From: Micromussa lordhowensis
Lineage: Eukaryota; Cnidaria; Anthozoa; Scleractinia; Lobophylliidae
Reading direction: 5' to 3'
Length of the DNA: 64,000 nt
Assembly (NCBI GenBank): GCA_964020085.1
Contig: OZ026607.1
Coordinates: 20,743,106 to 20,807,105, forward strand
The translations under genes and the position numbers were made by a program. This document shows positions 1 to 64,000 of this stretch, one piece after another. The stretch's first letter is position 1. Each line of letters starts with the position of its first letter. The notes beneath the pieces are model-generated. The model made no database searches and had not been told where the DNA came from. It saw only the letters and a program-made list of their open reading frames with translations.

Positions 1-1066
1 GGCTTCTCCCAGTCATCGCTTTCTCCACCTTCGCAACCGCCTCGTACACTTTCGTATGGTCTTTGTCCCCGAGGAGGCGCAGAACCAAAGCGCGAAAATG
101 TTCCTTTGGGAGGTCTACCTTTGCCCTGGCTGTCTGATACACAAGGCGGTAGAAATCGCGTTTCTCATCCTGATTATCCCTGGAGGTATTCTGAAGGGTC
201 TCCAGAATATCAATCGCCTCGTACTTGTTAAACTCTGAAAGCGGTCGTGCCGCATAATCGAGCATCTTCCTTATCACAGAGGCCACAGAGAGTTTCGTCA
301 ACTCCTCAAGAGACTTTTGTAAATGACCAAACTTTTCCTTTAGAGTCTAGGAGAGCAAATAAGGGAAGAGTCAGATTATACGAACATCAACTCACGAAGT
401 TTCTTTTGTTTTAGCGAACTCTCGCCCCATTGTATTACAGAAAAAAAAAAAAAAACACAGATTTTCATTGCATTATCGAAAAACTTCCACTGCATTGCCG
501 AAAGACTCGAATTTCCCTTTTCCATTTGCAATTTTTATTTATTTATTTATTTTATTTTCCAATTTTATTTTTATTTATGTATTGTATGGGGAACACCCCC
601 CTCCGTCCTAAGGCGAGCTCTCGCCCATTTCTTTCCCTCTTTATTTTCATGGAGAATTCTCATACATTTCTTTCTCCTTTTTTTTTTAATTTTCAAAGTG
701 AGTTCTCACCTCATCACTTTCCTTTTCTTTTCTCATGGCGAACTCTCGCCCCATCATTTTGTTCTATTTCTCATAGCGAACTCTCGCCCCATCACTTTTT
801 CCTATTTCTCATGGCGAACTCTCGCCCCATCACTTTCCCTATTTCTCATGGCGAACTCTCGCCCCATCACTTTGTTCTATTTCTCATAGCGAACTCTCGC
901 CCCATCACTTTCCTCTTTCTCATGGCGAACTCTCGCCCCATCACTTTCCTTATTTCTCATGGCGAACTCTCGCCCCATCACTTCCCTTTTCTATTTTCAT
1001 GGCGAACTCACACCCCATCACTTTCTATTTCTGATGGAGAACTCTCGCCCCATTGCTCTTTCTTTT

Positions 1067-1098
<32 letters not shown>

Positions 1099-1909
1099 TT
1101 TGGTGAACTCTCACCCCATAGCTCATTCGCGTTATCCTGAGTTACAACATTTCACCTCTATACAATAAAGACACGCACATAAGTGAACAGTAAGTTCCCG
1201 CCCCATCTGAGTGTTGCATATAAATTCTCGACAACAATTGAGAGAAAAATACAATCCGCGAAAGCCGCTAATGAAGCATTCACTCCATTACAAATAACTC
1301 CAATATCCCGGTGTGTTGAATACAATACTAAGAAACCAGAGAAGACAAAAACGAAGGAAAAAGAAAAAAAAAAAAAAAGAGAAACCCGCCTAGGTCCAAA
1401 TTTAATAGACTAGAGCTGTTCACAACTAACTAACCGGCAAACGCGGACAAACTGAGCGGGGAAAAAACCCGAAAAATAACGAAAAAACCCCATACAACAC
1501 GAAATACATGTAAACGAAACGCATTTACCTCAAGCTCTCCTTGAGTTGGTTCCACGTGCACAGCTTCTTGTGGAGCCACTGGAACTTGCGCCGGTGGAAT
1601 TTGTTGGGCTGGAACTTGCGCCGGCGGAATCTGTTGGGCTGGAACTTGCGCCGGCGGAATTTGTTGGGCTGGAACTTGCGCCGGTGGAAACTGTTGGGCT
1701 TGAGGAGGTAAGATAGCCTGGCCCACAACAAGTTGAGCGCCCTGGTTTTCAGCCGGTTGAGGAGGTTGAACTGGCGCCGGCAAAACTTCTACGTCTCCAC
1801 GAGGCACTTGACCATCTTGGGCCGCTTGTTCCGCGCCCGCTTGCAATGCATCCACTTGTATAGGTCTCAGACGACCACGAACCGGGCCGGGGTATTGTAC
1901 ATTCGCCAT
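1..1909 (-). CDS. Unrecognised gene with Pro/Gln/Ala-repeat N-terminus (two exons, runs off left edge)
   Basis: Exon 1 is 1909-1529: it starts with ATG (MANVQYPGPV) and ends at a good donor, GAG|GTAAAT. Exon 2 runs from 346 past the window edge and follows a pyrimidine tract and acceptor (ttgctctcctag). Exon 1 is exactly 127 codons (phase 0), and exon 2 is open in the matching phase for its whole 115 codons, which supports joining them. The first part is low-complexity and holds four copies of a 10-residue PPAQVPAQQI-type repeat. The second part is charged and probably helical (begins TLKEKFGHLQ, contains FYRLVYQTARAKVDLP). I recognise no domain. It could be a host gene or part of a mobile element. 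The frame is also open upstream of the chosen ATG to 2104, so the start is not certain. Confidence 0.6.
413..1116. repeat. 37-bp minisatellite with an internal hairpin
   Basis: About 12 copies of a unit around GGCGAACTCTCGCCCCATCA separated by T/C-rich filler. Best-conserved copies start near 738, 775, 813, 850, 888, 924 and 961 (spacing 36-38 bp), with degenerate copies near 413, 612, 697, 1001, 1036 and 1101. GGCGA and TCGCC in each unit are inverted around ACTC. It lies in the intron of the left-edge gene. Long open frames here are by-products of the repeat. Confidence 0.85.
1581..1700 (-). repeat. Coding 30-bp tandem repeat, four copies
   Basis: Units begin at 1581, 1611, 1641 and 1671 and encode PPAQVPAQQI-like decapeptides in the first exon of the left-edge gene. 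The period is a multiple of three, so copy-number change keeps the frame. Confidence 0.85.
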
Positions 1910-2137
1910 CCAAGTAAAGTAATAACACGAGGCAAGGAAATTCCAACTATTCGAGCGACACGAACTGGAGCACAACCGAACCGCGCTGCAGTTGAGCCAA
2001 AGTGATAATTTATTCACATGTGTTGGTTTTATATGCGTCACTTTAATGTATGCAGTGTGAATAGCCCAATCATTGGTGAATACGTTATCATTTAAGTGAC
2101 ACAATAAGACGCAAGTTTTGGCAAAGTTTTAAAAAAT

Positions 2138-2205
2138 CTGTACATAGGGTTCAGAGCCACCTTAAAGTTTTGGAAATTTAAGGTGGCTCTGAACCCTATG
2201 TACAG
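2138..2205. repeat. Perfect 29-nt inverted repeat (MITE-like hairpin)
   Basis: Arms 2138-2166 and 2177-2205 are perfect reverse complements around a 10-nt loop. It lies between the start of the left-edge gene and the last visible exon of gene A. The rest of 2206-2355 holds nothing I recognise. Confidence 0.85.
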
Positions 2206-2355
2206 GTTCTGTTTAAAATTGCCAATAGTTGTGTCTCTTCATGTTTATTAAAAGTAAGAAAAATTTCGCCGTGTAAACAAACTCCGTATATCCGCAAACT
2301 CCGTATGTGGCGGGTAATCTCGCCAACTCCCCTCACGTGATATTTTTAAACTTAC

Positions 2356-5005
2356 ACATCACTCTCTGCAGTGAACACTTGATCATGAATGGCTTCCGGT
2401 GACATCCATTTGATTGGCAGTTTTCTGGTCTTTGTAGAATGGTACACTTTCTCAGTGTACACGTGACGCGACAATCCAAAGTCGGCTACCTTGACTAGCT
2501 TGCCTTCACAAACGAGGACATTTCTCGCCGCTAGGTCACGATGGACGAATCCTTTACGTGACAGAAACTCCTATGTAAAGTAAGAAATGGAAATTTTGAT
2601 CACTGCAACATAAGTTGTTAATAAAAAGGAAAAACAATCTCTCGACATTATGTATGAAATTCAGCTCGTACCATTCCCTTCGCTATCTGCCATGCGAACG
2701 TCATTAGGTCAGCGGGTGCGAGAGTATCATCGTCATGTAAGTTGTCAGTATCAGTCTTGATACTCCGATAAGAAATATCTGCACATCTGTTATTGTCGCT
2801 GGTGCACTGAAAAGAGAAAAACACTTATTTTAAGTGTATATGACATTATTTTTTTGTATCTTCCTTATGAAATCTCAACGATACCTTAATTTAGAAATTG
2901 AAAAATATGTTACTTTTTCACCGCATTTTAGCCCTGTGAAAACGGGCCTGGGGCTAGTCAGGCCATGGCAAGAACGTAAGTAGCCGATTCCATCAAGTAA
3001 ATAATAAAATATATGTCATTTAAATAATCAATTAGTTGCCACAGGTCAGAGCAGGGGTAAAAAAGAGGGGGGGGGGGGGGGAGGAGGGTGGAACCCTTCT
3101 CTTGGCGTTTCGTTGTAATGAGACCCACGAGACATAATTATGTTAGTTATTTTACTTTGCAAGATGACATATTTTTAATATGACGTCGTTAACCGTATTC
3201 CTGGATTTCACTATTTAATCAGAAACTCCGAAAATAACGTGAATTCATGGGGGATTAAAGATCCAAAATGATACTAAAATCTAAAATGGTACCAGCCTTG
3301 TGAATATTGCCCGAAAAAACTGGAAAACGTTTTTATTTCTTACTATGGCAATATGAAATGTCATGGAGGCAGTTGACATGTCAAAGTCTCGGCGAGGGTT
3401 GAAATTCGGCACTATCGAACACTAATCCATCTAATGGGAAAGGCTGGAGGATTTCTACTCCTGACCACTACCGGTTGCCACAGTCTAACTTTTTGCTTGG
3501 AACAAATAGTGCAAAGCGAATAAAACAACAATGATTACTTCATCTAAGCTCCCTTCACTTATGACTCCTTCGATTTGATAATGTGGCGCTGCATCTCCCG
3601 TCGCTTCAAAAGCTTGCGTGATCTAAAATGTACAACAAAATAGTAGAAGTTTTGTGAGTTTTCAAGCCTTCTGTTTGGCGAGTCTTTACTCTCACATTGG
3701 CTCTCTCCACTTGAAAGTATTATGGGAACTGGCAAATTATATAAGCTAGGGCAACCTTACAAAGAGCTATGACCGGAGTGTCCTGATTGTCGCTTGCTGC
3801 AAGATATCCCTAGGGGGGAGTGGTAATACTTCTGCTTGCTTATGCTGCAGAAGAGAAGGTAAGCAGGAGAAGCTTAAGTATGATGCAGTAAGGTCCTCAA
3901 CTTTTGTTTTACAGTCAACGTTATTTCATCATTTTCTTCGGTAAACGGTCGAAATTTACATTCCTAAATTTTGGTTTATAACGAGCACAGAAAACCGTTG
4001 ATGAAATCTTGGCATTTTTTTAAAATAGAAAACTATAAGTTAATAACCACAGATGATAGCCCATAACTATTTGAAGAAGCAAAGAAATAGTCTAAGGGAA
4101 CAGAAATACTTTTCTGTACCTCTTCACTGAACGGCGCCAGATCTAGACCATTCGAATTTGCTCGTGTTTCCAAATTTTCTCAACTTAGAGAATACAGTCA
4201 AAGCCCTCTATAACGCCACCTCGACGGAAGAAAGTGGCAGTTTTATAGAGATGGCCGTCAGTGAGGTTGGACTATATTCAATGAAATCAAAACACAGTTT
4301 TGGTAAATAGGCCGGTTTTCTAAAACTTACTGACCAAATTAAAAGTCAGGTACAATTTTCAATTATCTCACTTTACCTGCTCTCTTCTTTTCCTGAGGTA
4401 GTGAAGCAAATCCCCATTCTTTGCAAACTCCACTACAAGGAACATGGGATTTGTCATAGTACAGCAGGCCAATAAATTCAATATGTTCAGGTGATACCCG
4501 ATTTGTTTCATGAGCTGTATTTCCTCTAGGAATTCTTGCATTTGTTCTTCTGTGGCACCATCTAGTAAAGCAAAAACATAATACATCACAAATACAAGGG
4601 TGAGCGTCAATTAAAACTGAAAATTGAATACTATCACTATTATTTCACGAGATTACCAAAATAGTTAACTCAAAATATATCACTCTTTGCGACTTTTCAT
4701 TTCTTCGGTATCAAGACTTTGAAAGGTTGTTTTAAGAACCTTATCCACAGTTATAGGTTATAAAACGTTGGCATAACCAAATCATACTTTGTAACATTTT
4801 CACAGCAACGGTCAGGCCCATCTTCATTTGCTGCTGCTCGTTGTTCGTCTTGCGCTGCGAAGATTTCTTTTCTTTTCCAACATCCATAGTTTGTTTTAAA
4901 AGCCTGCCACTGTATACTTTACCAAAAGCTCCTTCTCCAATAATCTTATTCAAGGAAATGTCATCAAAACGTACTTCAAACAAATCAGTGAATTCTGAAT
5001 TGGAT
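2356..5005 (-). CDS. Gene A kinase-domain exons 8-12 (N-lobe to activation loop)
   Basis: Exon 5005-4788 holds the juxtamembrane part, IIGEGAFGKVY and VAVKML. Exon 4561-4377 holds the alpha-C Glu region (EEIQLMKQIG) and hinge (VVEFAKNGD). Exon 3622-3539 is a 28-codon kinase insert. Exon 2806-2672 holds ADLMTFAWQIAKGM. Exon 2570-2356 holds HRDLAARN, ADFGLSR and KLPIKWMSPE. Reading through the last donor meets TAA immediately after ESDV, so intron retention would give a kinase lacking helices F to I. Confidence 0.82.
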
Positions 5006-8000
5006 CTGAAAACATCAAGAGCTCGTTTAAACATAGGAATTACGCACGCTAGTTTATATGGTTTTATTTGTGATTTTATTTTAAATTTCATTCTGTGAAA
5101 TTTCTCGAAAATTTTCCTGCTGTGGAAAAACTGGTCAGACAGATGTCCTTTAAAAACGAGCTCGAACTAAGGCAAAATATTTATTAACAGTGTGGAATTT
5201 TCTTTATAGAATTTCACGAAATAAAACGCCCGAAAATTCCACCTTTGAGTGCGCGTAGAGTATTATGCGCTTGCCGTCGTACAACTGTAGGGAGCCACCT
5301 TGAAATCATCAAACAATCAATTTAAGATAATATAATTTTTTTTCTGTAAAATACTTTCTCCAAGTTGCTTTGGCTATTTGGCACGAGAACAAGGAATGGA
5401 GAATATTTATTTGTTTTTTTTTTTCAATTAATATCTGTTGGTATTACTTTTTGTGGTCTAGACCGCAGCCTTAAATTGTTTCTTGTGTTGCACCAAGTTT
5501 ATATACGTCACACAAGTTGACCTATAAGCTGCCTACGTTCATATTTTTTTTTAAATAAAGCATACGCATTATTAACTGAAGCCGACCGGGAGTATTCTTT
5601 ATACTTTATACTCACCGACTCTTTCTACGATATCTAAAAGCAAGCCATAATACTCCACTTAAACATAGCAGAGCCACAAGCGAGCTGCCCACGATTTTCG
5701 CTACCAGTGGCAAAGAGGATTCCCCAGTGCTTTGACCATGATAAGTCTCATTGTATAGAGGATTTCTTCCTATAGAATCCGAATACATCAAAGAGGGAAA
5801 AATGACAACACCAATTAGATAACGAAGATATTTCTTTGACAAAACATGTTACGTCATCTTGTCTACTTTTGAAATCTGAACCTGTCTTTTTAAACTCGCT
5901 GTTATCATTATCGTTATTATTATTTCAACGCTGCTTGTAAATTACTTTAGAATAGAATATTCCTTGGTGGTAAACAACACGAATGGTTTAAAGTCTGATA
6001 TAATAATAACAATGATTATTAGTAAAAAAACCTCGGCAAACGTTATAGCTTATATCAATTCTTGTTAGGCTACAGAAAAGGCTACGAAAAAGAACTTTTA
6101 GATTCGGATGCATTCAACAAGTAACGCCGATGCAACAGATCGTTAAAGAAAGGGATTCTAGGTTGGGGAATAGTCTTGTAGGTCCTCCCTCGTATCACCT
6201 ACAGAATATTCTCCCACCACATAAGAACAGGGCCCTACGCGATAAATCACATCCTTACCAGGTTAATACTGATTGGTTTGAAAACTGCTTTGTAAAAAAT
6301 TGTAAAAAAATTAATAGATGACTCTTTGATTTCAAATAGATTGTATTGTCAGTTTTTAGTCAGTGTTGGGACAGTTTTTAAATCCGTGAGTATCTTGTTA
6401 CCCTAAAACTGAGAAAAAAGATCTTTATTTATTCATTTCTTTATTCATTTCTTGCCTTTACGTCTTAGCATAATTCTGACAATCACTTTAAATGACACTT
6501 TATAATAAAGGCATTCAGTTCTACGCCTTTGGTGTCCGTATAAAAGAAGGTTTGAGTGTGTTCTTAACACTCAGAGCCGCCTCAAAAACAATAATAAAAA
6601 AAAATAACTCAACTCCATAATGAAAACTAAGGAACATACTAGAGCACGAAGTCGAAAAAGGGCATCTACCTTGACATTTGTGCAAATTGCAGCTCTCTGT
6701 GGAGATATTTGTCCCAGGGCAATCCTTTCCGTTCCATTTTGGTGCTGGATTAGAGCATGTGCGAGCACGTGTCCTGTATCCCCCTCCACACGTCACGCTA
6801 CATGGTTGCCATGACGACCACTGGCTCCAACTGCCATTCACTGGTGATTAAAGGGAATAATTCATGACATGAAAGCCTTAGAAAGTGTATAAACTGTTAA
6901 CTTTTAGAATTGGTAGTAACTCTAAAATGGCGTTTCTTGTACAAAACGACTTCACGGTTCACGAAAAAACGTTTATACAAAACCTCCCGTAAGTGGCCAC
7001 CCAAAGGGACAAGCCAAGGTGTTCACTTACGGGAGGTGGTCGCTCACGAGAGCTTAGACCATAGTTGATCAAAATTTTGTATCATCAGCATATTGTAACC
7101 GCAGAGACCTGCCCCATTTTTAATACATTATATTTATGCAAAAAGTCGATTTTGAGAAAAAAATCTGGTACTTACGGAAATTAATGTTTAGTTTAGATGT
7201 TAATGTTGGCTCGGGACCCAAATGCTAATCATCCTACTTAATATTAGTAAGGAAAATATAAAATTTGTAAAGTGCGAAGTGATCAACTAGTAACTAACCT
7301 TCAACAAAGCGGTAAACAAATATGGTCCACCTATCTCCCACGCTATACTTCCATAAACAATTGTTGGATTGTCCATGTCTGTTGTATGTCATGGCACCAT
7401 CCACTCCACTCCAGCACTCATGGCGAAATTCCACGCCAAAATACCAGAATCCATACTCAAAGACTTCAGTAGCACATTTGTGAATAATGGCAGCGAATGA
7501 ATTGGCCAAATCTGTCTCGTTGACCGAGTACTCTTGGACTAATACTGGTAGAGCTCGTGTAAAGTTGTCTTTGAAACAACCGACTGGTTCATACGGATGC
7601 AGCCCCGTCTTATCTGTGTAGAAAAGACCAGATCATCATCAACCTATACTATATTTCATTTTGCCATCTTGCAAGAATGGGGGCCCAGGTTTCATGGCCT
7701 TTTCGGTACAAATCATAAAAGATACTAAATATCGAAAACTAACTCAGCTCCGAAATGAAAAGATTCAGCAAGGAATACACCTAGCATCAAAATAAGCCGG
7801 AATCATTTTAGGGAAAATCATCTACCTATACAGTTGTGCAAACTGCAGCTCTCTGTGGAGATACTTGTCCCAGAGCAATCCTTTCCTTTCCACTGTGGCG
7901 CTGGATTAGAGCATGTCCGAGCACGTGTCCTGTGTCCCCCTCCGCACGTCACGCTGCATGGTCCCCATGACGACCACAAACTCCAACTGCCATTCACTGA

Positions 8001-10982
8001 TGATCAGAGGGAACAATCCATGAAATAAAAGCTTTAAAAAGTGTTTAAACTTTTGACGTTTTTAGTTTTTGTAATTTACCTTGACATTTGTGCAAGTTGC
8101 AACTCTCGGTGGAGATATTTGTCCCAGGGCAATCCTTTCCGTTCCATTTTGGCGCTGGATTAGAGCATGTGCGAGTTCGTGTCCTGTTTCCCTCTCCACA
8201 AGTCACGCTGCATGGCTGCCATGACGACCACTGACTCCAACTGCCATTCACTGCTGATTAGAAAAAAAAACAATCCATGACGTGAAAGCTTTTAGAAAAT
8301 ATATCAATTGCTGAAGTTTTGAATTGTTAAAATTGATTCGCTTTTGCTCCAACTGATTGCGTTTTAAGATGACCATGGCGTTTCTATATAGAAAAAGCTC
8401 TTCTCGTTCACGACAAAATGTATATGGCTTTTGTTCAGTATTCCAACCCAGTGGACTGGAGAAACCAAGAGCCTCATCGAGGCAAGCACTTAATACCAGT
8501 TTACATACAAATTTCTAGAACTAACAGCAATAAATACTTAGATCAGTTGACTTGGCACCAAAACAGTAATCATTCTTTTTTCCTCCTTTATTTATACGTG
8601 AGAAAGTGTAATTTTACGAGAATTGAAGTAAACAGGAATTTACGGTTACCACACACAAACTGACGCACACAAAATACACTGTATGTACTTTAAAAAAAAG
8701 TTCACCTAGTTCACCTGGTTAATACTAGTCTAGTTACATATCAAGGCTTGAACTCAACTTCTTATGAAAAGAATGGAGAATATTATTCTTGTGTGCAATA
8801 TACAATTCAGTATGATATTTTTGTACTTAACATAATTTTAAATGACTGTATACTGGGTTTCGCATTATTTCTTTTACAATGATAAATTTCTCATTTTCGA
8901 ACTAAAATACAATAATTCAATAATCCTACATAATATACGTTTATATAAAAAATATAAAGGTTTAACTTTGTATTTTAAAACAGGTCGCAAGAAAATTGTT
9001 ATCCTATTAGAACTTCAGATAGATCAAAAACAATAGCTAACACTGATTTGAAAGACAAGACAAACCTGAGATAGCTTAAACACAGAAAGTTCTTGGCCGG
9101 TAAAAGAAAAATTGTAATCTCAGATGGCAAAGAAACGAAATATCTTGTTAAAATGCAGCAATAATTTGAAACCATGAGAAATCTTTAATAACTTAACAAA
9201 CTAGCAACATGTCTTCTCACGCATCCATAACACCAGTTCCCAGACTCTCACACTACTCGTCAGAGAGTTTAATTCCCTGTAAATTGATTAATTGGTGCTA
9301 CTACCTTCAACAAAGCGGTAGACAAACATGGTCCATGCGGATCCCACGCTATAATTCCATAAGCAACTGTTGGATGGCCCATACATGTTGTAAGTCAAGC
9401 TACCATTCACGCCAGTCCAGCATTGGGAGCGATATTCCAGGCCAAAATACCGGAAGCCATTCTTAAACACTTCAGAAGCACACTCGTGAATTATGGATGC
9501 CAGTGAATTGGCTAAATCTGTCTCGTTAACACTGTAGGTTTCTATAAATATTGGTAGAGCGCGTGGATCTTTTTTATCTTTAAAACAACCGACTGGTTCA
9601 TAAGGATGCAGTGTTATGGTATCTGTGTAGAAAAGACCAGATGTTCATTTAGTGAGAAGTCAAGCTATCAACCTGCATAGCTGGTTGTTGTGGTTGCGCA
9701 TTTTACGAGAATTTCTCAAGTCTACAGCTCTCCATTTATCTTGCTATTGCGGCATTAATTGACGCTCGTTTACCGCTTGCCAGCTATTTTGTATTTTGAC
9801 AAAACGCAAGAACTGTGGCACCCAGGCAAACAAGATGTCATGGCCGCCATATCATACATTTATAAAACACAGCCCATGCAGCCAATTCTTGGAGAGATAC
9901 ACCCACCTGCATACAATAAAATTGACAAAAAAAGGTCCAGAGCCCTGTGAAAAATTAATTTGAAGAAAACGTTGCGAACTAGTAGCAAACAGGAAATAAC
10001 TGTAGATTTATGAACTCTGTGAGAGATCCAGAATAATAAACACGACAAATGACTTAAGTAGCTTAGGATGAGAACTTTTAATATTCTGGCCTTGGCATGT
10101 TGAATTAGTTAGTAAAGGAAAGGCAGGAAAATATTGGCTCTAAACTTTGAAGACAGTACTTGAAACCATCGTGTGCAATCAGCACTAGCTTTGCGCTGAA
10201 GCGAACATCACTTCGTAAAATATTTCTCGATTTCATTTCGGTTGGATACTCCTTAATATTTAGCCTGTAAAGAAGGGCGAGATTCTGTTGAAGAAAAGAA
10301 ATATATCCTAGTCAGGGATGTATTTTTCGATGCTTAAATTTAAAACGAATATTATCATCTTTAGTGTTAAACGTTTCGTGAAAAGGGTCTACACGGACAA
10401 TGTTTCTGAGTGAGAGATTGAGTGAAGATAAAGAACTGACAGAAAAAAAAAACCGTTTGATATGAACTTTCATTATACAAAAACTAGTGGCATACCAATT
10501 GGCAGCAAATCGATAAAAATGATATCCCACATTTGGGGATATCATTTTTATCCATACTGAGTGTGATATGTTTACTGATATCATTTTTATCCCTTAACTG
10601 CACTTAAAATCCTCGGAAAGTGGTCGGAAATCTTCGGAAAACCGCCAAAAACGTCGTTATGTATTATAATAGTTTTATGTATTGATAAAGAAAACTACAT
10701 GGTCGCTTGAAGTTACGAAATTTCTCTCGTCACGTTGAAAATACTTGAAGAGAAATTTCGCATCTCCTCGCGCCCATGTAATATCCCCTAATTTCAGCAT
10801 CGTTGTTGCTTTCAAAACGGTATCTCATGAAAATACGTACTTGATTGTGAGGTTTTGCTCTGCGAGATGCCTTCATTCGGCCAAGTTTGTAGTATTACGA
10901 TTCCGATGAACATCAATCCGCGATGAAAATTTGCGTTGAAAATGATCCCTGGCTTGAAATTTTCACGGGAAAGAATTCTCAT
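2356..10982 (-). CDS. Receptor tyrosine kinase A (WSC-TSP1-TSP1-WSC-TSP1-TM-kinase), 3' exons not visible
   Basis: Predicted single-pass cell-surface receptor that would phosphorylate tyrosines after binding an unknown ligand. Exons, all on the minus strand with GT/AG borders and matching phases: 10982-10841 signal peptide; 9622-9305 WSC-like; 8250-8080 TSP1; 7996-7826 TSP1; 7613-7299 WSC-like; 6840-6670 TSP1; 5769-5616 transmembrane; 5005-4788, 4561-4377, 3622-3539, 2806-2672 and 2570-2356 kinase. These give 759 codons plus 2 nt. The kinase contains GEGAFGKVY, VAVKML, HRDLAARN and ADFG. The final donor (gatgt|gtaag) implies more exons, but counterparts of the last three exons of B and C (about 110 residues, C-lobe) are not found between 2355 and 1. 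Either the gene is 3'-truncated or those exons lie beyond the left edge past an inserted gene. Kinase class is FGFR/Cad96Ca-like by motif recall only. Confidence 0.82.
5616..5769 (-). CDS. Gene A exon 7, transmembrane segment
   Basis: 154-nt exon, entered in phase 1 and left in phase 2 (agtcg|gtgag). It encodes a short stalk with an N-glycosylation-like NET, then a helix around IVGSSLVALLCLSGVLWLAF and a basic stop-transfer RYRRKS. Confidence 0.85.
6670..6840 (-). CDS. Gene A exon 6, TSP1 module 3
   Basis: 171-nt exon: WSQWSSWQPCSVTCGGG to ESCNLHKC. It ends at donor caag|gtagat and is the membrane-proximal module. Confidence 0.88.
6983..7037. repeat. Short hairpin repeat in gene A intron
   Basis: CCTCCCGTAAGTGGCCACC (6983-7001) is inverted at 7019-7037 with two mismatches. 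It looks like the terminus or remnant of a dispersed element. Confidence 0.6.
7299..7613 (-). CDS. Gene A exon 5, WSC-like module 2
   Basis: 315-nt phase 1-1 exon, one codon shorter than module 1. It carries HPYEPVGCFKD, YFGVEFRHECW and FVYRFVEG. Borders are ctacacag| and gttgaag|gttag. Confidence 0.8.
7826..7996 (-). CDS. Gene A exon 4, TSP1 module 2
   Basis: 171-nt phase 1-1 exon with WSLWSSWGPCSVTCG and ESCSLHNC, following the previous TSP1 by only about 80 bp of intron. It has no ATG of its own and is easy to miss. This extra tandem TSP1 is unique to gene A. Confidence 0.85.
8080..8250 (-). CDS. Gene A exon 3, TSP1 module 1
   Basis: 171-nt phase 1-1 exon encoding a thrombospondin type-1 repeat: WSQWSSWQPCSVTCG then six-cysteine spacing to ESCNLHKC. 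The W-x-x-W-x-x-W (C-mannosylation) and CSVTCG (O-fucosylation) signatures are present. Confidence 0.88.
9305..9622 (-). CDS. Gene A exon 2, WSC-like module 1
   Basis: Phase 1-1 exon of 318 nt. It starts after ctacacag, ends at gttgaag|gtag, and carries HPYEPVGCFKD, the YFGLEYRSQCW block and FVYRFVEG. The four cysteines and the GCF/YFG-EY-CW pattern resemble WSC or apple-type carbohydrate-binding domains. The assignment is by eye. Confidence 0.8.
10512..10552. repeat. 17-nt perfect inverted repeat in gene A intron 1
   Basis: GATAAAAATGATATCCC (10512-10528) is inverted at 10536-10552, with a further half copy near 10577-10594. The remainder of 9623-10840 is AT-rich intron with no other recognisable element. 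Confidence 0.7.
10841..10982 (-). CDS. Gene A exon 1, signal peptide
   Basis: The ATG at 10982-10980 opens 47 codons ending in phase 1 at donor caatcaa|gtacgt. The hydrophobic core is GLMFIGIVILQTW, preceded by a polar stretch (MRILSRENF). The inner Met at residue 24 could be the real start, since gene C can only use a start near that point. An acceptor-like sequence (tttctcctcag) lies just upstream of the ATG and hints at a 5' non-coding exon. Confidence 0.7.
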
Positions 10983-11449
10983 TGCGATGATTCTGAGGAG
11001 AAAAACAATCGTTGCAGTAATTACAACAAACCTGAAACAACTTTTCTTCAATTCGCTGTTTAAGAGGTGATTCGGGGTAATATTTCATCAGCTCAATCAA
11101 CAATAATAAAATACGCTAGTCAATTGTTTATTTAACCGACCACAAGATGTTGTATCGAGAACTTTAAGAAGGCTAAGTCAGTTATTTTTCAAGAGCTGAA
11201 ATAAAAGAAAACCAAATGCAATAAGCTGACGATAAGATTTTTAATGTGGTTTCGTGCAGACTCTTACAAAGTTCAAACAGGTTAGAAAACAGACAAATTC
11301 AGTTTATTCACCCACGGTTACCTAGATCCTCATATCTTTGGGGAAAATTGCCATGTGATTTTTCAGTTAGACGTTTGATAGAGCTTTTCTGTGGCCAAAA
11401 TTTCAACATCATTGTTGCTTGCAAAATGGGATCTTATGATTATACGTAC

Positions 11450-11576
11450 TGACTGTGAGATGCCTTCATTCGGCCAAGCTTGTAGTATTCCGATTCCGAC
11501 GAACCTTAATGCGAAATGAAAAACTGCGTCGAGAAACGATTCATCCCTTGAAATGTTCTCGGGAAAGAATTCTCAT
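11450..11576 (-). pseudogene. Decayed duplicate of the RTK first (signal-peptide) exon
   Basis: The minus strand from the ATG at 11576 matches the signal exons of A, B and C, including MRILSRE, the region of the hydrophobic core and the ending before donor GTACGT. An in-frame TGA occurs at codon 12, and small indels break the frame further on. It lies about 590 bp upstream of gene A's intact exon 1. It is either a dead alternative first exon of gene A or the relic of a fourth paralogue. Confidence 0.75.
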
Positions 11577-12300
11577 TGCGATGGCTCTGTGGAGGAAAAT
11601 AATAAATACAGTCGTCACAAAAATGGTTAGTTACAGGAAACCTAAAACAAAGTTCCTGCAATTCATGTCATTGGGTTATTTTCTGTGCACGTCATCTAAC
11701 AAGAGCGGAAATATAAGAAACCGAATTCAATATGTCGGCAATATGGTCAGTGTTTAATGTTGTTGAGGGCAGATCTTGTTGGCAGACAAATTCAGCTGTG
11801 TTAGCCTATGTAACCTGCTTTACAAATCATAATTGGAATGTGATTCTGGCAGTGACATTTTCGCGCCGGTATTGTGGGAACTGGTTTCAAGAGGAACATG
11901 ATCCTGTATATTGGTTTTTATTGTGGAGGAAAAGAAGCTAATTACACTTCATATGGCCACGCTTTATAATAGCAATAAGCATTAAATTAAAATACGTTTG
12001 CGCAGCGACTTATTACCACCCACTTATCATACCTTGCACTCAGTTATTAACGGACTTCTCAGTCATTAACGAATTCATAAACTCAGTGAACACTACCAAA
12101 ATGCAAGTTGAAATCTTACTCGACATCGAGGGATGGCCCACTACGACGACTTTAAATTCAGATTGTTCCATTTTAAGAGACTGATATCGATTTTATTGAA
12201 GAGTTTTAAATGCCATATCGCGTAGCGTGCGCGACATGGTGTTTAAAACTCATGAATAAAACGTAACAGGCACTTAACATGTTATAATTTGCTTATTACG
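11577..12300 (-). other. Upstream flank homologous to the 5' flank of gene C
   Basis: Read on the minus strand, 12300 to 11577 aligns by eye with 34080-34820 upstream of gene C. Shared parts include a CATGAATAAAA block, the CCCTC-AAGTAAGAT-AGTGTT stretch, CAGAATCACATT and the pyrimidine-rich stretch before the first exon. It contains no supported gene. Confidence 0.55.
11701..11720 (-). promoter_or_regulatory. Conserved upstream element before the decayed first exon
   Basis: TATTTCCGCTCTT with a preceding TTTCTTA is shared with 17084-17100 (B), 34658-34676 (C) and, with one difference in the core, 11191-11210 (A), 110-230 bp before each first exon. Its role (promoter, 5' UTR or splice signal) is unknown. 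Confidence 0.35.
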
Positions 12301-12689
12301 TACATCTCTGAAAAAGTAGGACAACAGTGCCACGTGCATAAGCGACATCTTTCGACCATCTGCGAGCTTTCGACATGCTATGTAACCTGGCCTTCGTCAA
12401 AAACTTCTTTACGGTCGAACTCGACGTTTGGTCATGTAAAATGGATTTATTTGAAATCAGATTAAGGCTAGGAATATCGAGAAGTCATTTTGTTAGAGAT
12501 AAATCGACGGTTTTGAATGTTTACATCTTTCGAATATTATAAGCGGTAACGGCTCAGTTCTACCGGAAGTCACTATTGAGAGCCGATTGACTACACTCAG
12601 ATCGTTCGATTTATCCCACAAATCGGGAAACATGCAAAGTCCACATCCTTCTTCAGCCATTTATGGTCAGTGATTATCATTTATTTGTT

Positions 12690-13330
12690 ATTTCTTCCGC
12701 TAAAACCGGGAACAATTGCCAGTTTCACAATTAAACGGTCTTTCAGCATTTACATAGCATATCTTAAGATGGCATGTCAAAAGATGATCAAAAGATGTCT
12801 CCAATGCACGTAACGCTGAAAGCGCATGTAATGAGTCATTTTCTTGTGCGCAAATAGCCTCCGGAAAGAACTTTAGCCTCAGCAACTTTATCATGAGTGA
12901 TATTGTGACCTGATATTCCACTCCTGGAGTGCTCCACAAATTGGATTTGGGAGGTGACAGTAATTGAAGTAGAGTTTTCCCTTGAATCTGCCTTGTAAAA
13001 ATGCAATAAATTCTACTATTTTATCAGCTTAATTTTCCGTATATATAAATGTAAGATGGTTTTAGGGTTTAGGCAGTTCTGTTAGGTTAGGTTGGGGTTT
13101 AGGGTTCGGTTACGTAATCTCCTTAGGTTTCACAAAAATATTGAAAAATTTGCATGTAACTTTTGTCATCAGGATAAAATCATAAGTAAGTGAAAACTGA
13201 TAAAAACTTAATTAATAGATGTGAAGTACGCAATGTAGATATGTCAGTGTAGTAGAATTATGTCTTAAATGTACACCTTAAGTAGTATTTTTTTAAAGCT
13301 ATATCGTAGAGAAAAAAAAGAAAACACGAT
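12690..13330 (-). repeat. 5'-flank repeat R1, copy a (telomere-like motif)
   Basis: Homologous on the opposite strand to 15810-16640 and 32430-33130. Shared landmarks are the CTGTCACCTCCCAAATCC block, AATAGAATTTATTGC, the CCCTAA-rich stretch (here TTAGGG-like at 13065-13105) and CATTTAAGACATAATTC. It lies upstream of the decayed first exon in the same orientation as the copies upstream of B and C. Confidence 0.6.
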
Positions 13331-13389
13331 CGGTCTGTGATAGGAAAAACCATGTCAGTGAAGACACTCGAACACACTGACGTCATAGC

Positions 13390-14650
13390 ATGGCCATTGC
13401 AGCACGCCTTTTAAGTTGGTCTGGGTCATCCCGGCTCCTTTTTAAAGGTGCTGCCATCTGAGGACAGACTTGGGGCTGTGGTTTAGGTCCAATTAAGGCC
13501 ATGCTCAAGTCATCGAATCCGGCGACGTTGAATCTCCGGCACGCCGCGACATTCTGGCTCTTGTTTGTTTTCTTGTACAGCTCTTCATTTGAGATCTTGT
13601 TAGGCCAAATGCGACATATTCTCCTGAGACATCAGTTGTGGAAGGCACCGATCTTGTTCAAATCGCATTTTACTACTCTCCGGCACTCGGAGCCATACAG
13701 CAGAACTGGCCTGACACATAGTACTATTATTTAGTCTAAGCTTCGTCCTAAGGCTGTATTGCTTCGACTTCCATACAGGCTGGAGTCTTGCAAACGAGCC
13801 TCTAGCTTTCCCAAGCCTTGCCTTGATGTCCTTCTGTGCTGCATTGTCCTTTGGGACAAAGCTACTCTGGTAGGAGAATTCCTCAATCAAGTCAAGTGGG
13901 TCACAATCTGCTGTAATTGGTGCATCTGGAGTAGCATTGATGCATTTAAATCCTATCCTCGTCGCCAATGTAATGAATTAGAACTGTACCTTGTGATTGA
14001 TATTTATTGTTGAACCTTCGTCTTACATTCCCGATTGCTTCTACTTAATTGTTTTCTATATCTGATTACATGCGACTTATCACCAACGATTAAGTCCTTA
14101 TACGGAGTAATCAGTGTCAATCATTGCAATCACTACATCATGAATTAGAACTGTACCTATAACCTGGGTCTTGGAGGTGTTGATGGACAAGGCGGCAATT
14201 CTGCTGAGCCCGTCGGTCTTCTCCTGTAACTGACAACGTGTTGTGGAGACAGCACCAAGGTCATCTGCAAAGTCGAGGTCTTAACAAGTTGGGAAAAGAC
14301 TGTCTGCTGTCTCTGGGTTTGTCCGCCGTTGTCCTACGCATGATCCAATCAATGGCAACCAGAGAGAAGATAGGACAGATGGCAAATCCCTGTCGCACAC
14401 CAGACTCCACAGAGAACCGATCTGACAGGTTTCCATCTACAGTGACACTGTACTCAAACTGTTGCTAGAACAACCCCATGAGGGTGACCATCTGAGGGGC
14501 TCCATTTTGATTGCACGATCTTCTACAGGGTGCCGCGGTGCTCGCTGTCAAAGACTTTCCAGACGTCGATTAAAATTGACGTACAAAGGGGTGTTCAAAT
14601 TGATGCATTGCTCGATGATGTTCCACAGAGCGAAGACACTAATCTATCAA
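13390..14650 (-). pseudogene. Non-LTR retrotransposon (LINE) reverse transcriptase remnant
   Basis: Minus-strand frames hold broken pieces of a LINE reverse transcriptase. FADD is encoded near 14262-14280 within a DLDFADDL context; RFSVESG-type palm sequence lies upstream; the C-terminal DIKARLGKARGSFARLQPVW block lies near 13770-13840. Stops and frame changes interrupt it, and about 180 bp around 13975-14155 looks unrelated to the element. It is inactive. Confidence 0.75.
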
Positions 14651-15343
14651 CTATTTTTGTTTTAAATTGTATAAATTCTCATTCTACCCATGAGGTTAAT
14701 TACAATATTATCGTGGTAAATTTGTTAGCGGTATTCTGATGAATCATGTGGGAGCGTAAAGTATCAGCTTCTTCAAGTAGCGGTTTGATTAGTTAGAAAG
14801 CCCAGACGATCTGTAAGGATGATTTCGTGAGCTAATAGTTTACGGTGGATTACACAGAGATTTACATCAGCTACCTAAACATCCTTAAAGATAAGAATAT
14901 ATTATTTCTTACACCGGTCCATCTAGATTAAGAAAGTTCATACTAAGCTGCGTTTATAAAAACGTGAAGGAACTAATTTTTTCCTTGGCTTCATCCAGCT
15001 CTTTCGACAAACTCGAGTTCCATTCCGTAGAAGGCCAATGATCGAGTTATAAATAATGATAACTTGTGCGATTCTTTTGGAACCATTATCGTCAAGTACC
15101 TAGCTCAATTTCAATCGCTCGAGCTTATTTCGATTTGCAATTCGATTTTTGTATTTTGTAGATCGGATGTGTTTGTTTGTTAGCGGGCTCAGATCTATCG
15201 GATAAAGTACAAAGTAAAGATGGCGACTAGTTCCCAGTGCTCCTCGGTTTGACGGGATAAATTGCGCTTGCGTTCGTGCTCCTTCAGCCAGGTATGATAA
15301 AGTGATATCAATGATATTAGTAATGGTAAAAGGACTGAGTGGA

Positions 15344-15405
15344 GTCCAATTCGGTCTTAAATCATACGAGTGATAACAAAATCTGCGGTCGTTCGATTTG
15401 TTATC

Positions 15406-15433
<28 letters not shown>
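15344..15433. repeat. 37-nt near-perfect inverted repeat (MITE-like)
   Basis: Arms 15344-15380 and 15397-15433, starting GTCCAATTCGGTCT, fold around a 16-nt loop. A 29-bp direct duplication (ATTGGTTGATTTAAACTAC) follows at about 15578-15638. Nothing else is recognisable in 14650-15810. Confidence 0.75.
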
Positions 15434-15436
<3 letters not shown>

Positions 15437-15609
15437 ACAAAGTTTTATTACCAATTAATCATAAAAATTACAATTTCCGAGAAAAGAAGAATAGCCAAGT
15501 TATAAAAGAAAGGGAAAATTTGCATTAAATGGCTGACAAAGGAGGCTTAAATTGTTTAACGTCGCTCTCTAATTGAGATTGGTTGATTTAAACTACAACT
15601 TTGAATTTA

Positions 15610-15640
<31 letters not shown>

Positions 15641-15809
15641 GATTGGCTTATTGAACTGTCCGATAGCGAACTGTCCGATAACAACTTGGCAAGTGAATTA
15701 GTGGAAAATAGGAGTTTTTTAAACTAATCACAATCGAGGAAATTGTTATTTTTATGATTATAAGTGATATAATGTCACGGCATTGAAATAATTAAATCCG
15801 TAACCCTTC

Positions 15810-16640
15810 ACGGTTTGAATTGTCCAATCAAATATCTATTTATAAATGGCTTAGACCAATCGGATTGCACGTTATATTTGAGACTTTCAAGGCAAACGAA
15901 AATTCACAGGAGCTTGTAAAAACAGGAGGCACAAGAACTAGATGTGTGTTTACAGAAGTTTATTCTGTCTGTCGAAATAAGATTGAACTTGCTGTGATCG
16001 ATCATATCCATTTGCCACGGACATGAAAAAAAGTCTGAAGAAAAACTATAGATATTCTACCAGGTCAGCCGGTAATATTGTCCTTGCAATTTTGCTGTTT
16101 ATTTTTTATTTATTAATTAGTTTTTTGCCTTTAGCGGAAACTTTGTTACTTAAACCTTTAACATGTCAGATACGCAGAATACTACAAAAAAAAGTAAAGA
16201 AAATTATACTTACAGTGTACATTTAAGACATAATTCTACTATACTTAATCTCTAGATTACGTACATTACATCATATATTGACAAATTAATTTTTTCATCG
16301 GTTTCCACTTGCTTATGATTTTATCATGATGAGAATAGTTACGTGCTTTGTACGCCATCAAAGCAAAGCAAACAATAAACCTTAACCCTAAATCCTAACC
16401 CTAATACTATCTTACATTTATATCCGAAAAACTTGACTAATAAAATAATAGAATTAATTGCATTTTTACACGACCTACAGTTTGAACAGATTCAAAGGAA
16501 ATCTCTACTTCAATTGCTGCCACCTCCCAAATCCAATTTGTGGAGCCCTCCAGGAGGGGAATATCCGCTCACAATACCAAAACAGGTGCTCTATGGTTTC
16601 AGGTTTATAACACACAAAAAGCACTCATCATGATCCTTGT
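15810..16640 (+). repeat. 5'-flank repeat R1, copy b, upstream of gene B
   Basis: Matches 32430-33130 in order: AGACCAATCGG-TTGCACGT, AGGCACAAGAACT, TTTATTCTGTCTGT, AGATATTCTACC, AGGTCAGCCGGTAATATT, ATAATTCTACTATACTT, CCCTAACCCTAA-like repeats (16380-16405), TAGAATTAAT. It ends about 600 bp before gene B exon 1. Confidence 0.65.
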
Positions 16641-17083
16641 TATCCATTTTCATTAACAATAGATTTGCGCCAATAGTCTATGGAATATCCAATACTAAAA
16701 ACTTCTTAGCTTACTAGCACTTGTACATAAGGAAGGAAGGGACACTGCAATTAGTAGTCCAATCTCCGACCGGAGGCGGAAAAAAAATTATTCCAATTAC
16801 GCTGCACCTTAGTTGTCTGTATGGCAACTGATTTTCGTAACTTATGGTAAGTTAAACTGGTAATCCTTTTTATTTTCAATGGTCCCTCTATATTTTGAGA
16901 ATTGACCACATGTAACCGTTTGCCAAACTCTCTCATCTCTGCATGATTACCATGAATTTGGAATTGAGTTCATAACACCATAAGCTTGTATACTTTACAT
17001 TAAACTTATTAATTAATTTGGTTGGCGACATTAAAAGAAAAAGGATTCACCTACGAGGTCATCTACAAGATCATTGCATTTTC

Positions 17084-17100
17084 TTATATTTCCGCTCTTG
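17084..17100 (+). promoter_or_regulatory. Conserved upstream element of gene B
   Basis: TTATATTTCCGCTCTTG, about 145 bp before the ATG, is shared with the flanks of gene C and of the decayed exon, and in weaker form with gene A. A GTGACGACTGCATG block shared with gene C lies closer to the start. Confidence 0.35.
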
Positions 17101-17242
17101 AGTTAGATGAAAAGCGCATTGAATTGACAGAAAATAACCCAGTATCACCTATTAATTAAATAATGAAGTGCATGAGCTATGTTTTGCTGTCGCTGTTTTT
17201 GTGACGACTGCATGTTTTATTTTTCTCCATACAGCCATCGAG

Positions 17243-17369
17243 ATGAGGATTCTTTCCCGAGATCATTTCAAGCGAGGAATCCTTTTCAACCCAATTTTTC
17301 ATTCCCGATTAATGTTCATTGGAATCGTTATACTACAATTTTGGCCAGATGAAGGCATCTCACAGTCAA
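17243..17369 (+). CDS. Gene B exon 1, signal peptide
   Basis: ATG then MRILSRDHF and hydrophobic core LMFIGIVILQFW. It ends phase 1 at cagtcaa|gtacgt, which matches the phase of the WSC exon. An acceptor-like ctccatacag lies 4-10 nt upstream of the start, so a non-coding exon may precede it. Confidence 0.72.
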
Positions 17370-20300
17370 GTACGTGTTTTATCATTAGATACCATTTTCC
17401 AAGAAATAATAATATTTAAATTTTTGGCCGTGGAAAGGTTCCTTTCAAATGTTTTTGTGTCAGTTATATGTCTGCTATCAGGCATCGCTTACTTAGAAAC
17501 GGTGTCCGTAAAAACGTTTTCACGAAAAGTGTAACATCAAAGATGGGTAATTAGTTTAAAACGAAATCATTAAAAAATATACCTCGGACTAGGATTTGTA
17601 TTTTTTTCTACAACAGAAGGTCGCCTTTCTTAACAGGCTTCAAAAGCACCAAAAGAAAGCTAAACGAAAAATCTTTTACGAAGCAATGTTGGCTTGAATT
17701 AACGCAAAGCTAGTGCTGTTAATGTTACTACGGTTTTACAGACTGCACAGGTCGGTTTCAAGTACTGTCTTTACGAGCCAATGCTTGACAGCTTTCCTTG
17801 TACTAACTACTTCAACAAGCCAGGGCCAGAATATTAAAAGTTCTAGTTCTAAGCTAAGTTTAGTCATGTATCGTGTCTACTGTTCTGGGTCTCTGACAGA
17901 GTTCATAAATCAGTGATTTGTGGCCTATGATCCTTCTTGCCTTAATGTAACAGATTTTCATCGAATTAATTTTGGCTCTGGACTGTTTGTTAAATCAATA
18001 AACGGCTTGTTGTGTGCAGGTGGTTGTATCTCCCCAAGAAATTGCTGCTTGAGCTGTGTTTTATGATTGTACCAACGTGGCCATGACAGTTCATTTGCCA
18101 GTGAGCTCCTTCTCGCGCTTCGCGATCTGAAGACTTAAGAACTCCTCATGCAATATACAGCAAGAAACACAAGCCATGAAGGTTATGCATTCATAGCTTC
18201 TCTTCCCTGCTAAATGATTATCTGGTCTTTTCCACACAGGTGCAACGGTAGTGCATCCGTATGAACCAGTCGGTTGTTTCAAAGATAGAACTGATCCACG
18301 CGCTCTACCAATATTAATGAACGACTACTCTGTCAACGAGACAGACTTGGCCAATTCACTCGCAGCCATAATTCACGCGTGTGCTACTAAAGTGTATGAG
18401 AATGGCTTCTGGTATTTTGGTGTGGAATATCGCCGCGAGTGCTGGAGTGGAGTGAACGGTAATATGACCTACAACAGATATGGTCCATCTCACAAGTGTT
18501 TATCGAAATACGGCGTGGGATCTGCATGGACCATATTTGTTTACCGCTTTGTTGAAGGTTAGTTATCATGCAGTTAATCACTTCACATGGAATTTAGCTA
18601 TCTGAGAGGAACTCTGAAGGTCTGGGAAATAGTGTCATGGATGCATAAGAAAATGCCGTATAACGGTTCCCATGCTTCTGTACATGAAGGTTTTAAACAC
18701 TAGTTCATAGATAAAGAAGTAATGCTGTTTTGTCTAATGATCAAAGATTTTTAATTTTTTGACATTAGAGATTAGCTTTTTCATTTCCTTTACCGGTATG
18801 GCCAAAATCTTTTTGTGTTCAAGCCATTGCAGTGTCTTTAAGTGTTTTGTCTTTCAGTGTTGATGATGTATTTGGCAAATATTTAACAAGGTAATAAGTT
18901 TCTTGCGAGCTGTAAAAACAATTTTAAAACAGATTTAAACCCATTGTTTGCTAACCGAATGTTATGTAGGATGATTAGAGTTTGGATCACTAGTCAGCTG
19001 ATCTAAATATTAATTTCCGTTAGTTCCAAAATTTTCTATGTAAACTGGTATTAAGCACCTGCTTTGATGAGGTTTTTGGCTTCTCAAGCTCTTTGGATTG
19101 CAACTACCGAATAGAAACCATACTGAACATTTTTCTCGTGAACCGTGAAATCTTTTCGTACAGAAAGGCCTTGGCCATCTCTGTAAGGGCGGATCCATCG
19201 ATCTGGTTTGAAAAATAGATTTCGCTTATTTCTTGTGTGTCCCGAGACATTCATGTACTTATTCTAAAACCACAATCCGTTGGATCAGATCTTTTAAATT
19301 TTTCGTGTTTTTCGGTTCACCCGATTGGAGGCCCATTTTACGGCCATTGTCAACACCTAGATTAAACACATCTTTAAAAATTAATTTAACAGTAAAAGAA
19401 GAACAAAATCTGCACAAGACAAACACCACTGTTACTTATAATACGCCTTCATAATGTGCCAAACTGATTTTTATAAACATGGAATTCGAACCAAGCATTC
19501 AGCGAGACTTTAAGGACACAGTCATATCGTGCAGCATGATGAGACACGCAAAAATGGATCAAATTCAAATTGTAATTTTGAAAAAGTGGGACATCCTGCT
19601 CCCGTCAAACCAACACAGTCTAAAAGTGGATACGCTAGAAAATGACTCTAGGGAAAGAAACCTTGCGGTACAACTGATCTCCGTGGTGAAATATTTATGG
19701 CCTTGTAAACTTACCGAATTTCGACGGTATCCATGTTCTTCCTCCAAGACTTAAAACGCAATCTTAGAGCATAAGCCGATCAGTTTTTAACAATTCAAAA
19801 ATTCATCAGTTTATACACTTTCTAAGGCTTTCATACCATGGATTGTTCCATTTAAATCATCAGTGAATGGCAGTTGGAGCCAGTGGTCGTCATGGCAACC
19901 ATGCAGTGTGACGTGTGGAGTTGGAATGAGGGCACGTACTCGCAAATGCTCCAATCCAGCGCCAAAATGGAACGGAAAGGATTGCCCTGGGTCACATATC
20001 TACACAGAGAGCTGCAATTTGCCCAAGTGTAACGGTAAATGCCTTTTTTTGAAATATTTTACCTTAAAATGATTCTGGCTGATTTTGATGCCCTAGTATG
20101 TTCCTTGCATTTCATTTTGGAGCTGAGTTACTTTTTGATTTTTGCAATATTTTATAGTTGTACCAATATGGCCATGGCAGTTGATTTGCAATGGCGCCCC
20201 TTCTCGCGTTTCTCGATCTGGATACTTAAGAACTTCTCATGCGATATACAGCAAGAAACACAAGCCATGCAGGTTACACACTAAATGATTATCTGGTCTT

Positions 20301-23300
20301 CTCCACACAGGTGCAACGTTAGTGCATCCGTATGAACCAGTCGGTTGTTTCAAAGATAAAACTGATCCACGCGCTCTACCAATGTTAGTGAGCGAATACT
20401 CTGTGAACGAGGCAGATTTGGCCAATTCACTCGCAGCCATAATTCACGCGTGTGCTGCTAAAGTGTATGAGAATGGCTTCCGGTATTTTGGCGTGGAATA
20501 TCGCCGCGAGTGCTGGAGTGGAGTGAACGGTAGCATGACTTACAACAAACACGGGCGATCCGACAAGTGTTTATGGAATTATAGCGTGGGATATGAATGG
20601 ACCATATTTGTTTACCGCTTTGTTGAAGGTTAGTTTCCAGTTGGTTACTTTACAGGGAATTTAGGTCTCTAACAAGACGTCTGAGAGTCTGGTGTAATGG
20701 ATGCGTAAGAATGGTAAGAGCATGCCGTATAATTGTTCTCATGATTCTGGACATGAAGGTTAAAACATTTCAGTAAGTTGGATTAGCTGGTGTTGTTGAT
20801 AGACCTGGGTAATTCTAACAAGATAACAATTTACTAGCGATCTGTTTTAAAACAAATTTTCACCCTTTTATTTTGCTAACTAGTACATTGTAGGATAATT
20901 AGTGTTTTGGGTCCGCACTCAACTGATTTAAATATTAATCTCCGTACGCTAGCTCTAAGCATTTTGTAAACTGGTACTAAGTACCTACCTCGCTGAGGCT
21001 CTCGGTTCATGAAGTCCATTGCATTTTATTACTGAATAGAAACGTAACCATACATCCTTTTGTCGTGAACCGTGAAGTCCTTTTGAAGAAAAACAACATT
21101 TTCAAACGCCGTTTTAGAGCATAAGCCGGTCACCTTTTAGCAATTTAAAACTTGTTTTTTCTAATCATTAGTGAATGGCAATTGGGACCAGTGGTCGTCA
21201 TGGCTACCATGCAGTGTCACGTGTGGAGGGGGAAACAGGACACGTGCTCGCACATGTTCTAATCCAGCGCCAAAATGGAACGGAAAGGATTGCCCTGGGA
21301 CAAATGTCTTCACCGAGAGCTGCAATTTGCACAAATGTAAAGGTAGATGCCTTATTGAAAGATTTTTCCTTAAAACGATAATGATGATAACTAGATTTTA
21401 ATAGACTGGTTCCTGTTTAAAAAGTTTAAAACAAATTAAGGTTAATTATTCGTGCTGTGTGGTGTTGTCAACGTTATTTTATCCAAACTTTGGAATGATT
21501 TACCTTCAGATATTAGAATGGCCAAATCGGTTGACACTTTTAAAAAACTTTTGAAGACGCACCTTTTTAGTAAGGCTTTTTATTCCTAGTTAGTTTGGCT
21601 TTTAATATTTTATACAACACATGATGTAATTAGTATTTACTATTTGTTATTTTATTCCATGTATTTTTGTAATGCGCAATTGATCATCTCGCCATGGAAA
21701 TTGCGCAATATAAATTCGCAATTTATTATAATTTATTAAACTCTACAGGAGGTAATCTTCTTCACATCAATGGTACTTATCATGATCAGAGCACCGGGGA
21801 ATCCTCTTTGCCACTGTTAGTGACGATTGTGGGCAGCTCCCTTTTGGCTTTACTTTTCCTAAGTGGAGTATTATGGTTTGCTTTAAGATATTGTAGAAAG
21901 AAAAGGTGAGTTTGAAGAATATTCTTGGTCTACTTTGTGGGAAGCGCAGTGGCCTCATGGTTAGTGCACTCGTCCCTGGGAAACATTGTGTTGTGTTCTT
22001 GGGCAAGACACTTTACTCTCACGGTGCCTCTATCCACCCAGGTGTATAAATGGGTACCGGGCGAATTTAATGCTGGGAGTAACCCTGCGATGGACTAGCA
22101 TCCCATCCGGGGGTGGCGGGGGAGTTGAAATACTCAGCTCCTAGTCGCTTCATGCTACGGAAACCGGGATAAACTCCGGCCTGATGGGCCACTTGGCTCG
22201 TATGCAGACTTTAAACTAAGAAAAAGTTGAAAAGCTATGAATTAGGACATGGCTACTTAATCTGACAATTGATTTATTCAAGGACAGGACTGAAAACAGT
22301 TACTTACAAAGGTCACTTGAGCCGAGGTATAAAGTTGTTACAACACAACAAACAATATAAGGCTGTGGTCTAGACTGCAAAAAGTGATAACAATAAATAT
22401 GAAATTAGCAAAAAAGCTAAAAAAAAGTATTTTCCCATATCTGAAGTTTGGGAAAGCGTACAGACCTAAAACTTCAGGAGTGTCTTCTTTACTTTAAATT
22501 CTTGACTTTATTCACTGAATAGTTTTTTATTGTTGTGTGAGAGTGCAAACGAAGAAGACATTGTGAGTAGTTTCTTTGTTGAAAGTTCAAGCTCTTGAAA
22601 TTTATGTACATGTTTTCAGAACAAATTCAAAACTCTCCGACCCGTGGGAAGTCGTTTTGGATGATATTTCTTTGCATAATATCATTGGAGAAGGAGCGTT
22701 TGGAACAGTGTACCGGAGTAAACTATCAAAACAACTTATGGAGGTTGGAAAAGGAAGGAAATCTTCACAGCTCGCAGTTGCTGTGAAAATGTTGCAGAGT
22801 ACGATACACAAACCCGGCGTTTTATAACCTATAAATATAGCTGTATATAGCTTTAAATTTAAAGTTTCTTCTAAACAGAAGTCAGTTTGTTGTATTCGGG
22901 TATAAGGGTGGGTTTCATTGTATGAATACTTGTGCAAAACTAGCAATATGTAAATATCTTGCAGTCTATACATTTACCATGTTATCTAAACTTTAAGACT
23001 TCAGTTACTAGTTTAATAATCATCTGAGAGAGATGTTTGCAGAAGCCCTTATATGCTTGAAAAAAAGGGCGGGAAAAATCTGGCGAGAAAGCCATCGGTG
23101 TTTAGTTTTTCCTTCATTCTTATTGGCTCAAACGACCTGCAATCTCATTGGTTACAGCATAGTGGCTGACGTTCTTTAAACACCTACTCAAAGTTTTTAC
23201 ATACGCAAATTGAAAAGTCACAAATAGAGAGATATTCAGTAGAGCTAACAATTTTGGTAATTTCATGAAATAGGCGTAAATTTGTGATCTTGTTGAATAT

Positions 23301-26300
23301 CCTTTTCTAAAAGCTTATCATGACAAGTGCCTTTTGTTTTTGCTCTACTAGATGGTGCCACAAAAGAACAAATGCAAGATTTCCTAAAGGAAATACAGCT
23401 CATGAAACAAATCGGGTATCACCCGAACATATTGAATTTATTGGCCTGCTGTACTTTGACAAATCCCATGTTCCTTGTAGTGGAGTTTGCAAAGAATGGG
23501 GATTTACTTCACTATCTGAGGGAAAGAAAAGGCCAGGTAAAGTGAGATCAGTTTTTTTTAAAACCCTGCATACCAAACCGTTATATTGAACCCTAAAGAC
23601 AATTAATATCAACATGTGGCTCCGCTGAACGAGTACTTGCGGCTTCAAGTTGTTCTATGCATTGCTTATCTGTTACCTAAATAATGGATTTTTTTGTGGA
23701 AAACGTGAGAAGATTTCATAAACAATTTATTTCCCTAAGCTCGCTATATACCAACACTTTATAATTACGAATTTTATTAGAAGACGTCTTTCCCGGATGA
23801 TATTGACAGGTTGCCCTGTTTTACAGTTTGAAAGTGCGCATTTACTCGTTGAGGTGGAGAGAGACATTGTGAAGGGACAGGCTCTTGTCGAAGAGATCCC
23901 CTCACGCACCATAGAGCTGTCTTCTACTTTGTTTTACTTTTCAGGTCAAACAAGCTTTTCAAGCGACAGTAGAAGCAGCGCCTAAGCACTCAAGATATCA
24001 AAACATAGAGGTCATACATGAAGGGAGCTTATATGACGTAATGTACACGTTTTTCTTTTGTTTCATGCCAAAAAGAGAAATCTCGGGTCAGAACTTCATG
24101 CTAGCCCACATATCCATATATGGATAGGACATAACCATATATGGATATATATGGATAAGACAATATGGGAGTGTGCTCTATATGTGGGCTAGCATGAAGT
24201 TCTTGCCAAATCTCGAGTTCGAATCCTCTTCCCTCCTTCATAATGGATTTGTGTTCGGTAGTGCGGGATTCAACTCCCCCTATAAGTTATCGGTGAGTGA
24301 TATTAACCGAGCGCAGGGGCCATACTGGGGTATTTCGGCCCGAGGTCGTAGCAATATGGACCGAGCGGAACGAGTTCTGCACAAAAAAGACTGAGGACCA
24401 ATATTCCCCAGTAGCTTAGTAAGTAGTTTATTAAATGGCACTGAATTTGCCAGCTTTCGAAAGCAAAACTTACACGGATCATGGAACAAAATCCTGACCA
24501 AGAAAAAACCAATCAGAACGTTCGGATTTACCTAATTTAATTCGTGTTTGAGATCGATTTTGGACCGTGTGCTGAGACTCCACTACACTGATTCCTGAAT
24601 TCAAAATCCTTTCCATTTATTTTCAATGAAACTCACCTGATTAATATGCTTCGGTTTTGCAGTCACTGGAAGTTTTATCCAGTTAAATATTTTTGTTAGC
24701 GTTTATTTATAAGCATTTGCTGGAATTAAATTATTTTCAGGATTTTCAGGTTGCCACTCAAAGTTTGCAAAAGGATTACAGATGAAAGCTGTGGAGGCAA
24801 ATCAAACCGTTAAATAAGTGTTATTGCTTTTCAGTGCACCAGCCACACAAACATATGTGCAACAATTGCTCATGGGAGTATTGGGACTGATACTGACAAT
24901 TTACATGACGATGACACCCTCAGACCCGCTGACCTAATGACGTTCGCATTGCAGATAGCGAACGGAATGGTACGAGTATTACGTATATTATGTAGAGATT
25001 GCCCAATATGTTTGCAATAGACCATTTTACAGTTGTCTGCTCAGTGACCTGGCCTTTGGATGGCAGGGAGGCTGGAGTTGACTTTGTTTTGGCACAGACC
25101 TCACTGCTTTTGCTGTGTAGTCAAGTTGTTCTGATGTTAACTAGGTGCATTTACATGACAAAAGCAGTAAGGTCTGTATCAAAACAAGGTCAACTCCAGC
25201 CTCGCTGCCACTCAAAAACCATGTCACTGAGCAGACAACTGTAAAATGGTTTATTTGCAATTTGCAATATAAGACTGACAATTTGACGACCTTTTTAACG
25301 TCTTGCTCGTTATGCCTGTTGTTGATGTTGCATTTCATTGACAATCTCCGTTGGGTTGATCAAACCATCCCCTTCTTATTTTGCATAGGAGTTTCTGTCA
25401 AGGAAAGGATTCGTCCACCGTGACCTGGCGGCGAGAAATGTCCTCGTTTGTGAAGGCAAGCTAGCGAAGATAGTCGACTTTGGATTGTCGCGTCACGTGT
25501 ACTCTGGGAAAAGGTACTATTCTACAAAGACCAGAAAACTGCCAATCAAATGGATGTCACCGGAAGCCATTAATGATCAAGTGTTCAACGTAGAGAGTGA
25601 CGTGTAAGTTTAAAAATATCACGTGAGGGTAGTCGGCGAGGTTCCCGATCAGCGGTTTTAATCAAATCCAATAATCCATTTTCGAGTTACTCTGTGCTTC
25701 TGTCTCAAAAGAAGCCTTTCATGATATGTGAAAATGAATTTAATTTACATGAAAATGAACCAGTACGTGCAGGCAAATTGAGCGACGTACGGTGACCGGA
25801 AATGAGACATTTTCTCTGAGACATTTTTAATACTAAGTGTTGTTACTCGTATAGAGACGATTTACTTGAAAATTAGAGCGCATCCACTGCCCAAAAATGA
25901 GAAACATCCACTTCCGGTTGCCTTACGTCGCTCAAAAACGCCTTTGCTTAAGCTCCCTAATATCACGCGACGGAGGTCGGTGAGGTTCCTAATCAGCGGT
26001 TTCAGTCAAATCCAATGAGCCATTACGGAGTTACCTCATGTTTCTGTTTCAAAACAAGTCCTCGTTAAACGTCTTTCTGGTGGAAATGAGTTTGATTTAC
26101 ATGAAAATAAACCTGTAGGCAGATCACATTTTCCTATGAATGGTTTCGCTTTAAGACGCGTTTTGAAACAGAGACGAAAGGCTCAATAAGGATTCAATGA
26201 TTTAGGTGCTCAAATCTGATTAATTACAGGCGCTTCACCTACTCTTTGTGGCCGTAGTCAATTTTTTCTAATAATTTGATGACAAAATTAATTTGAGATG

Positions 26301-26962
26301 TTTTTAGGCTACAATTTCTTGAGGAAGATGAAGGAATTCGATTTTTTTATAATTTGCTTTTTCATTTGAAAGGGGAAAGGATGAAAATTATATTGTGGAT
26401 CAGCTAGAAGGAGCCCATGGGCCTGGATTTAGGATAGGGAATATGTTAAGGCAATTTTTCCAACTTAGGCAATTTACTTAGCTTGATCGATGGTTCAGTT
26501 TTTTCTCCTGCCTTTCGAGATGTATTTGCCAATGTGTATGTTATTGTATCAACAGGTGGGCGTATGGTATTCTACTTTGGGAGATTTTCACAATCGGTGC
26601 GTACATCATGTCCACTTTTGACTCTTGCTATATATCTACTATACGTTTTGTTTCCTAGCTAAGTTGGAAGAGTATCACACCTGAGATCGTGGCTAGAATT
26701 AGTTCATCACTCCATTTGCCACCCGGTTGCAGCTCAGAGGGGAAATATTTTATTGTATCGCTTCATTTATGAATCACTTGTCAGACATATTCAGTAACCT
26801 AGCCTGCATGACCTGCTATATTAGAAGTAAATTAATGCATCAGTGCAATAAGCTTCATCCTACAATGGAATAGTTTCCAATTTTCCAAGATTGCCACTCA
26901 AACTGACAAAAAAGTTGTTATCCCAGCTTGCTAGACGCTAGCCAGGCCCGGGTTGTTCGAAA

Positions 26963-26999
<37 letters not shown>

Positions 27000-27953
27000 G
27001 CGGATAGCGCGGTTTGTTTTGTCAACACTTATCCGCTGGATAGTGATTTATCCGGCGGATAGCATTAGCCACCTTTCGAACAACCGGGGCCAGTTGGATA
27101 TTTACAAGCATGACGGAGGAATTAAAATCGGTGATACCGACCACAAATGTAACTAGTGGAAAGGAGAGTGGACTTGAGTTCAGTATTCTACAACACTCCT
27201 ATTTCATGTTCAGTTAATATAAGATATGGGGGAAATTATCGGTACAGCGGGCTAGCTGAAGAGCTGTAACATAACTATAAGGGCGACCGAACCGCACGAC
27301 TTGTCAGGGTCGGGTGGGTGGGTCGTCCTCTACTCTGGTTGTCCGCTGGAAGGAAACTGAGCAAGAAACGAGTGTTTTCCATCCTATTTATGCCATCCTG
27401 GTTACGTAATCAGCGTGCATATGCAGGCCTGGTGCTAATTTAAGCATTATAACCACTTATCTTACTATCGCATTTCATTAGGAGCATTGTGAATAGGACC
27501 TCTTGGCTATAACACTACCAGCTCCTTAAGCTGAACATGCTCTCGCTGCCCCATAAACTGATCTTTTTCCTTGAACTTCTTCTTTCTTTGTATCTAGGTG
27601 GGACGCCATATCCTAACATAACTGATCAAAACCTTTTTGGGGTTCTTAAAGCTGGATACAGAATGGATCAACCACAGATGTGCTCGGATGAGATGTAAGC
27701 TTCTCAATATCCCACCCCGTTCATCAAATGATAACTGACACGTGCCCTTCTTTTTCCCAGGTATGAACTGATGCAGCAGTGTTGGAAACAAAAACCCGCT
27801 GAAAGGCCTTCCTTCACTGTCATCCGGGAACAACTGGAACGGATGATGTTACGCCATTCTCCTGATTTGGATATGGCCGACGCAAGGTACAGTTACGCAC
27901 CCTGCTATGACGCTGACAGTGACAAAGAAACGGAACTGGAAAGCACTTTGTAA
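17243..27953 (+). CDS. Receptor tyrosine kinase B (WSC-TSP1-WSC-TSP1-TM-kinase), complete
   Basis: Predicted cell-surface receptor tyrosine kinase with a complete kinase domain. Exons: 17243-17369 signal; 18240-18557 WSC-like; 19864-20034 TSP1; 20311-20628 WSC-like; 21172-21342 TSP1; 21749-21905 transmembrane; kinase 22620-22798, 23352-23536, 23945-24037, 24835-24969, 25389-25603, 26556-26596, 27598-27694 and 27761-27953 (stop TAA). The sum is 2400 nt (799 codons plus stop), with all phases agreeing. Motifs: GEGAFGTVY, VAVKML, EIQLMKQIG, HRDLAARN, VDFGLSR, KLPIKWMSPE, WAYGILLWEI, CWKQKPAERPSF. It is divergent from gene A and in tandem with gene C. The WSC plus TSP1 block is internally duplicated together with its intron. 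Kinase class is FGFR/Cad96Ca-like by recall. Confidence 0.88.
18240..18557 (+). CDS. Gene B exon 2, WSC-like module 1
   Basis: 318-nt phase 1-1 exon: HPYEPVGCFKD, YFGVEYRRECWSG, FVYRFVEG. Acceptor ccacacag, donor gttgaag|gttagt. Confidence 0.82.
19864..20034 (+). CDS. Gene B exon 3, TSP1 module 1
   Basis: 171-nt phase 1-1 exon: WSQWSSWQPCSVTCGVG to ESCNLPKC. Donor aacg|gtaaat. Confidence 0.88.
20311..20628 (+). CDS. Gene B exon 4, WSC-like module 2
   Basis: 318-nt exon nearly identical to module 1 (HPYEPVGCFKDKTDP, YFGVEYRRECWSG). The upstream intron also matches the one before module 1, which indicates a recent internal duplication. Confidence 0.82.
21172..21342 (+). CDS. Gene B exon 5, TSP1 module 2
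   Basis: 171-nt exon: WDQWSSWLPCSVTCGGG to ESCNLHKC. The first tryptophan motif is WDQW rather than WSQW. Donor taaag|gtagat. Confidence 0.88.
21470..21748 (+). mobile_element. LINE 3'-end fragment inside gene B intron
   Basis: 21470-21589 encodes a typical LINE C-terminus (SKLWNDLPSDIRMAKSVDTF, ending LFSKAFYS then TAG), followed by an AT-rich tail with a repeated TTGCGCAAT-type motif near 21675-21725. It ends next to the transmembrane exon acceptor. Confidence 0.65.
21749..21905 (+). CDS. Gene B exon 6, transmembrane segment
   Basis: Encodes stalk STGESSLPL then helix TIVGSSLLALLFLSGVLWF and basic RYCRKKR. Phase 1 in, phase 2 out at aaaag|gtgag. Confidence 0.85.
21936..22215 (+). mobile_element. 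tRNA-derived SINE copy
   Basis: Starts with an A-box-like tRNA head (GCAGTGGCCTCATGGTTAG). The body has the GGGCAAGACACTTTACTCTC, GTATAAATGGGTACCGG and CTGCGATGGACTAGCATCCC-type blocks that I recall from SINEs of marine invertebrates. The B box appears lost. It is intronic in gene B. Confidence 0.65.
22620..27953 (+). CDS. Gene B kinase-domain exons 7-14
   Basis: 22620-22798 juxtamembrane and glycine loop; it lacks the roughly 13-codon charged insert before VAVKML seen in A and C. 23352-23536 alpha-C and hinge; 23945-24037 kinase insert (31 codons, tyrosines in SRYQN and SLYD); 24835-24969; 25389-25603 catalytic and activation loops with RYYST before KLPIKWMSPE; 26556-26596 alpha-F; 27598-27694; 27761-27953 C-lobe and tail ending ELESTL. 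The catalytic Lys, Glu, HRD Asp and DFG Asp are all present, so activity is expected. Confidence 0.87.
24090..24203. repeat. MITE-like element with 24-nt perfect terminal inverted repeats
   Basis: Arms 24090-24113 and 24180-24203 enclose an AT-rich core with two CCATATATGG palindromes (24114-24123, 24135-24144). It is intronic in gene B. Confidence 0.75.
25012..25260. repeat. Long inverted repeat (about 100-nt arms)
   Basis: Arms of about 25012-25112 and 25159-25260 are imperfect reverse complements, including CAGTTGTCTGCTCAGTGAC. It lies in the gene B intron just before the catalytic-loop exon, and its transcript could fold into a long hairpin. Confidence 0.8.
26946..27090. repeat. MITE with 61-nt inverted arms
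   Basis: Arms 26946-27006 and 27030-27090 carry the AAATCACTATCC and CCACCTTTCGAACAACC-type ends. I recall similar elements as widespread in marine invertebrate genomes. It is intronic in gene B. Confidence 0.8.
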
Positions 27954-28571
27954 CTTACATGTTGATTTGCATGTACAACTTTTTTTGACATGACAACAAG
28001 TCGCCGTTTTGCACGTTTCTCAGCCGTACAGGTTAATTCATAACTTGCTCTGCAAGATCATTTTTTGTTGGCTATGAAGTCATATGATGTCACATGACGT
28101 CAAAACATACGCCATATTGGATCCGCCATCTTAGGTTTCACCACTTTCCCAAGTAGTCAAGAAAATGACTGGTCGGTATCTCATCTTTTAAGTTTTTGTG
28201 CTATTTCTGCTGACCAGTAAATGAAATTTGAAAACGTAAGAAATCAGTGCATGAGCAAATAGTGCTGGCGCAGATATCGTTGTAAATGTTACGTAAGTTC
28301 ACCATGTTGCATTGATTTGGAATCTTAAGTTGTTTGCTTTTCGGTCAAAGTTCATTGACAGTAAATTAGAAACAACAAAGCATGAGTTCAGTAGTCATAA
28401 ATAGACGCGACAGAGGTGAAATTGATGGAAGCTGATATTGAATAGTTCAGAGGCGAAGTTAAATATCAACAGAAGGCAATCCGTATGTGTCTGCTAATAT
28501 TGACGTAGCATAGGGAACCCACACACTTATTTGTGAACTGTATATGCTCATATTATTTACTCTGAAACAGA

Positions 28572-28590
28572 AATAAAAGAGTAGAATAAA
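28572..28590 (+). terminator. Possible polyadenylation signals of gene B
   Basis: AATAAA occurs at 28572 and again at 28585, about 620 bp after the stop codon, in an AT-rich context. No nearer AATAAA was noticed. Confidence 0.3.
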
Positions 28591-28799
28591 CTTGCCCGTT
28601 GTCGTCTTGTTAGCTTTCATTCTGCGCCACGATTGCGTGATGTGATGAAGAGAAAAATGGAACTAAGCGGCAATTTTGCTTCTCCGACCGACAATAAAAC
28701 CAGTGTTACAGTCTGCGGCATCGCCTAGTTTTTCTGTTTTCGACGGAAGTCAACAAATTGGAACTTGCAAATTGAAACTTGCAATCAATTTTCAATTTT

Positions 28800-28930
28800 T
28801 GTTTTTTGCCAAAAATATTCCAAATCGTTGACAGGACTACTCCAGAGGGAGGGATCCATGCGCTCGGTAAATCCCCCCCTCCCCACTTCCCTTCCCCAAG
28901 TCCGCTTCCCTACTTGTGGAGCCTCGTCTT
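28800..28930 (+). repeat. Dispersed repeat, left member of an inverted pair
   Basis: Contains TCGTTGACAGGACTACTCC, GGGATCCATGCGCTCGG and CCCCAAGTCC. The reverse complement recurs at about 29935-30062, so the two copies face each other across 1 kb. Confidence 0.6.
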
Positions 28931-29629
28931 GCGTCTTTTCGTGGCTCAGTTCTGTTCATTACAGCGAGCAGCGAGACTTTCAACGCTAGGAAAAAAGGGA
29001 AACAAGTCTAAGACTTCGTTTTACAGCGGGTGATGTAACCATATCGGGACTTTTTATTGTGGATTGGCCATGATTGGCCATGATTAGACCGGATTTGTAA
29101 CACATGGATTTGCCAAACACTTGCTACAGAATAAAATTCAGGGGCGAATTAAAAATCTACAACTTATTGAGCTGAGAAAAATCCCTCGGAAAAAAGCCAA
29201 TTTCACACCAACAGATTGGATTGGATTCTCCTAACAAATTTAAAGGGAGATTTTACAGCTCGGCGCATGTGCAAGCTATGATGTAGCCCACCCAATTTTA
29301 CTGTTTATAGACCAATCAGATGCGAGTAGATAGCAGGTGCTTCCGGTCCAGGGCAAAACCGTTGGACAAAACAATAAATTCGATGTACAATACTAAATTG
29401 GACATTTCTTGGGGGAATCCATTGACACCTTCCGTGAAATGTGTGTCAGTCGACCTCCTCCTAGCATTCGTCTTGCTGTACTAATATTCTGCCAATAGTC
29501 TGTGATCATGACTGAAATAAAAAGAGTTAATAAGGAAACGAAATTGTGCTTTGTGCACGGATTTGGAACGCAGTACAGAAAAAATTCTAATGAGAAATGT
29601 CACCTCTGCCGTCGCAGGACTTCTTGGGG

Positions 29630-29818
29630 GAGGAATTACTCACCCCCAAGGCAGTTTGAGAGTAATTCCTTGTTCGCAGACCCAAATCTCCACCTACCCG
29701 GGGAGAGGTTATTCGCCCCCCAAGGTAGTTTGAGAATAACCTCTGCGCAGCAGTGCAGATTCGAACCCACAACCTCTCGGCGACTTCCGCTGTATCCACT
29801 GCGCGCCACGTTTACTCC
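29630..29818 (-). mobile_element. tRNA-derived SINE-like fragment
   Basis: On the minus strand, 29815-29750 has a tRNA-like order: TGGCGCGCAGTGGATA (A-box-like), then GTGGGTTCGAATCTG (B-box-like). A body with duplicated GAATAACCTC/GAGTAATTCC segments follows. The mature tRNA fold was not supported. Confidence 0.55.
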
Positions 29819-29934
29819 ACGTTGATTCCTTGGGAATATTAGCATAAATAGCCGGGATGGATAGTTTTTGAAGTTTGGAGGTCCGACTTGAGCGCTTAAA
29901 AAAGGTCTACAAGTGAAAGTCGAAGAAAGCGACT

Positions 29935-30062
29935 CCTCAAGCAGAGGACTTGGGGAGGGGGCTAGGGGAAAAATTTTGCCAAGTACATGGACCCCTCCCT
30001 TAATCCCCTCCCTATGGTGTAGTTCTGTCAACGATTTCGAAGTTGGCCGAAAACAAAAATTG
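29935..30062 (-). repeat. Dispersed repeat, right member of the inverted pair
   Basis: GGACTTGGGGAGGG to GTTCTGTCAACGATTTCG matches 28800-28930 in reverse complement with substitutions. Confidence 0.55.
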
Positions 30063-30109
30063 AAGTTCATTGCAATTTTCAAATTTTTTAGACTTCCATA
30101 GAAAACAGA

Positions 30110-32430
30110 AAATAAAAGGGATGCCACAGATTGTAATACTGGCTTAATTGCCGCTCAGTTGCATTTTCTCTTCATTTTTGAGTGAATTAAAATAAAAATA
30201 AAGGTTCTGTTTGGATTTTCTACCAAAAGGGAAAAGAGTCAAATAGTTTCGATTTAGCACTTTCTTATTTTTTTGTGAAAAAGAAATTGAGATCACTTTT
30301 CAATTTTTAATTTCAAACGAAAATTAAATGGACGAATGACCCCCGGTCACAGACTGATTTGCTGTCTGAGCGACTCCAAACAAATGAAATTGTGTAAGGC
30401 ATTTTATTTCAAATTCCCAACGCAAGAGAAAAATGTTGCTCTTTAGAATTCAATACTGCTAGTTAAAAAATTTTAAAACACCTTTTTTTATGAAGGAAAC
30501 TTAGTTAGTTCAGATATTATGCCTCAAAACGTTCTACAACTTTAAGTGACAGTTGATTTTATTTTCCTGTCCATGCATTCATAGATATAAACGCCATCTT
30601 GTTTTATTCTATTAAAGCCGTTTTTCACAGTGCAGGATTTGCAATTAAAATTCTCGTCGTCTGGGAGAAAAACGAAACGAAACAGAACTCGCCAAGTTTT
30701 TCGGTTTTTCAACCCTTCAATGAAAACGACAACTCTCTAAACCATTTTCTAAGGAAATTAATTTCAACCCATTAAATGTGACTGAATTTTGTAACATCAG
30801 CAACTTCTGGATTATCGATATCGCACGCCATTGTGGTTTTTAAAAAGACCTTATTCCTCGTTAAAGTGTGCGCTTCATGTTAAACAACTCCTTACATGTC
30901 TTTTAAAATGTCTATAGAAATATATGATCGGATTGCACAGAGAATAGAGCGAGAAAAACGATAGGAAAATCGGACGTTTACAAAGGTTTGCAGAGTCAAA
31001 AATACACAAAATTAAACAGGGCAAGAAGCGCACAAGAAAAGGCACTACATTTATCCTGGTTGTTTTTTAGAAATTTCTTCTCCTTTCCAACTCCAGCAGC
31101 GGCTTTGTGGCGAAACTTGTTCATGTTTGATTTGTTTCTCGTGACGACGCTGAGAGTTACAAAATAAACAGATAAATGGTAGAAAGTACCAACGAAAGGT
31201 TGAAAAATAGAATCATAGAACCTACATGCGCATTCCTGATAGTGTTTTAAAACGTAAAATTATCAGAAAGGCTTTGCAGAAAAGCTGGTAAACATACAAT
31301 GACCCAAGAACTATACTGAGAACGGATGTTTTTGAACAACGCCCCGTAACAATTATCACATAGCGAAAACAGGAATTGATGGCTACAAACCGTTCGATAC
31401 CTTGAGAGAGGTGCAAAAATCGAAATTGTAAAGATAACGTGGCTTTCCTTGTGGTATCGACAGAATTCACTTGAAGAACAGGTCTGTTCCCGCAAAAAAA
31501 TTGAAAGTAACTATTGTATTTGCTTTGCCTTAAGTCGCTGTAAGTTTTGGCGACTTTTAGCGATTTAACGCGTCTTTAGGTGACGTAACCAAAATTTACA
31601 GGAGAAAGCATTGCGACTTAAAGCGACCTAAAGCGATTTAAGGCGACTTCGATTTCACTTGAGTGATATAAACCTGAACTTAGCAACAGTCGGGCCATAT
31701 TCGTAAAAAGTATCTAAAAAATATCTTCCGACAAACCAATATTGCAATAATCATTTTTTCTGCTTTTGTATTATTTATTAAGTCACCATAGCCTCAAGTA
31801 TAAAGATTTAAACCATTTTTGATTAAAAAATACTTAGATAGAATTACCATAACAGTTATTTTTATATTATAACAAATATAATAAATTATAGAAATAAATT
31901 TTACCAAGATAGCCTGGAGAATATCCCAATAAAAACCAACATCAAACAAAAATTTAAAGAAAAAAAGAAGTATATATAGTCGAAGCAACAAAAATTTTAA
32001 TTTTAGGACAAGAGACATGCTTCAGCTATATTTAAATTAAAAAAGGAAACAATTAAAGCTTCGGATGTTCAGGATTATTGATGTCATGGCGAAGGCAATC
32101 TTCTCCACCTGATACTCCTCCTTCTAAACCATCTCGTTCATGGGACATATTACAACAAAGGATCCCGCTTTAGATTTAGTTTTGTTCATGCAATACAATC
32201 TTTGATATATTTTCCATTTGGAGAGGTAAGGCAACGTTCTTTAGGAAATATGCCTGAAAATTTCATAGCCTGAGAAACCAACAGGTGCGAAAACAATGAG
32301 CACGTCACGATAGGTGATGGGCAATAGTTTAAAGAGTAGAAAGTGGCATTTCGCAAAGTAACGTGAAGTACCATTTCGTATTTGCAAAGAATCTTGAAGT
32401 AGTTTTTCCCAGAACCAACATATAAGGTAA
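30110..32430. other. AT-rich intergenic stretch without a recognisable gene
   Basis: I see no exon with coding character or splice borders. A short 10-bp-period patch of GCGACTTAAA-like units lies near 31610-31650, with related GCGACTTTTAGCG sequence at 31550-31580. The rest, including 31700-32100, is very AT-rich. Confidence 0.5.
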
Positions 32431-33130
32431 GATTGGCGTAGACCAATCGGGTTGCACGTCATATTTAAGCTGACGTCGACTTTAACGTGAGCATTGATTG
32501 CTTTCCAGTTTTGGCGGTTTCGGCGAGATTTTTTTCCAGTTTCTGAAGATAGCATTGCTTGTTTTACTAATGAAAATAGGAGGCACAAGAACTGGATGCG
32601 TGTTTACAGAACTTTATTCTGTCTGTGAGAAATAAGTTGTGAACGATCGCCTCTACTCGCCGCAACCATCGAAACAAATGTGAAGAAAAACTTCAGATAT
32701 TCTACCGCCAGGTCAGCCGGTAATATTTTGCTAGCAATGTTCCCTTTTTATTATTGTTTTTTTTTATTGATTTTTGACTTTATCACACCTTCATTACTAA
32801 CACCCAGGATCACTTACCCAGTATACTACAATAAGTAAGTTACAAAAATAACACTTACTTTATACATTTAAGATATAATTCTACTATACTTGCATTTCTA
32901 CATACATTGCATCATCGGTTTACACATCGATTTTATCCTGACGACAAACTTTGAAGTTACATGTAAATTGTTCAATAACATAGCCCAACCCTAAACCCTA
33001 ACCCTAAAACCATTTTACATTTATACATGAAAAACGTCACTGTTAAAATCATAGAATTAATCGCATACAGTTTGTAGAGCCCATGAGATCAGATTCAAGG
33101 GGAAAATTCAAAGAAAAAATCTACTCCCCA
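32430..33130 (+). repeat. 5'-flank repeat R1, copy c, upstream of gene C
   Basis: Same landmark order as 15810-16640, with CCCTAAACCCTAACCCTAA at about 32992-33008. Between it and 34080 I see no gene; a segment near 33680-33720 also matches the flank of the decayed exon (12830-12870, opposite strand). Confidence 0.65.
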
Positions 33131-34657
33131 TTAGTTAACGTCCCATTCTTTTTCAATCCAGGAGATCTTTAGAGCCTTAGCGAACGATCGAATATCGGTC
33201 ATCTTCATTTCCCAACCTTCTATGTCATTAATGATTGTTTTCTTTGCTATTTTATCACCCTCCCCATCCCAAATAAAGGAGAATAAGAGTTTTTTTCCAA
33301 TTCTTCAGGAAAAATTTCATTTGGAGTAGGACGCGTGGTTGATTAATTTTCAGGCTTTAATACCACAGCTGCTTAAGTTGTGTTTATACCTGCGATAATC
33401 AATCATGTCTTCGAATATAGGGACTTTGAGTGACTTACGTGTAGTTTGCCTTTGATACTCAAACGTCTCCGGACCCTGAGTCTAAAAGCTTTCTCATCTA
33501 GCTTTATTCGCTGGGTTTCAACAAACAATGTGATCCCTAGGATGTTAAAAGCTGTAGTTATTACCCATGCTAATTATGCCATACCCATTCTTTGTCTTTT
33601 GAGAATCCCTTGCTATTCTAAGCCATACGTCCACTCAGCCATACAGTCTATTTGACACTTATGATAAAATTGCATAGACCTTTGGTCTTTCCAGAGGCTG
33701 TTTGCGCATGGGGAAATGATGAATTAAACAAATATCACGAGTGTCAAGTTACAGCTCAGTTTTGGCGCGAAATTGCCGCGCTAATTTACAATTTTACATG
33801 TGAGATTACAAAATTACCATGGCAACGTTCCGCGCGAAATTTCTCGATGCAATAACTATGTCAAAAACCCACGGTTGTAAGCGTAATTTTACACCTGTGA
33901 TATGAAGGTAATCAAATGGTATTCTCGTGAAACTAGGAAATAATACATTTTGCGTTTTGTCAAAATTCTAATACAATAATTTTGAAAAAACGCTCGTGAA
34001 ATTATTTCTTCATTTCATTCGCCACCATTCACTTACCATACTATGTTCTGTAGTCCTACTTTTTGGGATATTTAATAAACAAATTCTAACATGTTTAAAG
34101 CTTGATGTAGTTTTATTCACTCGTTTTCAATACCATGTCGCACACGTGCGCGATATGATATTTACAATGCATGAATAAAAACGATATCAAGCTCTAACAC
34201 GCATATTTGTAGTCGTCGTCGTTGACAATCCCTCAATATCAAGTAAGATGTCTCGATTTGTACTTTAGTAGTGCTTATTTTATAAATTCGTTGATTACTG
34301 AGTAGTCCGATAATACCTGTGTGCGCAATATACTAAGTGGTTGATAACAAGTGAGTGCGCAATATGTATTTTATTTAAGTAGTTGCGTTGTAAACCGTTA
34401 CCGTATGAAGAGTAATTAGCTCTTTTTCTCCCATAACCAAGGCCAATACTATATTAATTTTCCACTTGAGACTACTTCTCACAGGACTGGAGCCAAAATT
34501 TCATTGCAGAATCACATTACAATTCCCCTTGAAGATATGTGAGGTAAGGTACGTAAGCGCATATAACATAGCTGAACTTGTCTGGCAACCAGTTTCAGCT
34601 CTTTCAGAGGCTGCACTTAACAACATCAAGAAAGTTATTGTCGGCTTAATGCATTTT

Positions 34658-34676
34658 TTCTTTTATTTCCGCTCTT
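34658..34676 (+). promoter_or_regulatory. Conserved upstream element of gene C
   Basis: TTTTATTTCCGCTCTT, about 200 bp before the usable ATG, shared with the other RTK 5' flanks. Confidence 0.35.
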
Positions 34677-34872
34677 AAGTTACATAAAAAACGCGTCGGC
34701 AGAAAATAAACCAATACCATCTATTAACTAAACAGCGAATTGCAGCAACTTTGTCTTAGGTTTCAGCTGTTACTATTGTCGTGACGACTGCATGCTTTAT
34801 TTTTCTCCATAGAGCCATCGCGATAAAAAGATCCTTTCCCGAGAACATTTCAAGCCAGGAATTTTCAACGCA

Positions 34873-34948
34873 ATGTTTTATTGCGGATTGATGTTCATCG
34901 GAATCGTAATTCTACAAGCTTGGCCGAATGAAGGCATCTCACAGTCAA
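34873..34948 (+). CDS. Gene C exon 1, shortened signal peptide
   Basis: MFYCGLMFIGIVILQAW then GISQS, ending phase 1 at cagtcaa|gtacgt. The frame is open upstream (the REHFKPG block is still readable), but there is no Met because the ancestral ATG near 34823 is ATA. Confidence 0.65.
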
Positions 34949-37900
34949 GTACGTATAATCATAAGATACCCAACTTAATTTTGCAAGAAACAATGATGTT
35001 CCAATTTCGGCCATATAAAATGTCTTGTGAAACAAGTTTTGTTTCAGTTCTGTATCGCTATTCTATCGCTCACTCAGAAACAGAGTCCATGACAACATTG
35101 TCAGGAAATATCGATTGCATCGAAAAAAATATCTCTGACTAGAATGTGTACCTTTTCGATAACAGAAGGTCTCCTTTTTGACAGGCTTAATAATATACAT
35201 GAAAAAATTAATCAGCTCTGATTGGCTAAGAAATTTAGAGCAGGAGTGCAAATTTGTAACATGAGTGCAAATTTGAAAGAAGAGTGCAAATTTAAAACAC
35301 GGGTGCAATTTTTAAACATATGTGCAAATTTGTGACACGGGGGCAAATTTGTAGCACGAGGGTAAATTTATAACATGAGTGCAAATTCGAAACACGAGTG
35401 AAAATTGGAAACGCCGATGCCAATTTGTAACACGGGTGCAAACTACAAACGGGTTCCGATTGGCTCATAAACAATAGAAACCACTGAGAGCCAATCACAT
35501 AAGAGCTGTTTCTATAGAAAATATTGGCGGTAATTCTGAGATTAGATGCAGGAAAAAATGGCGGGGCTTTTCAGCAAGTGACGATTTAGTTTTGCTAGTG
35601 TAAAAATAATAGAACAATTGGGAAACAAAAACCTGAATACAGTGAAAAGTACTGCCTTCTGGCTATACGTGTGGAAAGCGTGGCGTGAAGAGGAAAAGAT
35701 CGACAACAAATCGAGAAAAAGGAGCCTAAAAAACTAATCGAAACTTTCTACGCTGAAGTTAAAAACAAGATCATTCTGATAGAACAGTTTACTTTTGCTG
35801 ATTGTAGTACACCAAGTTTTCTTTATAAGTTGTTTGAAGTCAATCCATTCACGTTTCCAAGTTGATAGTTGAATGAATTGTCAATGATGGCGTTGTGAAA
35901 GTTTGAATTTGACAAACGCTGTAATATGTTTCAGCCAATCAGTTGAATGAACTTCAAATAAAAGCGCGCTGTCAAAATTTCCCTTAATTTAAAATTGGCG
36001 TAATTTTCTGTCCACTTTTTTTTTAAATTGCTACAAATAGTCAGTCTTTACTTGTGATTATTTCACCAAATTGCACTCGAAATCACGCGACTAACTATAC
36101 AAATATCAAGGTGAACCCTAACAAAATCTAAAGATAAATCTTTTACGAAGTAATGTTGACAACGCAGAGGTAGTGCCGTTAACGTTACCATGGTTTCTAA
36201 GACTACAGACGACGGTTTCAACTACTGTCGTACAAGTTTAGAGCTAATATTTTACGGCCTTCCCTGTACTAAACTCTTCAACAATCATGGCTAGAATTTT
36301 AAAAGTTCTATTCCTAAGCTATTGAAGTCATTTATCGGGTTTATTGTTCTAGAGGATCAATCAATCAATCAATAAACTTTATTTAATCTCGAATTTACAG
36401 TGTAGCACTCAAGTGCTAATATCTTCGAGCTAACTACATTAATAAATAACTATAATAAAAAGTTAATTCTATAACAAATAACATAATTAACTACTTAGAC
36501 ACTAACTTACAAATTATCGTGATGTAGAAAGGTTTGCGGTTCCTGCCCCTTTAAGTAAATTATTGTTCCCAGTAGATATCAGTCGTCGAAAAGAAGTAAA
36601 ATCAGAAATAGTGCGGTAATGGTCAGGAAGAGAATTCCAAGTTGTTGCTGCCAAGTAACTAAAGGAGGATGTCTCACAGATTTCATATATTAGTTATATG
36701 GCAACCCTTCTTGCCTAATGTGACAGATATTCACGAAATACATTTTGCGCAGGGCTCTGCACTGTTTGTTAAGTCAGCTGAACAGCTTGTTGTATGCAGA
36801 CGGCTGTATCTCTCAAAAAATTGGCTGCATGAGCTGTGTTTTATGATTGCAGCGATATTGCGATTGCAACCTATTTGCCTGGGCGCCTCAGCTCGCACGA
36901 AAATGAATATTAGAGCTCTAATCTAGAGACCTTCTCACGCAATACATGTATACAACGAGAACCGCAAGCTATGCAGGTTGTTTTTTACAACTTGACTTCT
37001 CTAATAAATGCTCATCTAGTCTTTTCTACACACAGATACAACGGCATTACATCCGTATGAACCAGTCGGTTGTTTCAAAGATAGAAGATATCGACGTGCA
37101 TTTCCAAAATTAGTCGATAAGTACCCTGCCATGATCAACGACAATGATATGGCCAATTCACTCGCAGCCATAATTCACGCGTGTGCGACTGAAGTTTATA
37201 AGAATGGCTTCTGGTATTTTGGCGTGGAATATCACCATCAGTGCTGGAGTGGAGTGAACGGTAGCTTAACTTACAATAGAAATGGACCATCCCACGGATG
37301 CTTGTTCGATCAGGGCGTGGGAACTGTATGGACCATATTTGTTTACCGCTTTGTTGAAGGTTAGTTACTAGAGGGTCACATTACAGAGTATTCAGTATCC
37401 TAACACTTCACAATTCTAATAGTCTGGGATTTACGTGTAGTGCCGTGATGCAATATAATGGTACCCAGGCTCCTGCACTGTCGGGGGAGTGCAAAGAAAT
37501 ATCATTAGTTGTAGGTTGATGAAGAAAAATTGCCGTTTTATTCATTATTGTTAACTTTTGACCAAACATTTAATTTAGTTTTTTGCCATCTGAGATAAGC
37601 TTTTGCATTCCTTTTACCAGTATAGTATGACCAGGACCTTTCTGTGTTCAGGACATTTCAGTTTTTTCTGTGACTCATTCTTGTTTGGGGTGTTGTTGAA
37701 CGATGAGGCAAATTATCAGAAGATGACTGCTTTCTGGTGATAAAAATTTCAACCCTTAAGTTTTGCGCACTAATATTATGACTCCACGAACAGCCTCTCC
37801 ATTGTCAGTGAAAATCTAATATTCTTGATATCTATTTTTAAACAAGTTTTTAAATTTTAAACTTTAAGGTTTTAAATACCCTTAAATTGTGCTTACTTGC

Positions 37901-40900
37901 TTAAATTGTGCTTACAGCATTCGGGCCATCCCCAGTCGACTGATCTAAATATTAATTTCCGTTAGGGATCAAAATTCGTATTTGTATTTGTGTATTTGAT
38001 CAGACTGTTGGCTTCTCCTGCTCCCTTATGGGAATACTGAATAAAACCGTGAACCTTTTTGTCGTGATCTGTGAACACTTTTGTACGAAAGCCTTGCACA
38101 TTGACTTTAAAGCATGCGGTAATCATTCTTTTTTTTGCAATTCAAAACTTTCATGTCATGGATTGTCTCTTCTAATCATAAGTCAATGGTAGCAGTTGGA
38201 GTCAGTGGTCGTCATGGCAACCATGCAGCGTAACGTGTGGAGGGGGGAACAGAACACGTGCTCGGACATGCTCTAATCCAGCGCCAAAATGGAACGGAAT
38301 GGATTGCCCTGGGGCAAATATATCCACAGAAAGCTGCAATTTGCACCAATGTAAAGGTACGTAGATGTGCTTATTTGAATTTTTTAAAATTTTCCTTAAA
38401 GTGTATTTGAAAACAATTTTTTTATTTGCTTGATGGAATCTACTTGGCGACATGAAATGGAAATCGAAAATGGATATATATCGTTTTGTTCTCACTACGC
38501 CTTAGCCATCAGTAGACGCAGTGAAACCTTACTTCCAATTGTGTGAGGTGTTAGGACATGAGATCAGCTTGGCCGACTTTAAAACAAGACTTTTTTTACT
38601 ATTTTGAACCAAAATTGGAACTACACGAGAGTGCCTAATTCCTAGTACATTTCACTTATTTTTTTCTATTTGTTTCGTTCGAAAGATATGTCCAGCTACG
38701 TTCTTGTTTTAGCTTTAGGGCCTAACTAGTCTCAGGCTTCCACCTCGCGCGATTTCCGACCCAACCGAGAGTGATTTTGTTTTTTATTTCCACATAACGA
38801 TCTAGTGCATATTTTTCCAACGACTCTTTATTTTTTACGATTATTTTACAAATAGAGATATTACTTACAATATTAACTTACTACTACATACAATACTAAC
38901 ACTACTTCTACTACTACACTACTTACTCCACTAATGCTTGTTCCAATATTCCATCTGGTAAACACAAAATACATCTTTCATTTACACTTTTACTTTATAC
39001 GCTGTTTTGGCGTTCCGGGCTAGAATTTGTTTCCTCTTCAACTTGGAGCTGAGTTAGTTTTTGGTGTGTGACTCTGAGTCTCAAGCATACACTCGAACCC
39101 TCGTTTATACGGACAACAAAGCAAACTAACTGAGAGTCTGTGTTATGGAGGTGTCCTTGCAGTGAGAAGAAATTCCACCGTATATTATCTAAATACTAAT
39201 TAAGACGTACAGCTATGAAATGTAGTAGCTACATCGTCGATGTTTCTGTTTAACAATTGTTGTCATGGTAAACCAGTTTAAACCTTGTATGGTTTTTCTA
39301 TGTTGTTTTCTGTCCACAAAGGTATATTAAAAGAAAAATTAAACATTGTTCTGAGCTTGCAAAATTATTTACAAGCGACAGTGACTTGTCAATAATGATA
39401 TCAAAGAGTATGAAATAGACTGGCTCTCGTTCAAAAACAAAACAAAATTATAATAAAATATTATTGTAAAAGAAGTAAATTCGTTATCTGCATGGTGTTG
39501 TCGCATTTGGTTTTTTATTGTATCCACACTCTGTAGGAGGTAATCTCCTTCACAGCACCAACACTGGGGAATCGTCTTTGCCACTGGTAGCGAAGATCTT
39601 GGGCAGCTCCATTTTGGTTTTGCTTTGCTTAAGCGGAGTACTATGGTTTGTGTTGAAATATCGTAGAAAGCGGAGCCGGTGAGTATGGAGAACACTCTTG
39701 GTCTGCTTTAGATGCATGCCGGGTAATGCAGCCACGTGGTTCAGCTGAGAAGAAGCTAATGAATTAGGACAGGGCTATTTAATCTCATGAATAATTATTC
39801 AAGGATAGGAATGAAAAAATTCAGTTATGAATTCATCTGAGTGAGGTTTGAAGTTTTATCAACACAATAAACATTATTAGGCCATGGTCTAGACCACAAA
39901 AAACTAAGTAACAACAATAAATATAGATAAACAAAAGAGCACAAAAATATATATATATTCTCCAATCTTGTGCCACATAGCTAAAGAAACTGCGAGAAAG
40001 AATTCTACAGAAATTGTTCTATTATTTCTTGATTATACATTGTGAGAAGTATTTGTTTAAAGCTCAAGTTCTTGATTCTTTTATACATGTTTTCAGATCC
40101 AATTCAGAACTCTTCCAGGATCCTCGGGAAGTCCGTTTTGATGACGTTACCTTGCAAAAGATTATTGGAGAAGGAGCGTTTGGGAAAGTATACAGTGCAA
40201 GGCTTTTAAAACAAACTATGAAGGCTGGAAAAGGACGGACATCTCCGCAGCGCAAGACGGACAAAGAACAGCAACAAATGAAGATGGGCCTGACTGTTGC
40301 TGTGAAAATGTTGCAAAGTACGATTTGCTTATGTCAGTGTTATATACTCGAAACTCAACTCCTTTAACGACTTCGATATTTAAGGAATTTTCAGTCTTTA
40401 TAATGATGCCTCCAGCAAAAAAGAATGAAGAAAACCAGATATCAATGCGTTTCCCGTCAGACTTTCCCGCCCTTTTTCCTAGCTTACAAGGGATTCAGAA
40501 ACATATCTCTCAGACGATTATTAAATCGGTAATCGAGCTCACAAAGTTTACAGGTTTATCACATAGAACTCTACGAAAGATTGAAAACGCCGTTTACCGT
40601 TCCATTTGCAAATATCTGCATGGGTTCCGGAGATAAGTTTCAAAAATGAGTAAAATATGCAAATGAGATGACTGATCACGCCATACAGTCAACCAAATAT
40701 TACATATTACATCAAGCATATAAATAGAGTTATCTCGGTCAATTTGCGGCAGAAACCATTGAAACTTGGTAGGATAAAAGTTCTAGATGCAACACACATT
40801 AAGGCTCAGATTTGAATGATGCGATTTTCGTCGTAGTAGTACTTTGAAACTACCATTTAAAGTTTTTATGTTGGTAAAATGCCGGGGTCGCAGAGTGATA

Positions 40901-43710
40901 TATTTTGAGTTTACCATTAGCGACTTTCATATAACCCGCAATGCATTTTGTTTTCCCCACAAAAGTTTGCATAAACTATTGTTTTCAAATACACTTGAGA
41001 ATAGATGACAATAGTTTATGCAAAATTTTGTGGGGAAAAGCAAATGCATTGTGGGTTATATGAAAGTCGCTGATTGTGGTAATTTCTTGAAATAGACGTA
41101 AAAATGGGATAGCGTTTATTTTTTTCGGTTTTATTGGCCGTGTATTTGTTAGTTATTATGTTTAAAAATTGTAATGACTAATGCTTTCAATTTGTGCTAT
41201 CCTAGATGGTGCCACAGAAGAACAAATGCAAGAATTCCTAGAGGAAATACAGCTCATGAAACAAATCGGGTATCACCCGAACATATTGAATTTATTGGCC
41301 TGCTGTACTATAACAAATCCCATGTTCCTTGTTGTGGAGTTTGCAAAGAATGGGGATTTACTTCACTACCTCAGGAAAAGACGAAAGCAGGTAAAGTGAG
41401 ATAATTGAAAATTGTACCTGACTTTTAATTTGGTCAGTAAGTTTTAGAAAACCGGCCTACTCAATTACCAAGACTACTATTTATTGACTTAATTCGATAC
41501 GATTTAACCTCTCTTCAATGCAATGGCTTCTGTCTCCAAGGTTATGTTGTGGAGACCTCAGAAGTTTGAATGTATTTTCTAAGTTGTGAAAATTTGGAAA
41601 CACGAGTAAATTAGAATGTCCTGGCGCCGTTGAACGGGTGCAGAACAGTAATTTAGACACCTTTGGAATTGTTTGGGCTGTTGTTTCCCGCTGGTTATCT
41701 ACTTAGAGTTTCCTTTGAAACACGTGGGAAGTCTTCATAATCAATTCGTTTTCCTAGGCTGGATATAAACCAAATTTCTTTAAATGCGAGTTTCAAGAAA
41801 GCATCTCGCCCGAATGACGCAAACAAACCATGAACATAACAAACGTTTTAAAAGGACCTTACTCCATCATTCTGAAGATTCTCCTGCATCATAAAGTGAG
41901 CAGAAGAGTACCCCCACCCCCACCGTCACTTTCATAGGTTTTTGTCAGGTTTCTCCTACATGTATCCTGCATACGGTGGTTGCGCCTTCACAGCCGAGCT
42001 CCGAATCAACACGATAATAGTCTTTTTCTTTGCAGCTAACAGAAATAACGACAATATTTAGAATGCTCTAGCCTCTTTCAATACTTAACTATAAAATTCT
42101 GGGTGTAAATTGACGAACAACAACACATTTTTGTTTAAAATGACACAACCTATTGTTCTACCTGGCGACAGTCGACGAACTACGAGCAACGAGAGAGTTG
42201 CAGGGCGCAGGCAACCCAGTTTCGGCGCCAAATTAAAAGCTTCACTTGAAGACAAAATGTTCCATATTTTTCTTATTTTACAATCTGTTTTGGTTTTTTG
42301 AGGTTTGTAAAACCCTTTTTGTGTCTATTCAATGGTATCTCTAGTAAAAAACGTTGCCCGACTTCAAATGCCTTCGCTGTTTTAACTGTTAACATCGGTG
42401 CAGTACACTTTTTCCCGCTTGCTGAATCCTGATTGGTCAATTCAAATTTCACACCGACCGTAATATAATTTGTGAGTACCCATAATACTTTTAGGTGGAG
42501 AGAGACATTCGAGCGTAAAGACACTTGCCAGAGAAAATGCCTCACACACCATAGAACTTTCGACTAATTTGTTTTACTTTTTAGAACAAACAAGCTTTTG
42601 AAGCGACGGAAGATGCAGCACTTCAGCACTCAATATATCAAACAAAAGGAGTCATAAATGAAGGGAGCTTATATGAAGTAATTATTCTCGTTTATTCGCT
42701 TTGTAATTTTTAGTCCATGCGAAAAGGGAGACTGACGCCACGTAGGTCTACGTATCAATCGAAAATGTTTACAATTTTGAACCATATTGGAACAACGCTT
42801 TAGCGTCTAATTCCTACTATATTTCACTTGATTGGTTTCGCTTTTATTGGTTTAGTTTGAAAAATATCTCAATTTAAGTTATTCTTTTGAGGCTTTTCCT
42901 GACTATCCCCAGACCTCCGCCTTATGCGGCTTAGTGAAATTGCCTGTGTTCAGAAGGCTAAAACGCGGTGAAAAAGCAATGATGTCCAATTTTATTTTTT
43001 GATTTCTAAATTAAGATGTCTTGTAGATTCCATCAAGCAAATAAAACAATTTCTGTCATATACACTTTAAAAAATTTATTTTTTTCTTTTCAGGGCCGCG
43101 ACAATACGAGATGTGCAGATATTTCTTATCGGAGTATCAAGACTGATACTGACAACTTACATGACGATGATACTCTCACACCCGCTGACCTAATGACGTT
43201 CGCATGGCAGATAGCGAAGGGAATGGTACGAGCTGGATTACATGCATCATGAAACGATTGGTCAATATGTTTACAATTTGCAATATTAAGATTAATGCTT
43301 TGATGGCCTTTTTGACAAATTGTTGTTTTCCTCTTCATCAACAACTTCTTTTGCGCCTTCCGCAGTGATCAAAATTTCCCTCTTTTATTGTATGTAGGAG
43401 TTTCTGTCAAGGAAAGGATTCGTCCATCGTGACCTTGCGGCGAGAAATGTACTCGTTTGTGAAGGCAAGCTAGTCAAGATAGCCGACTTTGGATTGTCGC
43501 GTAACGTGTACGCTGGGAGAGTGTACCATTCTACAAAGACCAGAAAACTGCCAATCAAATGGATGTCACCAGAATCCATTCACGATCAAGTGTTCACGGC
43601 AGAAAGCGACGTGTAAGTTTAAAAGTATCACCCGAGGGGAGTTGGTGACGTTCTAATAAGCGAATTTGGTTTTATCAACTGGGTTGATAAAACCAAATTA
43701 TCTTGTAATA

Positions 43711-43747
<37 letters not shown>

Positions 43748-44823
43748 TGCCCCCTGTGTTCTAATAAGCGGTTTTAATCAAATCCAAATTAAATTAACCG
43801 CTACATACGGAGTTTGCTGATTTGGGTATCTTAGTTAAATATATTCTACCGTTTTTAGGCTACAGTTATTGTTTAGAAATAATTTGGCGAGAAAAGTGGT
43901 CAGAAGATAATTACATTTGCAGTGCTCACAATTCAAAACCGACATTGTAACGTGCTGGCTAAGATGGAGTAGCCAAGTATCGAATTGAATTTTGATCAAA
44001 TATGATAAACAAGGATATCTCAGCCAATTTAACGTTATGTCTTTCTATTAATCATGACTATATCTTAACAGGTGGGCGTATGGTATTCTACTTTGGGAGA
44101 TTTTAACAACCGGTTAGTTATTACTCTTTCTTTGGACGAGACATTTTGGAATCTATGTACCCTTGGCTGGTTTCAGAAGTTTACTAATTTTTTAGGCTTC
44201 TTTGCAATTACGCATGCCACAGTTTACTTACTTATAAACACAACTGCTTGGATCAGTTCATCACTCCATGTTCTACTTGGCTGTAGTTCAGAAGGGCTAT
44301 GAATGATCTCACTTATAAATACAATTGAATATCTTCAAGAAAGTGCGAAGTATTGAAATCGGGGCTTGGACTTGAGTCCGGGATCTGCCAGCGCCTAAGA
44401 ACATGCTATCGCTGCCCCATAAACTGATCTTTTTCTTTGATCTCCTTCTTTCTTTGTATCTCTAGGTGGGACGCCATACCCTACAATGAGTAATCGCGAA
44501 CTTTTTGGAGCTCTTAAAGCTGGTTACAGAATGGAAAAACCACAGATGTGCTCGGATGAAATGTAAGCTTTTCATTTCAACCCGTTCTTTTCATGAAATG
44601 ATAACTGACACCTTCCACTCTTCTTCCCAGGTATGAGTTGATGCGAGAGTGTTGGAAAGAAGAACCCACTGAAAGGCCATTGTTCACTGTCATACGGGAA
44701 CAAGTTGAACGGATGATGTTACACCATTGTCCTTATTTGGATATGGCTGACGCAAAGTATAGTTACGCACCATGTTATGACGTTGATAGTGACAAAGAAA
44801 CGGAACTAGAAAGCACTTTGTAA
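34873..44823 (+). CDS. Receptor tyrosine kinase C (WSC-TSP1-TM-kinase), complete
   Basis: Smallest ectodomain of the cluster. Exons: 34873-34948 signal; 37036-37359 WSC-like; 38183-38356 TSP1; 39537-39678 transmembrane; kinase 40097-40317, 41206-41390, 42585-42677, 43094-43225, 43398-43612, 44072-44112, 44466-44562 and 44631-44823 (stop TAA). The total is 1893 nt (630 codons plus stop), with every phase consistent. Motifs: GEGAFGKVY, VAVKML, HRDLAARN, ADFGLSR, KLPIKWMSPE, WAYGILLWEI, CWKEEPTERPLF. Catalytic residues are intact. The 5' end uses an internal ATG because the start used in A and B has become ATA with a nearby indel. Confidence 0.87.
35220..35455. repeat. Degenerate 20-bp minisatellite
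   Basis: About 11 units of the form GAGTGCAAATTTGTAACAC, spaced near 20 bp, in gene C intron 1. TGCAAAT is the best-kept part. Confidence 0.8.
36355..36660. repeat. Probable dispersed repeat with (ATCA)n end
   Basis: Begins with tandem ATCA followed by ATAAACTTTATTTAA and an AT-rich body. This resembles ends of dispersed elements in cnidarian genomes. The family is not identified. Confidence 0.4.
37036..37359 (+). CDS. Gene C exon 2, WSC-like module
   Basis: 324-nt phase 1-1 exon: HPYEPVGCFKD, YFGVEYHHQCWSG, FVYRFVEG. It is two codons longer than the modules of B, in the loop after GCFKD. Confidence 0.82.
38183..38356 (+). CDS. Gene C exon 3, TSP1 module
   Basis: 174-nt exon with WSQWSSWQPCSVTCGGG and ESCNLHQC. 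One extra Ser codon lies before the first Trp. The acceptor is the weaker atcataag. Confidence 0.85.
39537..39678 (+). CDS. Gene C exon 4, transmembrane segment
   Basis: Stalk STNTGESSLPL, helix ILGSSILVLLCLSGVLWFVL, basic KYRRKRSR. Acceptor ctctgtag, donor agccg|gtgag. Confidence 0.85.
40097..44823 (+). CDS. Gene C kinase-domain exons 5-12
   Basis: 40097-40317 carries the glycine loop and the charged insert (RKTDKEQQQMKMGL) before VAVKML. 41206-41390, 42585-42677 (insert with SIYQT and SLYE tyrosines), 43094-43225 and 43398-43612 (HRDLAARN, ADFG, VYHST) continue the domain. 44072-44112, 44466-44562 and 44631-44823 complete the C-lobe and a tail ending ELESTL, as in gene B. Confidence 0.87.
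40919..41071. repeat. MITE with 64-nt inverted arms in gene C intron
   Basis: Arms 40919-40982 and 41008-41071 (AGCGACTTTCATATAACCC outermost) are reverse complements with a few mismatches, around a 25-nt loop. Confidence 0.82.
41990..42240 (+). mobile_element. Partial LTR plus leader copy of the Ty3/gypsy-type element
   Basis: Matches the reverse complement of about 45370-45130: ACACGATAATAGTC-TTTTTCTT, GCAGCTAACA, AATTCTGGGT, AAATGACACAAC, CTACCTGGCGACAG. It is an inserted fragment in the gene C intron, in the orientation opposite to the copy right of the gene. Confidence 0.6.
43663..43699. repeat. Short palindrome in gene C intron
   Basis: AATTTGGTTTTATCAAC and its reverse complement are separated by a few bases, forming a tight hairpin. 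Confidence 0.7.
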
Positions 44824-45129
44824 CTTGTCTTACATGCTGATTTGCATGTAAAATGTTTGGACATGATTAAAAGTTGGCATTCTGTACGTTTCTCAGCCGT
44901 TGTTGTTTCCAAAGTACGGCTTGCAGTATCTCTTGCAGACAGCAACAAACAAATCGTGTTCATTACGAAATTATATATGCCTAAAAATAGCCAAAACAAT
45001 GAATACCGCTAAAAGTTCCTGAAGTACCCGCCACTTCAGTCAAGGAATATTTCAGGGAGTATAGAGTGGCATTTGGTAAAGTAACGTGAGGTAATATTTC
45101 GTATGGCACGTCAAAGGACCATTCGAACA

Positions 45130-45601
45130 TTTTGTGTCTCGCTCGCTCGTTGACCGCTGTCGCCAGGTAGGAAAATAGTTGTGTCATTTAAAAGAAAATT
45201 AAATATGGTATTCCTCGTCAAATCAAACCCAGAATTCTCGAGTTCAGCCTTAGAAGAAGCCAGACCAACTTTAGTACTGTCTTCATTTTTTGTTAGCTGC
45301 GAAGAAAAAGACTATTATCGTGTCGTTTCGGTAGGACAGCTCGATTTCGACTACCGCTCGTACTGCGGGCACAGCCACCGTAGACATCAAGCAAATCATT
45401 TTTTCGCCGGTTCTTTTTTTGAGTCGGGAGGCATAACAAAACACTTAGTGGTTGGCCCTGTCGGGAAATGGAGTCTAGAACATGTATTCCTTGACTAGCT
45501 TCTTTAATCGTGTTGAGTTCTGTTCAAGCGAAAATGATTACAAGATGCAAAAAGGGCGCGCATGCCCATATATGGTCTGTAACGTTACACATACTGTGAC
45601 A
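45130..45601 (-). mobile_element. Probable 3' LTR of a Ty3/gypsy-type retrotransposon
   Basis: On the minus strand a purine tract (AAAAAGAGGGGG, 45614-45603) is followed at once by TGTCACAG at 45601, the expected arrangement of polypurine tract and LTR start. The other LTR end was not fixed. A GGCGACAG sequence, possibly primer-binding-site-like, lies near 45150-45160. Plus-strand open frame 45181-45498 is antisense to this region. Confidence 0.55.
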
Positions 45602-45796
45602 TCCCCCTCTTTTTGTTGATAAAAAAGCCTAATTACATGGAAACAAATCGGTAGAAAGAATATGATAATCACTGTTAATTGAATCCAACAAGTGTCTATC
45701 AAATGACAACAGGAACCCTAACAGTTTCATGGATGTAGTATGAACCCAAATATCAATAAAGAAAAGTTTCATTTGCAAGTCTCTGTTTGTCTCTAT

Positions 45797-47423
45797 TCAG
45801 TCTTTGAACCTGGCTGGGACCTGGGTGAAACGCCCTGTCCTGGTAACCTGGCTCTTCGGTTGGAAGCAGTTCCTTTCACTAGCTGCGAACGTACTTGCTG
45901 GTTGAAGGTCGACCTGGTTCTCGCTGCAAGGTGGGTTTGAAGGTGACTGTTCAGGTGTTGGCATGCTGTCATTACCCTCTGCCAACAATGGAGGTCTGGT
46001 TGCACTGTCGTTGGTTATGTGTGTATCTTTGGGGTCAAGCACTGAAGCCACTACACCCACAGGCGGAGAGGTATTGCCGGCTGAGGGAGTGATTTCACTC
46101 TGCCTTGTTGGTCTGAGATGCTCCCTAGTTCTCTGGTATATTTTCCCTAGAATGTCCACCGTGTAGGTCCGGGGGCGCTCTGTTGGCTGCGGTCTGTTCA
46201 GCACAACTGCTGGTTGCCAGATTCCCTTCAAGGCATTCCAGACAAACACTGGTTCCCGGTTGTTGAGGGGCCTTTTGTCACTACCAGCCTTTCTGACATA
46301 AAATACTGCCTGCTTTTTTGTCGCCTCTGGTTGGCTTTTTGGTGAAGGTCACTATCTGGGTGTTTGGACTTCAGTGCGCTTCTGCTGCTTGGGATTGTTG
46401 TTTGGGGTTTACGTCCAAACAGTAACTCGTGGGGTGATGGGGTCTGGTCAGTAAGGCTGTGTAAGGGCATTTGTTCTCCTCCAGTGCCTTTCTCAAGAGT
46501 GGTTTGCAGGTACCAACTGCTCTTTCTGCTAGGCTGTTTGCTTGATGGGGAACTACAGTGCAGTGTGATGCCACTTTGTTCACATTTTGATCTGAACCTT
46601 TCGCTTATGTACTGAGATCCAAAGTCAGCGATGATAGTGGATGGTAGGCCATATTCTGCCAGGATGCTTGTGAAGTGGTTGCACACAGTATGGCTGGTCA
46701 TGTCATTGAGGAGTCTTATCACCGGGAATCGCGAGTAGTAATCAACGACCATCAAATACTTCTTTCCATTGAATTCGAAGATGTCAGTGCCAAGTTTCTC
46801 CCATGGCCGGGTTGGAAGGTCTGGTTGCATAATGGGTAGTTTGGGTTGAGCTGGCTGGTGCTTCTTTTTCTGTGGCACACTCGCGACAGGGCATCAGCAA
46901 CTGGAATGGATCTCCCTTGCTTGTACTGGACATGGACGTCAAATCGTAGGCATCTTAGGAGTAGCCTCTGCAACCTGCTTGGAGCCTCGTTGATGTATTT
47001 CTTGAAGATTTGCTCCAAGGGGGAGAGGTCGGTTTCAACTGTCACGCTGCGACCGAGCAGGTAATACTTCTCTACCCCATACGTGACAGCCAAGCACTCG
47101 CGCTCAATATTTGAATATCTAGATTCAGCTTCAGTGAGAGACCGAGATGCCATGGCAACAATGTAGTCATTTCCTTGAGGGTCTCACTGTCTCAACCAGG
47201 CTCCAATACCTGTGTGGCTTGCGTCGCACTGAAGAATTGTGGGCGTGGTTGGCTCTGGGTCACAATAGGAGATGAGCTTGGACGAACAGAGTTCTTGCTT
47301 AATCTCATCGAGTGCCTGCTGATGGTGGGGCTCCCAGCTAAAATGGACATGCTTCTTGGTTAGCTCTCAGGTACGTCACCATGACCAGGATGGTCTGGAG
47401 CTCTTTCATGCTTGATGGAGCTC
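45797..47423 (-). pseudogene. Ty3/gypsy-type pol fragment (RT end, RNase H, integrase), broken
   Basis: From high to low coordinates on the minus strand: the end of reverse transcriptase and connection (about 47423-47160, with a stop near the QCDASHTG-type block), RNase H (47153 to about 46880; SNIERECLAVTYGVEKYYL, VADALSR), then integrase core (about 46830-46370; DYYSRF, IIADFGSQY, NSLAERAVG in another frame). The C-terminal part extends to a stop at 45797. The zinc-binding linker between RNase H and integrase seems missing, and frameshifts separate integrase blocks, so it is inactive. The 5' part is replaced by satellite at 47424. Confidence 0.78.
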
Positions 47424-50400
47424 CACTTATGGAGGCGCAAGTTGCAGCAAAATGTTCCTCTATGATTGCACTTTAAGTGCATACTAATTAAGAGATGATG
47501 CGATTTGCGCCAGGGTGTTTTTGAAGCCCGTATAGTCGGCCTAGTTTTTTGAGCATTTTCCCTTCGTCCCCCCTTGGCAAAATCTCAGAAAATTGCCGAT
47601 TTAGGTCTCCTTGGCAAATTTCTCATAACTCGGCTCTACGGGCACTTATGGAGGCGCAAGTTGCAGCAAAATGTTCCTCTATGATTGCAATTTAAGTGCA
47701 TACTAAATAGGAGATGATGCGATTTGCGCCAGGGTGTTTTTGAAGCCCGTATAGTCGGCCTACTTTTTTGAGCATTTTTCCTTGGTCCCCCCTTGGCAAA
47801 ATCTCAGAAAATTGCCGATTTAGGTCTCCTTGGCAAATTTCTCATAACTCGGCTCTACGGGCACTTATGGAGGCGCAAGTTGCAGCAAAATGTTCCTCTA
47901 TGATTGCAATTTAAGTGCATACTAAATACGAGATGATGCGATTTGCGCCAGGGTGTTTTTGAAGCCCGTATAGTCGGCCTACTTTTTTGAGCATTTTTCC
48001 TTGGTCCCCCCTTGGCAAAATCTCAGAAAATTGCCGATTTAGGTCTCCTTGGCAAATTTGTCATAACTCGGCTCTACGGGCACTTATGGAGGCGCAAGTT
48101 GCAGCAAAATGTTCCTCTATGATTGCACTTTAAGTGCATACTAATTAGGAAATGATGCGATTTGCGCCAGGGTGTTTGTGAAGCCCGTATAGTCGGCCTA
48201 CTTTTTGGAGCATTTTCCCTTGGTCCCCCTTTGGCAAAACCTCAGAAAATGGCCGATTTAGGTCTCATTGGCAAATTTGTCATAACTCGGCTCTACGGGC
48301 ACTTATGGAGGCGCAAGTTGCAGCAAAATGTTCCTCTATGATTGCACTTTAAGTGCATACTAATTAAGAGATGATGCGATATGCGTCAGCGTGTTTTTGA
48401 AGCCCGTATAGTCGGCCTACTTTTTTGAGCATTTTCCCTTGGTCCCCCCTTTGCAAAATCTCAGAAAATGGCCGATTTAGGTCTCCTTGGCAAATGTTTC
48501 ATAACTCGGCTCTACGGGCACTTATGGAGGCGCAAGTTGCAGCAAAATGTTCCTCTATGATTGCACTTTAAGTGCATACTAATTAAGAGATGATGCGATA
48601 TGCGTCAGCGTGTTTTTGAAGCCCGTATAGTCGGCCTACTTTTTTGAGCATTTTCCCTTGGTCCCCCCTTGGCAAAATCTCAGAAAATGGCCGATTTAGG
48701 TCTCCTTGGCAAATGTTTCATAACTCGGCTCTACGGGCACTTATGGAGAAGCAAAACGCAGCAAAATGTTTCTCTATGATTGCACTTTAAGTGGGTACTA
48801 ATTTCGAGATGATGCGATCTGCGCCAGGGTGTTTTTGAAGCCCGTATAGTCGGCCTACTTTTTTTAACAATTTTCCCTTGGTCCCCCCTTGGCAAAATCT
48901 CAGAAAATGGCCGATTTAGGTCTCCTTGGCAAATTTGTCATAACTCGGCTCTACGGGCACTTATGGAGGCGCAAGTTGCAGCAAAATTTTGCTCTATGAT
49001 TGCACTTTAAGTGCATACTAATTAGGAGATGATGCGATTTGCGCCAGGGTGTTTTTGAAGCCCGTATAGTGGGCCTACTATTTTAAGCATTTTCCATTGG
49101 TCCTCCCTTGGCAAAATCTCAGAAAATGGCCGATTTAGGCCTCCTTGGCAAATTTGTCATAACTCGGCTCTACGGGCACTTATGGAGGCGCAAGTTGCAG
49201 CAAAATGTTCCTTTATGATTGCACTTTAAATGCATACTAATTAGGAGATGATGCGATTTGGGCCAGGGTGTTTTTGAAGCCCGTATAGTCGGCCTACTTT
49301 TTTGAGCATTTTCCCTTGGTCCCCCCTTGGCAAAATCTCAGAAAATGGCCAATTTAGGTCTCCTTGGCAAATTTGTCATAACTCGGCTCTATGGGCACTT
49401 ATGGACGCGCAAGTTGCAGCAAAATGTTCCTCTATGATTGCACTTTAAGTGCATACTAATTAAGAGATGATGCAATTTGGGCCAGGGTGCTTTTGAAGCC
49501 CGTATAGTCGGCCTACTTTTTTGAGCATTTTTCCTTGGTCCCCCCTTGGCAAAATCTCAGAAAATGGCCGATTTAGGTCTCCTTGGCAAATTTGTCATAA
49601 CTCGGCTCTACGGGCACTTATGGAGGCGCAAGTTGCAGCAAAATGTTCCTTTATGATTGCACTTTAAGTGCATACTAATTAGGAGATGATGCGGTTTGCG
49701 CCAGGGTGTTTTTGAAGCCCGTATAGTCCGCCTACTTTTTTGAGCATTTTCCCTTGGTCCCCGCTTGGTAAAATCTCAGAAAATGGCCGATTTAGGTCTC
49801 CTTGGCAAATTTGTCATAACTCGGCTCTACGGGCACTTATAGAGGCGCAAGTTGCAGCAAAATGTTCCTCTATGATTGCACTTTACGTGCACACTAATTA
49901 GGAGATGATGCGATTTACGCCAGGGTGTTTTTGAAGCCCGTATAGTCGGCCTAATTTTTTGAGCATTTTCCCTTGGTCCCCCTTTGGAAAAATCTCAGAA
50001 AATGGCCGATTTGGGTCATATTGCACTTTACGTGCATACTAGGTAAGAGATGATGCGATTTACGCCAGGGTGTTTTTAAAGCCCGTATAGTCTGCCTACT
50101 TTTTTGAGCATTTTCCATTGGTCCCCCCTTGGCAAAATCTCAGAAAATGGCCGATTTAGGTCTGCTTGGCAAATTTGTCATAACTCGGCTCTACGGGCAC
50201 TTATGGAGGCGCAAGTTGCAGCAAAATTTTCCTCTATGATTGCACTTTAAGTGCATACTAATTAGGAGATGATGCCATTTGCGCCAGGGTGTTTTTGAAG
50301 CCCGTATAGTTGGCCGACGTTTTTGAGCATTTTCCCTTGGTCCCCCCTTGGAAAAATCTCAGAAAATGGCCGATTTGGGTCTCCTTGGCAAATTTGTCAT

Positions 50401-53400
50401 AACTCGGCTCTACGGGCCCTTATGGAGGCGCAAGTTGCAGCAAAATTTTCCTCTATGATTGCACTTTAAGTACATACTAATTAGGAGATGATGCGATTTG
50501 CGCCAGGGTGTTTTTGAAGCCCGTATAGTCGGCCTACTTTTTTTAGCCTTTTTTCTTGGTCCCCCCTTGGCAAAATCTCAGAAAATGGCCGATCTAGGTC
50601 TCCTTGGCAAATTTGTCATAACTCGGCTCTACGGGCACTTATGGAGGCGCAAGTTGCAGCAAAATGTTCCTCTATGATTGCACTTTAAGTGCATACTAAT
50701 TAGGAGATGATGCGATTTGCGCCAGGGTGTTTTTGAAGCCCGTATAGTCTGCCTACTTTTTTGAGCATTTTCCCTTGGTCCCCCCTTGGCAAAATCTCAG
50801 AAAATGGCCGATTTAGGTCTCCTTGGCAAATTTGTCATAACTCGGCTCTACGGGCACTTATGGAGGCGCAAGTTGCAGGAAAATGTTCCTCTATGATTGC
50901 ACTTTAAGTGCATACTAATTAGGAGATGATGCCATTTGCGCCAGGGTGTTTTTGAAGCCCGTATAGTCGGCCGACGTTTTTGAGCATTTTCCCTTGGTCC
51001 CCCCTTGGCAAAATCTCAGAAAATGGCTGATTTAGGTCTCCTTGGCAAATTTGTCATAACTCGGCTCTACGGGCACTTATTGAGGCGCAAGTTGCAGGAA
51101 AATGTTTCTCTATGATTGCACTTTAAGTGCATACTAATTAGGAGATGATGCCATTTGCGCCAGGGTGTTTTTGAAGCCCGTATAGTTTGCCGACGTTTTT
51201 GAGCATTTTGCCTTGATCCCCCCTTGGCAAAATCTCAGAAAATGGCTGATTTAGGTCTCCTTCGCAAAATTGTCATAACTCGGCTCTACCGGCACTTATG
51301 GAGGCTCAAGTTGCAGCAAAATGTTCCTCTATGATTGCACTTTAAGTGCATACCAATTAAGAGATGATGCGATTTGCGTCAGGGTGTTTTTGAAGCCCGT
51401 ATAGTCGCCCTACTTTTTTGAGCATTTTCCCTTGGTCCCCCCTTGGAAAAATCTCAGAAAATGGCCGATTTGGGTCATATTGCACTTTACGTGCATACTA
51501 GGTAAGAGATGATGCGATTTACGCCAGGGTGTTTTTAAAGCCCGTATAGTCTGCCTACTTTTTTGAGCATTTTCCATTGGTCCCCCCTTGGCAAAATCTC
51601 AGAAAATGGCCGATTTAGGTCTCCTTGGCAAATTTGTCATAACTCGACTCTACGGGCACTTATGGAGGCGCAAGTTGCAGCAAAATGTTCCTCTATGATT
51701 GCACTTTAAGTACATACTAATTAGGAGATGATGCGATTATCGCCAGGGTGTTTTTGAAGCCCGTATAGTCGCCCTACTTTTTTGAGCATTTTCCCTTGGT
51801 CCCCCCTTGGAAAAATCTCAGAAAATGGCCGATTTGGGTCATATTGCACTTTACGTGCATACTAGGTAAGAGATGATGCGATTTACGCCAGGGTGTTTTT
51901 AAAGCCCGTATAGTCTGCCTACTTTTTTGAGCATTTTCCATTGGTCCCCCCTTGGCAAAATCTCAGAAAATGGCCGATTTAGGTCTCCTTGGCAAATTTG
52001 TCATAACTCGGCTCTACGGGCACTTATGGAGGCGCAAGTTGCAGCAAAATGTTCCTCTATGATTGCACTTTAAGTACATACTAATTAGGAGATGATGCGA
52101 TTTGCGCCAGGGTGTTTTTGAAGCCCGTATAGTCGGCCTTCTTTTTTGAGCATTTTCCCTTGGTCCCCCTTTGGCAAAATCTCAGAAAATGACCAATCTA
52201 GGTCTCCTTGGCAAATTTGTCATAACTCGGCTCTACGGGCACTTATGGAGGCGCAAGTTGCAGCAAAATGTTCCTCTATGATTGCACTTTAAGTGCATAC
52301 TAATTAGGAGATGATGCTTTTTGCGCCAGGGTGTTTTTGAAGCCCGTATAGTCGGCCTACTTTTTTGAGCATTTTTCCTTGTTCCCCCCTTGGCAAAATC
52401 TCAGAAAATGGCCAATTTAGGTCTCCTTGGAAAATTTGTCATAACTCGGCTCTACGGGCACTTATAGAGGTGCAAGTTGCAGCAAAATGTTCCTCTATGA
52501 TTGCACTTTAAGAGCATACTAATTACGAGATGATGCGATTTGCGCTAGGGTGTTTTTGAAGCCCGTATAGTCGGCCTAGTTTTTTGAGCATTTTCCCTTC
52601 GTCCCCCCTTGGCAAAATCTCAGAAAATGGCCGATTTAGGTCTCCTTGGCAAATTTGTCATAACTCGGCTCTACGGGCACTTATGGAGGCGCAAGTTGCA
52701 GCAAAATTTTGCTCTATGATTGCACTTTAAGTGCATACTAATTAAGAGATGATGCGATTTGCGCCAGGGTGTTTTTGAAGCCCGTATAGTCGGCCTACTA
52801 TTTTAAGCATTATAGAGGTGCAAGTTGCAGCAAAATGTTCCTCTATGATTGCACTTTAAGAGCATACTAATTACGAGATGATGCGATTTGCGCTAGGGTG
52901 TTTTTGAAGCCCGTATAGTCGGCCTAGTTTTTTGAGCATTTTCCCTTCGTCCCCCCTTGGCAAAATCTCAGAAAATGGCCGATTTAAGTCTCCTTGGCAA
53001 ATTTGACATAACTCGGCTCTACGGGCACTTATGGAGGCGCAAGTTGCAGCAAAATTTTGCTCTATGATTGCACATTAAGTGCATACTAATTAAGAGATGA
53101 TGCGATTTGCGCCAGGGTGTTTTTGAAGCCCGTATAGTCGGCCTACTATTTTAGGCATTTTCCATTGGTCCTCCCTTGGCAAAATCTCAGAAAATGGCCG
53201 ATTTAGGCCTCCTTGGCAAATTTGTCATAACTCGGCTCTACGGGTACTTATGGAGGCGCAAGTTGCAGCAAAATGTTGCTTTATGATTGCACTTTAAATG
53301 CATACTAATTAGGAGATGATGCGATTTGGGCCAGGGTGTTTTTGAAGCCCGTATAGTCGGCCTACTTTTTTGAGCATTTTCCCTTGGTCCCCCCTTGGCA

Positions 53401-56400
53401 AAATCTCAGAAAATGGCCAATTTAGGTCTCCTTGGCAAATTTGTCATAACTCGGCTCTACGGGCACTTATGAAGGCGCAAGTTGCAGCAAAATGTTCCTC
53501 TATGATTGCACTTTAACTGCATACTAATTAGGAGATGATGCGATTTGCGCCAGGGTGTTTTTGAAGCCCGTATAGTCGGCCTACTTTTTTGAGCATTTTC
53601 CCTTGGTCCCCCCATGGCAAAATCTCAGAAAATGGCCGATTTAGGTCTCCTTGGCAAATTTGTCATAACTCGGCTCTACGGGCACTTATGGAGGCGCAAG
53701 TTGCAGCAAAATGTTGGTCTATGATTGCACGTTAAGTGCATACTAATTAGGAGATGATGCGATTTGCGCCAGGGTGTTTTTGAAGCCCGTATAGTCGGCC
53801 TACTATTTTAAGCATTTTCCATTGGTCCTCCCTTGGCAAAATCTCAGAAAATGGCCGATTTAGGCCTCCTTGGCAAATTTGTCATAACTCGGCTCTAAGG
53901 GCACTTATGGAGGCGCAAGTTGCAGCAAAATGTTCCTCTATGATTGCACTTTAAGTGCATACTAATTAGGAGATGATGCTTTTTGCGACAGAGTGTTTTT
54001 GAAGCCCGTATAGTCGGCCTACTTTTTTGAGCATTTTTCCTTGGTCCCCAATTGGCAAAATCTCAGAAAATGGCCGATTTAGGTCTCCTTGGCAAATTTG
54101 TCATAACTCGGGTCTACGTGCACTTATGGAGGCGCAAGTTGCAGCAAAATGTTCCTCTATGATTGCACTTTAAGTGCTTACTAATTAGGAGATGATGCTT
54201 TTTGCGCCAGGGTGTTTTTGAAGCCCGTATAGTCGGCCTACTTTTTTGAGCATTTTTCCTTGGTCCCCCCTTGGCAAAATCTCAGAAAATGGCCAATTTA
54301 GGTCTCCTTGGAAAATTTGTCATAACTCGGCTCTACGGGCACTTATAGAGGTGCAAGTTGCAGCAAAATGTTCCTCTATGATTGCACTTGAAGAGCATAC
54401 TAATTACGAGATGATGCGATTTGCGCTAGGGTGTTTTTGAAGCCCGTATAGTCGGCCTAGTTTTTTGAGCATTTTCCCTTCGTCCCCCCTTGGCAAAATC
54501 TCAGAAAACGGCCGATTTAGGTCTCCTTGGCAAATTTGTCATAACTCGGCTCTACGGGCACTTATGGAGGCGCAAGTTGCAGCAAAATTTTGCTCTATGA
54601 TTGCACTTTAAGTGCATACTAATTAAGAGATGATGCGATTTGCGCCAGGGTGTTTTTGAAGCCCGTATAGTCGGCCTACTATTTTAAGCATTTTCCATTG
54701 GTCCTCCCTTGGCAAAATCTCAGAAAATGGCCGATTTAGGCCTCCTTGGCAAATTTGTCATAACTCGGCTCTACGGGTACTTATGGAGGCGCAAGTTGCA
54801 GCAAAATGTTGCTTTATGATTGCACTTTAAATGCATACTAATTAGGAGATGATGCGATTTGGGCCAGGGTGTTTTTGAAGCCCGTATAGTCGGCCTACTT
54901 TTTTGAGCATTTTCCCTTGGTCCCCCCTTGGCAAAATCTCAGAAAATGGCCAATTTAGGTCTCCTTGGCAAATTTGTCATAACTCGGCTCTACGGGCACT
55001 TATGGAGGCGCAAGTTGCAGCAAAATGTTGGTCTATGATTGCACGTTAAGTGCATACTAATTAGGAGATGATGCGATTTGCGCCAGGGTGTTTTTGAAGC
55101 CCGTATAGTCGGCCTACTATTTTAAGCATTTTCCATTGGTCCTCCCTTGGCAAAATCTCAGAAAATGGCCGATTTAGGCCTCCTTGGCAAATTTGTCATA
55201 ACTCGGCTCTACGGGCACTTATGGAGGCGCAAGTTGCAGCAAAATGTTCCTCTATGATTGCACTTTAAGTGCATACAAATTAGGAGATGATGCTATTTGG
55301 GCCAGGGTGCTTTTGAAGCCCGTATAGTTTGCCTACTTTTTTGAGCATTTTCCATTGGTCCCCCCTTGGCAAACTCTCAGAAAATGGCCGATTTAGGTCT
55401 CCTTGGCAAATTTGTCATAACTCGGCTCTACGGGCACTTATGGAGGCGCAAGTTGCAGCAAAATGTTCCTCTATGATGGCACTTTAAGTGCATACTAATT
55501 AGGAGATGATGCGATTTGCGCCAGGGTGTTTTTGAAGCCCGTATAGTCGGCCTACTTTTATGAGCATTTTCCCTTGGTCACCCCTTGGCAAAATCTCACA
55601 AAATGGCCGATTTAGGTCTCCTTGGCAAATTTGTCATAACTCGGTTCTACGGGCAGTTATGGAGGCGCAAGGTGCAGCAAAATGTTCCTCTATGATTGCA
55701 CTTTAAGTGCATACTACTTAGGAGACGATGCTCTTTGCGCCAGGGTGTTTTCGAAGCCCGTATAGTCGGCCTACTTTTTTGAGCATTTTCCCTTGGTCCC
55801 CCCTTGGCCAAATCTCAGAAAATGGCCGATTTAGGTCTCCTTGGCAAATTTGTCATAACTGGGCTCTACGGGCACTTATGGAGGCGCAAGTTGCAGCAAA
55901 ATGTTCCTCTATGATTGCACTTTAAGTGCATACTAATTAGGAGATGATGCTTTTTGCGCCAGGGTGTTTTTGAAGCCCGTATAGTCGGCCTACTTTTTTG
56001 AGCATTTTTCCTTGGTCCCCCATTGGCAAAATCTCAGAAAATGGCCGATTTAGGTCTCCTTGGCAAATTTGTCATAACTCGGCTCTACGGGCACTTATGG
56101 AGGCGCACGTTGCAGCAAAATGTTCCTCTATGATTGCACTTTAAGTGCATACTAATTAGGAGATGATGCTTTTTGCGCCAGGGTGTTTTTGAAGCCCGTA
56201 TAGTCGGCCTACTTTTTTGAGCATTTTCCATTGGTCCTCCCTTGGCAAAATCTCAGAAAACGGCCGATTTAGGCCTCCTTGGCAAATTTGTCATAACTCG
56301 GCTCTATGGGCACTTATGGAGGCGCAAGTTGCAGCAAAATGTTCCTCTATGATTGCACTTTAAGTGCATGCAAATTAGGAGATGATGCTATTTGGGCCAG

Positions 56401-59400
56401 GGTGCTTTTGAAGCCTGTATAGTTTGCCTACTTTTTTGAGCATTTTCCATTGGTCCCCCCTTGGCAAAATCTCAGAAAATGGCCGATTTAGGTCTCCTTG
56501 GCAAATATGTCATAACTCGGCTCTACGGGCACTTATGGAGGCGCAAGTTGCAGCAAAATGTTCCTCTATGATGGCACTTTAAGTGCATACTAATTAAAAG
56601 ATGATGCGATTTGCGCCAGGGTGTTTTTGAAGCCCGTATAGTCGGCCAACTTTTATGAGCATTTTCCCTTGGTCACCCCTTGGCAAAATCTCACAAAATG
56701 GCCGATTTAGGTCTCCTTGGCAAATTTGTCATAACTCGGCTCTACGGGCACTTATGGAGGCGCAAGTTGCAGCAAAATGTTGGTCTATGATTGCACGTTA
56801 AGTGCATACTAATTAGGAGATGATGCGATTTGCGCCAGGGTGTTTTTGAAGCCCGTATAGTCGGCCTACTATTTTAAGCATTTTTCATTGGTCCTCCCTT
56901 GGCAAAATCTCAGAAAATGGCCGATTTAGGCCTCCTTGGCAAATTTGTCATAACTCGGCTCTACGGGCACTTATGGAGGCGCAAGTTGCAGTAAAATGTT
57001 CCTCTATGATTGCACTTTAAGTGCATACAAATTAGGAGATGATGCTATTTGGGCCAGGGTGCTTTTGAAGCCCGTATAGTTTGCCTACTTTTTTGAGCAT
57101 TTTCCCTTGGTCCCCCCTTGGCAAAATCTCAGAAAATGGCCGATTTTGGTCTCCTTGGCAAATTTGTCATAACTCGGCTCTACGGGCACTTATGGAGGCG
57201 CAAAATGCAGCAAAATGTTCCTCTATGATTGCACTTTACGTGCATACTAATTAGGAGATGATGCGATTTGCGCCAGGGTGTTTTTGAAGCCCGTATAGTC
57301 GGCCTACTTTTATGAGCATTTTCCCTTGGTCACCCCTTGGCAAAATCTCACAAAATGGCCGATTTAGGTCTCCTTGGCAAATTTGTCATAACTCGGCTCT
57401 ACGGGCACTTATGGAGGCGCAAGGTGCAGCAAAATGTTCCTCTATGATTGCACTTTAAGTGCATACTACTTAGGAGACAATGCTCTTTGCGCCAGGGTGT
57501 TTTTGAAGCCCGTATAGTCGGCCTACTTTTTTGAGCATTTTCCCTTGGTCCCCCTTTGGCCAAATCTCAGAAAATGGCCGATTTAGGTCTCCTTGGCAAA
57601 TTTGTCATAACTCGGCTCTACGGGCACTTAGGCGCAAAAATGCAGCAAAATGTTCCTCTATGATTGCACTTTACGTGCATACTAGTTAAGAGATGATGGA
57701 ATTTGCGCCAGGGTGTTTTTAAAGCCCGTATAGTCTGCCTACTTTTTTGAGCATTTTCCATTGGTCCCCCCTTGGCAAAATCTCAGAAAATGGCCGATTT
57801 AGGTCTCCTTGGCAAATTTGTCATAACTCGGCTCTACGGGCACTTATGGAGGCGCAAGTTGCAGCAAAATGTTCCTCTATGATTGCACTTTAAGTGCATA
57901 CTAATTAGGAGATGATGCTTTTTGCGCCAGGGTGTTTTTTAAGCCCGTATAGTCGGCCTACTTTTTTGAGCATTTTCCATTGGTCCTCCCTTGGCAAAAT
58001 CTCAGAAAACGGCCGATTTAGGCCTCCTTGGCAAATTTGTCATAACTCGGCTCTATGGGCACTTATGGAGGCGCAAGTTGCAGCAAAATGTTCCTCTATG
58101 ATTGCACTTTAAGTGCATACTAATTAGGAGATGATGCGATTTGCGCCAGGGTGTTTTTGAAGCCCGTATAGTCGGCCTACTTTTTTGAGCATTTTCCCTT
58201 GGTCCCCCCATGGCAAAATCTCAGAAAATGGCCGATTTAGGTCTCCTTGGCAAATTTGTCATAACTCGGCTCTACGGGCACTTATGGAGGCGCAAGTTGC
58301 AGCAGAATGTTGGTCTATGATTGCACGTTAAGTGCATACTAATTAGGAGATGATGCGATTTGCGCCAGGGTGTTTTTGAAGCCCGTATAGTCGGCCTACT
58401 ATTTTAAGCATTTTCCATTGGTCCTCCCTTGGCAAAATCTCAGAAAATGGCCGATTTAGGCCTCCTTGGCAAATTTGTCATAACTCGGCTCTACGGGCAC
58501 TTATGGAGGCGCAAGTTGCAGCAAAATGTTCCTCTATGATTGCACTTTAAGTGCATACAAATTAGGAGATGATGCTATTTGGGCCAGGGTGCTTTTGAAG
58601 CCTGTATAGTTTGCCTACTTTTTTGAGCATTTTCCTTGGTCCCCCCTTGGCAAAATCTCAGAAAATGGCCGATTTAGGTCTCCTTGGGAAATTTGTCATA
58701 ACTCGGCTCTACGGGCACTTATGGAGGCGCAAAATGCAGCAAAATGTTCCTCTATGATTGCACTTTGCGTGCATACTAGTTAAGAGATGATGGGATTTGC
58801 GCCAGGGTGTTTTTAAAGCCCGTATAGTCGGCCTACTTTTTTGAGCATTTTTCCTTGGTCCCCCATTGGCAAAATCTCAGAAAATGGCCGATTTAGGTCT
58901 CCTTGGCAAATTTGTCATAACTCGGCTCTACGGGCACTTATGGAGGCGCAAGTTGCAGCAAAATGTTCCTCTATGATTGCTCTTTAAGTGCATACTAACT
59001 AGGAGATGATGCTTTTTGCGCCAGGGTGTTTTTGAAGCCCGTATAATCGGCCTACTTTTATGAGCATTTTCCCTTGGTCACCCCTTGGCAAAATCTCACA
59101 AAATGGCCGATTTAGGTCTCCTTGGCAAATTTGTCATAACTCGGCTCTACGGGCACTTATGGAGGTGCAAGGTGCAGCAAAATGTTCCTCTATGATTGCA
59201 CTTTAAGTGCAGACTACTTAGGAGACGATGCTCTTTGCGCCAGGGTGTTTTTGAAGCCCGTATAGTCGGCCTACTTTTTTGAGCATTTTCCCTTGGTCCC
59301 CCCTTGGCCAAATCTTAGAAAATGGCCGATTTAGGTCTCCTTGGCAAATTTGTCATAACTCGGCTCTACGGGCACTTATGGAGCGCAAAATGCAGCAAAA

Positions 59401-62400
59401 TGTTCCTCTATGATTGCACTTTAAGTGCATACTAATTAGGAGATGATGCTTTTTGCGCCAGGGTGTTTTTGAAGCCCGTATAGTCGGCCTACTTTTTTGA
59501 GGATTTTTCCTTGGTCCCCCATTGGCAAAATCTCAGAAAATGGCCGATTTAGGTCTCCTTGGCAAATTTGTCATAACTCGGCTCTACGGGCACTTATGGA
59601 GGCGCAAGTTGCAGCAAAATATTCCTCTATGATTGCACTTTAAGTGCATACTAACTAGGAGATGATGCTTTTTGCGCCAGGGTGTTTTTGAAGCCCGTAT
59701 AGTCGGCCTACTTTTTTGAGCATTTTTTCCTTGGTCCCCCCTTGGCAAAATCTCAGAAAATGGCCAATTTAGGTCTCCTTGGAAAATTTGTCATAACTCG
59801 GCTCTACGGGCACTTATAGAGGTGCAAGTTGCAGCAAAATGTTCCTCTATGATTGCACTTTAAGTGCATACTACTTAGGAGACGATGCTCTTTGCGCCAG
59901 GGTGTTTTTGAAGCCCGTATAGTCGGCCTACTTTTTTGAGCATTTTCCCTTGGTCCCCCCTTGGCCAAATCTCAGAAAATGGCCGATTTAGGTCTCCTTG
60001 GCAAATTTGTCATAACTCGGCTGTACGGGCACTTAGGCGCAAAATGCAGCAAAATGTTCCTCTATGATTGCACTTTACGTGCATACTAGTTAAGAGATGA
60101 TGGAATTTGCGCCAGGGTGTTTTTAAAGCCCGTATAGTCTGCCTACTTTTTTGAGCATTTTCCATTGGTCCCCCCTTGGCAAAATCTCAGAAAATGGCCG
60201 ATTTAGGTCTCCTTGGCAAATTTGTCATAACTCGGCTCTACGGGCACTTATGGAGGCGCAAGTTGCAGCAAAATGTTCCTCTATGATTGCACTTTAAGTG
60301 CATACTAATTAGGAGATGATGCTTTTTGCGCCAGGGTGTTTTTGAAGACCGTATAGTCGGCCTACTTTTTTGAGCATTTTTCCTTGGTCCCCCCTTGGCA
60401 AAATCTCAGAAAATGGCCGATTTAGGTCTCCTTGGCGAATTTGTCATAACTCGGCTCTACGGGCACTTATGGAGGCGCAAGTTGCAGCAAAATGTTCCTC
60501 TATGATTGCACTTTAAGTGCATACTAATTAGGAGATGATGCTTTTTGCGCCAGGGTGTTTTTTAAGCCCGTATAGTCGGCCTACTTTTTTGAGCATTTTC
60601 CATTGGTCCTCCCTTGGCAAAATCTCAGAAAACGGCCGATTTAGGCCTCCTTGGCAAATTTGTCATAACTCGGCTCTATGGGCACTTATGGAGGCGCAAG
60701 TTGCAGCAAAATGTTCCTCTATGATTGCACTTTAAGTGCATACTAATTAGGAGATGATGCGATTTGCGCCAGGGTGTTTTTGAAGCCCGTATAGTCGGCC
60801 TACTTTTTTGAGCATTTTCCCTTGGTCCCCCCATGGCAAAATCTCAGAAAATGGCCGATTTAGGTCTCCTTGGCAAATTTGTCATAACTCGGCTCTACGG
60901 GCACTTATGGAGGCGCAAGTTGCAGCAGAATGTTGGTCTATGATTGCACGTTAAGTGCATACTAATTAGGAGATGATGCGATTTGCGCCAGGGTGTTTTT
61001 GAAGCCCGTATAGTCGGCCTACTATTTTAAGCATTTTCCATTGGTCCTCCCTTGGCAAAATCTCAGAAAACGGCCGATTTAGGCCTCCTTGGCAAATTTG
61101 TCATAACTCGGCTCTATGGGCACTTATGGAGGCGCAAGTTGCAGCAAAATGTTCCTCTATGATTGCACTTTAAGTGCATACTAATTAGGAGATGATGCGA
61201 TTTGCCCCAGGGTGTTTTTGAAGCCCGTATAGTCGGCCTACTTTTTTGAGCATTTTCCCTTGGTCCCCCCATGGCAAAATCTCAGAAAATGGCCGATTTA
61301 GGTCTCCTTGGCAAATTTGTCATAACTCGGCTCTACGGGCACTTATGGAGGCGCAAGTTGCAGCAAAATGTTCCTCTATGATTGCACTTTAAGTGCATAC
61401 TAACTAGGAGATGATGCTTTTTGCGCCAGGGTGTTTTTGAAGCCCGTATAGTCGGCCTACTTTTATGAGCATTTTCCCTTGGTCACCCCTTGGCAAAATC
61501 TCACAAAATGGCCGATTTAGGTCTCCTTGGCAAATTTGTCATAACTCGGCTCTACGGGCACTTATGGAGGTGCAAGGTGCAGCAAAATGTTCCTCTATGA
61601 TTGCACTTTAAGTGCATACTACTTAGGAGACGATGCTCTTTGCGCCAGGGTGTTTTTGAAGCCCGTATAGTCGGCCTACTTTTTATAGCATTTTCCCTTG
61701 GTCCCCCCTTGGCCAAATCTTAGAAAATGGCCGATTTAGGTCTCCTTGGCAAATTTGTCATAACTCGGCTCTACGGGCACTTATGGAGCGCAAAATGCAG
61801 CAAAATGTTCCTCTATGATTGCACTTTACGTGCATACTAGTTAAGAGATGATGGAATTTGCGCCAGGGTGTTTTTAAAGCCCGTATAGTCTGCCTACTTT
61901 TTTGAGCATTTTCCATTGGTCCCCCCTTGGCAAAATCTCAGAAAATGGCCGATTTAGGTCTCCTTGGCAAATTTGTCATAACTCGGCTCTACGGGCACTT
62001 ATGGAGGCGCAAGTTGCAGCAAAATGTTCCTCTATGATTGCACTTTAAGTGCATACTAATTAGGAGATGATGCTTTTTGCGCCAGGGTGTTTTTGAAGCC
62101 CGTATAGTCGGCCTACTTTTTTGAGGATTTTTCCTTGGTCCCCCATTGGCAAAATCTCAGAAAATGGCCGATTTAGGTCTCCTTGGCAAATTTGTCATAA
62201 CTCGGCTCTACGGGCACTTATGGAGGCGCAAGTTGCAGCAAAATGTTCCTCTATGATTGCACTTTAAGTGCATACTAACTAGGAGATGATGCTTTTTGCG
62301 CCAGGGTGTTTTTGAAGCCCGTATAGTCGGCCTACTTTTTTGAGCATTTTTTCCTTGGTCCCCCCTTGGCAAAATCTCAGAAAATGGCCAATTTAGGTCT

Positions 62401-64000
62401 CCTTGGAAAATTTGTCATAACTCGGCTCTACGGGCACTTATAGAGGTGCAAGTTGCAGCAAAATGTTCCTCTATGATTGCACTTTAAGTGCATTCTAATT
62501 AGGAGATGATGCGATTTACGCTAGGGTGTTTTTGAAGCCCGTATAGTCGGCCTACTTTTTTGAGCATTTTCCCTTGGTCCCCCCTTGGCAAAATCTCAGA
62601 AAATGGCCGATTTAGGTCTCCTTGGCAAATTTGTCATAACTCGGCTCTACGGGCACTTATGGAGGCGCAAGTTGCAGCAACATTTTGCTCTATGATTGCA
62701 CTTTAAGTGCATACTAATTAGGAGATGATGCGATTTGGGCCAGGGTGTTTTTGAAGCCCGTATAGTCGGCCTACTATTTTAAGCATTTTCCATTGGTCCT
62801 CCCTTGGCAAAATCTCAGAACATGGCCGATTTAGGCCTCCTTGGCAAATTTGTCATAACTCGGCTCTACGGGTACTTATGGAGGCGCAAGTTGCAGCAAA
62901 ATGTTCCTTTATGATTGCACTTTAAATGCATACTAATTTGGAGATGATGCGATTTGGGCCAGGGTGTTTTTAAAGCCCGTATAGTCGGCCAACTTTTTTG
63001 AGCATTTTCCCTCTGTCCCCCCTTGTCAAAATCTCAGAAAATGGCCAATTTAGGTCTCTTTGGCAAATTTGTCATAACTCGGCTCTACGGGCACTTATGG
63101 AGGCGCAAGTTGCAGCAAAATGTTCCTCTATGATTGCACTTTAAGAGCATTGTAATTAGGAGATGATGCGATTTGCGCCAGGGTGTTTTTGAAGCCCGTA
63201 TAGTCGGCCTACTTTTTTGAGCATTTTCCCTTGGTCCCCCCTTGGCCAAATCTCAGAAAATGGCCGATTTAGGCCTCCTTGGCAAATTTGTCATAACTCG
63301 GCTCTACGGGCACTTATGGAGGCGCAAGTTGCAGCAAAATGTTCCTCTATGATTGCACTTTAAGTGCATACTAATTAGGAGATGATGCGATTTGCGCCAG
63401 GGTGTTTTTGAAGCCCGTATAGTCGGCCTACTATTTTAAGCATTTTCCATTGGTCCTCCCTTGCCAAAATCTCAGAAAATGGCCGATTTAGGCCTCCTTG
63501 GCAAATTTGTCATAACTCGGCTCTACGGGCACTTATGGAGGCGCAAGTTGCAGCAAAATGTTCCTCTATGATTGCACTTTAAGTGCATACTAAGTAGGAG
63601 ATGATGCTATTTGGGCCAGGGTGCTTTTGAAGCCCGTATAGTCGGCCTATTTTTTTGAGCATTTTTCCTTGGTCCCCCCTTGGCAAAATCTCAGAAAATG
63701 GCCGATTTAGGCCTCCTTGGTAAATTTGTCATAACTCGGCTCTACGGGCACTTATGGAGGCGCAAGTTGCAGCAAAATGTTCCTCTATGATTGCACTTTA
63801 AGTGCATACTAACTAAGAGATGATGCAACTTAGGCCAGGGTGCTTTTGAAGGCCGTATAGTAAGCCTACTTTTTTGAGCATTTTTCCTCGGTCCCCCCTT
63901 GGCAAAATCTCAGAAAATGGCCGATTTAGGTCTCCTTGGCAAATTTGTCATAACTCGGCTCTACGTGCACTTATGGAGGCGCAAGTTGCAGCAAAATGTT
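47424..64000. repeat. Satellite DNA array, 219-bp monomer, about 76 copies, runs off right edge
   Basis: Starts of CACTTATGGA at 47424, 47643, 47862, 48081 and 48300 are exactly 219 bp apart, and the array continues head-to-tail to the end. Monomers share blocks such as GGCGCAAGTTGCAGCAAAAT, GCACTTTAAGTGC (palindrome), GAAGCCCGTATAGTCGGCC and CATAACTCGGCTCTACGGG. Sub-variants differ at fixed places (gcgatttgcg, gctttttgcg or gctatttggg; ccccccttgg or cctcccttgg). Open frames of about 65 codons recur because 219 is divisible by three, but each is closed by the TAA inside the palindrome. No gene is supported here. Confidence 0.97.
50011..51850. repeat. Satellite monomers with a shared 74-bp deletion
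   Basis: TTGGGTCATATTGCAC at 50011, 51470 and 51834 marks the same deletion junction. Spacings of 1459 and 364 bp equal 7 and 2 monomers minus 74. Confidence 0.85.

Follow-up and report, generated by a model that had tools for sequence, protein, structure and literature searches.

Several described membrane proteins share part of the architecture reported here. Sweet Tooth, a Hydra receptor kinase (Reidling 2000, as cited in a passage of PMC3531485), and the Hydra proteins P0147, P0182 and P0184 (the first of which is not equated here with Sweet Tooth) are likewise cnidarian receptor kinases with a lectin-type outer part, but they carry C-type lectin, PAN or EGF modules in place of WSC and TSP1. 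The fungal sensor Wsc1 and human Kremen, whose WSC modules are treated in the relevant passages of PMC9024836, are also membrane proteins with a WSC module on the outside; both, however, lack a kinase, and their modules have the eight cysteines that are the hallmark of WSC. The same passages describe WSC modules as adopting the PAN/apple fold, and report that the WSC module of SiWsc3 binds beta-glucan and that those of Kremen act in protein complexes. TSP1 modules occur in anthozoan proteins, as in the receptors described here, and TSR domains have been implicated in symbiont colonisation, according to the pertinent sections of a 2017 eLife survey of cnidarian TSR proteins (PMC5446238); the words ‘kinase' and ‘WSC' are both absent from its main text. 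Here we describe a cluster of receptor kinase genes from the coral Micromussa lordhowensis in which WSC-like modules, TSP1 modules and a tyrosine kinase are joined.

Results

Gene models at the locus

The window, the whole 64,000-nucleotide stretch that was analysed, encodes three receptor tyrosine kinases, gene A lying on the minus strand and genes B and C on the plus strand; coordinates are positions within the window unless they are given as C13. The preliminary description placed three neighbouring paralogues between 2356, the final base of the gene A K4 exon, and 44823, the final base of the gene C stop codon, and they are indeed found there, together with a fourth intact family member, gene D, just to the left of the window (C13:20732709-20724500). 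Gene A is incomplete within the window, its exons K5-K7 and stop lying 5.1-6.4 kb to the left; the idea that it is C-terminally truncated was rejected once these last exons had been located.

Gene A begins with a signal-peptide exon (MFIGIVILQTWPNEGISQS...; 10841..10913, or 10913-10841 in reading direction), a peptide similar to which stands near the start of Orbicella P0210. There follow a WSC-like exon (9305..9622; Pfam WSC), two TSP1 exons (8080..8250 and 7826..7996), a second WSC-like exon (7299..7613; Pfam WSC), a third TSP1 exon (6670..6840), the transmembrane exon (5616..5769) and the kinase exons K1 (4788..5005), which encodes the glycine loop and VAVK, K2 (4377..4561), K3 (2672..2806) and K4 (2356..2570), which encodes HRDLAARN and DFG. 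Between K2 and K3 lies K2b (3539..3622), a phase 0-0 exon encoding a kinase insert, with counterparts in P0121, P0124, P0157 and P0160. Like the signal-peptide exons, K2b is an additional exon that belongs to the genes of the window.

Gene B comprises a signal-peptide exon (17312..17369), alternating WSC-like and TSP1 exons (18240..18557, which matches Pfam WSC, 19864..20034, 20311..20628 and 21172..21342), a transmembrane exon (21749..21905), and exons K1 (22620..22798), K2 (23352..23536), K2b (23945..24037), K3 (24835..24969), K4 with HRDLAARN and DFG (25389..25603), K5 (26556..26596), K6 (27598..27694) and K7 with the stop codon (27761..27953). Gene C, with a single exon of each module type, runs from its signal-peptide exon (34891..34948) through the WSC-like (37036..37359), TSP1 (38183..38356) and transmembrane (39537..39678) exons to K1 (40097..40317), K2 (41206..41390), K2b (42585..42677), K3 (43094..43225), K4, again with HRDLAARN and DFG (43398..43612), K5 (44072..44112), K6 (44466..44562) and K7 with the stop codon (44631..44823).

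All four models consist of 11-14 exons whose junctions are GT-AG and agree in phase; each has a single, terminal stop, and the exon order is identical in the four intact genes. The order of modules is WSC-TSP-TSP-WSC-TSP in gene A, WSC-TSP-WSC-TSP in gene B and WSC-TSP in genes C and D. Each model encodes, in order, a signal peptide, an outer part of WSC-like and TSP1 modules, a single membrane helix (in the window genes this helix and the signal peptide were assigned by eye) and a kinase domain with the catalytic Lys, HRD and DFG of a receptor tyrosine kinase; the glycine loop, VAVK, HRDLAARN and DFG are present in 4/4 genes. The reading of gene B as a pseudogene was rejected, as the stops that seem to interrupt the frame of its final exon represent a short K6-K7 intron common to all four genes.

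Ectodomain modules

The curated cut-off for Pfam WSC (PF01822), 27.8 bits, is exceeded by the two-copy gene B (37.9 bits) and by P0210 (39.4 bits). Below it lie single modules of gene C (23.0 bits), gene B (B-1; 25.4 bits) and gene D (26.2 bits), as well as P0001, P0002, P0003 and P0016. In the Pfam scan WSC was nevertheless the sole family matched by 13/13 examined modules (best E 7.5e-7); a PAN/apple identity for the first module was rejected, PAN giving no Pfam match. Rather than the eight cysteines and four disulphides of the canonical module, 4 invariant cysteines were found in 13/13 modules, and for this reason we refer to them as ‘WSC-like'. As judged from its sequence, the WSC module of the coral receptors is degenerate. 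Its predicted structure had a mean pLDDT of 64.2, and fold comparison with this weak model yielded no match at E <= 0.001 and two hits at E about 9, which are meaningless. A mixed alignment was dominated by kinase rows in the PDB profile search, and the WSC modules were hence searched alone, which retrieved no solved WSC structure.

The TSP1 modules (PF00090) exceed the Pfam cut-off in gene B (87.4 bits) and in P0001, P0002, P0003, P0016 and P0210 (34.9-103.8 bits), and in gene B both TSP_1 and the tyrosine kinase lie far above it. WxxW and CxxTCG sequons, which we take to be signals for C-mannosylation and O-fucosylation, respectively, are present in 7/7 TSP1 modules of the four models. In the full model of P0001 the TSP1 part has a pLDDT below 50, and residues 291-326 form a 36-residue helix corresponding to the membrane helix. 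Of the module names put up for checking in the preliminary description, TSP1 is clear and WSC is weaker, while PAN/apple found no match in these scans.

The genes are under purifying selection: dN/dS is below 1 in every pair compared, ranging from 0.32-0.66 for WSC (15 pairs) and 0.07-0.65 for TSP1 (21 pairs) to 0.30-0.42 for the kinase (6 pairs).

The kinase domain

In a phylogeny of cnidarian and bilaterian receptor tyrosine kinases, as the preliminary description had called for, the four genes form a separate coral clade with P0001, P0002, P0003 and Orbicella P0121 (support 100/100) outside FGFR. This clade sits in a wider group (91/98 for 43 rows in the first tree and 97/98 for 46 rows in the second) of invertebrate Ret/Torso/Cad96Ca-like kinases, a label taken from database names in a tree without a vertebrate RET row and with the insect Torso rows outside the group. 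Tree rows were hand-picked from 234 proteins. P0016, P0211, P0217, P0198, P0159, P0163, P0181, P0218 and the own-genome kinases L003-L008, for which no end motif or frame was found, were left out of the first tree, and of these eight proteins P0016 and P0218 were never added to the second; P0088, own-genome L001 and P0106 were omitted from the second tree as long or distant. Hydra P0147 and P0182 fall inside the wide group, but in a separate Hydra clade. In contrast with the WSC-TSP1 architecture of the corals, the invertebrate ‘Ret-like', ‘torso-like' and ‘Cad96Ca-like' receptor kinases have other ectodomains or none that is recognised; the 46 rows include amphioxus P0149 (FN3), Saccoglossus P0166, Nematostella P0140 (MAM) and Oculina P0139 (CUB). 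Neither cadherin modules, which would point to RET, nor C-type lectin modules, which would point to Sweet Tooth, were matched in gene B, P0001, P0002 or P0003.

Linkage of ectodomain and kinase

The ectodomain and kinase exons were proposed to belong to one gene, and this is what the models indicate, the reading frame being open across every junction in 4/4. In a genome search, an upstream family WSC exon was present for 14/14 family K4 exons (HRD/DFG), and for 26/29 family WSC exons a kinase exon of the family followed within 20 kb downstream, on the same strand; such exon counts are lower bounds, since the searches score best candidates only. By comparison, 0/60 other (non-family) kinase rows had a WSC row within 50 kb when set against all 130 WSC rows, 101 of which are non-family (2 of these being fragments of family exons). 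A chance join was thus rejected, and these counts, with the similar predictions from other corals, indicate that the join is real. P0016, a 511-residue frame on a 1781-base contig, reads WSC-TSP1-TM-K1-K2-K2b-K3 without introns, a layout that would be as expected of spliced RNA, although the introns of its own species were not seen. P0160 reads TM-K1-K2-K2b-K3 on a 923-base contig. Sequence judged by eye to be intron-like follows K3 in P0016 and flanks P0160 at both ends.

Distribution

Among the matches listed, proteins combining WSC, TSP1 and kinase come from three stony corals, Oculina patagonica (P0001), Porites lobata (P0002) and Stylophora pistillata (P0003), and from contig P0016. The three proteins have WSC-like, TSP1, TM and kinase parts in the same order as the window genes but differ from them in module number, P0002 sharing the five-module order of gene A; the P0003 model lacks the K3 stretch. 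A search with WSC only matched just P0001 and P0016, because it depends on shared five-letter words. The listed sea-anemone and Hydra relatives presumably carry, judging by Pfam accessions, MAM, Calx-beta, C-type lectin, PAN or EGF modules, or none, and the family is thus better assigned to stony corals than to Cnidaria as a whole. The suggestion of a cnidarian-specific receptor family stands as regards a coral family, but its breadth is narrowed, among the matches listed, to stony corals. The best 120 of 427 and the best 120 of 2720 protein matches weakly suggest that Acropora, Montipora, sea anemones and Hydra lack the family. Orbicella faveolata P0210 and P0121 are each placed on a 453,113-base contig.

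The view that this architecture is absent from FGFR, Eph, Tie, ROR and other families that can be named has been upheld. A full-text literature search found no paper on the WSC-TSP1-kinase combination, which is also absent from the titles and abstract beginnings of the papers listed on coral kinase expansions. No family name was found, and none of the passages and listings examined groups P0001, P0002 and P0003 into a described family. WSC-TSP1 receptor kinases are, as far as the gene models indicate, an architecture predicted in other stony corals that here forms a tandem cluster of intact genes.

Discussion

We consider it probable (roughly 0.7) that these genes represent an intact, selectively maintained family of stony-coral receptor tyrosine kinases whose WSC modules most likely bind carbohydrate or glycoprotein, and in which receptor clustering starts signalling. 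The signal peptide would send the protein to the cell surface, where one or two WSC-like modules, for which homology indicates a PAN/apple-type fold, may form a short outer rod together with one to three TSP1 modules, linked by a single helix through the membrane to a predicted active-type Ret/Torso/Cad96Ca-like kinase inside. The most likely targets of the WSC modules would be carbohydrates or glycoproteins on matrix, neighbouring cells or microbes, while the TSP1 modules may provide contacts with sulphated glycans or proteins, as well as spacing. Multivalent binding would then cluster the receptors, whose kinases could cross-phosphorylate tyrosines in the activation loop and tail and so initiate signalling. 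Shuffling and multiplication of the modules appear to have proceeded through symmetrical phase 1-1 exons, and multiplication of the genes through tandem duplication, which together would generate a receptor set with the same kinase but different outer parts. Glycan or matrix sensing is plausible by analogy with the roles of WSC/PAN-fold and TSP1 modules elsewhere.

It could be argued that the main ligand is instead a host protein, such as a growth factor or matrix protein, and that the WSC and TSP1 modules work in adhesion or development and not in the sensing of sugars or microbes. Protein binding by TSP1 modules is common to many systems, and Kremen, itself membrane-anchored, uses its WSC modules in protein complexes; furthermore, the purifying selection described above, with 0 pairs at dN/dS > 1, is unlike an arms race. 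The rapid turnover evident from decayed copies and the faster divergence of the WSC modules, however, fit recognition at least equally well, and we regard a host-protein ligand as possible but the less probable case.

Through alternative transcript ends the genes could yield, besides the membrane receptor, a secreted form of the WSC-TSP1 ectodomain acting as a decoy or matrix protein. The Orbicella P0210 model terminates within the intron that follows its second WSC exon, and reading through behind the WSC exons of the window meets an immediate stop in 4/5 cases and one after four residues in the fifth. Such ends are, however, also produced by gene predictors, and a secreted form seems rather unlikely.

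Within the glycan-binding reading, a role in stony-coral innate recognition, in which the degenerate WSC module of a tandem, duplicating receptor set reads algal, bacterial or matrix glycans, TSP1 aids docking and contact with symbionts or microbes leads directly to tyrosine phosphorylation, would be a still more doubtful proposition. If true, the TSR-dependent step of coral-alga symbiosis would have its signalling receptor.

There is very little to commend the view that two adjacent genes, one for a secreted WSC-TSP1 protein and one for a separate receptor kinase, have been joined on paper only. The Orbicella faveolata annotation does treat P0210 (signal peptide-WSC-TSP1-WSC) as a protein distinct from P0121 (kinase, ‘Tie-1-like'); the end of P0210, however, aligns with the intron behind a window WSC exon, which indicates a read-through model or an intron-retaining isoform, and P0121 starts in K2 without TM or K1. 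Both halves are joined in P0001, P0002, P0003 and P0016, and the shared exon order and the WSC exons upstream of every family K4 exon also argue against two genes. Least probable of all is a coral FGF receptor with a replaced outer part: although the kinases are highly similar, FGFR1 leading the PDB matches apart from an EGFR entry that holds two kinases (268.8 bits; best RET 267.5) and P0003 bearing the database name FGFR1-A, FGFR membership was rejected by the separate 46-row group of the kinase tree and by the AU test of a clade uniting the family with 8 FGFR rows, of which two are identical (p 0.0006), and none of the proteins scanned for Ig modules, namely gene B, P0001, P0002 and P0003, gave a match.

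If the family of WSC-TSP1 receptor kinases is as it looks, annotation as FGFR1-A or Tie-1-like has hidden a stony-coral receptor kinase class whose ectodomain is of a carbohydrate- and matrix-binding type. A receptor combining TSP1 modules with a kinase of its own would be a direct candidate for contact signalling, TSP1 having been implicated in algal colonisation (PMC5446238, in the sections cited above). More broadly, the invertebrate Ret/Torso-like kinase group appears to have been given different outer modules repeatedly, including FN3, CUB, MAM, PAN, lectin and WSC-TSP1. Saccoglossus P0088 resembles the coral receptors in its TSP1 repeats, TM and tyrosine-kinase-like domain, but it has no WSC match, its HRD reads HGN and it sits on a very long branch outside their group; its TSP1-kinase architecture is probably an independent join.

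Four receptor genes of one build

Searching the window and its flanks (177,000 bases, including 2,500 N) with exon peptides revealed four complete genes, all built alike. Gene A (minus strand, 14 exons, 818 residues) runs from 10913 to 2356 in the window and has three further exons at C13:20737977-20736712, while gene B (17312-27953, 13 exons, 745 residues) and gene C (34891-44823, 11 exons, 593 residues) lie on the plus strand within it. The three neighbouring paralogues of the preliminary description are thus A, B and C, with the corrections that the last three exons of gene A fall outside the window and that a fourth gene, D (C13:20732709-20724500, minus strand, 11 exons, 584 residues), lies to its left. 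Each model comprises a signal peptide exon, WSC-like and TSP1 exons, a transmembrane (TM) exon and kinase exons K1 to K7, with GT-AG, phase-consistent junctions and a single, terminal stop per translation. Being symmetrical (phase 1-1), the exons for WSC and TSP1 can be gained or lost with the frame kept. A pattern-based search located an extra in-frame exon, the kinase insert K2b, between K2 and K3 of A, B and C, whose lengths would, by arithmetic from the coordinates, grow by 28, 31 and 31 residues; the same pattern gave no match in gene D, and sequences P0121, P0124, P0157 and P0160 have a counterpart.

Upstream of gene A, at 11488 on the minus strand, is an additional copy of the signal peptide exon without the usual ATG, which looks like the relic of a duplicated 5' end. 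Short tandem repeats occupy 723-1067 (38-base unit) and 1579-1700 (30-base unit), the latter within an open frame that encodes QIPPAQVPA repeats and matches nothing in Pfam. Next to gene C, about 75 copies of a 219-base satellite form an array that reaches the window end (47424-64000). Between the gene and this array lies a minus-strand retroelement pol remnant (46228-47183), with matches to RNase H (46752-47183) and to the integrase core (46228-46893).

Ectodomain and kinase belong to one gene

It could be argued that the ectodomain and kinase exons represent two genes, and in Orbicella the halves are indeed annotated separately, as P0210 (signal peptide-WSC-TSP1-WSC, LOC110055071) and P0121 (kinase from K2 on, 'Tie-1-like'), each on a 453,113-base contig. 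The final residues of P0210, however, align with the intron behind the WSC exons of the window, and P0210 is therefore either a truncated isoform or a gene model that reads through into the intron. We read P0210 and P0121 as a single gene that has been split, and a secreted WSC-TSP1 isoform may be made as well.

The join itself, as the preliminary description had proposed it, is real and beyond chance. The exon order is identical in all four intact genes, and gene predictions from Porites lobata (P0002), Oculina patagonica (P0001) and Stylophora pistillata (P0003) keep the same module order, P0002 having the WSC-TSP1-TSP1-WSC-TSP1 series of gene A. Across the genome (580.8 Mb in 1383 contigs, with the window at G000:C13:20743106-20807105), 29 of 130 listed WSC matches, at least 68% identical to the query, are family exons, two short family-exon fragments being left uncounted. 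In 26 of these, a family kinase exon lies downstream, no more than 20 kb away and on the same strand. The remaining three, at C13:21.29 Mb, seem to constitute one gene; behind them lie a TSP1 and a TM exon, along with a partial match to K3 at 21303527, and K1, K2 and K4 gave no match in the 10 kb examined near them. A family WSC exon lies upstream of all 14 family K4 exons (two of the 14 partial), and no WSC match among the 130 has any of 60 other listed kinase matches within 50 kb. Random placement would give an expectation of 0.007 for such adjacency, a figure that is not readable as a probability because tandem copies are non-independent.

Two short contigs also bear on the predicted junctions. 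P0016 (1781 bases), taken from its source tag 'lgn' to come from an SRA assembly, has an open frame through WSC, TSP1, TM, K1, K2, K2b and K3, joining WSC to TSP1 and TM to K1 as predicted for A-D; such a continuous frame would be expected of spliced RNA, and intron-like sequence, judged by eye, follows K3. P0160 (923 bases) runs from TM to K3 in one frame, and both its ends are intron-like.

Extracellular modules

The Pfam search of the joined exons bore out the modules proposed earlier for TSP1 and, where two WSC copies are combined, for WSC: gene B scored 315.7 bits for tyrosine kinase, 87.4 for TSP_1 and 37.9 for WSC (cut-off 27.8), but the single WSC modules of C (23.0), D (26.2) and B-1 (25.4) fall below the cut-off. 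WSC is the sole family matching all 13 modules examined. Four cysteines are invariant across them. The available sections of a Wsc1 paper (PMC9024836) describe WSC as an eight-cysteine domain with a PAN/apple fold, in which two disulphides belong to the PAN core and two are WSC-specific; mapped by position, the four kept cysteines may form one disulphide of each kind. The predicted model of the WSC module was weak (mean pLDDT 64.2), and a fold search with it returned no match. Each of the seven TSP1 modules in A-D contains WxxW and CxxTCG, which we take to be signals for C-mannosylation and O-fucosylation. Confidence in the predicted model of P0001 is good for most of the kinase part but not for the TSP1 part; the TM segment is helix 291-326.

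Kinase kinship

All four kinases retain the glycine loop, VAVK, HRDLAARN and DFG. The top PDB kinases were FGFR1 (268.8 bits) and RET (267.5); an EGFR entry that contains two kinases reached 307.5 because its repeats are summed. Membership of FGFR was rejected, with a p-AU of 0.0006 and a loss of 49 log units when the family was forced into a clade with eight FGFR rows. A tree of 58 rows, picked by hand, and 315 columns placed A-D in a 100/100 clade with P0001, P0002, P0003 and Orbicella P0121, nested in a separate invertebrate group of 46 rows (97/98; 91/98 for 43 rows in an earlier, 53-row tree). The kinase-domain phylogeny hence sets the family outside FGFR. Members of the larger group are named Ret-like, torso-like, Cad96Ca-like, Kit-like and so on, and carry FN3, CUB, MAM, PAN, lectin or no recognised modules; its Ret/torso-like label reflects database names only, in a tree without vertebrate RET.

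Saccoglossus kowalevskii P0088 has four TSP1 repeats, a TM segment and a kinase-like domain. It differs from the coral family in having HGN for HRD and a very long branch; from these residues it may be a pseudokinase receptor, and its TSP1-kinase join probably arose independently.

Possible ligands and novelty

The proteins would act as cell-surface receptors whose WSC and TSP1 modules bind a multivalent ligand and are thereby clustered, the clustered receptors then cross-phosphorylating one another. TSP1 modules bind proteins and glycosaminoglycans. By analogy, carbohydrate or matrix sensing is our first choice, and the WSC protein SiWsc3 is described in the sections available of PMC9024836 as binding beta-glucan. 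The main rival is a host protein ligand, as the same sections place the WSC module of Kremen, among others, in protein complexes.

What is new is the outer part; the receptor tyrosine kinase is known. The preliminary description had suggested a cnidarian-specific family with an unfamiliar combination of domains. No family name for the architecture was found, and the range seen is that of several stony corals, to which the architecture is common, with the closest members by identity in Orbicella faveolata and Oculina patagonica. Searches combining thrombospondin, 'WSC domain', tyrosine kinase and coral, or tyrosine kinase, TSP1, WSC and coral, found no publication joining these terms; supplements and most subscription papers lay outside their scope, and a prior description may exist. 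In the sections available, the main text of a 2017 eLife TSR survey (PMC5446238) contains neither 'kinase' nor 'WSC', Yeung 2021 (PMC8662651) and a coral FGFR paper (PMC8764167) neither WSC nor thrombospondin, and a paper on coral tandem duplication (PMC10236652) no 'kinase'.

Selection and turnover of copies

Pairwise dN/dS was 0.30-0.42 for kinases (6 pairs), 0.32-0.66 for WSC (15) and 0.07-0.65 for TSP1 (21), and identity was 59-82% among WSC modules and 77-87% among kinases; function has therefore been kept, with the outer WSC part diverging faster. Whole-module dN/dS averages gave no sign of positive selection. Family loci occur at C13:20.72-20.87, C13:21.29-21.34 and C3:4.30-4.50 Mb and on contig C523, with a relic on C10. 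The gene B copy on C3 is 96-98% identical to the window, introns included, and is either a second haplotype or the product of a recent duplication. More broadly, parts of the cluster recur as near-identical copies on the chromosome-size contig C3 (4.30-4.50 Mb) and the small C523, reflecting either a second haplotype or a recent segmental duplication.

Elsewhere, C3:12.02-12.69 Mb contains twelve K4-type kinase exons in one stretch, 53-57% identical to the family's K4, which by their sequence appear to be another tandem kinase family. Distant WSC-like modules (about 24-40% identity) form tandem arrays at C14:4.38-4.45 Mb, C8:1.31 Mb and C5:32 and 38 Mb, with none of the listed kinase matches within 50 kb. 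Decay is evident in the gene A copy on C523, which has stops and frameshifts, and in a gene C copy at C13:20857266-20864360, in which the WSC frame and K1 are broken and a K4 piece is inverted.
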